Assembly: GCA_021202635.1 (NCBI GenBank)
Contig: JAJQCQ010000080.1
Span: 1-64,000, forward strand
DNA length: 64,000 bases
Source: Lachnospiraceae bacterium
GTDB taxonomy: Bacteria; Bacillota; Clostridia; Lachnospirales; Lachnospiraceae
Direction of reading: 5' to 3'
This document shows positions 1 through 64,000 of the stretch, in pieces (the stretch's first letter is position 1; each line of letters begins with the position of its first letter). A program made the position numbers and the translations under genes. Below the pieces are notes generated by a model. That model was not told where the DNA came from, made no database searches, and worked only from the letters and a program-made list of their open reading frames with translations.

Positions 1-221
1 TTCTTAACAATTTGTATGTTGCTATATTTTAATTTATATGATATTCTAATTACATTATTTGATATGCATATTCAAAATTCTTACCAAAGCTAAAAACGGC
101 AATCGGTTTTGTATCCAATTGTTCGATTTCGTGTACGTCCTTTTCCAGTAAATCACACCATAAATTGTTGCATAAATATTTATAAATCCATAGCATTTTC
201 AGCCGAAATGAGGTAAAATAA
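1..221 (+). repeat. Leader copy A of a duplicated nuclease unit
   Basis: This AT-rich stretch matches 2991-3211 closely from its first base to the start codon. Shared blocks include GATATGCATATTCAAAATTC, CTTACCAAAGCTAAAAAC and TCCATAGCATTTT. The same leader stands before each of the two Rpn-like genes, so the duplicated unit is leader plus gene. The match begins at the window edge, so the repeat may extend further left. No gene is seen in it; it probably holds the promoter and an untranslated leader. Confidence 0.8.
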
Positions 222-1253
222 ATGAGCAAACGAAATAATTCCAGTCAAAAGGATTTCCCCCTGTCTGACTGTACACAAGGTTCGCCCATCGCTCAGCGAT
301 TTTACATGGGTGAACTGGCTTGCCACCGACCATCGGAAGGGGGCGTTTCCAGGCAGGCGGAGACTCTTCCAGAAAAAAACACTGCTTCAGATACTAATAA
401 CCAGAACAACATTGATTCCGTAACCCATACGGAAGACGCTGTGATGAAGCTCATGATGGAATTTTTCTCCGAAGAGATGCTTCCTGTTTTCGGTATCACG
501 CAAAAAGCGACTGCTTTTACACTGACAGAGGAGATTCACCTTGAACTTAAGAAAGGATACCTGGACTTCAATCTCATAATGGAAGACGGAAGTGTCTCGC
601 ACTTTGAGTTTCAATCAACAAATGGAGGAAAAAAAGACCTCCGCCGCTTCCAGACTTACGAGAGTAATCTCAGTTATATCCTGCAAAAACCTGTGACCAC
701 CTACGTACTGTTTTCCGGAAAAATCAAACGCCCGATGACGCATCTCAAAGAAGGGATTAACACATACAGGATACATCCTGTCATTATGAGTCAGCGAAAT
801 GCCGATCTGTTGTTGGAAGAGTTGCGTTCCAAAGTCAGCAGAGGCGAAGCCCTTATACGCGAAGATCTCGTCCGGTTACCTCTGCTTCCAACCTTTGGCG
901 GAAAAAGTTCCCAACTGGAACGCATCCAAACCGCTTTTGAGCTTACCACAAAAGCAGAAGAGGTTTCAAAAGAAGACGTTGAAAAAATTGAAGCAGCCAT
1001 TTACGCTATGGCAACCAAATTTCTAAATCATAATGAATTAAAACAAATTAAGGGAGGACTTAAAATGACATATCTGGGACAATTACTGTTTGAGGACGGA
1101 CGCGAGGAAGGGCGCAAGGAAGAGCAAAAAAATACAGAACGGGAGCGCCAACGCGCGGAGAAAGCAGAAATGGATGCAAAAAAAGCAAAAGCCGATGCCC
1201 AAAAAGCACTAGCGGAACTAAGTGAACTAAAGAAGCAATTGGGGCTTTGCTAA
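222..1253 (+). CDS. Rpn-family PD-(D/E)XK nuclease / putative transposase, copy A
   Basis: The protein has 343 residues and resembles the Rpn (recombination-promoting nuclease) / PDDEXK_2 group. The visible core is D115 in YLDF, then E129 and Q131 in EFQS, which fits the D-(E/Q)xQ active site of that family. A variable N-terminus (about 1-70) precedes the core, and the last 50 residues form a charged Ala/Lys/Glu coiled coil. Family members make double-strand breaks and promote RecA-independent exchange; that role here is inferred. The start has GAGG eight bases upstream. It is a paralogue of 3212-4156 and nearly identical from about residue 70 on. It differs by an extra segment of about 25 residues near position 20 that coincides with a DNA palindrome. 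Base composition is lower in GC than the neighbours. Confidence 0.8.
   Translation: MSKRNNSSQKDFPLSDCTQGSPIAQRFYMGELACHRPSEGGVSRQAETLPEKNTASDTNNQNNIDSVTHTEDAVMKLMMEFFSEEMLPVFGITQKATAFTLTEEIHLELKKGYLDFNLIMEDGSVSHFEFQSTNGGKKDLRRFQTYESNLSYILQKPVTTYVLFSGKIKRPMTHLKEGINTYRIHPVIMSQRNADLLLEELRSKVSRGEALIREDLVRLPLLPTFGGKSSQLERIQTAFELTTKAEEVSKEDVEKIEAAIYAMATKFLNHNELKQIKGGLKMTYLGQLLFEDGREEGRKEEQKNTERERQRAEKAEMDAKKAKADAQKALAELSELKKQLGLC
280..325. repeat. Palindromic element inserted in frame in the nuclease gene
   Basis: GTTCGCCCAT (280-289) pairs with ATGGGTGAAC (306-315), and inside it ATCGCT pairs with AGCGAT (288-300). The block CCCATCGC..AGCGATT....ATGG followed by CTGGCTTGCCA also occurs, reverse-complemented, in the 73-bp repeats at 44963-45122. 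The paralogue at 3212 lacks it, so this looks like a mobile palindrome that entered a coding region without breaking the frame. Confidence 0.6.
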
Positions 1254-1270
1254 AAAGGCAAGGTACGGCA

Positions 1271-1317
1271 CACCATTCCCTGCACGGATAACCATATTTC
1301 CGAGCAGAGGAATGGTG
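1271..1317. terminator. Stem-loop after the nuclease gene
   Basis: CACCATTCC (1271-1279) pairs perfectly with GGAATGGTG (1309-1317) around a 29-base loop. There is no T-run on either side. It lies between the convergent ends of the nuclease and GH28 genes and may protect 3' ends or terminate weakly. Confidence 0.4.
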
Positions 1318-1373
1318 CGGCCTAAACTATACCGTAAGGCTCAACCGATGCAAAACAAAATCACGCATTTCAC

Positions 1374-2858
1374 TCAAGCTTCTGAAACTGATATATCCCC
1401 ACAGCTGATATTGCAAAAACTCAGCCCCTTGCAGTACGCCAGCTTCAGCGTCTGCGCTCCGGCTCCCAGCCGGATGCCGTCAAAGCGGATATTCCGAATC
1501 TCATGCCCTGGAACATCAAATCCAATCAGTTCGATCGCGTCACAATCATGGAGCAGCCCGTCCCCATGCGTGTCCTGATATTTTCCTGTGAGCGTAAGCC
1601 GCTCAAAAGTGCAGTTTTCAAACACCGGCGGCACCGGTGCGGGTTCGCCGTCGTCGTTATAGCTGACGCTGTGCATCATCACGCGTGGAATTACACAGTC
1701 CCGCACAACAATGTCACGCACATAACCGCCGCGCTTTTTGGTTGCCTTTATCTCCAGACCGGACATGGATTGCTCCAGGTCACAGTCCCAGATGCGGACA
1801 TCCTCAATACCGCCGCTCATCTCGCTCCCCATGCAGATCCCATGTCCCTGGTGCGACACACAGTCAAAAACCCGGATATGCGCGCATGGCCGCGCGATCC
1901 GGCAGCCCTCCGGGTTCTTTCCGGACTTGATCGCCACAGCGTCATCCCCGGTAAAGAATTCACTGGCAAAGAGTGTACAGTTTGTTGATGAATCCGGATC
2001 CCAGCCGTCCCCGTTCCAGACACCCTCCGAGCGGAAGGTACAATGATCCGTCACAATCGAGTCGCTGTAGATCATATGGACATTCCAGCTCGCGCCATTT
2101 TCCAGGGTCAGCCCGGAAATACGGACATTTCTGCAATTGCTGAGGTTGATCAGGCGCGGGCGGAGGCGTCCCGGAATCGTGTGGTCGTTCTCACAGGTCG
2201 CAATCAGCTCCTGATTGGCAGCCAGATATTCCTTCATCCGCTCCCTCTCCCGCTCGATCACGCGCAGTCCCAGCGTCTGGCCGCCGCTCGCAATCCGGCC
2301 GTTTCCGTAAATCAGGACATTCTCACAGTTCGGACCGGCTGTATGATCCAGCGTCCCCAGATTTAAGAGGCTGCTGTAGCATTCCATCTCGGTTCCCTCA
2401 AAGCGGCTGTGTATATAAGGCAGATAATCCTCCGGGTCATCCGTCCCCTGCAGCAGAGCGCCATCCTCCAGATAGAGCGCCATATTGCTGTGCAGGCGCA
2501 GCGCTCCCGTCCGGTAAACGCCCGCCGGAAAATAGACCTCCTCATTCCCCTTACAGGCATCAAACACTTTCTGCAAAACCTCCGTATTCATCGTCACCCC
2601 GTCGCCAAACGCGCCAAACGCAGTCACATCCAGGCGGCGCAGGCGTTTCGCCGTACGGACAAAAACCTCTCCGATCGGCTGAACCTTCAGCTGATATTCC
2701 GTATCCGGCTCCAGTCTGGTAAGCGTAAAATGAGTCTTATCCGTCGTTCCAGCCACCTGGCTGTTTTGTACAATCGTATAAGAAGCTTCTTCCTTTGCTT
2801 TCTCCCAGTACAGCGTAATGGTATCCGCCGTGCTGAGTGAAAAAATCTGTTCTGTCAT
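1374..2858 (-). CDS. Glycoside hydrolase family 28 (polygalacturonase-like), intracellular
   Basis: The 494-residue protein starts with a short fibronectin-like beta-sandwich (about 1-75) and continues as a right-handed beta-helix typical of GH28. Active-site motifs are visible: the WNGDGWDPD Asp, the GDDAVAIKSG double Asp, GHG in HQGHGICMGS, and the EIK variant of the RIK motif. No signal peptide is present, so it probably cleaves imported oligogalacturonides or rhamnogalacturonan fragments in the cytoplasm. The acetylesterase at 5031-6935 supports a pectin role. The start was set at the ATG at 2858 because GGAGGA lies six bases upstream; an earlier in-frame ATG at 2903 has no such site. The gene lies between the two nuclease copies, on the opposite strand. 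Confidence 0.88.
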   Translation of the reverse strand: MTEQIFSLSTADTITLYWEKAKEEASYTIVQNSQVAGTTDKTHFTLTRLEPDTEYQLKVQPIGEVFVRTAKRLRRLDVTAFGAFGDGVTMNTEVLQKVFDACKGNEEVYFPAGVYRTGALRLHSNMALYLEDGALLQGTDDPEDYLPYIHSRFEGTEMECYSSLLNLGTLDHTAGPNCENVLIYGNGRIASGGQTLGLRVIERERERMKEYLAANQELIATCENDHTIPGRLRPRLINLSNCRNVRISGLTLENGASWNVHMIYSDSIVTDHCTFRSEGVWNGDGWDPDSSTNCTLFASEFFTGDDAVAIKSGKNPEGCRIARPCAHIRVFDCVSHQGHGICMGSEMSGGIEDVRIWDCDLEQSMSGLEIKATKKRGGYVRDIVVRDCVIPRVMMHSVSYNDDGEPAPVPPVFENCTFERLTLTGKYQDTHGDGLLHDCDAIELIGFDVPGHEIRNIRFDGIRLGAGAQTLKLAYCKGLSFCNISCGDISVSEA

Positions 2859-2893
2859 ATCTTCCTCCGTTTCATTCTTCCTATTTACTATGC

Positions 2894-2922
2894 ATAATAG
2901 CATCTGGATTCTCTGTTCACAA
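2894..2922 (-). promoter_or_regulatory. Candidate sigma-A promoter of the GH28 gene
   Basis: Read on the minus strand: TTGTGA (-35), a 17-base spacer, TATTAT (-10), about 35 bases before the GH28 start codon. The -10 context GATGCTAT is shared with the promoter of the acetylesterase at 6996-7024. Confidence 0.6.
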
Positions 2923-2990
2923 GGGAAAATAGCTATTTTTTCTTTTACGCTGAAATATATTTTATCAGTTCGTATTACAGTCTTTAGATA

Positions 2991-3211
2991 TTCTTAATAA
3001 TATTTATGTTGCCATATTATTATTTATATGATATTCTGTTTTCATAACTTGATATGCATATTCAAAATTCTTACCAAAGCTAAAAACGACAATCGCTTCT
3101 GCATCCAATTGTTTGATTTCGTATAAATCTATTTCCTGTAATTCATGCCATAAATTACAGCATAAATATTTTTAAATCCATAGCATTTTAAACTGAAATG
3201 AGGTAAAATGA
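2991..3211 (+). repeat. Leader copy B of the duplicated nuclease unit
   Basis: Direct repeat of 1-221 with scattered substitutions, ending at the start codon of the second nuclease gene. With 2859-2990 (GH28 promoter and an AT-rich stretch) it makes up the 353-base gap between the GH28 and second nuclease genes. No other gene is seen in that gap. Confidence 0.8.
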
Positions 3212-4156
3212 ATGAACAAACGATATCATTCCAAGCTGGAAGAATTACCTCTGTCTGACTCTACACAGCAGATAGAAGTTTTCCTGGAAAATAGTACAGA
3301 TTCAGGTACTACCAACCATAACGATATGGATTCTGTAAACCAAACCGAGGACGCCGTGATGAAGCTCATGATGGAATTTTTCTCCGAAGAGATGCTTCCT
3401 GTTTTCGGTATCACGCAAAAAGCGACTGCTTTTACACTGACCGAGGAGATTCACCTTGAACTTAAGAAAGGATACCTGGACTTCAATCTCGTGATGGAAA
3501 ACGGAAGCATCTCGCATTTTGAATTTCAATCAACAAATGGAGGAAAAAAAGACCTCCGGCGCTTCCGGACCTACGAGAGTAACCTCAGTTATATCCTGCA
3601 AAAACCGGTAACCACCTACGTACTGTTTTCTGGAAAAATCAAACGCCCGATGACAAAGCTCAAAGAAGGTATTAACACATACAGGATACATCCTGTCATC
3701 ATGAGTCAGCAAAATGCCGACCATCTGTTGGAAGAGCTACGTTCCAAAGTTAGCAGAGGCGAAGCCCTTACGCGCAAAGATCTCGTCCGTTTACCACTAC
3801 TTCCAATCTTTGGCGGAAAAAGTTCCCAACTGGAACGCATCCAAACTGCGTTTGAATTCACCACGAAAGCAGAACAGGTTTCAAAAGAAGACGTTGAAAA
3901 AATCGAAGCAGCCATTTACGCTATGGCAACAAAGTTTCTTAATCATACGGAGTTAGAGCAAATCAAAGGAGGAGTCAAAATGACGTATCTTGGGCAATTA
4001 CTGGTAGAAGAAGGACGCAAGGAAGAGAAAAAAAACACAGAGAGGGAACGCCTGCGCGCGGAAAAGGCAGAAATGGATGCAAAAAAAGCAAAGGAAGACG
4101 CCAAGAAAGCAGAAAAAGAACTGCGTGAATTAAAAAAACAGCTGGGACTTGCCTAA
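3212..4156 (+). CDS. Rpn-family PD-(D/E)XK nuclease / putative transposase, copy B
   Basis: This 314-residue paralogue of the gene at 222 keeps the same catalytic pattern (D90 in YLDF, E104 and Q106 in EFQS) and the same C-terminal coiled coil of Lys, Glu and Ala repeats. The N-terminal 50 residues diverge and lack the extra palindrome-encoded segment of copy A. This suggests the shorter form is ancestral. The start has GAGG upstream as in copy A. Both copies have intact reading frames, so neither looks like a decayed remnant. A role in recombination or DNA cleavage is inferred from the family only. Confidence 0.8.
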   Translation: MNKRYHSKLEELPLSDSTQQIEVFLENSTDSGTTNHNDMDSVNQTEDAVMKLMMEFFSEEMLPVFGITQKATAFTLTEEIHLELKKGYLDFNLVMENGSISHFEFQSTNGGKKDLRRFRTYESNLSYILQKPVTTYVLFSGKIKRPMTKLKEGINTYRIHPVIMSQQNADHLLEELRSKVSRGEALTRKDLVRLPLLPIFGGKSSQLERIQTAFEFTTKAEQVSKEDVEKIEAAIYAMATKFLNHTELEQIKGGVKMTYLGQLLVEEGRKEEKKNTERERLRAEKAEMDAKKAKEDAKKAEKELRELKKQLGLA

Positions 4157-4199
4157 AACAAGCACGATACTGCAAACCCTTTTCGCCGCTTTTGCTGCT

Positions 4200-4240
4200 G
4201 ATTGTGGCAGGCAACCCTCACCGGATTACCTGCCACAATC
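4200..4240. terminator. Perfect 12-bp stem-loop between convergent genes
   Basis: GATTGTGGCAGG (4200-4211) pairs with CCTGCCACAATC (4229-4240). It lies 44 bases after the nuclease stop and just beyond the stop of the SH3-like gene, so it can serve both. No strong T-run follows. Confidence 0.6.
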
Positions 4241-4249
4241 CTATTCCGT

Positions 4250-4930
4250 TCATTCGCCGTCCGATTCATACTCATCCAGAAGCAGTTCCCCATTCCGGCC
4301 GCTGACATGCACTGCAAAACTGCGCTCGAAGCCATCCTCATCCGTAAAAGAAATTCCGTAGGCTGTCATATCACCGTAAAATTCCACGCCTGCCACAAAA
4401 GCCATCCCCGGAAGCAGCTCCGAGAGGGTATACAACTCTTCCCCTGGTTCCCATGCGCCTTCCTCGTCATATCCCAGCAGGAAAAACTTCACATTCTCAA
4501 GCGTTTCATTTGGACGAAATACCAGCTTTACCATCTGTTTGGAATCGGTTGCGAGATATTCCGCGCAGTCATATTCTTCCAGCTTCTGCTCCTCCGCGTA
4601 AACGGCTGTGATCGGTGCCTGATCAGCAGTTTCTGACACCGCTTCCGCAAGATCAATCCAGCCGATTCCGGATTTCAGTTTTCCCCACAGATTTCCTTCC
4701 TCATCCTGTTCTTCCTGAACAATCGTATAGGTACCGCTATCCCAGATTGCGGTGCAATAGCTGTAGTCGTATCCGGGGCCATCGAAAACCGAAAGGTCGT
4801 TACGCGAAATCCGTATCGTGTAGGAAGAAGCATCCTCTTGGACCGCAAGAGAGCGGTTCTCTTCCGCCTGCACACGCTTCGTAAACATCAATACTAACAT
4901 ACACAGCAAAACAAATCCTGTTTTTCTCAT
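4250..4930 (-). CDS. Secreted protein with a bacterial SH3-like domain
   Basis: The 226-residue protein has a Sec signal peptide (MRK, hydrophobic core, cleavage near VQA-EE at about residue 22). An SH3b-like segment follows at about 35-95; the pattern LSVFDGPGYDYSY...GWIDL is typical of cell-wall or ligand-binding SH3b folds. The rest (about 105-226) is acidic and not recognised. It lies 100 bases downstream of the acetylesterase gene on the same strand and may be cotranscribed. It probably acts at the cell surface; no enzyme motif was seen. Confidence 0.65.
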   Translation of the reverse strand: MRKTGFVLLCMLVLMFTKRVQAEENRSLAVQEDASSYTIRISRNDLSVFDGPGYDYSYCTAIWDSGTYTIVQEEQDEEGNLWGKLKSGIGWIDLAEAVSETADQAPITAVYAEEQKLEEYDCAEYLATDSKQMVKLVFRPNETLENVKFFLLGYDEEGAWEPGEELYTLSELLPGMAFVAGVEFYGDMTAYGISFTDEDGFERSFAVHVSGRNGELLLDEYESDGE

Positions 4931-5030
4931 CTTCTCTTTCTCCCTTCCAAACTGTTTTCGGTCGTGAAATCGTTGCCTGCTTTCTCATTGCATAGTATCG
5001 GTCATTCCCAATCTCCTTCCTCTCCCCCTT

Positions 5031-6935
5031 TCAGACCTTCATCCTCCGGCACAGCTCGGCCGCCTCGCCTCTGGTAAGCAGGCGCTGCAAATCTTCGTTT
5101 CCATTTTTATCCAACAGCCCCAGCGCATACGCCGCCCTGACATAAGAGCGTGCATAGCCAGAGCATTTTTCATCATAAATACAGGAATTCTCCCCCGGCA
5201 ATTCCTTTCGGCTCTTATAGCCATTGACTGCAAAGGAGAAAAATTCCTCCAGCGTCACTTCTTTTTCCGGATGAAAGCATCCGTTTTCCACCAAATGCCC
5301 GTCAATCATCCCATTCTGCCACGCGCACTCAACCGCACCTGCGTACCATTCATGACCAATCACGTCGGCGAACATATCGTTATAAACATTTGTATAGAAA
5401 AAGCGCACCGTCTGAATAACCATATCCAGCACATCTGCCCGGCAGGCGATACGCTCCGGTTCGGAAAGATTCGCAAGGAGCTGCGCATCCCCTTCGGGAT
5501 TGGAAATAGATTCATATGCCGCCGGTTTCACCGGGAGGGCGATATGAGCAGGCGGATTCCATTTCCCGAAGCCTTCGGTCACGCACTCCGCCAGGCGCTG
5601 ATACTCCGGCCAGTCTTTGCATACGCGCACCAGTTCATCCGCCACAAATCCCGCCATCCGGTATGCGCCGTAATCATTTGTGTGCGTGTAATCATCCGGG
5701 AAAAAGCTGGTGCGGACAGCCTCCCGCCCCTGCTGCGTAATCCAGACCATGCTGCGCCCATGCAAATCCAGCACCGGTACATGGAAGGATTCGCCAATCT
5801 CTTTACAAACCTCGGCATACTCCCACAAAAGATCGTTATAGCTGCCGTCGCCGCCCTTCCAGGAATTCCTGGCTAACGGGGTCACAAGAATCGGGAAAAC
5901 GCCCCACTGGCGGCATTCCTGAATGTAGCGCTCCAGATTCGCCCGGTATCCGCCCTGCGCTTTTAAATGATTCAGCTTCTGGTCGTTGTGCGCAAACTGG
6001 AAAAGACAGTAATCTCCCTTGCGGATGTATTTTTCCACAATCGCGTAATGGCCTTCCCCGCGAAAGGATTCAGTTGTCAGCCCGGAGTGCGCATGGTTGG
6101 ACACTGCCACGCCACCGGTCAGATACGCCGGAAGCATCTGCCCCCAGCCGGCATAGCTGGTGCCAGGGGCATACGGATAATCCGCGCTCTGGTCCGTCAC
6201 CGTGGAATCGCCGGCAATGTATACCGTCGGGCAGTCTACCTGCTCTACAGTAAGCTCTGAAATCCGCGGAATTGTCGAGAGAATGACAACATCCAGTGTG
6301 GTATCACCATAGACCGTCGTCCGGCCGCGCGGGATGACGTCACAGACATTCACGGTCATCGTATGCTCGATTTCGAAGCCTGAATTTTCTGGCAGCCCTG
6401 CATGAAATGCCTCTGGCCAGCTCCCAGCCTGCACTGTATGATTGAGCAGAAGACCCAGCCTTCTTCTGCCGGTAAAAATAAGCCAATCATCCTTTGTTGC
6501 GCCGGAAACACGGATTTTTACCGTTACCCTGTAATTTCCCTGTTCCGGCACATCCAGCTTAAAGATCAGCGGAATTCGCCTGCGTTCCTCTTCAGTAAAT
6601 GAAGCCTTTCTGGTATCTCCGGATGAATCTGCTGTTTCCCTGCACTTTAAATCCGTTACCATTCTTTCTGATTCCAGAAAACAGCCATACGCATCCTCTT
6701 CTATACAGGAAAGTATCTCATCCTGATACCAGTAAAGCGTATCAAACCCGGAATTTGGCTCCGGCAATTTCAAAAGCTCCTGTTTTCTCCGGTTCTCCTC
6801 CGTCACAAAACCATAGCCCTTTCCAGGCTGATACAGGTCGTCCGCCGAAACATGGACAATTTCTCCTCTGTCTTCCGTCGATGCCATATCATCGATTTTC
6901 TCATCAGTCCCAAACACAAATTTTTTGCAGAACAT
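5031..6935 (-). CDS. Rhamnogalacturonan acetylesterase-like SGNH hydrolase with SLH-like tail
   Basis: The 634-residue protein has three parts. Residues 1-235 form a beta-sandwich region seen before the catalytic domain in some bacterial pectin acetylesterases. Residues about 236-440 form an SGNH/GDSL esterase: the Ser in AGDSTVT (near 242), HND near 317, and the Asp/His of DDYTH near 415. Residues about 510-634 resemble one and a half S-layer homology repeats (MFADVIGHEWYAGAVE, then a VTLEEF-type end, then LLTRGEAAEL). The expected role is removal of acetyl groups from rhamnogalacturonan fragments. No signal peptide is seen, which is odd beside an SLH-like tail. The promoter is at 6996-7024. 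Confidence 0.8.
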   Translation of the reverse strand: MFCKKFVFGTDEKIDDMASTEDRGEIVHVSADDLYQPGKGYGFVTEENRRKQELLKLPEPNSGFDTLYWYQDEILSCIEEDAYGCFLESERMVTDLKCRETADSSGDTRKASFTEEERRRIPLIFKLDVPEQGNYRVTVKIRVSGATKDDWLIFTGRRRLGLLLNHTVQAGSWPEAFHAGLPENSGFEIEHTMTVNVCDVIPRGRTTVYGDTTLDVVILSTIPRISELTVEQVDCPTVYIAGDSTVTDQSADYPYAPGTSYAGWGQMLPAYLTGGVAVSNHAHSGLTTESFRGEGHYAIVEKYIRKGDYCLFQFAHNDQKLNHLKAQGGYRANLERYIQECRQWGVFPILVTPLARNSWKGGDGSYNDLLWEYAEVCKEIGESFHVPVLDLHGRSMVWITQQGREAVRTSFFPDDYTHTNDYGAYRMAGFVADELVRVCKDWPEYQRLAECVTEGFGKWNPPAHIALPVKPAAYESISNPEGDAQLLANLSEPERIACRADVLDMVIQTVRFFYTNVYNDMFADVIGHEWYAGAVECAWQNGMIDGHLVENGCFHPEKEVTLEEFFSFAVNGYKSRKELPGENSCIYDEKCSGYARSYVRAAYALGLLDKNGNEDLQRLLTRGEAAELCRRMKV

Positions 6936-6995
6936 ACCCCCGGATTTCCTCTCTCAATCAGTTGTTTTCTAATTTCCTCATGTGTCTGTGCGCAT

Positions 6996-7024
6996 AGTAT
7001 AGCATCCAGACTCTTATCCCGCAA
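6996..7024 (-). promoter_or_regulatory. Candidate sigma-A promoter of the acetylesterase gene
   Basis: Read on the minus strand: TTGCGG (-35), 17-base spacer, TATACT (-10), about 60 bases upstream of the start codon. It leaves a short leader and shares GATGCTAT around the -10 with the GH28 promoter. Confidence 0.6.
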
Positions 7025-7101
7025 GGAAAGAAATCCACTGATTCATCCGATTATTTCAAAGAATAGTCCGATGCTGTTTTTGCTTTTCACATACAAAGCA
7101 A

Positions 7102-7147
7102 TGCCCCAGAAAGGAAATCGCTGTCTCCACGATTTCTTTCCGGGGCA
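7102..7147. terminator. Long stem-loop after the ABC exporter operon
   Basis: TGCCCC (7102-7107) pairs with GGGGCA (7142-7147), and the stem continues inward to AAATCG/CGATTT (7115-7120 with 7130-7135). It is the likely end of the minus-strand exporter transcript. The T-run is weak. Confidence 0.6.
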
Positions 7148-7201
7148 CTTATCCATTTTTCAAACTTTTCTATACAAATGATTCGGGGTATGATACCACG
7201 G

Positions 7202-8971
7202 TCATTCAAACTGCGCCGTGTACAGCTTATAATAGAATCCGCCTTTTTCCATCAAGCTCTCGTGTGTGCCCTGCTCGACCACATCCCCGTGGTCGACGAC
7301 CAGAATCCGGTCGGCGTGCTGGATCGTAGAAAGGCGGTGAGCAATCACAAAGCAGGTCTTGTCGTTCATCAGCTGCCGCATAGCGGCCTGGATCTCCCGC
7401 TCGGTGCTGGTATCCACGTTCGAAGTAGCTTCATCCAGAATCAGCATTTTACAGTCAAAGAGCATCGCGCGCGCGATGGTGAGCAGCTGCTTCTGCCCTT
7501 TGGAAATATTGCCGCCGTCCTCACTGATGACCGTCTGATAGCCCTGCGGCAGGCGCATGATAAAGGGATGAATGTGCGCAGCCTTCGCGACTGCTTCAAC
7601 CTCCTCTAACGTCGCGCCTTCTTTTCCATAGGCAATGTTCTCAAAAATTGTCCCCTGAAATACCCAGGTATCCTGCAATACCATCGCGTAAGCGCCGCGG
7701 AGACTGGAGCGGGTATAATCCCGGATGTCCGTACCGTCCACCGTGATGGAACCGCTGTTTACGTCGTAAAACCGCATCAGCAGATTGATGATCGTCGTTT
7801 TGCCCGCCCCGGTCGGACCGACGATAGCGATAAGCTTTCCGGCATCCGCCGTCAGGCTCAGATCATGCAGAATCGTCTTTCCCGGGTCGTAGCCAAAGCT
7901 GACATGGCTCAGCTTTACATCACCCTTTACATCCGTAAGCGCACGCGCATTTGCACGGTCCGCGATTTCCTCCGATTCATCCAGCAGCCGGAAGACGCGC
8001 TCCGCGGCGGAAAGAGCGGAAAACAGCTCGTTGATAATATTAGCAATCTCATTGATCGGGCCGGAAAATTTCCGGGAATACAGCACAAAGGAAGAAATCT
8101 GTCCGAGCGAGACGCTCCCCATCATATACAGGGCGGAGCCCAGAATCGCGATCAGCGACAGGCTCAGGTTATTGATGGAGCCCATCGTCGGCCCGATGGT
8201 CGTACCGTAGTAATCCGCCTGATAATATGCGTCCGCAGCGTCTTCATTTACAGCAGCAAATTGATCCCTTACCTGGCCTTCGTAAGCATAGGCCTGAATG
8301 GTCTTCTGCCCGGAAAACATCTCTTCCACAAAGCCATTCATCGCGCCATAGCTGGCAGAACGGCGGCTGTAGCGCGGCCGCGTCTTTCCCCGCATATACA
8401 CGGTATAGCACACGGACACCGGGATGGTCACCACAACTACCACAGACAGCAGCGGCGAGATATAAACCATCATGGCAAACGAGCCGACGACCGTCACCAG
8501 CGAAGTCATGATCGATACCACATCCGTGGAAATACAGGTACAGACGACATCAATATCATAACTCACGCGGCTGATAATGTCTCCAGCCTGATTACGGTCG
8601 AAATAACCCACCGGAATCCGCATCAGCTTGTCAAAGACATCCTTCCGCATTTTCCGGGCAATCCACTTGCTGACATACATCATCATCACATTGATGACAA
8701 TTGTCAGCAAAGAAGAGCACACATAACAGAGCAGCATCCGCCTGGCATAGTAATAAACTCGTTCAAAATTCACTTTCCCTGCTCCGGCGGCGGCCTCGTT
8801 GATGGCGGACCCCGCCAGGCTCGGCCCAAGCAATGAGAGAACATTGGATGCCAGACAGAGAACCAGAACAAGCAGCAAAATCCACTTATAAACTGCCATA
8901 TAACGGATCAGGCGGAGGAACGTGCCGCTGGTATCTTTGGGTCTTTTTGCATTTGAAACCGATTGTGCCAT
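7202..8971 (-). CDS. ABC exporter half-transporter, subunit with degenerate signature motif
   Basis: The 589-residue type IV exporter has six membrane segments (about 30-320) and an ATPase domain. Walker A is GPTGAGKTT, Walker B is MLILDEATSN with the catalytic Glu, and the H-loop is in IAHRLST. The signature reads ISKGQ instead of LSGGQ. The partner encoded just upstream has the opposite defect, so the pair fits a heterodimeric exporter of the LmrCD/BmrCD/TM287-288 type. The substrate is unknown; drugs or lipids are common for the family. It lies three bases after the partner gene in a marR-led operon. Confidence 0.85.
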   Translation of the reverse strand: MAQSVSNAKRPKDTSGTFLRLIRYMAVYKWILLLVLVLCLASNVLSLLGPSLAGSAINEAAAGAGKVNFERVYYYARRMLLCYVCSSLLTIVINVMMMYVSKWIARKMRKDVFDKLMRIPVGYFDRNQAGDIISRVSYDIDVVCTCISTDVVSIMTSLVTVVGSFAMMVYISPLLSVVVVVTIPVSVCYTVYMRGKTRPRYSRRSASYGAMNGFVEEMFSGQKTIQAYAYEGQVRDQFAAVNEDAADAYYQADYYGTTIGPTMGSINNLSLSLIAILGSALYMMGSVSLGQISSFVLYSRKFSGPINEIANIINELFSALSAAERVFRLLDESEEIADRANARALTDVKGDVKLSHVSFGYDPGKTILHDLSLTADAGKLIAIVGPTGAGKTTIINLLMRFYDVNSGSITVDGTDIRDYTRSSLRGAYAMVLQDTWVFQGTIFENIAYGKEGATLEEVEAVAKAAHIHPFIMRLPQGYQTVISEDGGNISKGQKQLLTIARAMLFDCKMLILDEATSNVDTSTEREIQAAMRQLMNDKTCFVIAHRLSTIQHADRILVVDHGDVVEQGTHESLMEKGGFYYKLYTAQFE

Positions 8972-8974
8972 CGC

Positions 8975-10726
8975 TTATCTCCCCTCCCCCATCTGTGTAT
9001 GATAAATTTCGCGGTATTTCGGGCAGGACGCCATCAGCTCCTCATGTGTGCCGTGGCCGATCACATCTCCCTCATCCAGCATAATGATATCATCCAGACT
9101 CATGATCGAGCTGATGCGCTGTGCCACCACGATCGTGGTCGTGTCGCGGTATTCCTCCCGGATGACTTTGCGCAGGGCCGCGTCTGTCTTATAATCCAGC
9201 GCACTGGACGCATCGTCCAGCACCAGTATCTCCGGATGTGCCGCCAGTGCGCGCGCAATCAGGACACGCTGCCGCTGTCCGCCGGAAAGATTCGCACCGT
9301 GGATGGCAGCCTGATGCTGATAGGTATCATCATAGGCTTCGATAAACTCCTGCGCACGCGCATTTGCGGCGGCCGTACGGATTCCCTCTTCGTCCACACT
9401 GCGGCCAAAATCAATATTTTCCGCCAGAGACTCAGCAAAAATCACGTCATTCTGGAAGACCACCCCGAATTTCCGGCGCAAATCATCTTTTTCATAAATG
9501 CGCACGTCTTTTCCATCCACAAAAATGTGTCCTTCTGTCGGATCATAAAACCGCATCAGCAGGTTAATCACTGTCGTCTTTCCGCAGCCCGTAGCACCGA
9601 TGATTCCCAAAGAGCCGCCTTTTTTCATGGCAAAGGAAAGCTCGGAAATAGACATCTGAATTCCTTCGTGTACGGTCGGCACCTTCCCGGACGATTCCCC
9701 ATAGCGGAACGACACATGGTCAAATACAATAAACTCCTCCCGGTCGGTATGCGCCGCCTGCTCCTCCGGAATTGCCGCCAGTCCTTCCGGCTGGGCAATG
9801 ACCGCTTCGATTCTTTTGGCGGACGCGGTAGCCTTTGAGAGCATCATAAACACCCGGTTCAGCCCCATAACACCCATCAGAATCATATTAAAATAAGTCA
9901 GGAACGCCAGAATTACTCCAGGCTTGGTGACACCATTGTTGACGCGGATCGCCCCGATAATCACCACCAGCGTCAGGCCAATATTCAGAGCCAGCGTCAT
10001 CAGAGGTCCCGGCAGGGCCATGACTACTCCGGCTTTCCGCTCCCGCCGGGTCATCGTCTCATTGGCCGCGCCAAAACGGCGGCGCTCATAGTCTTCCTTT
10101 GACAGAGCCTTTACCACCCGGATGCCAGTAATATTTTCCCGCATAATCCGCACAATCTCATCCACGCTCTGCTGCACCTTATCATACAGAGGAATCCCCC
10201 ACAGAGAAACAGAAACCGTGACCACCAGCATAATCGGTGCCATCACACAAAGAATCGCGGAAAGTCCCACATCCATCGTCATGGTAATCACAATGCCGCC
10301 GACCAGCATAATCGGCGCGCGCACGCCGAGCGCCTGCCCGGACTGGAGAAAGCTCTGCACATTATAGGAATCTGAGGTCATACGACTGGTCAGGGACGGC
10401 AGTCCGAACCTGTCCGTCTGATTCCCGGACAGGTTCAGCGAATGCCAGAACAGATCCCGGCGTATTTCATAAGTCGCACTTTTAGCGCTTTTCACGCTGA
10501 GCCGGTTCGCGGTAACACTCGCGAAACGCGTAAGTGCAGCCAGCACCAGCATCACGGCTCCCCAGAGCAATACCAGGCTCATGCGTTTTTTCGGAGCCAC
10601 CTCGTCGATCATATATTCCAGCACATACGGAATCAGCAGCTCCAAGATCGTAGCAAGCAGCTTCAGCCCCATACAGGCGGCGACCAGCCAGCGGTAACGT
10701 TTGAGATAAGAAAGCATAAACTTCAT
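8975..10726 (-). CDS. ABC exporter half-transporter, subunit with Asp in place of the catalytic Glu
   Basis: The 583-residue protein has six membrane segments followed by an ATPase domain with Walker A GATGCGKTT, a canonical LSGGQRQR signature, and Walker B ILVLDDASSALD. The position after the Walker B Asp is Asp, not the catalytic Glu. Together with the ISKGQ signature of the downstream subunit, this would place both deviations in one composite ATP site. Its ATG overlaps the end of the marR gene by four bases (ATGA), so translation is probably coupled and expression follows the regulator. Confidence 0.85.
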   Translation of the reverse strand: MKFMLSYLKRYRWLVAACMGLKLLATILELLIPYVLEYMIDEVAPKKRMSLVLLWGAVMLVLAALTRFASVTANRLSVKSAKSATYEIRRDLFWHSLNLSGNQTDRFGLPSLTSRMTSDSYNVQSFLQSGQALGVRAPIMLVGGIVITMTMDVGLSAILCVMAPIMLVVTVSVSLWGIPLYDKVQQSVDEIVRIMRENITGIRVVKALSKEDYERRRFGAANETMTRRERKAGVVMALPGPLMTLALNIGLTLVVIIGAIRVNNGVTKPGVILAFLTYFNMILMGVMGLNRVFMMLSKATASAKRIEAVIAQPEGLAAIPEEQAAHTDREEFIVFDHVSFRYGESSGKVPTVHEGIQMSISELSFAMKKGGSLGIIGATGCGKTTVINLLMRFYDPTEGHIFVDGKDVRIYEKDDLRRKFGVVFQNDVIFAESLAENIDFGRSVDEEGIRTAAANARAQEFIEAYDDTYQHQAAIHGANLSGGQRQRVLIARALAAHPEILVLDDASSALDYKTDAALRKVIREEYRDTTTIVVAQRISSIMSLDDIIMLDEGDVIGHGTHEELMASCPKYREIYHTQMGEGR

Positions 10727-11166
10727 CGTTCGTTTCCTCCCATTTCCCAGTGATCCAGCAATCGATCCAGCAGCTCCAGAAACTGCTCCTGCTGCGTTTC
10801 ATCCAGCGAAGAATATCGCCGTGAAAGGATTTCCTCCTGCGACTTTATCTCCAGCGCCTGCCCCCTGTCTGTCAGAGAAATCACGACTTTGCGCCGGTCT
10901 GTCTCATCCCTCTGCCGCATGAGAAATCCCTTGCTCTCAAGCTTGGAAATCAGTTCACTCACAGAGCCGGCCTGAATATCCAGCATCTCCTGGATATCCT
11001 GCTGACTCATCGGCCCATTTTTCTGTAAAAGCTGCAGAACCGTCATCTGCCGCGGTCCCGCCGTGTGGTGATACAGATAATGCCCGCACTGGTGCAGCCG
11101 CAGATCCAGCTTCTCCGCCGTCGTCTTCGCCTCCGGACGGCCGCATGCTTCTCTTTCCTTTTTCAT
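10723..11166 (-). CDS. MarR-family transcriptional regulator
   Basis: The 147-residue protein has a winged helix-turn-helix of MarR type: helix MSQQDIQEMLDIQAGSVSELISKLESKGFL, then the wing with RRKVVISLTDRG (shown as parts of one contiguous region, about 55-105). It is the first gene of the operon with the ABC exporter and overlaps it by four bases. It likely represses its own operon and releases DNA on binding a small ligand; that is inference. The promoter is a perfect consensus at 11332-11360, leaving a leader of about 160 bases that contains a long palindrome. Confidence 0.85.
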   Translation of the reverse strand: MKKEREACGRPEAKTTAEKLDLRLHQCGHYLYHHTAGPRQMTVLQLLQKNGPMSQQDIQEMLDIQAGSVSELISKLESKGFLMRQRDETDRRKVVISLTDRGQALEIKSQEEILSRRYSSLDETQQEQFLELLDRLLDHWEMGGNER

Positions 11167-11215
11167 CTTCTCACTTCCTGTTAATACAAATTCCGTTCCG
11201 AACAGCTGGTCCCTG

Positions 11216-11276
11216 GTTACAGGTCACACCCTGACAAAATTTGCCTTATTTTTACCTCTACGATGTGACCAGTAAC
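11216..11276. repeat. GGTCACA-type palindromic element, copy 1
   Basis: GTTACAGGTCACA (11216-11228) pairs with TGTGACCAGTAAC (11264-11276) around a 35-base loop. The downstream flank contains TGTTCTAAAC, also found after copy 2. It lies in the untranslated leader of the marR operon. A related copy is at 53823-53880. Confidence 0.65.
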
Positions 11277-11331
11277 GATCTCTGTCTATATTTGACTGTT
11301 CTAAACCGTTGTCCCTTATAAAGCGTGTACG

Positions 11332-11360
11332 ATTATAGAACGGAACCACAGAAATGTCAA
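11332..11360 (-). promoter_or_regulatory. Consensus sigma-A promoter of the marR-ABC operon
   Basis: Read on the minus strand: TTGACA, 17-base spacer, TATAAT. Both hexamers match consensus perfectly. It lies about 166 bases before the marR start, so the transcript carries a long leader that includes the palindrome at 11216-11276. A repressor site was not identified with certainty. Confidence 0.8.
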
Positions 11361-11400
11361 GGTGCCTAAGTATATTTCTTTCAAGATCCGTTTTTTCTAA

Positions 11401-11429
11401 TTGAGTCTGCTTAAAATCTATGCTATAGT
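11401..11429 (+). promoter_or_regulatory. Candidate promoter of the GH31 gene
   Basis: TTGAGT, 17-base spacer, TATAGT on the plus strand, about 200 bases before the GH31 start. It diverges from the marR promoter with 40 bases between them. Its leader would contain the two palindromes at 11474-11571. Confidence 0.5.
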
Positions 11430-11473
11430 AATGAATGTATTTTCATTTGTACGGGCAAATATTTGTCATTACA

Positions 11474-11523
11474 GGTCACACCATAGCTAAATTACCCTTA
11501 TTTCAACCGCTGCTGATGTGACC
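11474..11523. repeat. GGTCACA-type palindromic element, copy 2
   Basis: GGTCACA (11474-11480) pairs with TGTGACC (11517-11523). The loop shares TTAxCCTTATTT-like sequence with copy 1 (11216-11276), and both are followed by TGTTCTAAAC (copy 2 at about 11576). It lies in the leader of the GH31 gene. Confidence 0.6.
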
Positions 11524-11530
11524 GACAATC

Positions 11531-11571
11531 GCATCCGGCCAATGAAATCGCTGCGCGATGGAGCCGGATGC
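11531..11571. repeat. CCATCGC-type palindromic element
   Basis: GCATCCGGC (11531-11539) pairs perfectly with GCCGGATGC (11563-11571), with an inner ATCGCT/GCGAT hairpin. Reverse-complemented, the core reads CCATCGCGCAGCGATT, the core also found inside the nuclease gene at 280 and in the 44963 repeats. It sits directly after the GGTCACA palindrome copy 2. Confidence 0.6.
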
Positions 11572-11625
11572 CTGCTGTTCTAAACGATTCCAAATAGTAC
11601 AGGATGAAGGAAAGGGAGGACGGGA

Positions 11626-13713
11626 ATGATTTTTTTGAATGAAAATGGCGCACTCATCGTGAGGCGGCGGGGGGAAACGCTTCGGATTGAAGCCTGGGGA
11701 AGGGATTCCCTGCGGGTGCGCGCGACAAGGCTTTCTGAATTTAGCAGTCAGGACTGGGCTTTGACAGAGGAACCAGAGAAAACAGAGGCGCAGGTGGCAA
11801 TTTTCGCGCCGGGCGAATGGACCGGGATGCCTTCTCTGGGCGAAAGAGGCTGCGGCGTGATCACAAATGGACGCATCCGGGCGATTGTCAACTGGATTGG
11901 TGTGATTTCTTTTTATAAGCTGAGCGTGGCAGAAGCTGCAGCAGAGGCAGCCGATGAAAAAACCGCCATCTGTCAGACCAGCGAAAAAGACCTGATTCTG
12001 CGGGAATACAGCCGCGACTACGACGGCACCATTTCAAAAGAAAGCCGCTGTCTGAAAGTGCCGAACCGCGAGTGGAAAGGTGTTATCGGCGGAGAGAGCT
12101 TCAGCCTGAATCTCAAATTTGAGAGCAATGAAGGGGAGAAGCTTTTCGGCATGGGACAGTACCAGCAGCCCTGGATGGATCACAAGGGAAGCGTTCTTGA
12201 GCTGGCCCAGCGCAACTCGCAGATTTCCGTGCCATTCGCGGTTTCCTCGCTCGGCTACGGTTTCCTGTGGAACAACCCGGCGGTCGGCCGCGTGACCTTT
12301 GGCAGGAATTATACAGAATGGATTGCCCGCGCGACGCGCCAGATGGACTACTGGATCACTGCGGCAGACACGCCAAAGGAGATTCTGGCCTCCTATACCG
12401 CGGTGAGCGGACACGCGCCGATGTTCCCGGAAGATCTGATGGGACTGTGGCAGTGCAAGCTGCGCTACCGCACACAGGAGGAAGTCCTGGAAGTGGCCCG
12501 CAGATACAAAGAAGAGGGGATTCACATCGACCAGATCGTGATTGATTTCTTCCACTGGACCGTGCAGGGCGACTGGAAATTCGATAAGACCTACTGGCCG
12601 GATCCGAAGGCTATGGTGGACGAGCTGCATTCCATGGGCATCAAAGTCATCGTCTCTGTCTGGCCGTCCGTGGATCGTCGAAGTGAAAACTTCAATCCGA
12701 TGTATGAGCGCGGCCTTCTGATCACCACCGAGCGCGGCGAGATTCAGACCTACGACTATCAGGGGGACTGCATAGAGATCGACCCGTTCAATCCCGAGAC
12801 CCGCGAATACGTCTGGGAAGTCTGCAAAAAGAACTACTACGACTATGGCATCGACGCCTTCTGGCTGGACAATTCCGAACCGGATCTTGGTGTCTATGAT
12901 TTCGAGAACTATCGCTACTCAATCGGACCCGCTCTGCAGTGCAGCAATATGTACCCGCAGATGTACAGCCGCATTTTCTATGACAAAATGAGTCAGCTTG
13001 GCGACGGCACCGTCGTAAACCTGCTCCGCTGCGGATGGGCCGGCAGTCAGAAATATGGCAACGTCATCTGGTCCGGCGATGTGCCGAGCACCTTCGAGGC
13101 TTTCCGCGACCAGCTGCAGGCCGGTCTGAATATGGGTCTGGCGGGCATCCCCTGGTGGACCACCGACATCGGCGGCTTCATGACCGACGATGTGAATGAT
13201 CCGGATTTCCGCCAGCTTCTGATCCGCTGGTATCAGTTTGCCGTCTACTCAGCCGTACTGCGGATGCACGGTGACCGCGGACCATATGACATCCCGCCGC
13301 TTGATGACCGCGACTGGGGCGGTGGATATCTGCACACCGGCCAGCCGAACGAGCTGTGGAGCTACGGAGAGGACAATTACCGCATCATGCGCAGCTACTA
13401 CGACCTGCGGATTTCGATGCATGACTACATAAAAGGACTTTACGAGGAAGCCCATGAGAACGGCTCCCCGCTGATCCGTACCATGTTCTATGAGTTCCCT
13501 GAAGACGAAAAATGCTGGGAGCTCTCCGACCAGTATATGTTCGGCAGCAAATATCTGGTAGCGCCAATTCTGCACCTGAACCAGTTTGCGCGCGAGGTCT
13601 ACCTGCCGGATGGCAAGTGGAAGCTGACCAGCACCGGTGAAATTTACGAGGGTTGCCAGACCGTAACGGTGGACGCGCCGATCGAGTACATGCCGGTGTT
13701 CGAACAAATATAA
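11626..13713 (+). CDS. Glycoside hydrolase family 31 (alpha-xylosidase/alpha-glucosidase type)
   Basis: The 695-residue protein has an N-terminal beta-sandwich, a (beta/alpha)8 barrel from about 260 and C-terminal beta domains. The catalytic nucleophile is the Asp of FWLDNSEPD (near 415) and the acid/base is the Asp of WSGDVPSTFEAF (near 484). The start has GGGAGG well placed upstream. There is no signal peptide, so it acts on imported alpha-linked oligosaccharides. The motif set and size suit alpha-xylosidase-like GH31 enzymes, but substrate cannot be fixed from sequence. It is a single-gene unit with its own promoter candidate and a strong terminator. Confidence 0.85.
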   Translation: MIFLNENGALIVRRRGETLRIEAWGRDSLRVRATRLSEFSSQDWALTEEPEKTEAQVAIFAPGEWTGMPSLGERGCGVITNGRIRAIVNWIGVISFYKLSVAEAAAEAADEKTAICQTSEKDLILREYSRDYDGTISKESRCLKVPNREWKGVIGGESFSLNLKFESNEGEKLFGMGQYQQPWMDHKGSVLELAQRNSQISVPFAVSSLGYGFLWNNPAVGRVTFGRNYTEWIARATRQMDYWITAADTPKEILASYTAVSGHAPMFPEDLMGLWQCKLRYRTQEEVLEVARRYKEEGIHIDQIVIDFFHWTVQGDWKFDKTYWPDPKAMVDELHSMGIKVIVSVWPSVDRRSENFNPMYERGLLITTERGEIQTYDYQGDCIEIDPFNPETREYVWEVCKKNYYDYGIDAFWLDNSEPDLGVYDFENYRYSIGPALQCSNMYPQMYSRIFYDKMSQLGDGTVVNLLRCGWAGSQKYGNVIWSGDVPSTFEAFRDQLQAGLNMGLAGIPWWTTDIGGFMTDDVNDPDFRQLLIRWYQFAVYSAVLRMHGDRGPYDIPPLDDRDWGGGYLHTGQPNELWSYGEDNYRIMRSYYDLRISMHDYIKGLYEEAHENGSPLIRTMFYEFPEDEKCWELSDQYMFGSKYLVAPILHLNQFAREVYLPDGKWKLTSTGEIYEGCQTVTVDAPIEYMPVFEQI

Positions 13714-13748
13714 AATCAAAGCGGAATCTCAATCATTCCGGAGGCAGC

Positions 13749-13804
13749 CGGCCGCGTCTGACGTTAGCCAGAAATGTTCCTTACGCGGCCGTGCGCATAA
13801 AACG
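13749..13804 (-). repeat. Structured post-terminator element, copy A
   Basis: CGGCCGCGT (13749-13757) pairs with ACGCGGCCG (13783-13791). An inner hairpin TCTGAC/GCCAGA lies inside, and GCGCATAAAA follows. The same architecture recurs at 46445-46503 and 62586-62644. In each case a terminator hairpin lies immediately beside the CATAAAA end, and a minus-strand gene ends beyond that hairpin. Confidence 0.55.
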
Positions 13805-13809
13805 CAGAA

Positions 13810-13836
13810 GGAGACGGGTTCCCCCGTCTCCTTTTT
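13810..13836. terminator. Intrinsic terminator after the GH31 gene
   Basis: GGAGACGGG (13810-13818) pairs with CCCGTCTCC (13823-13831) and is followed by TTTTT on the plus strand. It terminates GH31 and may also act for the minus-strand GGDEF gene ending at 13923. Confidence 0.85.
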
Positions 13837-13922
13837 GCGTGTATTCCTTTTCCAGAACCGTCCGCGGCAGATTTCAGTATAACACCGCGGTAAAAAAGCA
13901 AAGCCTTCTGCTTCGATCACTT

Positions 13923-15677
13923 TTACAGTACAATGCCCTGCCCCCACTCTATCATCTCTGTGATATCCCTGGTCGCCAGAACGATTGTCTGGTTGTCTTT
14001 CCCGGAAAAGCTGAAGCTGAATTTTTCATATTTTATTCCGGCCTCCGCCTGCCGTTCTGGTCGAATCAGGCAATAGACGCCGTATTCCCTCTTGTGATTG
14101 AGCTCTTTTCGAACGGTCAGCAGGCATGCTTTTTCAAGAAATTTGTCCGCATCCTCCTTCGCCAGGAATTCCCTGGCAAAGTGTTCCAGGTTCTCTTCAT
14201 ACGGCGCATCGTCCAATAACCAGGTCATACTGTCCGGAAGCGTCAGATTCCTGTACAGATGCGCCCGCTCTGTCCGGACATCGATCACGCTGATCGAACG
14301 ATAAGCCTCATTCAGGCGCGCCATCAGATCCATATCTTTTTCTGCCTTACGGCGTGCCCGCAGGCGCTCCGTCATAGACTGGTCAATATTCTGCGAATAA
14401 TAAATGATCTTTGTCGGAAAGCCCAGGGAATCCGAAGCCGTTTTCCAAAAGGCGGATTCTCTCCACTGACCGTTTTTCAGACGATAATCACAAATCACAT
14501 GATTTTCTCTGCGCAACTGTTTTTTCAGATTCGAAATACTCCCGACTTTTCTGCGCAGCTCACGAAAATCCTCCGAGACCGCATCATTACAAAAATGGTC
14601 ATTGCGTCTGGAATAAACCCCGCTGACCGGCTCACCGACACTGATACTCGTCTCGTTTTGCTTGACAATATGGTAAGAGTCCCGATCCAGGTCCGCAATC
14701 AGCAGCACCTCATAGGAATCTGTCAAAATGCTTACCAAAGAAGACATCTCATCGTGGTAGGTCTGCTCCACCACGCTGTGCTTATATTCCGGGTGCGCTT
14801 CATAAAACCGCTGCTTGTCCTCGTACATCCTGGTCTCTGCTTCGGCCGTCACACTCGCGATGTCATTGCCGGATCGCCAGACAAAACCCACGGCAGCACG
14901 CGGAAATCCCTCTTCATTCAGCAGCTTCTTAAATGCCGTGGCATTTTCTAAAAACACATCCTCCTCATCATCAATGCTGACCACCAGAAATTCATCCCCG
15001 CTGATCCGAAACGGCTCATATCGGTTAAACTGTTCGGCAAGCATAGCAGAAAATCCGCAGATCAGCTCATTGCCCTTGTCGTGTCCCAGTGTGTCATTGA
15101 CCACCTTCAGCCCGTTTAAGTCTGCGAACAGAACACCAATCGGACGCGGCGATGATTCATTCGTGACCATATCACACATAGAACGGTAGGAATACAGATT
15201 TTTCAATCCGGTCAGGGTATCAATCCGACAGAGGTATTCCATCTCCTTCTGTTCTTCAAACTCACGGATATAGGTATCATGGATGTCCTGTATGTACAAC
15301 ATCAGCGTCTGGTTTTCAGGCGTGTAGTCGCTTGCCTTCAGCAGCTCCATCGAAACCCAGCGGAAGCTGCCGTTCGTCCATCTCCGGTAGCGCATCCGCA
15401 GACATTCCTCGCTGTGCTCAAAATGCGCCTTTATCGTCTCAACGTTCGTAAAGCGCAGGTACGCGTCCACATCTTTCTCGTATACCTGTCCGGAGATCGC
15501 AAATTCCCGCAGTCAATCCGATATTTTCTGCGCATAACCATGATTTTCATTTTGTTCGGATTGATAAACCTTGATGTCAATATGTGTATCCGTCGAAAGA
15601 TTAATCTTCAAAATTTTATGATACGTTTCGGCAAGGATCCGCATGGCATCTTCCAGATAAAAAGCCATATTTTCCAT
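13923..15677 (-). pseudogene. GGDEF (diguanylate cyclase) protein gene with an in-frame TGA
   Basis: From an ATG at 15677 the frame reads MENMAFYLEDAMRILAETY..., then meets TGA at 15515-15513 (codon 55). It continues without a break for 529 more codons in the same frame. Just after the TGA come LREFAISGQVYEKDVDAY and a PAS-like fold, so a single domain spans the stop; TGG (Trp) would fit SD-x-LREF. Downstream are PAS (to about 140), a GGDEF domain with SGDEF at the active site and no clear RxxD inhibitory site, then two more PAS-like segments. A GTG at 15470 could start a shorter 515-residue product. It is either a nonsense mutation or a base error. Confidence 0.75.
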
Positions 15678-15776
15678 TGATTTTGCCTATTCTCTACAAA
15701 AAATAATCATCAGATCAGCAGACCGCAGATCTGCGTTTCGGTCAGCAACTGCTCGATGCATAACACGTCATATAAA

Positions 15777-16439
15777 TCACACCCGCCGCCGGTCGATCCT
15801 TCTCGAAATCCACATCCCGATCATCTGAATCAGCTGTGCCAGAATCACGAGTAAAATAACTGTCACCAGTAAAATTTTCGGCTGCCAGCGCTGATAACCA
15901 TAACGAAGGGCGATATCTCCCAGACCCCCGCCGCCGCAGGCGCCGGACATCGCAGAATAACCAAGAATCGTGGTCATGGCAATCGTCGCGTTGACTACCA
16001 GTGAAGTGCGTCCTTCCGGAATCAGCACCTTGCGGATGATCTCCCACACGCTCGCACCCATGCTCTGCGCCGCCTCAATCACGCCGCGGTCTACTTCCTT
16101 CAGAGAGGATTCCACCATACGCGCAATATAAGGCGCAGCGGCCACTGTCAACGGAACGATCGTCGCCGTCGCGCCATAGCTTTTTCCGACGATGAACTTT
16201 GTAAGCGGCCGAATCGTAATCATCAGAATCAGAAACGGCACACTCCGCAGAATGTTCGTAATCACATCCAGGATTTTATAAATGAACGGATTCTGTTTAA
16301 TTCCATCCGCCCCGGTCACAGTCAGCACCACGCCCATCGGAAGGCCGATGACATAGCCCAAAAAGGTAGACATACAGGTCATCCAGAGCGTTTCACCAAT
16401 ACCGTCGATAATCATCGAAATCGTTTTACTATCCAACAT
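15777..16439 (-). CDS. metI: D-methionine ABC importer permease MetI
   Basis: The 220-residue protein has about five membrane helices and the conserved cytoplasmic loop VIEAAQSMGASVWEIIRKVLIP, which couples to the ATPase (quoted region near 125-147; the key EAA residues are E and A at its start). Length matches the MetI family (about 217-225). The start overlaps the end of metN by 11 bases, so the two are cotranscribed and probably translationally coupled. It forms the methionine import channel with MetN and MetQ. Confidence 0.92.
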   Translation of the reverse strand: MLDSKTISMIIDGIGETLWMTCMSTFLGYVIGLPMGVVLTVTGADGIKQNPFIYKILDVITNILRSVPFLILMITIRPLTKFIVGKSYGATATIVPLTVAAAPYIARMVESSLKEVDRGVIEAAQSMGASVWEIIRKVLIPEGRTSLVVNATIAMTTILGYSAMSGACGGGGLGDIALRYGYQRWQPKILLVTVILLVILAQLIQMIGMWISRRIDRRRV

Positions 16440-17439
16440 AATGATCCAACTCCTCCACGGAAAGCCTCGCGTTTTTCAGCCAGGCAATCATCTTCTCCTG
16501 AAGCTGCTCATCCTCCGGCAGCTGCAATACCATCTCACCCTTTGCCACACCGTCCAGGTTCCGCGTATTCGCATAAAGGATGTTGACCGGGGACTTAAAC
16601 GCCAGCACCATATTTCCAATGACCGGTTCAAAGGACGAGTTTTCGGAAAAGACGATACGCACACACCGTTTTCCCTTCATCTCTGCCACATTCTCATAGC
16701 CCTGATAAATCAGGCGTCTGGCTTCCTTTGACTTCGGAGCCAGGAAGATGTCCTCCACCGTACCGTGCTCCACCAGATGCCCGTGGTCAATGATCGCCAC
16801 ATGGCTGCAGATCTCCTGTACAACCGCCATCTCATGCGTAATCACGACAATCGTGATCCCATACTTGCGGTTGATCTCCTTCAGAAGCTGCAGAATCGAC
16901 TTCGTCGTCTGCGGATCCAGCGCGCTCGTCGCCTCATCGCACAGCAGAATCTTCGGATCCGACGCCAGCACACGGGCGATGGCGACACGCTGCTTCTGTC
17001 CGCCGGAAAGCTGCGCCGGATAGGCGCTCGCTTTCTCCTCCAGATCCACGTCCTTCAGAAATTCCAGTGCCTTTTTGCGCGCCTCAGATTTCTTTACTCC
17101 GGCCAGCTCCATCGGAAAGCATACGTTGTCCAGCACATTCCGCTGCATCAAAAGATTAAAATGCTGGAAAATCATGCCGATATTTTTGCGCTTCTCCCGC
17201 AGTTCTTTATCCGAAAGGGAAGACAGATCCTGCCCGTCCACGATCACCGTCCCGGCCGTCGGCCGCTCCAGAAAATTCAGACAGCGCACCAGCGTACTCT
17301 TCCCCGCGCCGGACATACCGATGATCCCGTAAATATCGCCCTTATAAATGTCCAGACAGACGTCCGCGAGCGCGTGTACCTCTGTGTTTTTCTGCCGGAA
17401 TTCCTTGTCCACATGCTGTATTTTAATAATTGGTTCCAT
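16429..17439 (-). CDS. metN: Methionine ABC importer ATPase MetN with NIL domain
   Basis: The protein of about 336 residues has Walker A GMSGAGKSTL, signature LSGGQKQR, Walker B ILLCDEATSALD and the H-loop VITHEM. A C-terminal NIL (ferredoxin-like) domain at about 260-336 binds methionine and causes transinhibition in the family. The start was placed at the ATG at 17439 because GGAG lies five bases upstream. A longer in-frame reading from 17532 would add 31 residues without homology. It powers MetI/MetQ. Confidence 0.92.
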   Translation of the reverse strand: MEPIIKIQHVDKEFRQKNTEVHALADVCLDIYKGDIYGIIGMSGAGKSTLVRCLNFLERPTAGTVIVDGQDLSSLSDKELREKRKNIGMIFQHFNLLMQRNVLDNVCFPMELAGVKKSEARKKALEFLKDVDLEEKASAYPAQLSGGQKQRVAIARVLASDPKILLCDEATSALDPQTTKSILQLLKEINRKYGITIVVITHEMAVVQEICSHVAIIDHGHLVEHGTVEDIFLAPKSKEARRLIYQGYENVAEMKGKRCVRIVFSENSSFEPVIGNMVLAFKSPVNILYANTRNLDGVAKGEMVLQLPEDEQLQEKMIAWLKNARLSVEELDHYVG

Positions 17440-17601
17440 AACTGCTCCGTTCATATTCAGATGATGAAAAGCTGCCTGAAATCGGCTTCTTTTTTCATCA
17501 CGTATCATAGCACACTTGCATAGAAACTGCACGATTTTTTTTCACCATTTATAACCTGCGGTGAAGCCATATTCTTCAGGGGAGGACATTCCTATCCCTG
17601 C

Positions 17602-17637
17602 AAAAAGACCGCTCGATCTGTTTACAGAGAGCGGTCT
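17602..17637 (-). terminator. Intrinsic terminator between metQ and metN
   Basis: On the minus strand AGACCGCTC (17637-17629) pairs with GAGCGGTCT (17614-17606) and is followed by TTTTG. It lies after metQ and before metN, so it should make metQ mRNA more abundant than metNI mRNA, or separate the two units. Confidence 0.8.
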
Positions 17638-17728
17638 CTTTCGACTACCTATTGTATCCTGCCGGTTTTGCATCCGTAATTCCGGCTCCCCGGTCACATG
17701 CTTTGCAGCTGTGATCCCATAAGTTCTG

Positions 17729-18595
17729 TTATTCGGTCACCGCTTCTGTCTCGGTCTCCGCCTCCTCCACCGGCTCTTCATACGGCACTACGGAACCGTC
17801 ATAGGTCTCGGTGATAAATTCTTTGATCTCATCCGACTGCAGCACCGCTACCAGCGCCTGAATGCCTTCGTCTTCCTCATTACCGGCCTTCACTACAAGT
17901 ACATTCGCATAGGTCGAAGCCGCCTCAGAATCAGAAGTCTCAAATGCAATCGCATCAGAGGAGGAAAGTCCCGCGGACAGCGCATAGTTGCCATTCACGA
18001 CCGCAAACGCCACCTCGCTGGTGTACTGCGCGACCTGCGCCGCCTCTACCTCGATGATCTCAATGTCAAGGTCATCCTTAAAGGATACCACATCGTTCGC
18101 GGTAACGGTCAGGTCCGCGTCCTCCGGGAGAGTCAGCACCCCGTTCGCCTCCAGAAGCAGGAGCGCTCTCGCCTCGTTGGTCGTATCGTTCGGAACCGCG
18201 ATCACGTCGCCGTCCTCCAGATCATCCAGGCTGGACTTTGTGCCAATATAAATGCCCATCGGCTCATAATGAATCTTCGCCACGCTCACCAGATCCGTAC
18301 CCTGCTCTTCATTGAAGCTCTCCAGATACGGTGTGTGCTGGAAATAGTTCGCGTCAATCTCGCCCTCATCTACTACCAGGTTCGGCTGTACATAATCTGT
18401 GAACTCCGTCACCTGCAGATCCCATCCGTCCTCAGCCAGGATCTCCGCTGCCTTCTCCAGAATCTCTGCGTGCGGTGTCGGGGAAGCCGCTACGGTGATC
18501 ACCTTGTCCTCGTCTGCCGATGCCGTAACAGAAAGTCCCGCCACTGCCGTAACCGCCAGACTTACTGCCAGTAACTTCGCGATTGTCTTTTTCAT
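17729..18595 (-). CDS. metQ: Methionine-binding protein MetQ, without lipobox
   Basis: The 288-residue NlpA/MetQ-family solute-binding protein has Sec signal MKKTIAKLL... ending ASA-DE near residue 27. It shows family motifs such as ASPTPHAEIL, VDEGEIDANYFQH and VPNDTTNEARAL. No cysteine is visible anywhere, so the usual lipoprotein anchor is missing; signal peptidase I cleavage is likely. The last 16 residues are a Glu/Thr-rich acidic tail (EEPVEEAETETEAVTE). Order on the minus strand is metQ, terminator, metN, metI. It captures methionine outside the membrane and delivers it to MetNI. Confidence 0.9.
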   Translation of the reverse strand: MKKTIAKLLAVSLAVTAVAGLSVTASADEDKVITVAASPTPHAEILEKAAEILAEDGWDLQVTEFTDYVQPNLVVDEGEIDANYFQHTPYLESFNEEQGTDLVSVAKIHYEPMGIYIGTKSSLDDLEDGDVIAVPNDTTNEARALLLLEANGVLTLPEDADLTVTANDVVSFKDDLDIEIIEVEAAQVAQYTSEVAFAVVNGNYALSAGLSSSDAIAFETSDSEAASTYANVLVVKAGNEEDEGIQALVAVLQSDEIKEFITETYDGSVVPYEEPVEEAETETEAVTE

Positions 18596-18675
18596 AATGA
18601 TGTCCTCTCTTTCTCTGATAAAGCCAGATATAGTGCAGCCGCCAGGCGGCTGCCAGTTCGTTGTTTCTGTGCTAC

Positions 18676-18704
18676 ATGATAAACCCGGAAAGCGGATTCG
18701 TCAA
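18676..18704 (-). promoter_or_regulatory. Promoter of metQ
   Basis: Minus strand TTGACG, 17-base spacer, TATCAT, about 80 bases before the metQ start. Just upstream lie an inverted repeat TTATAA(7)TTATAA at 18727-18745 and TATAACCAGCTATAG. A similar TTTATAACCTGC occurs before metN. These could be regulator sites, but no regulator was identified. No SAM riboswitch or T-box is apparent. Confidence 0.7.
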
Positions 18705-18775
18705 ATTTTTTCTGACTATAGCTGGTTATAAGGAAAATTTATAACGCACATGGCTTATTTGCAAACTCCGATAAA

Positions 18776-19771
18776 TCATTCCGTCTTTACATACCTCTGA
18801 TTTCTGCTTTGTGGTTTATCCGGGATGGACATCCGAACAAGTCCCAGCTCTATCGCGGGATGAAGATAATTCCGGCGGAAAGTCTCTCTGGATTTTAATC
18901 CCAGTCTATCCATCAGAGTTTTCCCTGTATACGGAACGTTATATTCCATAACCCCCAGTAGTTTTCTGACATATTCGGACAGCTGCGAGCTTTCTTCATC
19001 CATCTGCACCGCGATATCATCCAGAATCGCATCAATCTGCGACAGCATAAATTCTATAAATGCGTTCGATTTTCCCTCCACATGACACCTTGCAATCGCA
19101 GCATAATATTTCTCCTGGAATCGCTCAATCTGACTTTCCAAAGGAATATATACAAAAACAGTTTTCCACTTTGAGAGAATCGCAGTTTGCCATAACCGCG
19201 CCATTCTGCCATTGCCGTCTGCAAATGGATGAATAAATACGAATTCATAGTGAAACACACAGCTAAGAATCAGCGGATGAATCTTGTTCCTCGATTCCTC
19301 CATCCAGCCAAAAAGGTCTTCCATAAGCTGCGGAACCATTCTGGCCGGCGGAGCCATAAAGATGCACTCATCGCCGTGGAATACTCCTTCCTCACCCCGA
19401 CGGAAAATACCGGATTCCTCCACAACATATTTTGTCATAATCCCATGAAACCGCTTCAGGTCTTCGATACTCCATGGATTTAGTTCATCCAGAAGTTCAT
19501 ATGCCGCATAAGCATTTTTTACTTCTTGAATCTCCTTCTGCTCGCCCAGCACAGTTTTTCCATTTATAACGTCCCTCACCTGCCCAAGTGTAAGAGAATT
19601 TGCCTCAATTTTCAGAGAGGAATGAATCGAACGGATTCGGTTATTCTTCCTCAGGTGCGGCTTAGAATCCAGGCTGCCAACCGCAGTAATCCTTCCGATT
19701 TTTTCCGAAACAGAAGCCACACAGGACAGCATTTCGTTTGTTATGCTAAAAGGCGGTTCATAATTCTCCAT
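18776..19771 (-). CDS. Fic-domain protein with N-terminal inhibitory motif
   Basis: The 331-residue protein has the Fic core HPFADGNGRMARLW near residue 187 with the catalytic His. An N-terminal SLKIEAN resembles the (S/T)xxxE(G/N) inhibitory helix of class II Fic proteins. A C-terminal winged-helix-like segment (about 265-330) follows. Family members transfer AMP or other groups to proteins; the target is unknown. The start was set at 19771, with GGAGGA eight bases upstream. It stands alone between metQ and the fructan cluster, with no antitoxin gene beside it, which agrees with self-inhibition. Confidence 0.88.
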   Translation of the reverse strand: MENYEPPFSITNEMLSCVASVSEKIGRITAVGSLDSKPHLRKNNRIRSIHSSLKIEANSLTLGQVRDVINGKTVLGEQKEIQEVKNAYAAYELLDELNPWSIEDLKRFHGIMTKYVVEESGIFRRGEEGVFHGDECIFMAPPARMVPQLMEDLFGWMEESRNKIHPLILSCVFHYEFVFIHPFADGNGRMARLWQTAILSKWKTVFVYIPLESQIERFQEKYYAAIARCHVEGKSNAFIEFMLSQIDAILDDIAVQMDEESSQLSEYVRKLLGVMEYNVPYTGKTLMDRLGLKSRETFRRNYLHPAIELGLVRMSIPDKPQSRNQRYVKTE

Positions 19772-19899
19772 TCTTCCTCCATATCTGCAAACGTAAATTC
19801 TCACTGTGAAGCGGATTCACGACTTGCGTATTATCTTGCTTATTTACTTGCTCATTATACCGCATATTGCCAAAGGATCAAGATGATTTTTTTATCAGA

Positions 19900-19935
19900 A
19901 AATGGCATTCGGTCCTGATATACCGAATGCCATTT
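19900..19935 (-). terminator. Terminator of the fructan operon
   Basis: AAATGGCATTCGG (19900-19912) pairs perfectly with CCGAATGCCATTT (19923-19935). On the minus strand it is followed by TCTGATAAAAAAATC rather than a clean T-run. It lies 21 bases past the GH32 stop. Confidence 0.7.
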
Positions 19936-19956
19936 CCAAATGCATTACTCTTATTT

Positions 19957-22356
19957 TTAATAGATGCCACCCATCCGCGCCACATAAAGCGCGCTGACTG
20001 TCACATCACCATCCTCTGCAAAAACCGACACGCCGTCCGCGTCTTCCACCTCCGGGTAAGCCCGCATGGAAATCGCTTTCCGGTCGTTGAAAAAAGCTTC
20101 TATGACAGAACGGTCCAGATAGACTTCGATGGTCAGCGAATCGGCCGCATCCAGCGCAAAAGCGCCTGAGACATACCCCGTCGTAGAGCCGGCTCCCCGG
20201 TCGGTGGTCTCTCCATGGATGGTCTGATCGGAACCATCATAGTAATAGCTCACCGCGCGCTCTTCGGCCGCGCTTTCGAGCACCTTCAGGCCATATTTCG
20301 CCGCAGAGGCATCTGCAAAGCTGACCCGCACATAAAGCATGTCTTCATGAATTTCACTGAGCAGCTCATTCGCTTCCCCGACAGTAAGCTCCGCCGCATC
20401 CACGAGAACCTCTTCCTCCAGCGTATGAAGGGTCTCCGACGGCTTAATCATCAGGTCGCTCCCGTCCTCATTCAGCCAGAGGATGCGGGCAATTCCGGCG
20501 TTGTGCGCCCAGCCTGCGGCCGCCTGCTCCGCCACAGAACGCTGATCCTGCATGATGCTGAACATGGTGGCTTCCCCGGTATTCGGGTCAACAAACGCGC
20601 TTGGTCCGGTAAACACATTATCCCCGTAATCCATGATGGTCGGTCCGGCTTCAAAATCCGCGTCCGGCGTAAAGGTGCCGCTCTCGTAGTCGAATGTGCC
20701 GATAAAATAATACACCTTATTATCCGCGGAAGATGCCGGCGCCGGGGAAATGATAAACACATCTTTGGAGACCGTACCCTCTTCATTGGAAAGATTAAGC
20801 AGCACAGGCAGCTCCCAGCTGGTGCCGTAGGTCATGCTCTGATCCGGCATCTCATAGATGGGACCGACATACTGCCAGTCCATGTCAATCCGTCCATCGG
20901 ACAAAAGCTCCAGTGTCTCTGTTCGGTACAGCAGGGCCGTTCCGCCGTTGCTCGACGCGCTTCCGGAGCAGATGAGCATATACCACACACCTTCATGCTC
21001 CCAGATGTACGGATCGCGGAATTCCCCCGCGCGTCCCTGGCCGTCCTGCTGAATCACCGCCAGTTCGTCATAGATGACCCATTCGGTCAGATCCGGGTCA
21101 CTTAAATCTGCCGGATAAGCAATTCCGATATTCTGGTTTGAAATCAGACCGTCAACCATGGAATAGCCGTCATTCCCGGCGGTAAAAAACAGCATCGGCA
21201 CTCCGTTTGCATCGTAGGCGGCATTCCCGGACCAGACGCCGTCCGGCACCACACTGTCCTTCGTCGGCACAATTGCTTCCTTTATCTGCTCCCAGTTCAC
21301 CAGGTCGTCGCTCACCAGATGCCCCCAGCAGATGTTCCGCCAGTAAGTACCGCTCATGTTTTCCTGGAAAAACAGATGATAGCGGCCGTTGTAATAACAG
21401 GGCGCGTGCGGCTCATTCATCCAGTACTGCAGCGGGCCGCTGTGATACTGCGGCTTATAGCGGTCTTCGGTCAGAATATTCTGCAGCCAGATGTCGGAAA
21501 AAGCAATCTCCGGCACCTCCACGCTATTATACGCTTCTGCAACCTCCTCTGCGGTCAGAGCTCTCTGGTACAGCTTCAGCTCGTCCATCAGGCCGCTGCA
21601 CATATTGATATAGCCCGCGCCAAGCCGGTCTGCCTCGCAGCTGCGCCCCACCAGGAGCTGTTTATTGGTTCCCGTGATGGCGCTGCCTTTTTCAATTTCC
21701 ATGCTGCCGACCAGTACACCATTCCGGTAAAGGCTCATTTCCCCATTCGCTCCGTCAAAGACTGCCGCGATGTGATTCCATTTGTATTTTTCCAGCTCCT
21801 CATCCGCCCATAAGGTCAGCCACTCACTTCCGGTACCGACTTCAAAACACAGCTTTCCAAAGCGCTGATAACCAAGCTGGAAACCCGCCATGCCGCTCTT
21901 GGAGCTCTGAGAAATAATCCCGGTCAGAGCCTGCGTGCCGTTCTCCTCTGCGAACGGGTCGTCCCATTCAAAGGTTCGCGGCGCAAACCAGACGCTGACG
22001 GAGAGGACATCGCCCTCCACCTTAATCGCACTTTTGCTGTAGGTAACACAGGTCGAATTGCCGTCAAACAGCAGGGAACCGCCGGAAATGCCCGTATCGC
22101 GCCACTGCGGATCCTGACTGTCCATATAAAGAGCGCTTGTATAGGTATAGCTCAGCTGTGCGTCTCCGGTCATGCCACTCAGGTCTGTGATCTCAATTCC
22201 GCTGCCCTCATCAAAGGAAAGATGCAGCAGCAGGCCATCCTCCTCAGCCGCCATAACCGGCTGCGTAAATGAAATGCCATACATGGTGGATAAAGCGAAG
22301 GTCGCCGCGCCCGCAAATGTTCCCTTTAAGAAATCTCTTCTTGAAATATTTTTCAT
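19957..22356 (-). CDS. Exported GH32 fructanase with LamG-like domain and Tat signal
   Basis: The 799-residue protein starts with twin-arginine signal SRRDFLKG, a hydrophobic stretch, and cleavage near VMAAEE (about 36). A LamG/concanavalin-like domain (about 40-270) probably binds glycan. The GH32 five-blade propeller (about 295-640) shows EFRDPY near 447 and the acid/base Glu of SWELPV near 513. The usual nucleophile motif WMNDPNG reads WMNEPHAP here, so the nucleophile would be Glu or lie elsewhere. A C-terminal beta-sandwich ends it. It should split levan, inulin or related fructans outside the membrane. It is the last gene of the permease-permease-SBP-GH32-GH32 operon. Confidence 0.85.
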   Translation of the reverse strand: MKNISRRDFLKGTFAGAATFALSTMYGISFTQPVMAAEEDGLLLHLSFDEGSGIEITDLSGMTGDAQLSYTYTSALYMDSQDPQWRDTGISGGSLLFDGNSTCVTYSKSAIKVEGDVLSVSVWFAPRTFEWDDPFAEENGTQALTGIISQSSKSGMAGFQLGYQRFGKLCFEVGTGSEWLTLWADEELEKYKWNHIAAVFDGANGEMSLYRNGVLVGSMEIEKGSAITGTNKQLLVGRSCEADRLGAGYINMCSGLMDELKLYQRALTAEEVAEAYNSVEVPEIAFSDIWLQNILTEDRYKPQYHSGPLQYWMNEPHAPCYYNGRYHLFFQENMSGTYWRNICWGHLVSDDLVNWEQIKEAIVPTKDSVVPDGVWSGNAAYDANGVPMLFFTAGNDGYSMVDGLISNQNIGIAYPADLSDPDLTEWVIYDELAVIQQDGQGRAGEFRDPYIWEHEGVWYMLICSGSASSNGGTALLYRTETLELLSDGRIDMDWQYVGPIYEMPDQSMTYGTSWELPVLLNLSNEEGTVSKDVFIISPAPASSADNKVYYFIGTFDYESGTFTPDADFEAGPTIMDYGDNVFTGPSAFVDPNTGEATMFSIMQDQRSVAEQAAAGWAHNAGIARILWLNEDGSDLMIKPSETLHTLEEEVLVDAAELTVGEANELLSEIHEDMLYVRVSFADASAAKYGLKVLESAAEERAVSYYYDGSDQTIHGETTDRGAGSTTGYVSGAFALDAADSLTIEVYLDRSVIEAFFNDRKAISMRAYPEVEDADGVSVFAEDGDVTVSALYVARMGGIY

Positions 22357-22529
22357 AGTTTCTGTCTACCCCCTGATTGTGGCGCAGTCTGTATCATAGT
22401 TCCATATGCACAGGTTCACGATACAGACTACTAATTCATTTGTGGCCAGCTGCTCGTTCCGCAATCTCTTTTTATACATTCATGTGAAACGAAGAATTCC
22501 CGACATTCCTCAGTCGCAGAATTTTGCTT

Positions 22530-24011
22530 TCACGAGCGCAGCTCATATTTCTCCACTTCCAGATCCACACGTCCGTCCACCTCGAAGCTGATCCCGTCCG
22601 CACTCAATGGTGTGTAAATCGCCGTCGTGAGCGCCTGCTCCCCGTCATTCACAAACACTTCCACGCTATACTGGTCCAGCAGAATCCGCAGCTTCAGCCT
22701 GCCTCTCTGCTGCCGCACAAAGCAGCGGCGCTCATGAACCACATCACGGCAGCAGCCGGAATTGTTCCGATCCAGCTTCAGCACAGAGTTTTTGGGATTA
22801 TAGGAAATCATGGTATAATGCCGGCTTCCCCTGGCCAGCCGAATCCGAAAGCGTTCGTAGCTCTCTTCTTCGCTCGGAGTCAGAGTAACCGTCAGATCAA
22901 TCCTGCGGCCAAAAACTCCCTGTAAGGTATTTTCGTTGCAGAGCGACATCCGGTGGTAAACCCGATGCCCACGCAGCGCCTCAATTTCCCGGATCGGCAT
23001 CTGCAGCAGCTTTCCATCGACGATGCGCAGCTCTCTGGGGATCGTCATTTGCCCAATCCAGCGGGAACGCCCGGATGGAGCCACACAGGCGTCCCAGTTC
23101 TGCATCCAGCCGATCATAATCCGGCGTCCGTCCGGCGCCTGCACGGTCTGCGGCGCATAAAAATCAATGCCGTAATCAATTGCCCCCAGATTCTCCCGCT
23201 CGAAGTGCTTCTTCTCCCGGTCATACTGGCCGATCAGGTACATCGTGCCATTTCCGTTGTGAAACTCCAGGCCGCTCTGGCTCATCTCCTGCGGGCTGGT
23301 CAGGATCACCGTTTTCCCGTCCAGTTCAAACAGATCCGGGCACTCCCACATCCTCCCGAACTCGTTATAGGAGCGGTCTACAATCGTCTCAAAATTCCAG
23401 TGGAATCCATCTTTCGAGCGGTACAGCAGCAGAGAACCGCTGCCATCCTCGGTGCGGTTTCCCACAATGCAGGCGAAGGAGCCGTCCTCTTCCCGCCACA
23501 GCTTCGGATCGCGGAAATCCAGGCGGCTGCCCCCTGCGGGCAGGCTCGTCTCATCGAGAACCGGATTGGCTTCATACTTTTCATAATTCAGGCCATCGCC
23601 GACTGCCATACACTGCGTCTGAACCGTTTTCTGTCTCCCATCCTCACACATTTCTTCCCGCACGCCGGTATACATCAGCAGCTGCCGGCCGTCTGGAAGT
23701 TCGGTCGCACTTCCTGAGAAGCAGCCGAAGCCATCATAGTCCTGATCCGGAGCCAGCGCGCACGGCAGATATTCCCAGTGAAGCAAATCCCGGCTGAGGG
23801 CGTGCCCCCAGTGCATGGGCCCCCATTCCAGGCTGTAAGGGTGATACTGGTAAAAAAGGTGATACGCCCCATTATAAAAAGAGAAGCCATTCGGATCGTT
23901 CATCCAGCCAATACGCGGGGTCAGATGATAAGCGGGACGCTCCTCATCCGAAATGAAGCGGGCATATTTTTCCTCATACTCACGCGCCTTTTTCAATTTT
24001 TCAGTCGTCAT
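22530..24011 (-). CDS. Intracellular GH32 beta-fructosidase / sucrose-6-phosphate hydrolase type
   Basis: The 493-residue enzyme has all GH32 motifs: WMNDPNG (nucleophile Asp), DFRDPK, and WECPDLF (acid/base Glu), with a C-terminal beta-sandwich. No signal peptide is present. The family name often used is sucrose-6-phosphate hydrolase, but no PTS gene is nearby. With an ABC importer upstream, cleavage of unphosphorylated fructo-oligosaccharides or sucrose is more likely. The start was set at 24011, near AAAGGAT and GAGAGG. Gap to the exported GH32 is 173 bases. Confidence 0.9.
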   Translation of the reverse strand: MTTEKLKKAREYEEKYARFISDEERPAYHLTPRIGWMNDPNGFSFYNGAYHLFYQYHPYSLEWGPMHWGHALSRDLLHWEYLPCALAPDQDYDGFGCFSGSATELPDGRQLLMYTGVREEMCEDGRQKTVQTQCMAVGDGLNYEKYEANPVLDETSLPAGGSRLDFRDPKLWREEDGSFACIVGNRTEDGSGSLLLYRSKDGFHWNFETIVDRSYNEFGRMWECPDLFELDGKTVILTSPQEMSQSGLEFHNGNGTMYLIGQYDREKKHFERENLGAIDYGIDFYAPQTVQAPDGRRIMIGWMQNWDACVAPSGRSRWIGQMTIPRELRIVDGKLLQMPIREIEALRGHRVYHRMSLCNENTLQGVFGRRIDLTVTLTPSEEESYERFRIRLARGSRHYTMISYNPKNSVLKLDRNNSGCCRDVVHERRCFVRQQRGRLKLRILLDQYSVEVFVNDGEQALTTAIYTPLSADGISFEVDGRVDLEVEKYELRS

Positions 24012-24127
24012 ATATCCTTTTTCCTCTCTCAATGCTAATATAGCCAAAGACGGGCAGATTACAATATCCGCCCGTCTTCTTTCCATAATCTTATTGTTTA
24101 TGACCCGGGCACCAAAGTGGCATCATT

Positions 24128-25780
24128 TTATTCCGCTTCCTGATAACGGGTATACGCATCCGTATAAACCTCAAGCAGCTCGTCCATTCCGCAGGTGTTG
24201 ACCAGCTTAGTCTTATAAGCTTCCCACTCATCATCGGTCGGACCGCCGTTCTGGATCCAGAGTGCTTCCTGCTCGGAAACCGCGCTCTCAAAATCGGACT
24301 TATACCAGTCGATCGTATCCAGCTCGTCAGCAGTATATACGCAGTCAATCGGATAGCAGGTCGGATCGCTGACAAAGGTCATCCAGTATTCACTCAGGTC
24401 GGTCAGACGCTCAATCGCACGATCCTCCATGTAGAAATACTCATTGTAATATTCGCTCAGGATCAGCTTCGGTCCATAGACCTCATACTCACTCTTGAGC
24501 TCGCCCGCTGATTTTCCGTACAGCTCCTGGCTCTCTTCGTCCGTGATGCTCAGCCACATGCCGTCCTCATCCTGCTCAGTGAAATACACGCCGATCGGGC
24601 CATACTGCAGCTGCATCACTGCTTCGCCGTCATACCACTGGTCAAAGAACGCCAGCAGATTTTCCGGAGTCTCGCATGCACTTGTGATGCTCAGGTTGCC
24701 GCTGTTTGTACCGCCGCCGGTACGCACGGTCACATTGTAGGAGCCGTCCGGGCCAGCCAGTACCGGAAGGAATACATAGTCATCCGCGTAGTCGCCCATC
24801 AGCTCTTCAATATACCACCAGGTACCTACACCCACATAGCCCTGCTGGCATTTTGCCATATACTGTGTATCAGACTGGCTGAATACCTCAACGTCGATCA
24901 GGCCGTCCGCATACCAGTCATGGAAATAAGTAACCGCCTCACGGTATCCATCCGTTACGCAGGCAAAGCCAACTTCGCCGTCGATCACCTGAATGTCACT
25001 GATGACATCATTCGGCCAGTTTGTGAAACCAAAGCCGGCGTAGAAAATGTTCTGTCCCCAGCACCACTGGTCAAAGCCAAAGCTCATCGGAATCGTGGAA
25101 CCAGCGTCATTGCCATAATACTTCGCGCTCATATCATTCTCCTGGAACGCAACCAGCGCGTCATGCAGCTCATCCAGAGTCGTCGGAACCTCCAGTCCAA
25201 GATCATCCAGCCATGCCTTATTAATCATGCTGAACTGCGGAATCGTGTAGATTGAATAGTCTTCTTCGTCGCCGATACCAGCGGTTCCCATCTGCTCTGC
25301 TGCCGGAAGTCCATAGATGCCGCCGTCGTCCATGGTGATCGCGGAACGAATCTCCGGATGCTCTTCCAGGATCGCGGTCAGGTTCGGCATATACTCCTCT
25401 GTGATATACGGAGTCAGGTCAATGAATGTGCCGTCGTCGCCATACTGCGCCAGGTCATAGTTGCTGAAGCCTACACCGATGAATGCGTCCGGCAGCGTAT
25501 TGCCCGCGATGCGGATGCTGACCTGCTCGGAAACACTGTCGCTCATCGTATCCCAGTTGATGGTAATGCCGACATTGTCCGCCATCTCGTTTAATACGGT
25601 ATTGTCGTCATAGCCTGCGCTCAGTGCGGACTGTGCGCCTACGATAGAGAACTCGGTCTGGCCCTCTGCCGCCTTCGCCGTAAGCTCAGCTGCGCCGCCG
25701 ACCATTCCTGCCAGTGCAAAGCTGGCTGCTCCCGCTGCGGAACCCTTCAAAAAGTCTCTTCTGGTAATTGTTGCTGTCAT
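24128..25780 (-). CDS. Sugar-binding protein (family 1) with Tat signal
   Basis: The 550-residue extracellular solute-binding protein of the LplA/YtcQ type begins MTATITRRDFLKGSAAG, a twin-arginine signal, with cleavage near TAKAAE (about 37) and no lipobox Cys. The domain body carries Trp/Tyr/Asp-rich segments usual for oligosaccharide binding. It is encoded after its two permeases and before two GH32 genes, so the ligand is probably fructan-derived. The start has AGGAGG upstream. How it is held at the membrane without a lipid anchor is not clear from sequence. Confidence 0.88.
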   Translation of the reverse strand: MTATITRRDFLKGSAAGAASFALAGMVGGAAELTAKAAEGQTEFSIVGAQSALSAGYDDNTVLNEMADNVGITINWDTMSDSVSEQVSIRIAGNTLPDAFIGVGFSNYDLAQYGDDGTFIDLTPYITEEYMPNLTAILEEHPEIRSAITMDDGGIYGLPAAEQMGTAGIGDEEDYSIYTIPQFSMINKAWLDDLGLEVPTTLDELHDALVAFQENDMSAKYYGNDAGSTIPMSFGFDQWCWGQNIFYAGFGFTNWPNDVISDIQVIDGEVGFACVTDGYREAVTYFHDWYADGLIDVEVFSQSDTQYMAKCQQGYVGVGTWWYIEELMGDYADDYVFLPVLAGPDGSYNVTVRTGGGTNSGNLSITSACETPENLLAFFDQWYDGEAVMQLQYGPIGVYFTEQDEDGMWLSITDEESQELYGKSAGELKSEYEVYGPKLILSEYYNEYFYMEDRAIERLTDLSEYWMTFVSDPTCYPIDCVYTADELDTIDWYKSDFESAVSEQEALWIQNGGPTDDEWEAYKTKLVNTCGMDELLEVYTDAYTRYQEAE

Positions 25781-25886
25781 GATTGTTTCCTCCTTATGAT
25801 ATGTTTGATTTTTGATTGTTCATTGATAAGTTCATTCGTTGCTGTTTTTCGTGTTATTTCACTCTGTCTTACTTTTCTATCTATCC

Positions 25887-25914
25887 TCTGCGCGGCACAA
25901 TCGGCTCGCGCAGA
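25887..25914 (-). terminator. Stem-loop between permease and binding-protein genes
   Basis: TCTGCGCG (25887-25894) pairs with CGCGCAGA (25907-25914). It lies in the 156-base gap before the binding-protein gene. No T-run follows directly, so it may stabilise or process mRNA rather than terminate. Confidence 0.5.
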
Positions 25915-25936
25915 AGAGAAACCGTAATTTTTCAAA

Positions 25937-26830
25937 TCAGCCCTTGACCGCTCCGGCCATGAAGCCTTTTTCAAAATACTTCTGAACAAACGGATAAACC
26001 ACAAGCATCGGAACCGCTGCCACTACGATCGAACAGAATTTCAGCATCTCGGTCAGCTTATTCAGCTCGGCGTACCCGCCGGAAATCGTGCTGGCCTGCG
26101 CCGCAGTCGTGCTCGACTGGATCAGGATGCTGCGCAATACCAGAGCCAGAGGCGCCTGCTCGGAGGTCAGGTAAATCAGAGAAGTAAACCAGTCGTTCCA
26201 GTAAGCCACCATGCTGAACACGACCATAACGGCCATGATTGCGCGGGAGAGCGGGATGATCATCTGGAAGAAAATCTGGAAATGTCCTGCGCCGTCGATG
26301 CGTGCCGCCTCCAGGACCTCTCCCGGAAGGCTGTGCTCGATGTAGTTGCGGACAATGATCATATTGCCGACTGCCACGCCGCCCGGCAGGAACAGCGCCC
26401 ACATATTTCCAATCAGTCCGGTATCTCTTACAACCAGGTAAGTCGGGATCAGTCCGCCGCCAAAGTACATGGTAATGATGAAGAAGATACTGATCAGTTT
26501 GCGTCCCGGCATATTGTGCTGGCTGAGCGGATATGCCGTCAGGTAAATCATAATCACCGAAAAGAGTGTACCAACCACGGTATACTTAAAACTGTTTAAC
26601 AAGCCCATCAGAATGCTGTCATCCGCAAACACCGCCTTGTAGCCGTCCAGAGTAAACCCGCTCGGGAAAAAGAAGGTCTTCCCGGCGTATACATCGTAAG
26701 GATCAGATACGGAAGCAATCAGTATGTAAAAAAGTGGATAAAGAACGATCAGCATTATGGCGGTACACAGGATCACCAGAATGATATCGCTGGTCTTGTC
26801 CGAAAGTCCATGCAATTTCTGCGTCTTCAT
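25937..26830 (-). CDS. Carbohydrate ABC importer permease, LplC/MalG type
   Basis: The 297-residue protein has six membrane helices and the coupling loop EAARIDGAGHFQIF near residues 190-205. The C-terminus FEKGFMAGAVKG is typical of MalG-like partners. The start has GGAGGAGG upstream. It pairs with the permease at 26849 and the binding protein at 24128. No ATPase gene is in the cluster, so a shared MsmX/MsmK-like ATPase encoded elsewhere is expected. Confidence 0.9.
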   Translation of the reverse strand: MKTQKLHGLSDKTSDIILVILCTAIMLIVLYPLFYILIASVSDPYDVYAGKTFFFPSGFTLDGYKAVFADDSILMGLLNSFKYTVVGTLFSVIMIYLTAYPLSQHNMPGRKLISIFFIITMYFGGGLIPTYLVVRDTGLIGNMWALFLPGGVAVGNMIIVRNYIEHSLPGEVLEAARIDGAGHFQIFFQMIIPLSRAIMAVMVVFSMVAYWNDWFTSLIYLTSEQAPLALVLRSILIQSSTTAAQASTISGGYAELNKLTEMLKFCSIVVAAVPMLVVYPFVQKYFEKGFMAGAVKG

Positions 26831-26848
26831 TGTTCTTCCTCCTCCCTT

Positions 26849-27811
26849 CTATACAAACGTGACATCGGATGCCTTGGAAGCGATCTTGTTCACGATAATC
26901 AGCAGAATGATATTAATCACCGTATTGAACAGGCCGATCGCGGTCGAATAACTGTACTTCGCGTTTTCAATACCCTGCTGGTATACATATACTGAAATCA
27001 CATCGCTGGTCGCCTTGTTCAGGTCTGTCTGTAACAGCCATACCTTCTCGAAACCGACATTCATCAGGCCGCCCGCGCTCATAATCAGGTTCAAAACCAT
27101 CATCGGAACCAGTGCCGGAAAATCAATGTTCTTGATCCGCTGGAACATCGAAGCACCGTCCACCTTCGCCACCTCGTAAAGGGTCGTATCCACACTGGCC
27201 AACGTCGCCAGGTAAATGATCATGCCCCAGCCTGCATCCTGCCAGATACCCGACGCGATATAGATCGTGCGGAACGCGGTACTCTGTGTCAGAAAATCTA
27301 TCTGTGTCCCCAGCAGCAGGTTGATCAGTCCGCCGGAAGGACTCAGGAAAATCCGAAGCATACCACAGATGATCATGGTTGAGATAAAGTGCGGCGCGTA
27401 GAGAACGGTCTGCACGACTCTCTTATAGCGGTGAAACCGCAGCTGGTTGATCGCCAGTGATAAGATGACCGGAATCGGAAAGCTCCACAGCAGGCTGTAC
27501 AGACTGAGCAGCACCGTATTTCGAATCATACGGATGCAGTTTGGTGAGGAGAAAAATCTCTGGAACCATTTCAGCCCCACCCATTCGCTCCCCAGGTATC
27601 CTTTGCTCGCCTTGTAATCCCGGAACGCGATCTGGATTCCATACATCGGAATGTACTTATAAATAATGGTAATGATAATCGGTATCAGCAGCATGACATA
27701 TAACTGCCAGCTCTGCCTCAGCCGTCGGGCCAGTGAAGCCCCTTTTTTCTTCTGTCCCGGTTTCCCTTCCATGTTGCCGGCTTTTTTCGCCGCGGTTGCC
27801 TGAACACTCAC
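26849..27811 (-). CDS. Carbohydrate ABC importer permease, LplB/MalF type
   Basis: The 320-residue permease begins at GTG (27811), with GGAGGG seven bases upstream. A basic N-terminal tail precedes about six membrane helices. The coupling loop is YEVAKVDGASMFQRI, a variant of EAA...G with Val replacing the second Ala. It is the first gene of the fructan operon and lies behind a promoter with operator-like palindromes at 27917-28037. It works with the permease at 25937. Confidence 0.9.
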   Translation of the reverse strand: MSVQATAAKKAGNMEGKPGQKKKGASLARRLRQSWQLYVMLLIPIIITIIYKYIPMYGIQIAFRDYKASKGYLGSEWVGLKWFQRFFSSPNCIRMIRNTVLLSLYSLLWSFPIPVILSLAINQLRFHRYKRVVQTVLYAPHFISTMIICGMLRIFLSPSGGLINLLLGTQIDFLTQSTAFRTIYIASGIWQDAGWGMIIYLATLASVDTTLYEVAKVDGASMFQRIKNIDFPALVPMMVLNLIMSAGGLMNVGFEKVWLLQTDLNKATSDVISVYVYQQGIENAKYSYSTAIGLFNTVINIILLIIVNKIASKASDVTFV

Positions 27812-27916
27812 AAGAATCCCTCCTTACTTTGATTCGCCCGGATGGCTGCAGAACCGTTCTTTTGATTTCACCAAATCAATTTCGAATCTTCCCTGCCCTC
27901 AGGCTTATCCTGTTTT

Positions 27917-27994
27917 CGTATAACGTTTCATGTTTCCTTCAAATAATATTCCCTGTGTTCCGCCCAGGGAATTCTTTCGTGAAACGTTATATTT
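27917..27994 (-). promoter_or_regulatory. Two LacI-type operator candidates downstream of the operon promoter
   Basis: CGTATAACGTTTCATG (27917-27932) and its near reverse complement CGTGAAACGTTATATT (27979-27994) share the core ATGAAACGTTAT. The second lies 14 bases past the -10 of the operon promoter, at the expected transcription start. The first lies further into the leader. Both fit binding by the divergently encoded LacI protein. Confidence 0.7.
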
Positions 27995-28007
27995 ATCTGA
28001 TGACCGC

Positions 28008-28037
28008 ATCATACACCATTCCCAGGGGAATTGTCAA
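28008..28037 (-). promoter_or_regulatory. Promoter of the fructan transport-hydrolase operon
   Basis: Minus strand TTGACA (28037-28032), 18-base spacer, TATGAT (28013-28008). Near-consensus. Transcription would start close to the operator at 27979-27994, which allows direct repression. Confidence 0.8.
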
Positions 28038-28133
28038 CCGCAATTTGTTGTTTTGGTACACGATCTCTGTTTTTCACAAAATTGTTTTGTGTGTTTTGTC
28101 TGTTTTGCACAATTTCTGTCCGTCGTTTTCATT

Positions 28134-28162
28134 TCATAACGTTTCATATAATTTTCATGAAA
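28134..28162 (+). promoter_or_regulatory. Operator candidates upstream of the lacI promoter
   Basis: TTCATAACGTTTCATA (28134-28149) repeats the ATAACGTTTCAT core. TTTCATGAAA (28153-28162) is a perfect palindrome. They sit just upstream of the -35 of the regulator promoter, between the two divergent promoters. Confidence 0.65.
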
Positions 28163-28166
28163 CCGC

Positions 28167-28195
28167 TTTACAAATTCAGATTTGCGAGATATAAT
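28167..28195 (+). promoter_or_regulatory. Promoter of the LacI regulator gene
   Basis: TTTACA, 17-base spacer, TATAAT on the plus strand. The -10 is perfect. It drives the regulator divergently from the operon. Confidence 0.8.
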
Positions 28196-28273
28196 ATGAC
28201 TGTCAACGCATCAGGCAGCTGCGGGCTTCTCCAAATCCCCCTCTTTTCAGAGGCTGTCAGCGTGAATGGATCT

Positions 28274-28294
28274 ATGAAATTTCATGAAACGATA
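28274..28294 (+). promoter_or_regulatory. Overlapping palindromes before the LacI start
   Basis: ATGAAATTTCAT (28274-28285) and TTTCATGAAA (28280-28289) are both perfect palindromes and overlap. They lie 80 bases past the -10 and 15 bases before the start codon, a position suited to autoregulation. Confidence 0.6.
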
Positions 28295-28309
28295 TAAAGG
28301 AGTAACACC

Positions 28310-29299
28310 ATGGCAGAGAAAAATATTTCACCCACAATGAAGGACGTCGCGAAGGAGGCAGGCGTGTCGCTTGGCACTGTCTCCAAAGTCGTAAACGGGA
28401 TCCCGGTCGGAAAGGATTATCAGAAAAAGGTAGACGCCGCCATTCACAAGCTGGATTACCGGGTCAACAGCTACGCCCAGGGGCTGAAGTCAAATAAAAC
28501 ACAGACCGTCGCCTTTCTGGTTCCCGACACGATCAACCCCTTTTTCGGAGAACTGACCTTCTACGTGAACCGCGAGCTGGCCAAAAACGGATATCGGATG
28601 CTGCTGTGTGCAACCCAGGCCAGCCCGGAGATGGAACAGGCTCTCCTCGACATGGCAGAGCAGAACCGGGTAGACGGCATCATCTGCATTTCCTATAATG
28701 AAGGGCTGCAGATTCGGGAAAGCACCCGGCTTGTGACCATCGACCGGCACTCCGGCGTGGTATCCCCCTGTGTCGCCAGTGACAACCTCACGGGCGGCCA
28801 GCTTGCCGTGCGCAAGCTCGCCCAGCTCGGCTGTAAGCGCCTGCTGCATATGAGCATCAGCTCTGCTCTGCCAAACGAAGCTACCAAACGACGGGACGGC
28901 TTTGTCAGCGCCTGTGTCTCCATGGGACTCGATTACCAGATGCTCTGCCTGACCGACGGCACGCCCTATTCCGTATTTTACGATTTTCTCGCAGAACACA
29001 TCGCAGACGGCAAATTTGATTTCGACGGCATTTTTTGCGGCACAGATACTCTGGCGCGCATCCTGATCGCAAAGCTGTATGAGCTGGGCATCCGCGTCCC
29101 GCAGGACGTGCAGATCATCGGCTTCGACGGGATAAAGGATTACGCCACCGGCCAGTATTACTGCTCCACCATCGTACAGCCCATCGAGCAGATCGCCCAG
29201 ACCAGTGTCAATCTGCTTTTGAATTCTGACTTATCGAAGGCGCCCCCGCTCGTATGCCTGCCGGTACATTATGTCAGTGGAGGGACAACGCGGGAATAA
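28310..29299 (+). CDS. LacI-family regulator of the fructan cluster
   Basis: The 329-residue protein has an N-terminal LacI helix-turn-helix (MKDVAKEAGVSLGTVSKVVN, about 9-28) and a periplasmic-binding-like effector domain (about 65-329, starting QTVAFLVPDTINPFF). Dimerisation and DNA-binding hinge features are of usual length. It is divergent from the fructan operon, and four sets of related palindromes lie between them, so it most likely represses that operon and itself until a sugar binds. The start has AAGGAG upstream. Confidence 0.9.
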   Translation: MAEKNISPTMKDVAKEAGVSLGTVSKVVNGIPVGKDYQKKVDAAIHKLDYRVNSYAQGLKSNKTQTVAFLVPDTINPFFGELTFYVNRELAKNGYRMLLCATQASPEMEQALLDMAEQNRVDGIICISYNEGLQIRESTRLVTIDRHSGVVSPCVASDNLTGGQLAVRKLAQLGCKRLLHMSISSALPNEATKRRDGFVSACVSMGLDYQMLCLTDGTPYSVFYDFLAEHIADGKFDFDGIFCGTDTLARILIAKLYELGIRVPQDVQIIGFDGIKDYATGQYYCSTIVQPIEQIAQTSVNLLLNSDLSKAPPLVCLPVHYVSGGTTRE

Positions 29300-29354
29300 G
29301 GATTTTCGCCCTTTTCATTTTACGTCGTATCTGATATACTTATGCAAAACAATT

Positions 29355-29383
29355 CGTAACTGTTCCATACTTTCACAGTTACG
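29355..29383. repeat. GTAACTG hairpin after the regulator gene
   Basis: CGTAACTG (29355-29362) pairs with CAGTTACG (29376-29383). No T-run. Similar CGTAACTGTTC sequence occurs at about 29789 and near 49395, so it may be part of another dispersed repeat rather than a terminator. Confidence 0.45.
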
Positions 29384-29437
29384 AGGGAAAAACCATTTAA
29401 AATCATAACAGCATCAAAATGGAAAGGATCTTTTGAA

Positions 29438-29707
29438 ATGCAAAAATTGAAACGCATCGCCGCGATGATCGGCGTGATATTTCTGATAGGCATGTATGTC
29501 GTTACCCTGATTCTTGGCCTGACCGCCAGCCCGGCGACGCAGAATATGCTGATGGCGTCTATCGTATGTACCGTTGTGATTCCGGTACTGCTCTATGCCA
29601 TGATGCTGGTCGCACGTGTCCTTGGGCATTCAGAAGAAGAACCGCCGGCCAGGGAAAAGACGGAAAAGAAATCATCCTCTGATGAAAAAAAGAAACGCAA
29701 TCATTAA
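29438..29707 (+). CDS. Small membrane protein with two helices
   Basis: The 89-residue protein has two hydrophobic helices (about 9-29 and 39-62). A Lys/Glu/Ser-rich cytoplasmic-looking tail follows (about 64-89, ending KKKRNH). AAGGAT lies upstream at a suitable distance and a strong terminator follows, so it is probably a real gene. No family was recognised. It follows the LacI gene on the same strand. Confidence 0.65.
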   Translation: MQKLKRIAAMIGVIFLIGMYVVTLILGLTASPATQNMLMASIVCTVVIPVLLYAMMLVARVLGHSEEEPPAREKTEKKSSSDEKKKRNH

Positions 29708-29729
29708 AATGGAATCCTCTTCTGTTTAG

Positions 29730-29769
29730 AATCGCGCAGGCACATGAAAAATCATGCCTGCGCGATTTT
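29730..29769. terminator. Intrinsic terminator after the small membrane protein
   Basis: AATCGCGCAGGCA pairs with TGCCTGCGCGATT and is followed by TTT on the plus strand. It may also act for the minus-strand beta-mannosidase gene. Confidence 0.8.
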
Positions 29770-29864
29770 TCCTGTTATTCTGTTTTTCGTAACTGTTCAG
29801 AACAGCATCGAGAAAAAACGACCTGCGGCCTGCTGTTCCGTATCGTTACTGCATCTGTCTTCCG

Positions 29865-32393
29865 TCACCGGATATCATACACGCTCCGCAGCCGCAGCTT
29901 CGAGACATCGCCGCTCTCAATCTTCACGCGCTTTGTGCCTGCGTTCATATCAAAATAGTTATCGGACAAAATCAGGTCTTCGTTCTCATTCCGGATCTCA
30001 ACGCTCTTCGCGTAAGCAGAGGCCGTCACTTCGATCTCATCGCCGATTACCTGACAGGTCAGCTGCGGGTCTTCATAGCGGAAATATTTCGGATAGGAGA
30101 AATTCACCGTTCCGGAGGAGAGAACCACTCCGTCCTTCTCCAGCTCGTAGCTGATATATTCACGATAGATATCTGCGTCCGGGAATTCCACTTTATCGAG
30201 CCAGACGCTTGTCAGTGCCGGTACGGTAAGCTGATTTTCCCCGCTCTGTAAGATCTTTGCAGACGGGTCGCGCAGCGCCCAGCGGACAGTCACATCTGCA
30301 TCCTGCATGGTCTCATTCGCTACATTCAGGCGGATGGACTTTTCAAATTCAAAGTGTTCGCGAACCAGTTCTTTCCCGGACGTCATCAGCCCCTGCTCCT
30401 CACAGGAAATCATCAGCGGGGCAAAGAATCGCTTCGCGTAGTAATGCAGAGCTTTCAGGCGGCCGCAATAGTCAATCGACGACCAGGACGCCACCGGCCA
30501 GCAGTCGTTGAGCTGCCAGTACACGGCGCCCATACAGCGTCCGCGGTTACGGCGAAAATGCTCCACGCCATAACGAATGGCATCCGCCTGCAGCAGCTGC
30601 GACGCATACAGCACCGTCTGAAAATCAGACGGATAGCGGTAAGTCTGCTGCATGTAGTTCATGATCTTGCCGTTCGCACTGCCATTGCGCTGGTGCTTTT
30701 CCATAATGTAAGAAAATATATTGTAATCCGCCGGATCGTCGCTGATCCGTTCGATCGTCTTCATCGCCGGGAAGGACTGGAAACCAAACTCAGAGAGATA
30801 GCGGAAATAATACTTCCGATATTCGGTAAACGGTTTATTTCCATGCCATACCTCCCAGTAATGGACATCGCCGCGGTTCGGATCCTGCGGTTCGTCAAAG
30901 CAGCCTCCCGACGACGGGCTGGACGGCCAGTAAAACGTCTGCGGGTCATGCTTCGCAAGCTCCTCCGGAATCACCCGTTCGTACATGAACAGATAGTCCC
31001 GCACCTCCTGCGGCTTTGTTACCCAGGAATTGCGGAAAGCGACAAAGGATTCCATCTCATTGTTGCCGCACCAGAGGCCCAGGCTTGCATGATGGCGCAG
31101 GCGTTTAATGTTGTCCGCAAATTCCGCGCGAATATTTTCCTCAAACTCCGGCGTCAGATCATATACGGCGCAGGCAAACATGAAATCCTGCCATACAACA
31201 AGCCCCATCTCATCACAGATATCATAGAACCAGTCGTCCGGATAATACCCGCCGCCCCATACGCGAATGGAATTAAAATTCGCCCATTTCGCCTTTTCCA
31301 GAAGTGTGCGGGTCGTCTGCGGCGTCACCCGTCCCAGTAGATGATCCTCGGGAATATAATCCGCGCCCATCGCGAAAATATCCACTCCATTCACCTGCAC
31401 GGCAAACGATTCTCCCCACTGATCCTTTTCACAATGTACCGTCATTGTACGCAGACCGATGCGGCGCGTCCAGGTGTCCAGGACCACCTCTTCCGGCCGG
31501 CTTCCGTCTTCGGCTGGTGTTTCCGCAGCCGTCCGCTCCAGCAATTCCACCGAAACGGTATACAGGTTCTGCCTGCCATACCCATTCGGCCACCAGAGCT
31601 GCGGCTGGCTGATCGCAAGCTCCAGTTTTCCCGAACCATCGCATTCGGTTCTGTAAGTTTTTCCATCCGGATCCGTTACCGTCATACGGTAAACAAAAGA
31701 ACCGTTCTCATTCTTCACGGCAGCGGTCATCGCCGACTGGCTGTAATCTGCCTTCGCTTCCGCGTGAATCGTCACCTCTGCGTCCCGATGCTCCTGCGTC
31801 ACATATACGCTCTCAATTCTGCCTGCGCCGATCCCCAGCAGAGACACCGGGCGGTACAGGCCGGCATCCGGCAGGTGCGCACCCCAGTCCCAGCCAAACA
31901 TACAGTGAGCCTTGCGGATATGCACGAAGCCTTCCATCGCGTCCTCAGAGCCACGGGTCGGACGCTCCTGGTAAGCTTCGGCGATGTATTTCGTCGGCGA
32001 GTGAAGAACGACTCGCAGCTCATTCCCCTCTGCCTTCAGACTCTCCGCGGCAGCTCCCTTCACCTCATACTCCCAGATGCGATGCATATTGCATGGCGAA
32101 CCAAGCAGCTGACCATTCAGATAAATATCCGCGATCGTATCTACCCCGTCAAAACGCAGGAGCACTCGCTCACAGGCCAGCAATTCCTGCGGGCAGGCAA
32201 ATTCCGTCACATACTCATAATCCTTGTCCATCAGGCGAAGCGCCTGGTCCTCATTGTCTTTCCAGAACGGATCCTCCATCCGCCCCTCCCGGAGCAGATC
32301 CGTATACACTGTCCCAGGCACCACGGCAGGAATAAAATCCGTCGTGCCCACTTCCCTCAGTTTCCAGTTGTCCTTTATTTCCTGTCGAATCAT
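29865..32393 (-). CDS. Beta-mannosidase, GH2
   Basis: The 842-residue intracellular enzyme has the GH2 layout: sugar-binding beta-sandwich, Ig-like domain, TIM barrel, then a C-terminal beta domain. The acid/base Glu is in WCGNNEMES (near 443) and the nucleophile Glu in YLSEFGFQS (near 534). WDWGAHLPDAG is a signature of beta-mannosidases rather than beta-galactosidases. The start at 32393 has GGGAGGG upstream. It lies 123 bases after the GH1 gene on the same strand and should release mannose from beta-manno-oligosaccharides. Confidence 0.9.
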   Translation of the reverse strand: MIRQEIKDNWKLREVGTTDFIPAVVPGTVYTDLLREGRMEDPFWKDNEDQALRLMDKDYEYVTEFACPQELLACERVLLRFDGVDTIADIYLNGQLLGSPCNMHRIWEYEVKGAAAESLKAEGNELRVVLHSPTKYIAEAYQERPTRGSEDAMEGFVHIRKAHCMFGWDWGAHLPDAGLYRPVSLLGIGAGRIESVYVTQEHRDAEVTIHAEAKADYSQSAMTAAVKNENGSFVYRMTVTDPDGKTYRTECDGSGKLELAISQPQLWWPNGYGRQNLYTVSVELLERTAAETPAEDGSRPEEVVLDTWTRRIGLRTMTVHCEKDQWGESFAVQVNGVDIFAMGADYIPEDHLLGRVTPQTTRTLLEKAKWANFNSIRVWGGGYYPDDWFYDICDEMGLVVWQDFMFACAVYDLTPEFEENIRAEFADNIKRLRHHASLGLWCGNNEMESFVAFRNSWVTKPQEVRDYLFMYERVIPEELAKHDPQTFYWPSSPSSGGCFDEPQDPNRGDVHYWEVWHGNKPFTEYRKYYFRYLSEFGFQSFPAMKTIERISDDPADYNIFSYIMEKHQRNGSANGKIMNYMQQTYRYPSDFQTVLYASQLLQADAIRYGVEHFRRNRGRCMGAVYWQLNDCWPVASWSSIDYCGRLKALHYYAKRFFAPLMISCEEQGLMTSGKELVREHFEFEKSIRLNVANETMQDADVTVRWALRDPSAKILQSGENQLTVPALTSVWLDKVEFPDADIYREYISYELEKDGVVLSSGTVNFSYPKYFRYEDPQLTCQVIGDEIEVTASAYAKSVEIRNENEDLILSDNYFDMNAGTKRVKIESGDVSKLRLRSVYDIR

Positions 32394-32516
32394 GTTTCCC
32401 TCCCTGACCACCTTGTTCTCAGACTCGTTTCATTGCTTCCTGCCCGATTCGTTCTCCCGGCGCCGCACAGCAAAGTGCGTGGCGATGATGAACCCTGTAG
32501 CACAGCGACTCACGCC

Positions 32517-33824
32517 CTACAGATTTTCCCCATTCGTCCGGATCACTTCCGCATAGTAAAGCGCAGAATCCTTCAAGATGCGCTCCTGTGTCCGATAATC
32601 CACATACACCAGCCCAAACCGTTTGTTATATCCTTCTGCCCACTCAAAATTATCCATAATCGACCAGTACTGATAGCCGATCACCGGAATCCCCTCGTCT
32701 ACCGCCTTTTTCAGCTCCAGAAGGTAGCGATGGATAAAATCAATTCTCTGCGTATCATGTACCTTTCCGTCCAGCATGACAAAGTCACAATTTGCCATGC
32801 CGTTTTCCGTGATGAGAATCGGCAGGTGATACCGCTCATAATGGAACTTCGGCATCCAGTACAGGCACTCCGGGGTGATGCTCCAGCCCATCGCTGTCCG
32901 CGGAACCCCGCGGTACATATAGGGATTCTCCACTCTCCCCTCGTAGTTCTGTGAATTATAGATATTAAAACCAAAAAAGTCCAGCGGCTGGCAGATCGTT
33001 TTGAGGTCGTCCGCGCTGATCGTTCCTTTCAATGGCTCCGGCACAATTCCGAGGACAATCGGATCCATCCACCAGGAATTCCCGAATGGTTCTCCCTGCT
33101 CGCCCTCATAGTTCTGCCGTCTCGCGGCCTCAATTCCTTCCCGCGTATCCTCAAACGGCGTCACGCCTCCTCCGGTAGGCGCCATGCCAATCTTTGGCGG
33201 TCTCTTCGCGTGAGAGCGGATCGCACAGACCGCTCGGCCGTGCGCCAGCATCACATTGCGTGTCACCGGACAAAGCGCCTCCGGCTTTTTCAGAAAAGGC
33301 GCATGGGCGCCGACCACATACCCCAGCGTCGCAAAAACCTGAGGCTCATTTATGGTCATCCACCAGGTGACACGATCCGACAGTCTCTCCACAACCGCCG
33401 CTGCATATCTCTCAAAATGCTCTGCCACCTCTTCGTTTTCCCAGCCCCCTTTTTCCTGCATCCACATGGGCAGGTTCCAGTGAAAAAGCGTCACCAGCGG
33501 CTCAATTCCCGCTTTCAGAAGCTCATCCACCAGATCACTGTAAAAATCAAGTCCTTTTTCATTGATCACATCTTCTTCTGGCATCACGCGCGGCCAGCTC
33601 ACAGAAAAACGGTAGGATTTCAGCCCGATCTGCTTCATCAGCGCCACATCCTCCCGGTAGCGGTGATAGTGGTCGCAGGCTACATCTCCGTTCTCGTTGT
33701 ATTGTACATGGCCGTAGCTGAGCGCATCCCAGATGCCCTCGCCCTTGCCATCCGCATCACGCGCGCCTTCCACCTGATACGCTGCGCTGGCGGCTCCCCA
33801 CATAAAATCCTTCGGAAACGACAT
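32517..33824 (-). CDS. Beta-glucosidase, GH1
   Basis: The 435-residue enzyme is a single GH1 TIM barrel with MWGAASAAYQVEGA at the N-terminus. The acid/base Glu is in TINEPQ (near 160) and the nucleophile Glu in ILITENGM (near 338). There is no phosphate-binding signature obvious for 6-phospho-beta-glucosidases, and the neighbour is an ABC importer, so plain cello- or gluco-oligosaccharides are likely substrates. Its own promoter candidate lies at 33873-33901, after the transporter genes. Confidence 0.9.
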   Translation of the reverse strand: MSFPKDFMWGAASAAYQVEGARDADGKGEGIWDALSYGHVQYNENGDVACDHYHRYREDVALMKQIGLKSYRFSVSWPRVMPEEDVINEKGLDFYSDLVDELLKAGIEPLVTLFHWNLPMWMQEKGGWENEEVAEHFERYAAAVVERLSDRVTWWMTINEPQVFATLGYVVGAHAPFLKKPEALCPVTRNVMLAHGRAVCAIRSHAKRPPKIGMAPTGGGVTPFEDTREGIEAARRQNYEGEQGEPFGNSWWMDPIVLGIVPEPLKGTISADDLKTICQPLDFFGFNIYNSQNYEGRVENPYMYRGVPRTAMGWSITPECLYWMPKFHYERYHLPILITENGMANCDFVMLDGKVHDTQRIDFIHRYLLELKKAVDEGIPVIGYQYWSIMDNFEWAEGYNKRFGLVYVDYRTQERILKDSALYYAEVIRTNGENL

Positions 33825-33872
33825 TCTTCCTCTCTTTCTCCTCTCCCATGATTCTTCGATTTGCCTTCGCCT

Positions 33873-33901
33873 ATTCTAGCATACCGTCATCTGGTTTTCA
33901 A
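33873..33901 (-). promoter_or_regulatory. Promoter candidate for GH1-GH2 genes
   Basis: Minus strand TTGAAA, 17-base spacer, TAGAAT in the short gap between the transporter ATPase gene and the GH1 gene. It would allow glycosidase expression apart from the transporter. Confidence 0.6.
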
Positions 33902-33910
33902 TAAAAAACC

Positions 33911-34726
33911 TTATACTGTACTCAGATCCCACTCCTCGTAAATCTTCGGCACATCGCTGATCAGCCGCTTCGTATAGGCTGCCTGCGGGTGAATGATGCA
34001 GTCCTCCGCTGTCCCGTACTCCACAAATTTCCCGTGTTCCATGATATAGACCTCGTCGGAAATGTAGTATGCCAGTCCGATGTCGTGGGTGATAAAAATA
34101 ACCGTCATGTTGATCTCGTCTCTCAACTTCAGCAGCATATCCAGAATCGTGGAGCGTGAACACGCATCGATCATGGACGTCGGCTCATCTGCCAGCAGAA
34201 TCTTCGGCTTCAGAAGAAAGATCCGCGCGATCATCAGCCGCTGCATCTGCCCGCCGGAAAGCTCAAACGGATACTTGTTGGTCAGCTCCTTAAACTCCAG
34301 ATTGACAAAGCTGCAGGCCTCGGACATCATGTCAAATTTCTCCTTATAGGGCAGATGCTTCCCGCCCCTCATGTTGATGCAGTCCAGCAATACAGAGTCA
34401 ATTTTGTTAAACATATTGTAGGATGAGAACGGGTCCTGGAAAATCGCCTGAATGTTTTTCCAGTATTCCTTCTTTTTCCTGCCGCCCTTAATGTCACGGG
34501 GCTGTCCCTGAAAATACACCTCTCCCTCAGTGACGCTGATCAGGCCGAGCAGCATCTTAGAGAGCGTTGTTTTCCCGCTTCCGGACTCTCCTACAATCGA
34601 TATGATTTCTCCCTCGCGGAAGTCAAAATCCACATGATCCACTGCAACCGTTTTCTTATCCCCAACACCAAATATTTTAGTTACGCCTTTTCCGCGCAAA
34701 CACTCTTTGCCACGCTTCTCACTCAT
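33911..34726 (-). CDS. Opp/Dpp-type ABC importer ATPase (DppF-like)
   Basis: The protein of about 271 residues has Walker [11 protein letters not shown], signature LSGGQMQR, Walker [13 protein letters not shown] and the H-loop [10 protein letters not shown]. The C-terminus ends with [13 protein letters not shown], the short Opp tail without cysteines. An ATG at 34726 gives spacing of nine from GGAGG; one at 34732 is closer. It overlaps the end of the DppD-like gene. The family is named for peptides, but this operon sits with GH1, GH2 and CE2 genes. Confidence 0.88.
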
Positions 34727-35726
34727 TCTCATACACCTCCCTGATCTTTCTCTCGGACATCAGGCAACGGTATTCCCGTCCGTTTGCCAGGCTGATATTC
34801 GGGATCTCCATTCCGGCGCAGGTCGGCGTCGCGTATTTGCAGCGCTCAGCGAAACGGCAACCCTTCGGCGGATGTTTCAGGTTCGGCGGAGTGCCCGGGA
34901 TCGCGGCCAGCTTGTTCTCACGCACGCCGGCCTCAGGAACGATGATCGACCCCATCAGACCCTTCGTGTACGGATGCAGCGGATCAAACACCATCTCCTT
35001 CGCCGATCCGGTCTCCACGATCTGCCCCGCGTACATCACCATAATGTCATCCGTCACGTTATACAGCAGCGGCAGCTCATGCGTGATAAAAATCATACTC
35101 TTAATATAGCCCTTCTCCATCAGGTCACGCATCATCTTGATAACCATCTTCTGGCTCGTCACATCCAGGGCTGAGGACGGCTCGTCGGCAATCAGCACCT
35201 TCGGGGAAAGGATCGTTGAGATCGCGATGACGGTTCTCTGTTTCATACCGCCGGAAAGCTCCACCGCATGCTTTTGCAGTACGTCCTCCGGCAGGCCCAG
35301 GATTTCAAATCGTTCTTTCGCCAGGTCATAGATCTCTTTTTTCGTCATCTTCGGCATATGGACATGAATCACATCCTCAATAAAACGGATGATCTTCTGT
35401 GTCGGGTTCAATGCGTTCATAGCGGCCTGCGGGATGTAGGCGACATCCGTGCCAAGCACTGTTCTGCGTACATCGTCCGGCTTCATGCCGGAGATTTCCT
35501 TACCATCCACGATTATGCTGCCGCTGATATAATGAAGCGGCGCGAAATAATACCCCATCAGAGAGAGCGCCAGCGTCGATTTGCCGCAGCCAGACTCGCC
35601 CGCCACACCGAGGGATTTTCCCTCCTCTATCTTCAGAGAAACACCGTCCACCGCATACACGCTCTCGCGCAGACGGGTCACATATTTTGTCTTCAGGTCC
35701 TTTACTTCAAGCATTACTTTTCCCAT
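34719..35726 (-). CDS. Opp/Dpp-type ABC importer ATPase (DppD-like) with Cys motif
   Basis: The 335-residue ATPase has Walker [11 protein letters not shown], signature LSGGMKQR and Walker [13 protein letters not shown]. The C-terminal oligopeptide-family extension ([10 protein letters not shown]..., [15 protein letters not shown]) contains four cysteines in CRFAERC, PTC and YRC. These could hold the iron-sulfur cluster seen in some OppD proteins. It partners with the DppF-like ATPase encoded next. Spacing to the permease gene is 10 bases. Confidence 0.9.
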
Positions 35727-35736
35727 GGTATCCTCC

Positions 35737-36981
35737 TTAATCCCTCAGCTGCGGATTGAATACCTGGTCAAGCCCTGTATTCATCAGGTTCAGCGAGAAT
35801 GAAATCAGTGTAATGGTGAGAACTACCGGGAAATACGCCCACCAGGAGCCGTTCAGATGAGCGGAATAGGCCGTCGCCCAGTTCATCATCAGTCCCAGTG
35901 TCGCCGTGGTCGATGTGGATGGCCCAAGGCCGAGCATCGACAGCTGCGCTTCCGAAAGAATTCCCGACGAAATCTGCAGGATCAGTGCCATCACAACATA
36001 AGAAGCTACATAGGGCAAAATATCCGTCACCACAATCCGGAACATGCTGTGTCCGGACAGCTTGGAGAGATTCACATGGTCGCGGTTCCGCAGAGAAATC
36101 ACCTGTGACCGTACAGAACGGCAGGTCCAGGTCCAGGAGGTCAGACCAATCACGACCGCAATCAATGTCGCGCCGCGCGCACTCTGATTCACCGAATAAG
36201 TAATAAGAATCAACAGCACAAACGATGGGATCACGGTAAACAGGTTCGTAATAAAGACAATAATGTTGTCAAAGGTGCCTCCGACATAACCGGAGAGCAG
36301 GCCGAGAGAAAGACCGATCAGGGTAGCTACCAGGCCGGCGATCAGGCCGATTCGAAGCGAAGTCGCTGTCGCATTCACCATTTCTGTCAGCACATCGCGC
36401 CCGAAATTGTCCGTGCCCAGAAGGAAGGTCTTCTTATTCGTCACATCGCTGACATTTACATACTCTTTCGTGCTGATGCTGTCAGACTCCTCCAGCTCAC
36501 CGTCCTCATTCTCCGAAGCGATGATCACGTCTGAATCATCCATCAGGCTTAAGATCGTATCATTGAGCCGGACATACGCCTTCTTGGCAGAGGAAGTCAG
36601 TCCCGACTGCGTCACGGAGGAATCATAGTTTTCCAGCCAGAGCTCCACAAGCTCATCATCGTCCGCCGCGTCCATATCCTCCTGCGACACGCCGCCATAC
36701 TTTACCAGCCAGGTGCGCATATCTTCTTTATTGGCATCCGTCAGCTGATCTGCAATATTGCTCACCGCCTCAATATTCAGAGTGTATGTTTTGGAGGTAA
36801 CTGTATCCTTAACGGAAACATAGGTACCGGGCTTGAAGAAATTGCCCTGTCCGATCATCGCCAGCGGATTTGCCGTAACAACCAGCGGATAGATGATCGT
36901 CGTCAGCAGAATCGCCATAAAAATCACAAACCCAACCACAAATCTGGGAGAGTGGAAAATATTTCTCAACGTATTTTTCAT
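35737..36981 (-). CDS. Opp/Dpp-type permease (DppC-like) with large extracytoplasmic insert
   Basis: The 414-residue permease is long for DppC (usually about 290-310). After the first helix (about 14-35) comes an insert of about 150 residues rich in Asp, Glu, Ser and Thr. The normal [15 protein letters not shown] motif then precedes five more helices and the coupling loop. The inserted part must face outside the membrane and could bind ligand or the binding protein. The gene is 15 bases after the DppB-like gene. Confidence 0.88.
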
Positions 36982-36996
36982 ATCAATCCCTCCCTC

Positions 36997-38001
36997 TTAA
37001 TCCTGCTGCGCTGCTTTCACACGCGGGTCGATGATGCCATAGATAATCTCCACAAACAGATTTGCCAGCAGAACCATGATCGTGATCACCAGTGTGCAGG
37101 CAGAAAGCAGAGGATAATCGTTACCGGTGATCGCGCTCACCATCGCGGTGCCGATGCCGGGGTAGCTGAAAATCGTCTCTGCCACCAGTGCGCCGCCCAT
37201 CATCGTACCGAGGGACATCGCCAGACCTGTGATCTGCGGGAGCATCGCGTTGCGGAATACATAGCCGACAATCTTCGTATCCTTAATGCCCAGAAAACGG
37301 GCGTACTTCACATAATCGGCGTTCAGTTCATAGATGGACATCGAGCGCATGCCGATCGCCTGCCCGCCAATCGTAATAAGTACGATGGACCAGAACGGAA
37401 GCTGGTAATGGACAAATACCGACCACACAAAGGACAGACTCATATTCGGAATCAGATCATACCCGTAGGCGCCGCTTGCCGGAAGCCACCCCAGCTGCAC
37501 ACTGAAAACCACCAGCAGGACAATCGCCATACCGAAAGCTGGAACATTGCTCAGGAACATAAACGCGGGCAGGATCGCCTTGTCGAAAACACCCTTCATG
37601 TAAGCGGCTACTGCGCCAAGGATATTGCCGAGCAGCCAGCCCACGATAATCGCCGGCAGCTGCAGCGCCAGCGTCCACCCGATGGAGGAAGCCAGAATAT
37701 CCGAAACCGTCCTCGGATACTGGCTGAAGGAAACGCCGAAATCTCCGTGCAGCGCTCCCTGTACCCATTTGATAAACTGGACATATAGCGGCTTGTCAAT
37801 GCCAAATGTCTCTATGTATTGTTCATAAACCTTCTGAATCGCTGTAGCATCCGTCATGCCGCTTACAGATTTTCCCATGATGGCGGAAACCGGGTCGCCC
37901 GGCATCAGCCGTGGAAGCAGGAAATTTAATACGACGGCAATCACCAGTGTGACCAGATACCAGATGATCTTCTGGCCAAAATATTTCTTATAGCCTTTCA
38001 T
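36997..38001 (-). CDS. Opp/Dpp-type permease (DppB-like)
   Basis: The 334-residue protein has the DppB layout: first helix near 12-30 followed by RLMPGDPV, an extracytoplasmic segment, [12 protein letters not shown], then five helices. The coupling loop [17 protein letters not shown] (near 230) contacts the ATPases. Length fits the family. It is first after the binding-protein gene and a terminator-like attenuator. Confidence 0.9.
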
Positions 38002-38048
38002 ATATCCTCACCTCATCTTCTGCCATAAAACAGTCGTTTCAATATGGC

Positions 38049-38074
38049 AAAAGGCCGGGAAACACGTCCCGGCC
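38049..38074 (-). terminator. Terminator-like attenuator between binding protein and permeases
   Basis: GGCCGGGA (38053-38060) pairs with TCCCGGCC (38067-38074); on the minus strand TTTT follows. It lies after the binding-protein gene and should leave more mRNA for it than for the permease and ATPase genes. Confidence 0.8.
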
Positions 38075-38196
38075 TCTCCACTTTATACCTGTCTCATGTT
38101 TTATGAAATCTTATGTTCTTTACCGATCATATACTCTTCCGATCACAGCCGGATCAGACATGCCCTACGGCAGTCACACGGCTGCAGAAATGCGGA

Positions 38197-40008
38197 TTAC
38201 TCCAGCTCCTCTACCAGAACCAGGTTGTAAAGGGCTGCAATGCCATAGCCATCTGTACAATCTGTCGGCGGGATATTAGAACCATCCTCATACATCGGAT
38301 ATCCGGTCCATACGGACTCGTTTACGGTATAGAACAGCTGCGGACGATACATCAAAGCCACAGAAGGAACATCCGTCAGATAAATCTCGTTCAGTCTTGT
38401 ATAGTACTCGATCAGCTGATCATTATCAGTGGTAACCGCGATCGCGTCAAGAATTTCATCTGCCTCGTCATTTCTGTACTTGCCCCAGTTACCGCTGGTG
38501 TTGTACTCCAGGTCTGCGTAGGTGCTGCTCAGGAACTGCATGCAGCGGATCCACGGGCATACGATCGAAGAGCCTGACGGGGAGTTCATGATCAGCTGGA
38601 AGTTGCCGCTGTACAGATCATCATAGAATACAGAAGCGTCCGGATAATAGGTCTCTACCTGGATACCGATCTCATTTGCACACTGCGCTACGATCTCCAG
38701 GGAAGCCTGCCAGTCTGTCCAGCCGGTCGGGCACTCTACGGTGAAGGAAAGCGGAGAACCATTGTATTCGCGAACGCCATCGCCGTCGGAATCCACGATT
38801 CCTGCCTCATCGAGAACTGCGATCGCACCATCGATGTCATTGCTCGCCCACTGCAGGGAAGCAATCGTATCGGCATCAATCAAAGCCTGCTCGCCGTCTG
38901 TCGGGTTCATCGTCGAACGCGGCACATCATCAAAGCTCGGGGACTGATTGGACATCGCGGAGGAGCGGATCTGCTCATAATCGATCGCCATGGCAATCGC
39001 CTTGCGGACTGCTACCTGATCCAGACCTTCCACCTCTGTGTTGAACCACAGGGACGGCATGGTCGCTGCCATGTTGTAAGGCTCTTCATCAATGTAGGTG
39101 GTGATCGGCAGGCCGTCTACTTCCCACAAATCCTGTACGTTCGTCGTGAACTGCTGGGAAACGTCTACCTCACCTGCACGCAGAGCGGTGTCGCCGCCGG
39201 CATTATCCGCATAGATCGTGTGAGCGATATAGGTCGGTGCCGGAAGGCATCCCCACATGGACTCTGCCTGGCCCCAGTAATTATCGTCGCGGATAAATAC
39301 AACCTTCTGGTCGTCATCAAAATATTTCAGATACGGGCCGGACCCTACAAAATCTTCCATCGTATCGGTCTTCATGTCAGCAAGCGTCTCGCATCTGGCT
39401 TCTACGGTCTGCAGATAAGCTTCCTGCATGATATACATCTGCTGCGTATACCGCAGGATCATCATGTAATTCGCCGCTATACCGTCATCGTTCATAACAC
39501 TGTTCATCTGAACGGTATAGTCATCCGTCGCTTCCATAGAAGAAACATAATTAATGATATCAAGGCCGATGGAAGACTCACAGTTTACGTGATAGTTAAA
39601 GGTAGCCACAACATCCGCCGCCGTCACAGCCGTGCCGTCGCTCCAGTGTGCGTCCTGATTCAGGTGTACGATCAGCGCCGACATATTGTCATCCGCCCAT
39701 TCATAGTCGGTCGCAAGCAGTCCGTACAGCTGGCCGTCCAGCATATTGTACATAAACAGTGTCTCATAGAGCAGTGTACGGGAAGAATCTCCCTGCATGA
39801 TGCCCATCGCGTTATTCGCATTCGGGTCCATCGGGTTCCAGCTCGCGATCGTACCCCACTGCTGACCTGAGAAATAAAGTGTCTCATTCCGCGGCGTAGA
39901 ACCGTCTGACTCAGAAGCCATCACCGGCATACCTAACACGCCTGCCATCGCCATGCTGGCCGCACCGGCCGCCGTTCCTTTTAAAAAGTCCCTACGAGTA
40001 ATTTTCAT
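38197..40008 (-). CDS. Family 5 solute-binding protein with Tat signal, probable oligosaccharide binder
   Basis: The 603-residue protein begins MKITRRDFLKGTAAG, a twin-arginine signal, with cleavage near PVMASES (about 33) and no lipobox Cys. The mature part is an SBP_bac_5 (DppA/OppA) fold with motifs such as HWSDGTAVTAADVVATFNYH (about 110-130). Family 5 proteins of Thermotoga bind cellobiose or mannobiose though named for peptides. Next to GH1, GH2 and CE2 genes, the same is likely here. The start has AGGAGG upstream. The 332-base gap upstream is AT-rich; apart from a hairpin at 40280 no clear promoter was fixed. Confidence 0.88.
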   Translation of the reverse strand: MKITRRDFLKGTAAGAASMAMAGVLGMPVMASESDGSTPRNETLYFSGQQWGTIASWNPMDPNANNAMGIMQGDSSRTLLYETLFMYNMLDGQLYGLLATDYEWADDNMSALIVHLNQDAHWSDGTAVTAADVVATFNYHVNCESSIGLDIINYVSSMEATDDYTVQMNSVMNDDGIAANYMMILRYTQQMYIMQEAYLQTVEARCETLADMKTDTMEDFVGSGPYLKYFDDDQKVVFIRDDNYWGQAESMWGCLPAPTYIAHTIYADNAGGDTALRAGEVDVSQQFTTNVQDLWEVDGLPITTYIDEEPYNMAATMPSLWFNTEVEGLDQVAVRKAIAMAIDYEQIRSSAMSNQSPSFDDVPRSTMNPTDGEQALIDADTIASLQWASNDIDGAIAVLDEAGIVDSDGDGVREYNGSPLSFTVECPTGWTDWQASLEIVAQCANEIGIQVETYYPDASVFYDDLYSGNFQLIMNSPSGSSIVCPWIRCMQFLSSTYADLEYNTSGNWGKYRNDEADEILDAIAVTTDNDQLIEYYTRLNEIYLTDVPSVALMYRPQLFYTVNESVWTGYPMYEDGSNIPPTDCTDGYGIAALYNLVLVEELE

Positions 40009-40279
40009 TCTGTATCCTCCTTTTTCATGTGGGAATAATTTATGCAACTTTCGTTCCTTGCATATCTCCAACAATAAAGTCATGATACAGCACTTTTCAC
40101 AAAAAATCAGGCTGTTTCTTTTTTTTAGATATTTTGCTATTTTTGTTTTTGTCTCTCTGAAATTTTAATATGCATATCGATCAGAAATTCACTGCGGTTT
40201 TTTGCGCATATTAACATTTTTGAGTTCTCAATTCAGATCGATACGCAACAGGGCCGATTACAGCTCCCACTACGTTTTC

Positions 40280-40312
40280 AACCCGACCACGCAGCAAGTA
40301 CGCAGCCGGGTT
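40280..40312. repeat. Hairpin after the CE2 gene
   Basis: AACCCG (40280-40285) pairs with CGGGTT (40307-40312), with GACCACGCAGC inside that resembles the loop of the palindrome at 53823-53880, and GACCAGTCACG just after. It may be a decayed GGTCACA-type element or the terminator of the CE2 operon. Confidence 0.35.
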
Positions 40313-40340
40313 ATGACCAGTCACGATTGCCTCATATACG

Positions 40341-41450
40341 TCATGACCACAGACGGTCCGAAAGACTCTCAATAAAGCCTCCCAGCTCCAGCGCCATGTT
40401 CATCGCTTCCGGCACGCGGATATGTCCGGGCGTCCCTCTCCCATTCTCTTCAAACAGGAAATGGACGATCTTCGGGTCATTCAGTTCGGCGCAGACACGC
40501 CCGATGCTGCGGTCCCAGCTGGGATGATGTTCTAAAATCGTTGTCATCAGCACGATCCACGCGTCCGGATAAATCCTCCGCAGTGATTCGATCCAGGCCT
40601 TATAATGAGCTCGCCAGGCAATCGCCTGCTCCCCATGTTCCTCTTCCTTCATAAAATCAAACGGGTAAGCGTCATTCTGCCCCACCGCAGCCACAACAAC
40701 CTGCGGGGTAAAGCGCGCGAAATTCCAGCGCTCCATTCGTCCGGACGGCAAAGCTCCTTCCTCCGGGTAAAAATAAACTTTATCGTAGCAGCTCTCCATA
40801 CCAACCGTGCTTCCGTCAGACAGCTGCATATATCCGAGGCCATCCATCATCGCGATACCGCCATGCGCCACGATATGCGCCTGCGCGTGCAGCCGCCTTG
40901 CCGTCGCCCAGGCATAAGAAAAATAGGAATTGTTGTACTCGCCGCTGCTCGGCGGATCAGGCATCCCGCAAAAGGAAACCGCCTCCGATACCTCCCCGGC
41001 AGTCACGGAATCCCCGTAAAACTCAATCTTTTTCCCCGGCAATGGGCGAAGCCGCCCAACCTTCGCGCCGTCTTCCAGCAAAAAGCCAAGGAACCGGTAC
41101 TCGTGACACTGATCCATCCGTTTAAAAAACGTCACAATGTGCTCTGTCTCCTTATCCAGATTTTCCGCCAGCAGTAGCGTTACCGGTTCGTCGTCCTTTT
41201 CAATCCCGATGCTGCGCTGCTCCTGATCGACCAGCACCCCTACCCGGGAATCATTCCATCGTCTGTGGTTCACCACCACCGCCCGGAGAGAGGAGGAACC
41301 GGAAAACGCAATCCTTACAAAGCTGCCGGGCTGCACAAAGACCGGCTCATGCGGATTCGTATCGTCAATCCTGCCGCAGTAAAGCAATTCGTCGTGCGCC
41401 GGATCCACCAGGCGCTCCTTCCCGGAGTCAAATGTTATGAAATCTGTCAT
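40341..41450 (-). CDS. CE2-like acetyl esterase (jelly roll plus SGNH hydrolase)
   Basis: The 369-residue protein has an N-terminal beta-sandwich (about 1-135) followed by an SGNH domain. The Ser lies in YGDSVTAG near 147, GQNDAY near 257 holds the oxyanion Asn, and the His in GTPGHIRV near 342. This order (jelly roll first) matches carbohydrate esterase family 2, which removes acetyl groups from xylan or mannan oligosaccharides. No signal peptide is present, so it acts on imported sugars. It lies after the CUT1 permease genes and has AAAGGAG at its start. Roseburia mannan loci have a comparable CE2 gene. Confidence 0.8.
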   Translation of the reverse strand: MTDFITFDSGKERLVDPAHDELLYCGRIDDTNPHEPVFVQPGSFVRIAFSGSSSLRAVVVNHRRWNDSRVGVLVDQEQRSIGIEKDDEPVTLLLAENLDKETEHIVTFFKRMDQCHEYRFLGFLLEDGAKVGRLRPLPGKKIEFYGDSVTAGEVSEAVSFCGMPDPPSSGEYNNSYFSYAWATARRLHAQAHIVAHGGIAMMDGLGYMQLSDGSTVGMESCYDKVYFYPEEGALPSGRMERWNFARFTPQVVVAAVGQNDAYPFDFMKEEEHGEQAIAWRAHYKAWIESLRRIYPDAWIVLMTTILEHHPSWDRSIGRVCAELNDPKIVHFLFEENGRGTPGHIRVPEAMNMALELGGFIESLSDRLWS

Positions 41451-41565
41451 TTTGTCTTATCTCCTTTTTTCATTTTTATAATAAGAACAGCCCGGCGGTC
41501 TTTTCATCACCAGGCTATTCTATGAGGAAATTATTATGAAAGAAAAAACGCAATTTTACTTTGTC

Positions 41566-42429
41566 TTAGCCCTTCACGCCGCCAAGCGCCACACCGGCTA
41601 CGATGTACTTGGAGAGAATCAGGTAGACAATTACCAGCGGAATGATGGCCACGAACAGTCCTACGTATACCACGCCATAGTCGGTACGGAACTGGTTGGA
41701 GCTCAGCAGCTGCACGAACATAGGCAGTGTCTTTTTGGAGTCTGTGGTCAGGATGACCGTCGGGGTAAACAGGTTGTTCCACTGTGCGATAAACTGGAAG
41801 ATTGCCTGTGTCGCTACCGCCGGCTTCAGGATCGGCAGAACAACTCTGTTGAAGGTACGCAGTTCACCGGAGCCATCGATGCGGGCTGCCTCGATCATCT
41901 CGATCGAAAGGATACTCTCCATATATTGCTTCATGAAGAAAACGACCGTCGGCGCCGCGATCGTCGGGATGATCAGCGGAATATACGTATCAATCAGACC
42001 CAGCTGTAACATAAACCGATAAAAACCAATGATGGAAATCTGGCTCGGCACCATCATGACTGCCATGATAAACGCCCACGCATACTTTTTCATCTTGAAG
42101 TCATACACATGCACGCCATAGGCGGTCATGGATGAAAAGTACACAGAAAGAATCGTGCCCGGCACTGTGATCGTCAGCGAGTTCAGACAGGCCTTCTGTA
42201 ACGTAATCTGCATGCCGTTCTGCTTCGCCAGCAGGTTCTTCCAGTTCTCCAGGAAGTGAGTGGACGGAATCAGGGACAGGCCGGACTGAATCGCCTCGGA
42301 CGTTCTGGTTGCGTTCATACACAGGATCAGAAACGGCAGCAGGGAGATGCAGCAAAAAATAATGCAAATAATCGTCCGAAATATTCTCTGATTTCTCAAG
42401 TGGCGCAAATAGCTGTCTTTATACTGCAT
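41566..42429 (-). CDS. Carbohydrate ABC importer permease, MalG type
   Basis: The 287-residue protein has six helices and coupling loop EAARIDGSGELRTFN near residue 185. It ends AGVALGGVKG like other MalG-type permeases. The start codon overlaps the stop of the MalF-type gene by one base. It forms the channel with that partner; the ATPase must come from elsewhere. Confidence 0.9.
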   Translation of the reverse strand: MQYKDSYLRHLRNQRIFRTIICIIFCCISLLPFLILCMNATRTSEAIQSGLSLIPSTHFLENWKNLLAKQNGMQITLQKACLNSLTITVPGTILSVYFSSMTAYGVHVYDFKMKKYAWAFIMAVMMVPSQISIIGFYRFMLQLGLIDTYIPLIIPTIAAPTVVFFMKQYMESILSIEMIEAARIDGSGELRTFNRVVLPILKPAVATQAIFQFIAQWNNLFTPTVILTTDSKKTLPMFVQLLSSNQFRTDYGVVYVGLFVAIIPLVIVYLILSKYIVAGVALGGVKG

Positions 42430-43406
42430 TATTTCGCACCTGCCTTTCTTCTCTGTTTCTCAAGCTTTTTCAGCTTCTTCTCTTCCTTATCACCCATTGT
42501 GGCAAAGAGCAGCAGGCTGACAATCAAAGTAATCACAAACAGGAATACGGATACCGCCGCTGCTTTTCCTACATCGCTGTTGTACAGTCGCATGATATAC
42601 ATGGCCATGGTCGTCGTCATATCATTCGGCAGACCCTTCAGACCCGTCTCAGTTACGTTGAACAGAGCCGGGATATCGTACATCTGCAGACCACCGATTG
42701 CGGAGGTTACCAGGGTGTACAGCATAATCGGCCTCAACAGCGGCAGCGTGATGTCGGTAAACTTTCTCCAGCCTCCCGCGCCGTCGATATCGGCCGCTTC
42801 ATAAAGGCCGGGGTCAATGCCCAGCACACCGGAAATCAGCAGGATGGACGTATTACCATACCACATCCACCACAGAATCAGAGAGATCAGTCCGCGGCTG
42901 CCCGCTACGCTTGACATAAAATCAAAATTCTCAGATAACAGTCCGATGCTCTTCAGAGCAAGGGTAATCGGTCCATACTGGGAAAACAGGTTCTTAAACA
43001 GGACGGATACCGACGCCGCCGTAATCACGCTCGGCAGATATATGATAACCTTGATGGCACCGGTTCCCTTGATCTTTACTTTCGTATCGGTCAGCCAGAC
43101 TGCCATCAGAAGGGAAACCAGAATCTGCGGAACAAAGTTGCAGCCCCACATCACAAGGGTATTTTTCAGATATTGGAGTACATACGCACGCTCACCGGCC
43201 GCCAATCCGAAAATATTGAGGAAATTCTGAATGCCGGCAAAGCTGATTACCTCACGCCCGTTACGCTTATAATATGACAGGGTGCTGTAATAAAATGTAC
43301 TGATTAAAGGATACAGTTGAAAAATGATATAGGTAATGAAAAATGGCGCGATAAACAGATAGCCATATTTTCCATATGTAACTTTCTTCTTTTTGTTCTT
43401 TTTCAT
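42429..43406 (-). CDS. Carbohydrate ABC importer permease, MalF type
   Basis: The 325-residue protein has a Lys-rich start (MKKNKKKKVTYG), six helices and coupling loop YEAADIDGAGGWRKF near 225. The C-terminal tail is highly basic and probably cytoplasmic. It follows the binding-protein gene after a stem-loop at 43445-43477 and is translationally coupled to the MalG-type gene. Confidence 0.9.
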   Translation of the reverse strand: MKKNKKKKVTYGKYGYLFIAPFFITYIIFQLYPLISTFYYSTLSYYKRNGREVISFAGIQNFLNIFGLAAGERAYVLQYLKNTLVMWGCNFVPQILVSLLMAVWLTDTKVKIKGTGAIKVIIYLPSVITAASVSVLFKNLFSQYGPITLALKSIGLLSENFDFMSSVAGSRGLISLILWWMWYGNTSILLISGVLGIDPGLYEAADIDGAGGWRKFTDITLPLLRPIMLYTLVTSAIGGLQMYDIPALFNVTETGLKGLPNDMTTTMAMYIMRLYNSDVGKAAAVSVFLFVITLIVSLLLFATMGDKEEKKLKKLEKQRRKAGAK

Positions 43407-43444
43407 AATACCTCCGTCCTAAGGTATAACCTATAGTAAAGAAT

Positions 43445-43477
43445 GTGCTGCTCCTTCTTTTTAAGAAGAAGCAGCAC
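43445..43477 (-). terminator. Stem-loop after the sugar-binding-protein gene
   Basis: GTGCTGC (43445-43451) pairs with GCAGCAC (43471-43477), and the stem continues to CTTCTT/AAGAAG around a three-base loop. On the minus strand ATTCTTTA follows. It probably reduces transcription into the permease genes and stabilises the upstream message. Confidence 0.65.
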
Positions 43478-43543
43478 TCCATAACTCTATCAATTACCTT
43501 TTTTCGAAAACAGCGGGGAGCCGCTTTCCGAATCCGATACGGA

Positions 43544-44911
43544 TTACTCTACGCTCAGGTAGGAATAGGTATCATGGATGGATGCTGTCAGGTCAGCAAG
43601 TGCAGTCTCCAGATCCTTCTCACCAGTTGCATAAGCCTGGCACTCGGTATCGAGCAGAGACAGGATGGTCTGATCCTCAGCCGTTACGGTAGAAGCATCG
43701 ATCGCATCAGCCTTGTCATAGAAGAACTCGATGAAGTTCTGGCCAGCATCTGTGTACATATAGCCATTGCCGTCTGCGGAAGCGCCGCTCTCGATGATCT
43801 GCGCAATCGCCTCGGTGTTGTTTACATAGTCAGAGTTCTGCGCGTTGATCGCTACCATACCCTCTGTGTTGCAAGCCAGATACTGCATAATCAGAGCAGC
43901 CAGCTCGGTATCAGAGCAGCCAGTGGTAGCTGCCAGGCCTGTGCCGCCCCAGAAGCACTGCTCCTGTGCCGGAACAAGGATGGTCTGACCCTTCCATGTA
44001 GAGGAAAGGCTCCAGTATACGAACCACGGGCATCCGAAGTATGCAAGTGCTGCATTGCTCTCTGTGCCGTCGCCGTCCATGTTTGCATACCAGTCAGCGC
44101 TCCACTGAGAGGTATTGTAGGTCAGTTCTTCGTCATACAGAGTCTTCGCGGTCTCAAGGTATGTAGTAATGTTCTCATCCAGTGTGATCACATCGTTCTC
44201 ATCGTAGAAGCCAACCTCACGGGAGTTCATAAGGGATCTCTTGATCTCATCATAGCCGGAGAACAGCTTGCAGGTGCCGCCGGAAGCCTCGTTTACTTCA
44301 CGAGCCGTCTCAAGGATGGTGTCAAGATCTGCGAACTTCGCTGCGATCTCGTCCGGATCCGTTGTTCCAAGATAGGTAGCTGCCAGATCTGCACGTACTG
44401 CGTAGCAGCCCGGTGTTGCCTGCCAGAACAGAGCCTTTACATTGCCGTCATAGTCAGAGCCAAGGTCTACGTTGTACTGATACATATTTGCCATATCCTC
44501 ATCTGTGATGCCGATATCAGCAACATTCAGCAGCCAGTCGCTGTTGGTATACTTCTGCACATAGTCAACCTCAAGGCCCATCAGGTCCGGATACAGCTCG
44601 TTGCTCGGATCCTCAAGAACCGCGTCAAGTTTGGTCTGATAATAGTCAGAGCCACCGGTGTTTACGAATACGATTCTTGAATACTCATCCGGATATGCCT
44701 CTGCGAATACAGTGTCCAGGATGGTCTTGATATCATCGTTCCAGCCCCATACAACGAACGCGCCGTCTGCGGAAGCGTCACCAGTAACGGTGTTTTCCGG
44801 CTCAGTCTCTTCTTCAGCCAGTGCCGGAACTACGAACATGCTTGCTGCGATTGAGCTGGCTGCTACCGCTGCAGATCCACGCAGAAAATCTCTTCTGGAT
44901 ATTGTTCTCAT
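43544..44911 (-). CDS. Sugar-binding protein of a CUT1 importer, Tat signal
   Basis: The 455-residue protein begins MRTISRRDFLRGSAAV, a twin-arginine signal, with cleavage near PALAEEE (about 31), then an acidic linker and a family 1 solute-binding fold. No lipobox Cys is present. The start was set at 44911, with AAGGAGG upstream. The longer in-frame reading to 45148 is only translation of the 73-bp repeats and is rejected. It is followed by its two permeases and the CE2 esterase gene, so acetylated beta-manno- or xylo-oligosaccharides are plausible ligands. Confidence 0.88.
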   Translation of the reverse strand: MRTISRRDFLRGSAAVAASSIAASMFVVPALAEEETEPENTVTGDASADGAFVVWGWNDDIKTILDTVFAEAYPDEYSRIVFVNTGGSDYYQTKLDAVLEDPSNELYPDLMGLEVDYVQKYTNSDWLLNVADIGITDEDMANMYQYNVDLGSDYDGNVKALFWQATPGCYAVRADLAATYLGTTDPDEIAAKFADLDTILETAREVNEASGGTCKLFSGYDEIKRSLMNSREVGFYDENDVITLDENITTYLETAKTLYDEELTYNTSQWSADWYANMDGDGTESNAALAYFGCPWFVYWSLSSTWKGQTILVPAQEQCFWGGTGLAATTGCSDTELAALIMQYLACNTEGMVAINAQNSDYVNNTEAIAQIIESGASADGNGYMYTDAGQNFIEFFYDKADAIDASTVTAEDQTILSLLDTECQAYATGEKDLETALADLTASIHDTYSYLSVE

Positions 44912-44962
44912 TGTGATATTCCTCCTTAAATAATAAAGTGTTTGCTGTCGCGCGCATAAACC

Positions 44963-45122
44963 GCACACGACATATGGTAAGCCAGCCATTTGCAATCGCT
45001 TCGCGATGGGCTGGCCTTCGTCGTGTGCAAAGAACGCACACGACATTTGGTGAGCCAGCCATTTGCAATCGCCTTGCGATGGACTGGCCTTCGTCGTGCG
45101 CAAAGGACGCACACGACATATG
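44963..45122. repeat. 73-bp tandem palindromic repeat in front of the sugar-binding gene
   Basis: Units start with GCACACGAC at 44963, 45036 and 45109, exactly 73 bases apart; the third is partial. Each unit folds on itself: CACACGAC with GTCGTGTG outside, CCAGCCAT with a CTGG-containing arm, and ATCGC with GCGAT at the tip. The core matches, reversed, the palindrome inside the nuclease gene (280-325) and the one at 11531. It fills most of the 238-base gap between the LacI gene and the binding-protein start, so it lies in that gene's leader. Confidence 0.8.
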
Positions 45123-45149
45123 CTACGCGGACCATTCCGCGATAACAAT

Positions 45150-46151
45150 CTAGATTTTTTTCACCGTCTGTCCTTCCAGTAAGCTGCCCGCAACCGTATG
45201 AATCGTAGGAGCAGTCAGCATCGGACGTTCGATCTCCGCAATCAGGCTTTCCGCAGCAATCCTTCCGAGGGCTTCCATATCCTGCCGGACGGTCGTCAGT
45301 CTTGGTTCGCTGTACTGGAGTGCACGGATACCGTCATAACCGGCTACCGAAATATCCTCCGGAACCCGTAAGCCTCTGGCCCGAATCGCATTAATCCCGC
45401 CAAACGCGGCCACATCATCGGGATACAGGATGCAGGTTGGCGGTTCTCTCAGAGAGAGGAATTCCTCTGTCTTTTCGTAGGCAAGCTGCCGATCCCGGTA
45501 CAGCCCGGCCTGTACATATTCGTCAGGAATAGCCGCTCCATATTCTTCCATACTGCGATAGTAGGAAGCCAGCCGCTGCCTGGTAACCCGCCCTTCATCC
45601 CCATGGATATAGGCAATCTTCCGGTGGCCCTGACCTAAAATATAATTCATCAGCTGCGTCATCCCGCTCGTATTGTCGGAAACCACTGCCGTGCGATTGT
45701 CAGCAATGTAGTCCACCGTAACCACCTTCACGCTGCTCTGCAGCAATTCCAGGATCTTCGGATTTGAATAATCAAAACAGGCAATCGCCACTCCGTCAAA
45801 TCCCCGATACTGTGCGCGCTCTACATAGGGCATGTCCGATGAGGTTGTATTCAGAAACGTGATATCAAATCCTCTGGACTCCGCAGTGATTTTCAGGCTC
45901 TCCAGCACCTCGGAGAAGAAATCATGTGTAAGGCCGCTATGCGCCGCATCCTCAAAGAGGACACCAATGTTGTAGCTGCGATTCGTCTTGAGATAGCGGG
46001 CAGACATATTCGGGAGATATCCCATCCGGTCCGCCGTCTCTCTCACCTGTCTTTTGGTTTTCTCACCAATGTCACGGTGATCACTCAATGCTTTACTGAC
46101 AGTCGCTACAGATACTCCGCAGGCTGCCGCAATTTCCTTCATGGAAACCAT
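45150..46151 (-). CDS. LacI-family regulator of the CUT1/CE2 cluster
   Basis: The 333-residue protein has a LacI helix-turn-helix (MKEIAAACGVSVATVSKALS, about 4-23) and an effector-binding domain starting NIGVLFEDAAH. It lies upstream of the binding protein, permease and CE2 genes on the same strand. Its own promoter carries an inverted repeat at the start site, so autorepression is likely. The ligand is inferred to be a sugar from the imported oligosaccharide. Confidence 0.9.
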   Translation of the reverse strand: MVSMKEIAAACGVSVATVSKALSDHRDIGEKTKRQVRETADRMGYLPNMSARYLKTNRSYNIGVLFEDAAHSGLTHDFFSEVLESLKITAESRGFDITFLNTTSSDMPYVERAQYRGFDGVAIACFDYSNPKILELLQSSVKVVTVDYIADNRTAVVSDNTSGMTQLMNYILGQGHRKIAYIHGDEGRVTRQRLASYYRSMEEYGAAIPDEYVQAGLYRDRQLAYEKTEEFLSLREPPTCILYPDDVAAFGGINAIRARGLRVPEDISVAGYDGIRALQYSEPRLTTVRQDMEALGRIAAESLIAEIERPMLTAPTIHTVAGSLLEGQTVKKI

Positions 46152-46183
46152 GCTTTTCTCCTTCGCTTGTCGAATCTGTCTTT

Positions 46184-46203
46184 ACTTAAACGATTTCTTA
46201 AGT
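46184..46203 (-). promoter_or_regulatory. Operator candidate for the second LacI protein
   Basis: ACTTAAACGATTTCTTAAGT is an inverted repeat with six-base arms (ACTTAA/TTAAGT) and a central CG-containing spacer like LacI-family sites. It begins two bases past the -10 and so overlaps the expected start of transcription. Confidence 0.65.
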
Positions 46204-46205
46204 AC

Positions 46206-46234
46206 ATTAAACAGCATTTCGTCTATTTTGTCAA
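46206..46234 (-). promoter_or_regulatory. Promoter of the second LacI gene
   Basis: Minus strand TTGACA (46234-46229), 17-base spacer, TTTAAT (46211-46206). It leaves a leader of about 50 bases. Confidence 0.75.
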
Positions 46235-46343
46235 CAACTATTTTGATCTTTTTTATCTTTTGGTTATTATGCACTTTTTTGTCTCGTTATTTTTGTGTGT
46301 TTTTCCTTTTTCTCTTTTCGTATTTTCGAAATTCCGATTTTCA

Positions 46344-46410
46344 GCTGCGAAAAATGAAGGGACAGAGCCAGGCTTTTTCTAAAACGTTTTCTTTTCCGCA
46401 GCCCTGTGCA
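46344..46410 (-). repeat. Possible diverged copy of the structured element
   Basis: GCTGCG (46344-46349) can pair with CGCAGC (46396-46401), followed by CCTGTGCAAT, similar to the CCTGCACATAAAA end of copy C. It is weaker than the other copies. Together with the hairpin at 46413 and copy B it fills the gap upstream of the LacI promoter. Confidence 0.35.
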
Positions 46411-46412
46411 AT

Positions 46413-46440
46413 CGGATAGGGGAGTTCTCTCTCCCCTATC
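46413..46440. terminator. Perfect 11-bp stem-loop
   Basis: GGATAGGGGAG (46413-46423) pairs with CTCCCCTATCC (46430-46440), loop TTCTCT. No T-run is adjacent. It stands between two structured elements. Confidence 0.5.
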
Positions 46441-46444
46441 CGCC

Positions 46445-46503
46445 TGCGCAAGCCGGGTGCGGCTTTAGCCGCAAAACTCCTTACACGGCTCTGTGCATAA
46501 AAA
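46445..46503 (-). repeat. Structured post-terminator element, copy B
   Basis: GCGCA pairs with TGTGC, GCCGGGT with ACACGGC, and an inner GCGGC/GCCGC hairpin lies within; GCATAAAA follows. This is the clearest example of the architecture shared with 13749 and 62586. It lies just past the terminator of the GNAT gene. Confidence 0.6.
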
Positions 46504-46529
46504 AAGGAGATGTCATCCCTGACATCCCC
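46499..46529 (-). terminator. Intrinsic terminator of the murB-whiA-Crh-GNAT genes
   Basis: On the minus strand GGGGATGTCA pairs with TGACATCTCC around GGGA and is followed by seven T. It lies 20 bases past the GNAT stop. Confidence 0.85.
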
Positions 46530-46549
46530 TTATCTGACTTGCCGTCCAG

Positions 46550-47053
46550 TTATTTTACCCGTTTTACGATTTCACGGTAATTCGCCCCAAAAAGGGAACG
46601 ATATACCTGCTCACATTCCTCAAATCGCAGCTCCGGCTGTGTGGAAAGCAATTCCATACAGACCCCGCCCTGGTCGATGCAGATCCCCGTCTCGTACAAA
46701 CCGTTATACAGAAAGAAAGCTCTTGCACCTTCGTCCTGTTCCTCCGTTTCCAGAAAAAACGGGCGGTCATCATACAGCTCCCGAATCAGTTCCAGTGCTG
46801 CACTTCCGAGGCCCTGCCCCCGATATTTTTCAGCAATTACAAAATAATCGAGCAAAACCAGTTTTTCTCCATATGCCAGTATTGCAAACCCGATTGGTTT
46901 TCTCTCTTCTCTGATCAGAAGAATCTCCATCTCCCCCATGGCAGTCCTGCGCTCTATCAGTGCAAACTCCTGCCGCTGCTGCGGCGGAAAAGTCTTCTGA
47001 TACAGCTCCAGGATGAATTTCTTATCCAGGCTGCCTGCCGTACAAATATCCAT
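46550..47053 (-). CDS. GNAT-family N-acetyltransferase
   Basis: The 167-residue protein has the acetyl-CoA-binding motif A pattern YRGQGLGSAALE near residues 78-90 and the flanking strands of the GNAT fold. The acceptor is unknown. It lies 13 bases after the Crh-like gene and before a strong terminator, so it is probably the last gene of that transcript. Confidence 0.85.
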   Translation of the reverse strand: MDICTAGSLDKKFILELYQKTFPPQQRQEFALIERRTAMGEMEILLIREERKPIGFAILAYGEKLVLLDYFVIAEKYRGQGLGSAALELIRELYDDRPFFLETEEQDEGARAFFLYNGLYETGICIDQGGVCMELLSTQPELRFEECEQVYRSLFGANYREIVKRVK

Positions 47054-47066
47054 ACCTGCTACCCGC

Positions 47067-47324
47067 TCAATTTGTTTTGCTCAGATACTCTTCTATGTTA
47101 TTCACAGCTTCCAGCTCATCGGTGCCATCCGCGGTAACCAGAACCTTATCCCCCGTGTCGAGCCCCAGCGTCATCATGCCCATGATGCTTTTCGCATTGA
47201 CATTTCTTCCATTGCTCTCGAGATGAATCTCGCTCTCATACTGGCTCGCCACCTGCACCAGCATAGCGATTGGTCTGGCTTCCAGTCCGCTCGGAAGCTG
47301 AATCGTGATTTCTTTTTTTGTCAT
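47067..47324 (-). CDS. HPr-like protein with Glu15, Crh type
   Basis: The 85-residue protein has the HPr fold. The phosphotransfer site GLHARP reads GLEARP, so His15 is Glu15 and it cannot carry phosphate from enzyme I. Ser46 in AKSIMGMM is kept. Bacillus Crh has Gln15 with Ser46, so this protein probably acts in Ser46-dependent carbon regulation, not sugar transport. The position after whiA is the usual Crh locus. The start has AGGAGG upstream. Confidence 0.88.
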   Translation of the reverse strand: MTKKEITIQLPSGLEARPIAMLVQVASQYESEIHLESNGRNVNAKSIMGMMTLGLDTGDKVLVTADGTDELEAVNNIEEYLSKTN

Positions 47325-47382
47325 AATATTTCCTCCTTAATCTTGTCCCGGTCCTCACCGAAAACCAGAGACTCAGGCCGGG

Positions 47383-47403
47383 CCATTGCGCAGCGATTCA
47401 TAT
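47383..47403. repeat. Partial CCATCGC-type palindromic element
   Basis: CCATTGCGCAGCGATTCATATG resembles the CCATCGC..AGCGATT....ATGG core with one change (quoted here in two parts: CCATTGCGCAGCGATT and CATATG). It lies between whiA and the Crh-like gene. Confidence 0.4.
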
Positions 47404-48361
47404 GCAAGACCCTCCTTTTTTCTTTCTTACCTGCTGCGCCAGCTGGCTGAGTTTCCTCAGTCTGTGGTTCACGCCAGACTTACTGATGGGAGGTGCCAGC
47501 ATCTCCCCCAGCTCCGCTAACGAAGCGTCTGGATTCGCCAGCCGCAATCTGGCAATCTGCGCAAGGTGTGGTGGAAGCTGTTCAAAACCCACGGTATCCC
47601 GCAGACAGCGAATATCTTCCATCTGACGTACAGACGCATTTACAGTCTTGTTGATATTGGCGGCCTCACAGTTCACCTTGCGGTTGACGGAATTTCTCAT
47701 TTCCCGGACGATCCGGATATTCTCCAGGTTCATCAGCGAGACATGTGCCCCCATAATATTCAGCATATCAACGATCTGGGCTCCTTCCTTAATATATACA
47801 ATGTAGTGGCTTTTACGCTGTACAATTTTGGCATCCGGCCCAAAGGAACGAATCAGTATCTGAAGCTGCCCCGCATGCTCACTGGATGAACAGACAATCT
47901 CGAAATGGTACGATTTTTTCAGGATTGCTGATCGAACCGGAGCAAAGAAACGCTCCCCGGATATAAGCTCTGCGGCAGCAGGGCTGCTGCACCAGAATCG
48001 AATCTGCCTGCGCCGCATCTGTCCGGTGTCCGTCCGGAGTCACCATTTTCAGAGCGGAAAGCACCTTAAGTGCCGCTTCTGTATTTTTCACCAGAACCGT
48101 ATAGACCCGATCGCTCTTTTTTTCATTTCTATGTATATGCGCTGAGACATCAACACTTATATTAAATGTTTTTTGTAATAATGTAAAGCTTTTTCTTGCT
48201 ACTAAAAGGTTTTCGGTACGAATTTTTATCGCACAGAAGCCTTTTCCGGCAAAAACTTCCCCTGCCATACCGATGATCGCGGCCAGCTCTGCCAGATTGC
48301 AATGGCGCGCCGGCGCGATCTGCGCGGAGAGCTCCTGCCGCACATCCTGAGAAAATGACAT
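47398..48361 (-). pseudogene. whiA: WhiA sporulation/division regulator, frameshifted
   Basis: Two overlapping frames together give one WhiA. The N-terminal part (48361 to about 47919) holds the LAGLIDADG-like domain from MSFSQDVRQEL to RGAFLCSGSISNPEK. The C-terminal part (about 47914 to 47398) holds SYHFEIVCSSSEHAGQL and the helix-turn-helix ending RKLSQLAQQVRKK. The junction is a run of six T on the plus strand (47914-47919); five would restore PEK-SYHFE and give 320 residues, normal for WhiA. It is either a real one-base insertion, slippage at the run, or a sequence error. Its place between murB and a Crh-like gene is usual. Confidence 0.85.
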
Positions 48362-48396
48362 CGCATCTCACCTCTCAACCGAAACCAGAATCCCGC

Positions 48397-49380
48397 TCAG
48401 CCAAAACCATCTTCCGGATGAGCCGGATGCCCACAGCTGCCCGGGTTTCCATCCTCATCGAACACTCCCAGCATCCGGATCTCCGGCTCCAGGGTCACAC
48501 CAGACGCTTCATATACCCGGGCGCGCACATCCGCAATCAGCTTCCGGACATCTGCGGCCGTCGCGCCGCCTCGATTGACCACGAAACCGCAATGCTTTTC
48601 CGATACCTGCGCTCCCCCGACCGTATAGCCCCGCAGGCCGGCATCCATAATCAGCTTTCCCGCAAAAAAGCCCTCCGGCCGCTTGAAGGTACTGCCTGCG
48701 CTTGGCAGCTCCAACGGCTGTTTTTGCACGCGCTGCCGTTTTAATTCCTCCATGCGGACGCGAATTGCCTCCGTTTCTCCACATGCAAGCGTAATCCTTG
48801 CGCCAAGCACAATCCACCCGTTCGCAGGCACGGCGCTTTGCCGGTATCCCAGCGCCAGCTCCGGCACCGGTATCTCCCGAATCTCTCCTGACCGGTCCAG
48901 AACCGTTGCGGAAATCAGCACATCCTTCATCTCGCCGCCATAGGCACCGGCATTCATGACAACCGCACCGCCCAGCGTCCCCGGGATCCCGGAGGCAAAT
49001 TCAAATCCCGTCAGGCCGGCCTCCAGGGCACGCTTCGCGATCACAGAGAGCATCGCGCCGGACTGCGCCCGAATCGTACTCCCGCCCGTGCCCGGAGCAG
49101 AAATCGTTATCTCACTGAAATTCTTATAAAGCTGCAGCACCAGCCCCCGGTATCCCTGATCTGATACCAGCAGATTGCTCCCGTTGCCGATCACGTAAAA
49201 CGGATACTCCTCCTCCCGGCAGAGCTGTACAATCCTCTGCACACCTTCCGCAGTCGTTGGTGCAGCAAAATAATCCGCCGGACCTCCGATGTGAAAGGTG
49301 GTATGCTTTTTCATACTCTCCTGTTCAAAAATGCAATCTTCCCCGGCTGCTTCCCGCAGCAACGTTCTCATATCTGGCAT
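48397..49380 (-). CDS. murB: UDP-N-acetylenolpyruvoylglucosamine reductase MurB
   Basis: The 327-residue FAD enzyme reduces UDP-GlcNAc-enolpyruvate to UDP-MurNAc in peptidoglycan synthesis. FAD-binding motifs YVIGNGSNLL and SGIPGTLGGAVVMNAGAYGGE are visible, as are the proton-donor Ser in AGSTFKRP and the C-terminal Glu in LEPEIRMLG. The start was set at the ATG at 49380, with GGAGGA six bases upstream. It lies 35 bases before whiA; rapZ and mgfK (yvcK), often found between them, are absent. Confidence 0.95.
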   Translation of the reverse strand: MPDMRTLLREAAGEDCIFEQESMKKHTTFHIGGPADYFAAPTTAEGVQRIVQLCREEEYPFYVIGNGSNLLVSDQGYRGLVLQLYKNFSEITISAPGTGGSTIRAQSGAMLSVIAKRALEAGLTGFEFASGIPGTLGGAVVMNAGAYGGEMKDVLISATVLDRSGEIREIPVPELALGYRQSAVPANGWIVLGARITLACGETEAIRVRMEELKRQRVQKQPLELPSAGSTFKRPEGFFAGKLIMDAGLRGYTVGGAQVSEKHCGFVVNRGGATAADVRKLIADVRARVYEASGVTLEPEIRMLGVFDEDGNPGSCGHPAHPEDGFG

Positions 49381-49420
49381 GAAATCCTCCAAACCCGTAA
49401 CTGTTCCGTCCTGTTACCTG

Positions 49421-50623
49421 TCACCTCAATGATTCTTTTCCTTCCGCAGCCATTCCGGACAACACTTCGCTGACCCGGATGCTTTCTACCGCTTCGCGAA
49501 GCTGCTCCGGCGGAAGGACCAGCGCAAAGCGCACATAGCCTTCTCCGAGGGAACCAAAGCTGCTTCCCGGCGTGCAGATCACGCCGGACTTTTCCATCAG
49601 AGTCAGACAGAAGCCGGCGGAGTTCGTATAGCCCTCCGGCAGCCGCGCCCACACAAACATCGTTCCCTCGCTGTCCGGCACATCCCAGCCGATCGAGCGT
49701 AAGCCCCCGCACAAAGCCTGGTTGCGCTCCTCATACCGCTTACACTGGTCCAGCACACTGTCAAACGGCCCGTTCAGCGCGGCAATCGCGCCATACTGCA
49801 CTGGCAGAAAGGTGCCGTAGTCATACTGGCTTCGAATCGCCCGGAATCTGCGGATGACCTCCGCGTTGCCAACCGCGAAGGAAACACGCGCGCCCGTATA
49901 GTTAAAGGTTTTCGAAAGAGAATAAAACTCAATCCCGACTTCCTTTGCTCCCTCATATGACAGAAACGAGCCGCACGTTCTTCCTCCGTAAACGATATCC
50001 GAATATGCACTGTCATGCAATACTATAATATGATATTTTTTCGCAAAAGAGATCAGCTCCCGGTAGAAGGAATCCGGAGCCACGCGGCAGATCGGGTTGG
50101 CCGGATAGCTCACCACCATCAGCTTCGCCCGCCGTGCTACTTCTTCCGGAATATCCGAAAATCTGGGCAGAAATCCATTTTCCTCATAAAGCGGATACTC
50201 CCAGAGCTCGGCATCGCACAGCTGCGGTCCGATACCAAAGATCGGATACCCCGGATTCGGCACCAGCACCAGGTCGCCGGGGTTGCAGAGCGTCCACGCC
50301 AGATGCGTCATCCCCTCCTGTGAACCGTAAAGCTCCATAATCTCATTTTTTTCAAGCGTCACCCCAAAACGGCGCTCATAAAACCCCTGCAGCGCTTCAA
50401 TCAGCTCCGGCAGCTCCACCAGAGAGTATTTGTAATTTTCCGGGTTCTTCGCGGCCTCACAGACCGCATCCATGATATGCTGCGGCGGCGCGAAATCCGG
50501 TGTCCCCACAGAAAGGTTCCAGACCTTTCTGCCCTGCCGCAGCAGCTCATTTTTTTTCGCATTCAGAGCCGCAAAGATGCCCTCTTCCATGTGTTCCGCT
50601 TTGTCAGAAAATGTAAAATCCAT
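49421..50623 (-). CDS. PLP-dependent class I/II aminotransferase
   Basis: The 400-residue enzyme shows the PLP lysine in SLSKTFNYTGAR, the Asp in HDSAYSDIVYGG, the Asn in SYPANPICRVAP and the substrate-carboxylate Arg near FALVLP. Size and motifs suit the aspartate/LL-diaminopimelate aminotransferase group; the exact substrate is uncertain. AGGAGG precedes the start. It is encoded between the GtrA-YfhO fusion and murB on the same strand. Confidence 0.9.
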   Translation of the reverse strand: MDFTFSDKAEHMEEGIFAALNAKKNELLRQGRKVWNLSVGTPDFAPPQHIMDAVCEAAKNPENYKYSLVELPELIEALQGFYERRFGVTLEKNEIMELYGSQEGMTHLAWTLCNPGDLVLVPNPGYPIFGIGPQLCDAELWEYPLYEENGFLPRFSDIPEEVARRAKLMVVSYPANPICRVAPDSFYRELISFAKKYHIIVLHDSAYSDIVYGGRTCGSFLSYEGAKEVGIEFYSLSKTFNYTGARVSFAVGNAEVIRRFRAIRSQYDYGTFLPVQYGAIAALNGPFDSVLDQCKRYEERNQALCGGLRSIGWDVPDSEGTMFVWARLPEGYTNSAGFCLTLMEKSGVICTPGSSFGSLGEGYVRFALVLPPEQLREAVESIRVSEVLSGMAAEGKESLR

Positions 50624-50657
50624 TTCTTTTTTCCTCCTGCCAGTGTTTCATATTCAA

Positions 50658-53600
50658 TCAGGCCGCTTTCCTGCGCATTCCTTTTCTGCGCTTTCTGTCC
50701 ATCGTTCCCCACGCACAGGTTCCCAGAAACAGCGCCACAGAGACAAATGTAATGCCGGTTCCAGGCCACAGTCCGGATGGCGTATAGTTCATCTCAATCG
50801 AATGCGACCCCTCTGTCAGATGCACGCCAATCAGAGCGCCTCCCACGCAGGAGAATTCCGTCTCTTCCCCATCTACCAGAATCGTCCATCCTTCGTCATA
50901 TGGAATGGTCAGCAGCAGCGTTCCTTCTTCCTTTACATCAATGTCACCTGTGACATGATTGCTGTCCACGGAAAGATTCTCCAGCTGACTCTCGGCAAGC
51001 GCATCGACCACTTCCTGATACGCTTCATTTGAACAGGTATAAATCTCCGCGCGCACGGTCGTCTGCGTCTCCTTCAGCGTCACCGTAAAGTCCGCCAGGT
51101 CACTCTCCTCCGAGCCGTTAATCACATACAGATGGTCGGTATACGTCGAATACGTCTTCGAGTATTCCGGCGTATTCAGCTCAATTTTTTCCACACGCGT
51201 ATCAATGCACATGTAGACCTGTTTGTTCTCCGGAATCTTGATCGCGTAATTTTCCCCGTCCGCCATGTCAATGTAGCGGTCCAGCACATAGATCGCGTCA
51301 TGACCGGTTGCCAGCTCTACAAAGCTGTTCTGGATATCCAGCGGCTCGCCGGAGCTGGTATCCCACTCCAGAATGGCGTCGTCCACCATAAATCCCAGGG
51401 AAAGCGCGTTGGTATTCTCATACAAGGTCAGTTCCCCATCCTCAGCTACCTTCTCGAACTGATAAAAGGTATCGGAAATTCCGGACGGTGTCGCCACATA
51501 TTTGATACCAAAAACATCATTCATCAGCTTCGTCACCCCGAGGTACCCGTTTTTGTTCGTCCGCGCTTCAATCCCCAGCGCGTCACAGAAATCAACGACG
51601 GAGCTTTGCATGGTCGAATTAAACATGACCATCGAATTGCCGCCCACAAACATCGTCACATTCCGCATTCTCTGCCGATCGACCTCACTGCGGTAAAAGC
51701 CATCTTCCTCCTCATCCAGTTCTGAGATCAGTGCCTGGTAGGAGGTCTGATCGGCGAGATAAATGCTCCTTGTGACACTCCCGTTCTCCGAAATACCGTA
51801 AATTGCATTCGCCGCACACTCCACAAACAGAACACAGGCCAACGCCGCGCTGAATGTCGAAGGCTTCAGACGATTCGCGTACCTTCCTATTAATAAGAAG
51901 CCAAAATAGAAAACCAGCAGGCCGATCGAGATCAGGAAAAGGTAGCCTTCCAGCTCCTGCTCCGGATCCAGGTAGCGCGCGATCAGGAAAGCCACCGGCA
52001 CAGCCACCGCGAACAGAAGCTCCGGCAGCCAGTAATTTTTCAAATGCCCGAGGGCGTCATATGCCATCACCAGAAGGATGGCAATGTAAAGAAAGGCGAA
52101 GCGGTTCGGCAGGCCGTTCTGCTGATGGAAGCCATGCCAGATATAATTGAGAATATTGCAGGCAAACGAAAACAGCAGCAGCGCACAAAGTCCATAATGT
52201 GCCAGCCGCTCCCGCAGGCGGATGTCCCGGTCGAACAGATACAGCACCGCCAACAGAACCGTCGCCACACCGCAGTATACATTCAGTCCGACCTGCGTGC
52301 TGGAGATCGTCACCGGCTCCATAAAAGCCATGTGATTCTCCAGAAGCTCCGCCAGACTCTCATAAAACTTCACAACCGTCGGGAAGGAATTCCCTTCCAT
52401 GGATTCTGAAGCAGTCAGACCCAGGTAGGCAGGGATCAGCACCAAAGCTGCCATTCCGCCCGCAAGCAGCGAATGCCAGGCAAATGTCAGGCAGCTCCTG
52501 CCCAGATCACGCCCAAAGCTGCCGGACGCTTCCTCCCCGGAACGGGATCCGTACTCCCCTGTCTGGGCAATCCAGCGCACCAGAAAGTACAGGCAGGAAA
52601 ACAGGCAGAGCATAAAACCAATATAATAATTGCACCAGAGGCCATAAAACAGAGCCAGACAATAAAATTTCCCGTTTCCGCCTTTGACAATCCGTTCAAT
52701 GCCGTACATGATCAGCGGCAGCATCGCGATGCTGTCCAGCCACATCAGGTTAAAATAATAGCCAATCACAAAATTACTCAGGCCAAACATCATACCGAAC
52801 ACAGCGGGAAGATACTTTCTCTGCGGGTCTCTCTTATGCAGATACCAGGAAAAGCATCCGCCGCAGAATGCGATCTTAACAAGAATCATCAGATCCATAA
52901 AGTCACAGACGTTCTGCGTCGGGATAAATGCCATCAGCAGGTTGAGCGGACTGGCCAGGTAATAGGCATACGTCGACCAGAAATTATAACCGAACCCGCC
53001 GGAAAAAGAATAAAGGAACGACTCACTGTCCGCCAGCTTTTCATGAAACACCGTATAGAACGGCAGGTACTGATGGAGAGAATCAATAATCAACAGCGTC
53101 TTGTCCCCGAACGGCCAGACGCCCATCAGGGCAAACCCGACCAGCGCTACCACCCCGGTCAGGAAAAATCCCGCCAGAAAATAATTGCGCGAAACGCTCG
53201 CTGCCGAGCGCTTCTTTTTCCCGGCGGCTTTTATTCTGCCAACGAAACGGTGCCTCCTGCCATCTGTGGAAGCACTTCCTTCCTCAGAAGCCGCTCCCGC
53301 AAAGGCTTCCTGCGGGGAATCGGTCAGAGCATCCGTCCCGGCCGTCTGGTTCGCCGCAGAGGAATCCTCCCTAAATACGACAAATTTGCTGATCAGGAAG
53401 TTCAGAATCAGAATCACGACCTGGATCAGCAGCTTCGAGACCATATTGGGCACAGCCCAGATGCAGACCAGGCACAGCACGCCGAACACTTCGATCAGCA
53501 TGGTCCCCAGCCGCATGCCTATGAAGCTGCCCGCCTCCCGGCACAGTTCCATAACGGAGCGCGTCCTGTGTTCAAAAACAAACAGTTTGTTCACCACATA

Positions 53601-53756
53601 GGCAAACAGAATCGCGAGCAATACCGCAATCGTATTCGCCACAGTGATATTAAAGCCCACCAGACACAGCAGATAATAGGAAATCAGATTGACTGCTGTC
53701 GTACAGCCTCCGAAAAAAATATACCGTACTGCCTGATTTTGAATTATTTTTTTCAT
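50658..53756 (-). CDS. GtrA-YfhO fusion membrane protein
   Basis: The protein of about 1032 residues has an N-terminal GtrA-like domain (four helices, about 1-125; AVRYIFFGGCTTAVNLISYY and VNKLFVF are typical). A low-complexity linker (about 130-190) follows. The rest is a YfhO-like polytopic glycosyltransferase region (about 195-700) and a C-terminal extracellular beta domain. In Bacillus and Listeria, YfhO-type proteins glycosylate lipoteichoic or wall teichoic acids with a GtrA-type flippase and a CsbB-type enzyme, so this fuses two steps. No CsbB-like gene is adjacent. Confidence 0.85.
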   Translation of the reverse strand: MKKIIQNQAVRYIFFGGCTTAVNLISYYLLCLVGFNITVANTIAVLLAILFAYVVNKLFVFEHRTRSVMELCREAGSFIGMRLGTMLIEVFGVLCLVCIWAVPNMVSKLLIQVVILILNFLISKFVVFREDSSAANQTAGTDALTDSPQEAFAGAASEEGSASTDGRRHRFVGRIKAAGKKKRSAASVSRNYFLAGFFLTGVVALVGFALMGVWPFGDKTLLIIDSLHQYLPFYTVFHEKLADSESFLYSFSGGFGYNFWSTYAYYLASPLNLLMAFIPTQNVCDFMDLMILVKIAFCGGCFSWYLHKRDPQRKYLPAVFGMMFGLSNFVIGYYFNLMWLDSIAMLPLIMYGIERIVKGGNGKFYCLALFYGLWCNYYIGFMLCLFSCLYFLVRWIAQTGEYGSRSGEEASGSFGRDLGRSCLTFAWHSLLAGGMAALVLIPAYLGLTASESMEGNSFPTVVKFYESLAELLENHMAFMEPVTISSTQVGLNVYCGVATVLLAVLYLFDRDIRLRERLAHYGLCALLLFSFACNILNYIWHGFHQQNGLPNRFAFLYIAILLVMAYDALGHLKNYWLPELLFAVAVPVAFLIARYLDPEQELEGYLFLISIGLLVFYFGFLLIGRYANRLKPSTFSAALACVLFVECAANAIYGISENGSVTRSIYLADQTSYQALISELDEEEDGFYRSEVDRQRMRNVTMFVGGNSMVMFNSTMQSSVVDFCDALGIEARTNKNGYLGVTKLMNDVFGIKYVATPSGISDTFYQFEKVAEDGELTLYENTNALSLGFMVDDAILEWDTSSGEPLDIQNSFVELATGHDAIYVLDRYIDMADGENYAIKIPENKQVYMCIDTRVEKIELNTPEYSKTYSTYTDHLYVINGSEESDLADFTVTLKETQTTVRAEIYTCSNEAYQEVVDALAESQLENLSVDSNHVTGDIDVKEEGTLLLTIPYDEGWTILVDGEETEFSCVGGALIGVHLTEGSHSIEMNYTPSGLWPGTGITFVSVALFLGTCAWGTMDRKRRKGMRRKAA

Positions 53757-53822
53757 AATACCTCGCATCCTTACACATTCACTTCTGCGCTTTTCTCCGC
53801 GCCGCAGGCTTATGTGACTGAC

Positions 53823-53880
53823 GGTTACTGCTCACGCCCCGACCACACACCTGCTGCGCAGGCAGGATGTGACCTGTAAC
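53823..53880. repeat. GGTCACA-type palindromic element, copy 3
   Basis: GTTACTGCTCAC pairs with GTGACCTGTAAC around a loop with its own CCTGC/GCAGG hairpin. The arm GTTACAGGTCACA, seen on the minus strand, is the same as in the marR leader at 11216. It lies between addA and the GtrA-YfhO gene. Confidence 0.6.
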
Positions 53881-53906
53881 GGCTGACGTTTCATCCGAAG
53901 TCCACA

Positions 53907-56900
53907 CTACATGTGGATTTCCTCCCGCAGAGAAAACGAATAAATCACCCGGTCACAGACCTTCCTCCCCGTCAGGCGTTCCAGCGCCTTCTGATAATAG
54001 TCAATCTGCGTCCGATAGCGTTTTACCAGAGCAGAACCATCCGAAACCCGATCTGTCTTGTAATCGACGACCGTAATCTGTCCGTCTTCGATAAACCAGG
54101 CGTCAATAATCCCCTGCACCAGTATGATTTCCTGTGACAAAAGCGCGTTGCCGCCCGTCTCCGGATTCTTCGCCGTGCGATCCCCGTCTGACTCGCCATC
54201 TAAAGAAAGCTGCCCATAAATCTCATCGGCCGGCACGCCCAGTACAAATGGACGCTCCCGGAAAAGTGTCTCCTCCTGTGCCGCCTTCTTCATCCTCCGC
54301 CCAATCCGGGAGTGCAGGAATGCAGAAATGTCACTCAATCGAATCATCGCGGCGTCTTCCTCGGACATTTTACCACAACTTATCAATTCTTCCAACCGGA
54401 AACGTAATTCTTCTTTCTCAGAAAAACTTAAATTTTCCATAAAGGTATGATATGCCGTGCCCCGATCGGCGCCGCCTGCCTGCGGACGCTTTTCCGATCC
54501 GCCCGTATGGTTCGTGCGGGCAGGAACCGGCTCTTCCTTCTGCTCTGCCGCTTCGGGCGGGCATGAAACCGGCTGTGCATCAGCGCTTTCGCCCGCGCGC
54601 ATCACAAACCGGGGAATCAGCGGCACTACAGCTTCCTCCGCGTACAGCTCCTGTGTGTCATTCTCTTCCATTCGCTGCGACATTTTTTTCAGTTCAGAAA
54701 CGGTGACCTTGGCGGGAATTTTCCGGTTTGCCTCATACGGATATTCTGTTTCAAACACCCGCTGCAGGTAATCTCTTGCCTGCTCATCCTGACAGAGATC
54801 CGGATTCATCTGCAAAAGATCACGCAGGGACAAAAGCTCCTCCGTGCGCTCCCGGGTTTCTTCCGCCGCATTCCCGGAAGGGGCGGCGAGGAAGAGATGG
54901 AATCTTACCTCTGAAGCTTTCCCGGACGATTGCGCCAAGTGTTCTCTGTCATCCGTACCGTTTCCCCTGTCAGCTGCGTAAGGCAGGTCAAGCGTAAGAT
55001 TGCCCCCGCCAGTATGCATCATATAATTGTTCCCGACCGACGAATCCAGCAGCGCCGGAACCACCCAATCCAGATAAGAAGATGCACCCGAGAGCCAGGA
55101 GTATCCCAATGTTCCATTTTTCGCCAGAGCCGCCGCCATCTTCCAGGTCGACAGCCGTTTTTCCAGATTTTTCACACTTCCGGTCAGAATCAGCTTTTCC
55201 TTTGCCCGTGTCATCGCCACATACAGGACGCGCAGCTCTTCGCCGAGATTTTCTGTACGCAGCTTCTGCTGTATCACCTTTTTGGGGAGCGTAGCCTGGC
55301 GCATCCGGGGCATTTCATCCGACCGCAGGCCCTCCGTATTTTCCGGATCGTGAGCGGTATCCGTCTGCACATGCATCACAGAATCGCAGGCGATCCCCCA
55401 TTCGGGGTGCATGACGACACTGCTGCGCACATCCGTTTCATTGAACTGCTTTCCCATCCCGCAGACAAACACAATCGGAAACTCCAGTCCTTTACTTTTA
55501 TGAATGCTCATCAGACGCACCGTATCGTCCGCCTCTGACGCAAGATTTGCCTCGCCATAATCCACCTCGTATTTCTGCAGGTTCTCAATATAGCGCACAA
55601 AATGATACAGTCCGCGGAAGCTGGTCGCCTCATAGGCAATTGCCTTTTCTACGAGCATATCCAGATTTGCCCGCCGCTGCCGTCCGGCGGGAAGCGCGGA
55701 GGCGTATTCGCCATAACCGGTTACGTCCAGCAGCTCCCACAAAAGCTGATGCACAGGCGTATACGCACTTTTTGCGCGCAGCATCTCATAGGTATCAAAA
55801 AAATCGGTCAGCTTCCGCGCGGTTTCCGTATCCGGAAACCGTTCCCGATATTGCTGGCAGCAGTCATAATAGGCGCATTTCCGGTCCGGCTCTCCGGCAA
55901 GGCGAATCTGGGCCAGCTCCTCGTCATTGATGTGTCCGATCGCGCTTCGCAGCACTGCTGCGAGCGGAATATCCTGCAGCGGATTATCCAGGATCTGCAA
56001 ATAAGAAAGAACCACCCGCACCTCCGCCGTCGAAAAATAGCCCTTCTGCGAACCGGTAAAACAGGGAATTCCCATAGCAGAAAGAACCTCGCCAAAGGTT
56101 TCCGCCCAGCCGCTGACCGTTCGAAGCAGAATCACGATATCCCCATAGCGCGCCGGGCGAAGCACGCCGCTTTCCTTATCCAGCACCGGCATCGTGCCGA
56201 CCAGCTCCCGGATGCGGCGGCCGGTCATCTTCGCCTCTTCCCTTCGCAGGCTCTCCGCAGAGGAATCGTTCTCCCCCGCGCCGCCATCCAGCAAATGAAG
56301 CTCCGTCGTTCCCACACTGGTCCCATCCGCCAGAAGCGGCGCCTCTGGAAACTTCGCACCCGGATACAGTGCCGCGTCGTCATCGTAGATGACCCCGCCG
56401 AGCGGCTCCGTCATAATTCTGCGAAAAACAAAATTCACCGATTCGAGCACCTGCGGGCGGCTGCGGAAATTGCGGTGCAGATCAATACGGCAGCCGGGAG
56501 CGTCTTTTTCGTCTGTCCTCGGAAGCGTCTCTTCAGAAGGAACGGAACCCTCCTCCTCCGATGCGTAAGGGCGATAGCGATGAAACTTCTCCATGAACAA
56601 TTCCGGGCGTGCCAGCCGGAACCGGTAAATGCTCTGCTTGACGTCTCCTACCATAAAGCGGTTATGCGCACCGACACCCTTTCCGGAGACGCTCTCAAGG
56701 ATCAGCTCCTGTACCAGATTGCTGTCCTGATACTCATCAATCAGAACCTCCTCAAACGTTTCCGCGTACTCAAGCGCCACCGCCGTAGGCACCAGTTTCC
56801 GGGTGTCCTCGCTGCCGGACGCAGGGCTTTGCCTGTCTGCGGTTTCCGAAGCGGCCGTCTCCTCCCGTCTCACAAGCGCATGCAGCGCCAGATGCTCCAT

Positions 56901-58070
56901 ATCGCCAAAATCCAGAATATTCCGCTCCGTCTTTTTTTCTGAGAGCCGTTTCATGAACGTTTCCGTCAGCTTCGTCAGAACGCGTACCGAAACACCGCTG
57001 TTGTCGTAGTCCGCCTGCAGTGCCCTGCGATCGTCATAATAATACTGATCGCGAAGGGCGACAATCTGGTCTTTGCAGTCGGCTCGCATCGCCTGCACCT
57101 GCTGCTTTTTCTCCTCGGAAATCCGTTCGTCCTTTTTGGTGCCAAGCCGTGCGAAGCTTCCCAGCCTGCGGAATGCTTCCAGATAGCCCTCAAATGAGCC
57201 GCCCCGCATCAGCTCATCCACCAGCTCCAGGTCAGAAATCAGCGTTTTTTCATAAGGATACGGCCCATCCGTTTCCCGCGCGACGCGCAGAGCCGCTTCC
57301 AGCTGCCCGCGGATATCCGCCAGCCGCACAGCCGTATCGGATTCGATAAAAGCCAGCCAGGCCGGCCGCTCCGATTCTTCTGTAAACGCGCTTTTTTCAT
57401 ACGCTCTGCGGCATTCCCGCAGCCAGTCCTCCGGGAAAGGCTGTCCCAGCGCGAAATGATAAATCTGTAAAATCATCTCCTCTACCCGGGCGTCGTCTTT
57501 TCCGGTCGCGAACTGTTCCAGAAATTCCGTAAACTCCCGGCTGTCACCGGCCTGTTCCGAGGCTGCCGCCTCCCCCGTGCCATCCTGCTTTTGTCCGGCA
57601 TTGCCGGAGTCTCCGGCCGTGCATGCATATGCCTCATCGACGATCTCTTTCACTGCCTCCTGCTCCAGCAGCGTCACCTCCCCCGGGTCCGCAATGCGGA
57701 AAGCCGGATCGATCCCGATGGTCTGAAAATGATTGCGGAGCACATGCAGGCAGAAGCTGTGAATCGTTGTAATTTTCGCGTTGTGCACCAGCACAAGCTG
57801 TCTCTGCAAATGGACATTTTCCGGGTCCTGTTCGGCCCGCGCCTCCAGGGCATCCCGGATCCGCCCCCTCATTTCCGCCGCCGCCGCGTTCGTAAAGGTA
57901 ACAACCAGAAGACGGTCGATGTCAACCGGATTGGTCTCATCCGTAATCATTTTTAAGATACGCTCGACCAGAACCGCCGTCTTACCGGAACCCGCCGCCG
58001 CGGAAACCAGAATGTTGCAGCCACGCGCATCAATGACCTGCTGCTGTTCCTTTGTCCATGTCACTGCCAC
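53907..58070 (-). CDS. addA: ATP-dependent helicase/nuclease subunit AddA
   Basis: The 1387-residue protein is a UvrD-type helicase: Walker A AAAGSGKTAVLVERI, motif II VLIDEYQDSN, and motifs near RFRLARPELF and TRAKEKL. A RecB-type nuclease domain at the C-terminus has VVDYKTDRV as the metal/Lys site. Together with AddB it resects double-strand breaks to chi-like sites for RecA loading. The start is GTG at 58070, with GGAGG nine bases upstream, inside the end of addB (41-base overlap), so the two are coupled. It is longer than the Bacillus protein (1232). Confidence 0.95.
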   Translation of the reverse strand: MAVTWTKEQQQVIDARGCNILVSAAAGSGKTAVLVERILKMITDETNPVDIDRLLVVTFTNAAAAEMRGRIRDALEARAEQDPENVHLQRQLVLVHNAKITTIHSFCLHVLRNHFQTIGIDPAFRIADPGEVTLLEQEAVKEIVDEAYACTAGDSGNAGQKQDGTGEAAASEQAGDSREFTEFLEQFATGKDDARVEEMILQIYHFALGQPFPEDWLRECRRAYEKSAFTEESERPAWLAFIESDTAVRLADIRGQLEAALRVARETDGPYPYEKTLISDLELVDELMRGGSFEGYLEAFRRLGSFARLGTKKDERISEEKKQQVQAMRADCKDQIVALRDQYYYDDRRALQADYDNSGVSVRVLTKLTETFMKRLSEKKTERNILDFGDMEHLALHALVRREETAASETADRQSPASGSEDTRKLVPTAVALEYAETFEEVLIDEYQDSNLVQELILESVSGKGVGAHNRFMVGDVKQSIYRFRLARPELFMEKFHRYRPYASEEEGSVPSEETLPRTDEKDAPGCRIDLHRNFRSRPQVLESVNFVFRRIMTEPLGGVIYDDDAALYPGAKFPEAPLLADGTSVGTTELHLLDGGAGENDSSAESLRREEAKMTGRRIRELVGTMPVLDKESGVLRPARYGDIVILLRTVSGWAETFGEVLSAMGIPCFTGSQKGYFSTAEVRVVLSYLQILDNPLQDIPLAAVLRSAIGHINDEELAQIRLAGEPDRKCAYYDCCQQYRERFPDTETARKLTDFFDTYEMLRAKSAYTPVHQLLWELLDVTGYGEYASALPAGRQRRANLDMLVEKAIAYEATSFRGLYHFVRYIENLQKYEVDYGEANLASEADDTVRLMSIHKSKGLEFPIVFVCGMGKQFNETDVRSSVVMHPEWGIACDSVMHVQTDTAHDPENTEGLRSDEMPRMRQATLPKKVIQQKLRTENLGEELRVLYVAMTRAKEKLILTGSVKNLEKRLSTWKMAAALAKNGTLGYSWLSGASSYLDWVVPALLDSSVGNNYMMHTGGGNLTLDLPYAADRGNGTDDREHLAQSSGKASEVRFHLFLAAPSGNAAEETRERTEELLSLRDLLQMNPDLCQDEQARDYLQRVFETEYPYEANRKIPAKVTVSELKKMSQRMEENDTQELYAEEAVVPLIPRFVMRAGESADAQPVSCPPEAAEQKEEPVPARTNHTGGSEKRPQAGGADRGTAYHTFMENLSFSEKEELRFRLEELISCGKMSEEDAAMIRLSDISAFLHSRIGRRMKKAAQEETLFRERPFVLGVPADEIYGQLSLDGESDGDRTAKNPETGGNALLSQEIILVQGIIDAWFIEDGQITVVDYKTDRVSDGSALVKRYRTQIDYYQKALERLTGRKVCDRVIYSFSLREEIHM

Positions 58071-61000
58071 CTGCCGTCACCTCCTTCCCGTCCGGGAAAC
58101 GTCTGCTGTCGCTCCTCTTGCGGCTGTCCGGAAACCTTTTGCTATCGCTTCCCTCATGGTTGTCCGGAAGCCCTTTGGTATCGCTCCCCTCACGCTTGTC
58201 TGCCCCTGACAGACGTTCAAAGACTTCCGCCGCTGTCAGCTGCGGCTCCCGCTTTTCACAGCGGCCGGGGATCTTGCGGTCAAAGCCGCATACATCCGCG
58301 TAAAGGCAATAATCACAGGCACTCCTGTTTTTGTCCGCAAACGGCCGCGCCTCAATGGTTCCACTCAGGATTTCCTCTCCCATCCTGCAAAGAAGCTCCG
58401 TCACATATCCGGAGAGTGCTTCAAACTGTTCTGTCGTCACCACACTCGAAGTCGCCTTGAGCGTCCCGTCTTTCTTCCATCCTACAGGGATTACCAGAGA
58501 ATCTCCGCTCATCGCCCCGTCAAACAGACGCAGCACCGACGGAGCGCCGTTCACCAGGCCATTGGGCCGCATTTTCTTCAAAAGAGTCTCACGGACTCTC
58601 CCGGAATCCTCATCCTTTTCCAATACCGGGTCCTGCATCCGGTGATAAAAAACACCGGCCGGAACGACTTTTTTGCCCGGATGCAGCTTTCGCTCCATCT
58701 CCAGCGCCGCATTCAGATAGACGATCAGCTGCATCTGCAGTCCATAGTAAAGAGAGACCGGGTCAAACTGCGTCATACCGGATTTATAATCGACCACCTT
58801 CACATAGACCGTATCCTCCGTCTGGGCGGTATCAATCCGGTCAATTCTCCCCTGCAGACGGATCTGTCCGCCATCGCCCAGAGGTACCCTCGTCGCCTCC
58901 AGATGATCCGTGTCCGCAAAGGAAATCTCAAACCCTTCCGGCCGGAACTTCCCGGCCTTCATCTGCTCGCGCATCACCCATACCGTACGCCGCAAAATCC
59001 GTTTCAGACGCCGGATCGTATATTCATCGCGGGCGCTCGCATGCAAGATACCGTCTCCATAGGCCTCCGCCACTTGATCCACACACTGGTCCATCCGCCT
59101 GGCCTGCTCCTCATAAGGGCATTCTCCCGGATCAATCCCCTCTACAAACATCTGGCGCGAAAAAACCTCGATGGATTCGTGAATCAGTGTCCCCAGGTCG
59201 GCCGCCTGCAGACCATATACCTCCCGCTCCTGCAGCCGCAGTCCGTAGGAAGCAAAATGGGAAAATGCGCAGCCGGCAAACAGCTCCAGGCGCGTGACGC
59301 TCGCCGACATTCCCCGAGCAACGCTGTTTTGAGCCAGCACCCCGTAAAGCTCCTTTGCCGTCTGTGCCTCCAAATGCTCTGTATCCGGCACTCTTCCCCG
59401 GAGAAAGGCTGCGCCTGCAAGCGTGCGCACCCGCTCACGATACGCCACGTCTCCAAGATACAGCCGGAATAATTCCAGCCATGCACGCGAATCCGCATAC
59501 GGCTCCTGCAGGTTTCTCTGACCGGCAGAGGCTCCTGTATCATTTTCTTTGCTCCGGCCGTCAGCAGATTTTTCCATGCTTCGTGCCTCCTGCAGCCCAT
59601 GCAGCAGATACAGCATTCCGTTCTCTTTTGAAGTCACCTGGGAAAGCTGCGTTCCCGCATCCTGCTCCCGCTGAATTTTTATTTTTGGAAAAAGCCGCCC
59701 GATCACCGAAACCAGATAGGATGGCCGCATCGCCGTCCCCTCCCCGCTGCTTAAGCACCAGGACAAATACAGCCGGTCCTGCGGTTTCGTCAGATTCTGA
59801 TAGAGATAAAACCGCTGAATATAGCTGTTCTCCCGCGCGGAGGGCGCCAGGCTGGCTCCGGCATTTAAGAGGATTTCCCGCTCCGTATCGGAGACAATCC
59901 CGCCCCCATCCCCATGAGAGGGCACCCAGCCGTCATTCAAACCAAGGAAAAACAGAACCTTTATATTTGCCAGCCGCGAACGGCGGATATCGCCCGCCAG
60001 CACCTGATCGATGCCCGGCGGAATGATCCCGATTTTTGCTTCCGAAAGTCCTGCGTCCAGAATCTCCGAGAATTCTCCGCAGTCCATCTGTTCTTCTCCC
60101 AGCAGCTCCACCATCTCATCCAGCAGTCCGATCAGAACCGGATAAACCTGCCGATATTCCGAGGAAAGCTCGCCGACCCGGGGTTCCATATGCTTCATCT
60201 GCTGCTGCACCTGGCAGTCCGCCAGCAGGCCATACAGCGCCTGCGCATACACAGCAAGCGGCTGGTCCTTCTCCCGCATGACCTCCGCGAACGAACCGAC
60301 ACAATCCAGGAACCGAACGCGCAGGGAATTATACAAATCCAGACCTGCCAGAAGAGGCGCATCTTCTGCGTCCTCTGCAATGACTGCATTTTCCGCCTGC
60401 CCAGGCGGTCCATCCGGGCAGGTCACCGTGCGCAGACGGTCCGGACACCAGGTCCACTCTTCTTCCCATAGTCTGTGTCCGCGGATACCCACCGCGATCA
60501 CATAGTTTTCCAGCCGGTCTGTCTCGTCCGCGGACAGTCCTGCCAGACCGGTACGCAGAAAACGGAATACGCTCTCCCGGGAAAAATCATCCCGCACCAT
60601 CGCCAGCGCTCCGCGCACAAATTCCAGACAGGGATTCAGAAGGATTCCCCGTGTTTCATCCACAAAAGCCGGAATTCCATAGGCCGGAAAAATATTTTTG
60701 ATGTAATCCCCATATGCGCTCAGGTCGCCCGCAATCACCGCAATCTCACGATAACGGTAATGCCCTTCCCGCACCAGGTGCGAAATCGTCCGCGCCGCAA
60801 AATGCACCTCCTGCGCCGGGGATGAAAGCTCATGAAGCGAAATCTCATCCGATTCTCCGCCGTACGGAAGCTGCTTTTTCCGAAACAGATTCTCTTCCAG
60901 ATGCCGCAGGGCTCCCTCCCGGGAAAAACGCGGAAGTCCATCAAGCACAATCGGTTCCTCATACCCATGCGTGCCGCAGCGCTCCGCGACTCCCCTGATC

Positions 61001-61758
61001 AGGCGGCGGCTCGGTGCGAACAGCTCGTGCTCCCTGATTTCACCAAAAAAGGATTCCCGCGCATCAATCGTTACCGTCAGATAAACCATCGGGCATACAG
61101 CCAGAAGCTCCTCCAGAACAGTGAGCTGCGACGGAGTAAATCCGGCATAGCCGTCAAACGCGAGCACACTGCGCCGAAGGAGCGGCGATTTCCCCGCTAC
61201 CCGGGCAAGCGCCTCCATCAATTCCTCCGGTTTCATAAAACGATCCCGCTGATATTCCAGGAAAGCCCGGTAAAGCACCCGGATATCTTCCAGCTTGGCG
61301 TGCAGAAGAGGCCTGTTTTCCACGGATTCCAGCATACATTGCAGATCATAGTCCGATATCTCATACTGCATCAGCTCTGAGAGGATGGATTTCACTTCCG
61401 AAACATATCCGCTGCGGTTCATGCGCGAGCCAAGCACCTTCAGATGGTCCTTTTGCTGCTCTGCTACCCTGCGCAGCATCAGATTTTTGCCGGTTTCCGT
61501 CAGAATTGTCCGCCGGTCGGCCCCTACTTCCTCGAACACGCGATGCGCCAGCCGCCGAAAGCTCAGAACATCGATGTTCATAATGCCGCCATCCGGATGC
61601 AGCAGCACCAGATCCCGCTGCGTCTGCATCGTAAACTGCTCCGGCACAATCACCAGAAAGCTGCGCTCCGGGTGCCGCTTTGCTTCTTCGATTAACGTTT
61701 GATACAGGAACCGCGATTTCCCGCTCCCGGAATTTCCAAAAATAAACTGTAATGCCAT
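58030..61758 (-). CDS. addB: ATP-dependent nuclease subunit AddB
   Basis: The 1242-residue protein has a Walker A-like FGNSGSGKSRFLYQ at the N-terminus, a helicase-like body and a C-terminal nuclease with VVDYKSGMTQFD. Cysteines in LFAGCAFSHF and CDYCLYADVC fit the four-Cys iron-sulfur staple of AddB. The last 55 residues are a tail with 12-residue repeats not expected in the family. The promoter is at 61792-61819. It starts the addB-addA operon. Confidence 0.95.
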   Translation of the reverse strand: MALQFIFGNSGSGKSRFLYQTLIEEAKRHPERSFLVIVPEQFTMQTQRDLVLLHPDGGIMNIDVLSFRRLAHRVFEEVGADRRTILTETGKNLMLRRVAEQQKDHLKVLGSRMNRSGYVSEVKSILSELMQYEISDYDLQCMLESVENRPLLHAKLEDIRVLYRAFLEYQRDRFMKPEELMEALARVAGKSPLLRRSVLAFDGYAGFTPSQLTVLEELLAVCPMVYLTVTIDARESFFGEIREHELFAPSRRLIRGVAERCGTHGYEEPIVLDGLPRFSREGALRHLEENLFRKKQLPYGGESDEISLHELSSPAQEVHFAARTISHLVREGHYRYREIAVIAGDLSAYGDYIKNIFPAYGIPAFVDETRGILLNPCLEFVRGALAMVRDDFSRESVFRFLRTGLAGLSADETDRLENYVIAVGIRGHRLWEEEWTWCPDRLRTVTCPDGPPGQAENAVIAEDAEDAPLLAGLDLYNSLRVRFLDCVGSFAEVMREKDQPLAVYAQALYGLLADCQVQQQMKHMEPRVGELSSEYRQVYPVLIGLLDEMVELLGEEQMDCGEFSEILDAGLSEAKIGIIPPGIDQVLAGDIRRSRLANIKVLFFLGLNDGWVPSHGDGGGIVSDTEREILLNAGASLAPSARENSYIQRFYLYQNLTKPQDRLYLSWCLSSGEGTAMRPSYLVSVIGRLFPKIKIQREQDAGTQLSQVTSKENGMLYLLHGLQEARSMEKSADGRSKENDTGASAGQRNLQEPYADSRAWLELFRLYLGDVAYRERVRTLAGAAFLRGRVPDTEHLEAQTAKELYGVLAQNSVARGMSASVTRLELFAGCAFSHFASYGLRLQEREVYGLQAADLGTLIHESIEVFSRQMFVEGIDPGECPYEEQARRMDQCVDQVAEAYGDGILHASARDEYTIRRLKRILRRTVWVMREQMKAGKFRPEGFEISFADTDHLEATRVPLGDGGQIRLQGRIDRIDTAQTEDTVYVKVVDYKSGMTQFDPVSLYYGLQMQLIVYLNAALEMERKLHPGKKVVPAGVFYHRMQDPVLEKDEDSGRVRETLLKKMRPNGLVNGAPSVLRLFDGAMSGDSLVIPVGWKKDGTLKATSSVVTTEQFEALSGYVTELLCRMGEEILSGTIEARPFADKNRSACDYCLYADVCGFDRKIPGRCEKREPQLTAAEVFERLSGADKREGSDTKGLPDNHEGSDSKRFPDSRKRSDSRRFPDGKEVTAGGSDMDKGTAAGH
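58090..58197 (-). repeat. Three 36-bp tandem repeats in the addB tail
   Basis: GTCCGG recurs at 58090, 58126 and 58162, and GTCTG at 58198, each 36 bases apart. The units encode 12-residue blocks of the form REGSDTKGLPD, HEGSDSKRFPD and RKRSDSRRFPD. They are in frame and alter only the length of a charged tail, so copy number could vary between strains. Confidence 0.75.
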
Positions 61759-61791
61759 CCCGACGCCTTCCTCCCCTGCCGCAATGAATTT

Positions 61792-61819
61792 ATCATAACA
61801 CCCTATTTTTTTGTGTCAA
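61792..61819 (-). promoter_or_regulatory. Promoter of addB-addA
   Basis: Minus strand TTGACA (61819-61814), 16-base spacer, TATGAT (61797-61792), with GGGGAGGAAGG before the start codon at 61758. Confidence 0.75.
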
Positions 61820-61943
61820 GCTCTTTCGGACGGCAGCCCTTCCTTTTTCTTAAATATTTCGTCACACTTTAGACATATACTTTTGATAAATTTGTAAAAA
61901 AGTGAAAGCAGAAGTTTTCTCTTTTGGATATCGTAAGGAAAGG

Positions 61944-62513
61944 ATGAAGATTATGAGAAGAAAATATCTGGCATTTTTATTAGGAATGGCGCTCTCCCTC
62001 ACATCTGTCTGTGCGTTTGCTGAGGAGGAGACAGAGACAGATACCTATGATGTTCGCTTCGGAAGAGTCGAAGCAGTCGTCAGCGACAGTGTGATTCTGG
62101 TATCCGCAGGGGAACTGGTCGAGGACGAATCGGACAGTACACTCGCAACGCTCACGCTGGATGGTATCATCTATGAGCTGACCTTTGCGGACGACGCGAC
62201 AGGCGCACAGCTTGTGGAGCAGAAAACCGTTACGATAGAAGAAGCATCGGAAGACGCTGTGGCTGAGACCGAAACCGAACTGGCGGAAACCACAGACGAC
62301 GCAGAAGAAGAGACCGGCAGCGACACAGACGACGCGGCGGACACAGATGCAGAAGAAGAAACCGAAACCGAGACTGAGACCGAAGAGGAAACAGAAGAAA
62401 CGGAAGAGATCAGCCTGGCAGACCTGCAGGTGGGAGATATTATAGAGTATACCATCCATCTGGACGGTGAAGACCTTGTGGTTTCCTTTACTCTGGTCGG
62501 CGCGGAAGGTTAA
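61944..62513 (+). CDS. Small secreted protein with acidic Thr/Glu insert
   Basis: The protein of about 189 residues has a Sec signal (MRRKYLAFLLGMALSLTSV..., cleavage near AFAEEE). Residues about 35-90 form a beta-rich segment (RFGRVEAVVSDSVILVSAG). A stretch of about 55 residues is almost only Glu, Thr, Ala and Asp. The closing segment (ISLADLQVGDIIEYTIHLDGEDLVVSFTLVG) looks like the other half of the same small beta-barrel. The two halves recall DUF5666-type OB folds with the acidic part inserted. Starts at 61944 and 61953 are both near AAGGAAAGG. No function is known. Confidence 0.7.
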   Translation: MKIMRRKYLAFLLGMALSLTSVCAFAEEETETDTYDVRFGRVEAVVSDSVILVSAGELVEDESDSTLATLTLDGIIYELTFADDATGAQLVEQKTVTIEEASEDAVAETETELAETTDDAEEETGSDTDDAADTDAEEETETETETEEETEETEEISLADLQVGDIIEYTIHLDGEDLVVSFTLVGAEG

Positions 62514-62585
62514 CCTTGTATAACCATTCTGAAGAGTTGCTATACAAAAATCGAGCAGGAGGAGGCTTGCCAACCCCTGCTCGTC

Positions 62586-62644
62586 TGTGCGGGCTGCATC
62601 CGGCGGCAGCCGGAAATTACCTCTCGCAGCCCTGCACATAAAAA
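62586..62644 (-). repeat. Structured post-terminator element, copy C
   Basis: TGTGC pairs with GCACA, GGGCTGC with GCAGCCC, and inner CCGGC with GCCGG; ATAAAA follows. The single strand between inner hairpin and outer stem is AAATTACCTCT, similar to AAATGTTCCTT and AAAACTCCTT in copies A and B. Confidence 0.6.
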
Positions 62645-62649
62645 TCACA

Positions 62650-62694
62650 CGGGTTCCGGAAGGCGGTGTTTCTCCGTCTTCCGGAACCCGTTTT
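62650..62694. terminator. Bidirectional intrinsic terminator
   Basis: CGGGTTCCGGAAG (62650-62662) pairs perfectly with CTTCCGGAACCCG (62678-62690), followed by TTTT on the plus strand and GTGTGATTTTT on the minus strand. It ends the acidic-protein gene and valS, which converge here. Confidence 0.85.
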
Positions 62695-62738
62695 CGCGGG
62701 GCGCACGAATGGCTCCGTGCCTTCCCCCAGTTTTTCTT

Positions 62739-64000
62739 TTATGCCTGCAGTCTCTGAAGCTGCACTTTTACCTGCTCCATCATCTGCGTGTATTTTACAA
62801 GCTTTGCCTTTTCCTCATCGATCTTCGCCTGAGGCGCCCGGCTCGTAAATTTCTCATTTCCAAGCATCCCATTGACACGGGCCAGCTCCTTCGTCAGGCG
62901 CTCCTCTTCCTTTTTCAGGCGCGCCAGCTCCTTGTCGAGATCCACCAGATCCGCGAACGGCATATAGACAACCGCCTCCGGAATCACGGCTGATACCGCA
63001 TCCTCGCTGATCCCAGTCTTATCGGCCTGCACATGCACCTCGCTCGCATATCCCAGCGTTGCGAAGAAGATTTTGCCATTTTCAAAGATCGAGCGGACCG
63101 TCTCGCTCTCCGATACCACATATACCTGCGCTTTTCTGCTCGGCGGAACATTCATGCCGGTACGGGCATTGCGGATCGCGCGAACGGCTTCTTTGATCGT
63201 CTCAACCGCTTTTTCGTCCTCTTCAAAATTCCATTCTTCCTTCCACTCCGGCCAGGAGGAAATCATGATCGACTCCGCGATCTCCGGCATCCGATATCCG
63301 GAAGGCGTTGTCTGAGATACGCCCGTTTCAGCTGCTGAATCTGCTCCGCACGCGCTTGCCGCATTCTTTGCGCAGGCTGTATTCTGCGCATCCGTCTTCT
63401 CTGCTGTGTCAGACATCTCCGCCGTGTTCTGCAGCGTACAGAAAATCTCTTCGGTAATAAATGGCATGAACGGATGCAGCAGCTTCAGCGCGTTCGTCAG
63501 CACCGTCTTCAGCGTCCAGAGTGCTGCCGTCTTAGAGGTGTCGGTCTCGCTGTAAAGGCGCGGCTTTACCATCTCAATGTACCAGTCGCAGAACTCTTCC
63601 CAGATGAAATCATAAACCTTCTGCACCGCAATGCCAAGCTCATAACGGTCCATATTGTCGGTCACGTCCTTCGCCAGGTCATTGACCTTGGAAAGAATCC
63701 ACTTATCCGCACTGGTCAGCTGCGAAAGCTCCATCTGCGCCGGGATTCCCGCCGCATCGCCCGCTTCCGTCGCCTTGTCCAGATTCATCATAATAAAGCG
63801 CGACGCGTTCCATACCTTATTCGCGAAATTGCGGGACGCCTCTACCCGCTCCATATAGAAACGCATATCATTGCCCGGCGCGTTGCCCGTAATCAGCGTC
63901 AGCCGCAGTGCGTCTGCGCCGTACTGGTCAATGATCTCCAGCGGGTCGATGCCGTTTCCGAGGGATTTGCTCATCTTGCGTCCCTGGGAATCGCGCACCA
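62739..64000 (-). CDS. valS: Valyl-tRNA synthetase, C-terminal part (gene continues beyond the window)
   Basis: The visible 420 residues start before RKMSKSLGNGIDPL, the KMSKS loop that closes on ATP. The anticodon-binding helical domain follows (WNASRFIMMNL..., EEFCDWYIEMVKPRLY) and then the C-terminal coiled coil (about the last 65 residues) that contacts the tRNA elbow. Between FITEEIFCTLQ and IAESIMISSWPEW there is an unusual Ala/Thr/Ser-rich insert of about 40 residues. The 5' part, editing domain and any T-box leader lie outside the window. It charges tRNA-Val. Confidence 0.95.
   Translation of the reverse strand, partial: VRDSQGRKMSKSLGNGIDPLEIIDQYGADALRLTLITGNAPGNDMRFYMERVEASRNFANKVWNASRFIMMNLDKATEAGDAAGIPAQMELSQLTSADKWILSKVNDLAKDVTDNMDRYELGIAVQKVYDFIWEEFCDWYIEMVKPRLYSETDTSKTAALWTLKTVLTNALKLLHPFMPFITEEIFCTLQNTAEMSDTAEKTDAQNTACAKNAASACGADSAAETGVSQTTPSGYRMPEIAESIMISSWPEWKEEWNFEEDEKAVETIKEAVRAIRNARTGMNVPPSRKAQVYVVSESETVRSIFENGKIFFATLGYASEVHVQADKTGISEDAVSAVIPEAVVYMPFADLVDLDKELARLKKEEERLTKELARVNGMLGNEKFTSRAPQAKIDEEKAKLVKYTQMMEQVKVQLQRLQA

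Follow-up and report, generated by a model that had tools for sequence, protein, structure and literature searches.

Eukaryotic SINEs are moved by the target-primed reverse transcription of LINEs, and group IIC introns favour terminators. Group IIC introns are described as recognising a DNA stem-loop target (PMC10190682), REP and REPIN elements as having the tetranucleotide GT[AG]G at their hairpin foot (PMC6006769), and the pneumococcal BOX, RUP and SPRITE repeats as short intergenic sequences occurring in clusters (PMC10969869). The family described here has something of each. Like SINEs, its units are short, non-coding, high in copy number, devoid of any protein, inserted beside a T-run and truncated mostly at one end. 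They share with group IIC introns the choice of a DNA stem-loop target; with REP/REPINs, which are moved by TnpA-REP, the form of short, structured intergenic repeats present in many copies and in clusters; and with MITEs and BOX, RUP and SPRITE the habit of short intergenic repeats in clusters. We describe a mobile family whose members are short (~90 nt), do not code for protein, are non-autonomous and target terminators; the route of movement that we favour, with about even confidence, is target-primed reverse transcription in trans.

The window, by which we mean the whole 64,000-nucleotide stretch of DNA analysed, holds the unit at three sites. Each unit is non-coding, ~90 nt long when full, and made of two hairpin-bearing parts, A and B. 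The initial annotation had seen one design recur at 13749, 46445 and 62586, each copy following, on the minus strand, the terminator of a gene; inspection of the sequence confirmed the design at all three sites and a start, in each case, after the T-run of a minus-strand gene's terminator. The conserved sequence that it had placed beside the terminators exists but is not a separate box, since TGCRCATAAAA on the plus strand is the end of the element plus the A-run opposite the minus-strand T-run. We call the strand on which a unit follows a T-run its T-first sense, which in the window is the minus strand. The features are listed below, with genes assigned by Pfam, terminators and the remnant read from the sequence, and R1 and A1 denoting the covariance model and alignment of full units.

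13747..13797, minus strand: truncated unit, part A only, starting TGCGCACGG and ending GGCCGGC, without hairpin B (R1 match 13720-13801, 56.4 bits)
13803..13838, minus strand: terminator hairpin of the GGDEF gene, directly before the truncated unit
13923-15470, minus strand: GGDEF protein gene, with a unit behind its terminator
41489..41516, minus strand: terminator hairpin with no unit behind it in the window; by comparison with sister genome G035, a full unit stands at the orthologous place there
46397..46410, minus strand: remnant TGCACAGGGCTGCG of an older unit, distal to the full unit and present in G035 too
46411..46501, minus strand: full unit, A + B, with B of type CGGATAGGGG..CCCCTATCCGAT (R1, 90.9 bits; in A1)
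46506..46529, minus strand: terminator hairpin of the GNAT gene
46550-47053, minus strand: GNAT protein gene, with a unit behind its terminator
62550..62642, minus strand: full unit, A + B, with B of type CGAGCAGGGG..CTCCTGCTCGAT (R1, 90.3 bits; in A1)
62649..62690, minus strand: terminator hairpin of valS
62739-63998, minus strand: valyl-tRNA synthetase gene (valS), with a unit behind its terminator

Along a full unit the order is TTTTA directly followed by TGCRCA, a stem, AAGGAATWTTT, an inner hairpin, the closing stem, GCGC(A/G), hairpin B and CGAT. Part A comprises an outer stem (TGCGC/GCGCA), a covarying stem, the one-sided loop AAGGAATWTTT and the inner hairpin; part B is the second hairpin, ending in CGAT, and comes in two main types, CGAGCAGG and CGGATAGGGG. 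A further variant, A-C-B, carries an additional hairpin of ~50 nt, and most cases in which ~50 nt separate A from B hold this structured insert. A motif scan of the collected loci found no larger, autonomous version with a gene between A and B.

Alignment of 18 full units by MAFFT (A1), which was not fitted to any structure, left 13 columns invariant despite differing stems. RNAalifold predicts 23 pairs from this alignment, 11 of them changed on both sides, and so the compensatory covariation proposed from the window copies is present across the 18 units. The consensus pairing is formed in 95.9% of 413 cells, 41 of which are doubly changed, against at most 51.3% paired, 3 double-change pairs and 7 doubly changed cells when the structure is slid along the alignment. 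Only 3 of 500 shuffles reach 11 double-change pairs and none equals the observed covariation score; further pair types number 24, a figure that 108 of the 500 shuffles also attain and that gives no evidence of covariation. Four copies folded on both strands gave z-scores of -3.9 to -8.2, the two-part structure being the minimum-energy fold in seven of the eight folds. The exception is the 46445 copy in T-first sense; on its opposite strand, the minimum-energy RNA fold is the consensus structure. Structure that is more conserved than sequence, together with tandem units, would also suit a cassette of attC-like sites moved by an integron integrase, but the unit ends have, by eye, no core-site pattern, and we find this origin scarcely credible.

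The family is large in its own genome and patchy beyond it. A DNA query with the 13749 copy gave 35 own-genome matches at E<=0.1, and R1, built from the 18 full units, gave at least 123 at E<=1 and at least 93 at E<1e-3 (150 of 1,723 candidates scored). These are more copies than chance would give: an order-wide search of 295 genomes (stricter filters, 14 candidates scored per genome) matched seven at E<=1e-5, the own genome included, and nothing in the other 288. Among 60 relatives, 28 have matches at E<=1e-3, namely 27 of the 36 genus genomes and one other, with counts from 0 to at least 70. G226, from another genus, has at least 14 matches at E<=1e-5. High-copy genomes, defined as those with 44 or more R1 matches, fall largely together in a tree of valS fragments (30 genomes, 23 with a count; rooted for drawing only, and leaving out high-copy G006, G027 and G029): 10 of 11 lie on one side of a well-supported split, with high-copy G007 on the other side and G012, at 12 copies, the low-count member of the first. 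When named genomes were scanned with a pattern, 69 stretches came up, titled Lachnospiraceae or Clostridiales metagenome-assembled genomes, and viral contigs gave no match to a 44-base element pattern. The hosts of the element are uncultured gut bacteria.

The unit matches no Rfam family, none reaching its gathering cut-off there. Rfam 15 had no match in the window; eight copy-bearing loci searched at E<=1 gave two tRNAs and a sub-threshold PrrB_RsmZ match (22.1 bits, cut-off 44) that adjoins the 13749 unit and is not on it; and 40 further copy-bearing loci gave nine matches, none on a unit. A literature search of titles and abstract openings found no description of such an element. Promoters beside 160 full copies, in the antisense direction, numbered 6 at a score of at least 8 against 5.4 expected; with no excess seen, the idea of a copy with its own promoter was dropped. 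Nor is there strand asymmetry of mispairs (122 G.U against 101 A.C cells). Hence a small RNA class, one of the possibilities first raised for these sites, has so far gained no support in the form of a trans-acting sRNA.

Units share one orientation relative to intrinsic terminators and start immediately after the T-run. We applied a simple hairpin score and T count to the 70 nt before 79 own-genome copies (from 80 listed of 85 R1 matches) and found a hairpin in 60, at least five T in ten positions in 58 and both in 48, the remaining 31 not showing both signs. The combination occurred in 2 of 79 far flanks read towards the unit and at 44 of 1,996 random positions. In the 48 copies with both signs, the distance from hairpin to unit varies from 0 to 16 nt, so the place of the unit seems to be marked by the T-run and not by a fixed distance. 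Among 21 copies from the other genus, judged by eye, 19 stand behind a hairpin with a T-run, one is the second unit of a tandem and one (L301) is neither. The genes ahead of copies are unrelated to one another, and at 4 of 40 scanned loci the unit lies directly behind a same-strand regulatory leader: T-box (L112), FMN (L025), lysine (L283) and cobalamin (L043). For all the likeness of target, the unit differs from a group IIC intron in having no ribozyme match in Rfam and no encoded protein; a group II intron was rejected since the window and the copy-bearing loci scanned against Rfam hold no match to its catalytic RNA domains.

Comparison with G035, which is about 96% identical to the own genome (G000), provides one clean orthologous pair. 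The site is empty in G000 (contig C2), where CTATCCTTTTTCTTTT runs into GTTTTATTTGC, and filled in G035 (contig C133), where CTATCCTTTTTCTTTT is followed by a unit running from TGATGCACAGG to CTGCTCGAT and then by TATTATTTGC. No target duplication is evident at this one site. As a pair without an outgroup it may record either a gain in G035 or a precise loss in G000, and it points to mobility. Other places have more layered histories. At the 46445 site, G035 has, ahead of the old remnant that the window shows too, a unit from a different subfamily that breaks off in its closing stem; behind valS, G035 retains only TTTTATGTGCAGG, while G030 has another subfamily cut in B; and at 41484 of the window the unit is present in G035 only, with a less clean flank. 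Seven copies on contig C15 compare with G035 as two shared, one with another subfamily in its place, one eroded and three not comparable. Orthologous places that hold other subfamilies, remnants or nothing imply that places are hit repeatedly and that copies decay.

In G226, a full-length query found 19 matches, among them six near-identical full copies (92-100%). The initial suggestion of a mobile element that targets terminators is supported by these copies, by the filled and empty pair, by the patchy copy number across the genus and by the enrichment of hairpin and T-run before but not after copies. The unit departs from MITEs and from BOX, RUP and SPRITE in lacking matching inverted ends and evident target duplication and in using one kind of target. 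A MITE was rejected on two of these grounds: the ends ATGCRCA and CTCGAT do not form inverted repeats (A1, by eye), and the clean pair, a single site, has no evident target-site duplication. Conserved structure, fixed place and orientation, and two orthologous copies common to G000 and G035 would all be expected of a 3' element with a regulatory or protective role in the cell, maintained by selection and spread by duplication and recombination rather than selfishly. Set against this, orthologous places are empty, eroded or occupied by other subfamilies, and the copies follow genes that have no relation to one another as well as regulatory leaders of four kinds, which makes such a cellular role very unlikely.

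Truncated copies, sorted by hand in all three sets below, mostly keep the T-run end, the polarity expected of a SINE-like element. The three truncated copies in G226 all do so (3 against 0; L309, positions 1-60, 100% identical; L313, 1-27, 96%; L314, 1-21, 100%). Among copies met incidentally, and sorted by hand, 21 lack the B end against 3 that lack the T-run end (L260, L116 and L247; p 2.8e-4); 7 of the 21 stand at a T-run, and restricting the count to such copies gives 7 against 3 (p 0.34), the other 14 being second units of arrays. This set was limited to copies that had not been used to pick their locus, 24 of 60 rows being kept by hand; those dropped were A-C-B variants (L235 among them), pieces of near-full or model-chosen units, short chance matches, an orthologous duplicate (L274), the 13749 seed, a decayed pair (L035/L177) and the ambiguous L230. 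In 800 kb of contiguous DNA (G032, G008, G013, G001 and G030; 66 clusters, 13 labelled full), again hand-sorted after dropping weak short matches, reverse images of B hairpins, A-C-B variants and near-full units, 9 lack the B end against 1 that lacks the T-run end (p 0.021); adding two ambiguous clusters, one of each kind, gives 10 against 2 (p 0.039). The four cases without the T-run end consist of B only, and none has lost just a stretch of that end. Counts from loci chosen through part A (56 against 10) were set aside because the scan pattern and the 13749 DNA query select part A.

This polarity is consistent with synthesis on an antisense RNA of the element with the terminator T-run as primer: a strand begun at the T-run and ended before B implies extension of the T-run 3' end on a template of opposite sense. 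The truncated end is also opposite to the one that reverse splicing would be expected to truncate in T-first sense, and so probably sets the unit apart from group IIC introns. We infer an RNA intermediate, priming by the T-run and a reverse transcriptase (RT) acting in trans. The template would be an antisense RNA with UGCGCAU(A)n at its end, whether produced in that form or cut back to its stable hairpins; with the order 5' B, A, ...UGCGCAUAAAA 3', it would anneal through its A-rich 3' end to the terminator T-run, whose 3' end an RT supplied in trans would extend along the RNA. Early stops would yield copies with the T-run end but without the B end. Insertion would take place directly behind the T-run, in one orientation and without evident target-site duplication. 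Insertion leaves terminator and T-run intact, so further units can land there and build tandem arrays.

Two other processes could leave the same polarity. If selection preserves the terminator, old copies could erode preferentially at the other end, but this explains near-identical truncated copies less easily. Copying might instead involve DNA only: a growing strand would halt behind the terminator hairpin, transfer its T-run end to the A-run beside a unit elsewhere, use that unit as template as far as hairpin B and then switch back, all without a dedicated enzyme. This would account for the polarity, for the lack of evident target duplication and for the absence of an RT or Y1 gene that tracks the copies; it leaves unexplained both the regular CGAT ends of full copies and a structure kept through sequence turnover, and we regard it as unlikely.

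Reverse transcription would draw on enzymes that the genus possesses. RVT_1 (PF00078) matches occur in 34 of 47 genus genomes and in all nine high-copy genomes that are at least 94% complete, although in G000 only as a fragment. All four RT proteins tested (from G001, G035, G032 and zero-copy G016) are group II RTs, with TIGR04416 above its cut-off, and are candidate enzymes. RT genes do not track copy number: G012, a complete genome, carries 12 copies without any RVT_1 match, and G016 has 11 RVT_1 matches without a unit. Also against the RNA route are the lack of a promoter excess beside full copies, the lack of strand bias among mispairs and the departure of the 46445 copy, in T-first sense, from the consensus fold. 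No RT tied to the element, element RNA or master copy was found in the genomes analysed.

A single-strand transposase acting in trans (IS200/IS605-like or a REP-like Y1) that favours terminator hairpins, with truncation as later decay, would dispense with an RNA intermediate. Hairpin elements without evident target duplication are described for this enzyme class (PMC6006769), and Y1 genes (PF01797) are found in 24 of the 47 genus genomes. Y1 genes did not predict copy number, however, with no match in high-copy G006, G014, G027, G029, G030 and G035, several of these assemblies being incomplete. Moreover, near-identical truncated copies are unexpected under this reading, and GT[AG]G is absent from the outermost 6 nt of all 18 units on either strand, on which ground a REP/REPIN was rejected. 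The unit differs from REP/REPINs in this missing foot, in a Y1 gene that does not seem to track it and in its fixed place behind terminators. We consider a transposase of this kind quite improbable.

Returning to target-primed reverse transcription, we file the unit as a variant of small non-autonomous mobile elements that, if the RNA route is right, would be SINE-like in its working. It differs from SINEs in being bacterial, in having its place set by a terminator hairpin and T-run, in having no identified partner element, in its two hairpins and tandem arrays, and in showing no evident duplication of the target at its single clean site. We advance tentatively, as plausible though short of probable, that it is a bacterial SINE: a short structured non-coding RNA retroposed in trans, for which the T-runs of intrinsic terminators, those of riboswitch leaders included, would be ready-made primers, and whose tandem arrays would record successive hits. 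By landing behind terminators, a tiny non-coding element can reach ~100 copies while leaving genes intact. Should the RNA route hold, bacteria would have a SINE-like retroposon, and riboswitch and T-box leaders would have a way to gain sequence between terminator and gene; if the bacterial SINE reading is true, terminators, including those of riboswitch leaders, are its landing sites.

Units occur between the conditional terminator of a regulatory leader and the regulated gene, in four kinds of leader (L numbers denote loci, with positions within them):

L025:1302-1594, FMN leader
L112:1001-1364, T-box leader
L283:2061-2371, lysine leader
L043:1230-1592, cobalamin leader

Matches to TwoAYGGAY RNA lie in unit-carrying loci of G226, a genome of another genus:

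L306:1736-1898, plus strand
L283:3192-3358, minus strand

In a variant form of the unit, A-C-B, part A is separated from part B by an additional hairpin of ~50 nt, GTCTACGCTTCGCTTCGGTCGTTGC..GCAGCAAC:

L092:1001-1141
L125:1001-1143
L129:1001-1142

Other repeats were also encountered. At G000:C15:94290 (in L165) lies a 70-nt sequence whose ends are inverted, GTTACAGGTCAC; it is present in the window's own genome and absent from its sister G035, and looks like a further small mobile repeat. A second interspersed repeat (~85-190 nt; L170:602-792) has many matches within the window's own genome.

Hairpin B is itself similar to the terminator hairpin preceding some units:

upstream of unit L101:1001-1094, minus strand
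upstream of unit L033:1501-1594, minus strand
G030:C35 rc 79669, in a relative within the genus

The target at such terminators is possibly an older unit worn down to B.

In some units cut within the 5' arm of hairpin B, AGGAGG is left a few bases ahead of an ATG:

L116:1001-1076, plus strand
L112:3094-3173, minus strand
L268:5446-5515, plus strand

What remains of a cut unit may therefore provide the following gene with its Shine-Dalgarno sequence.
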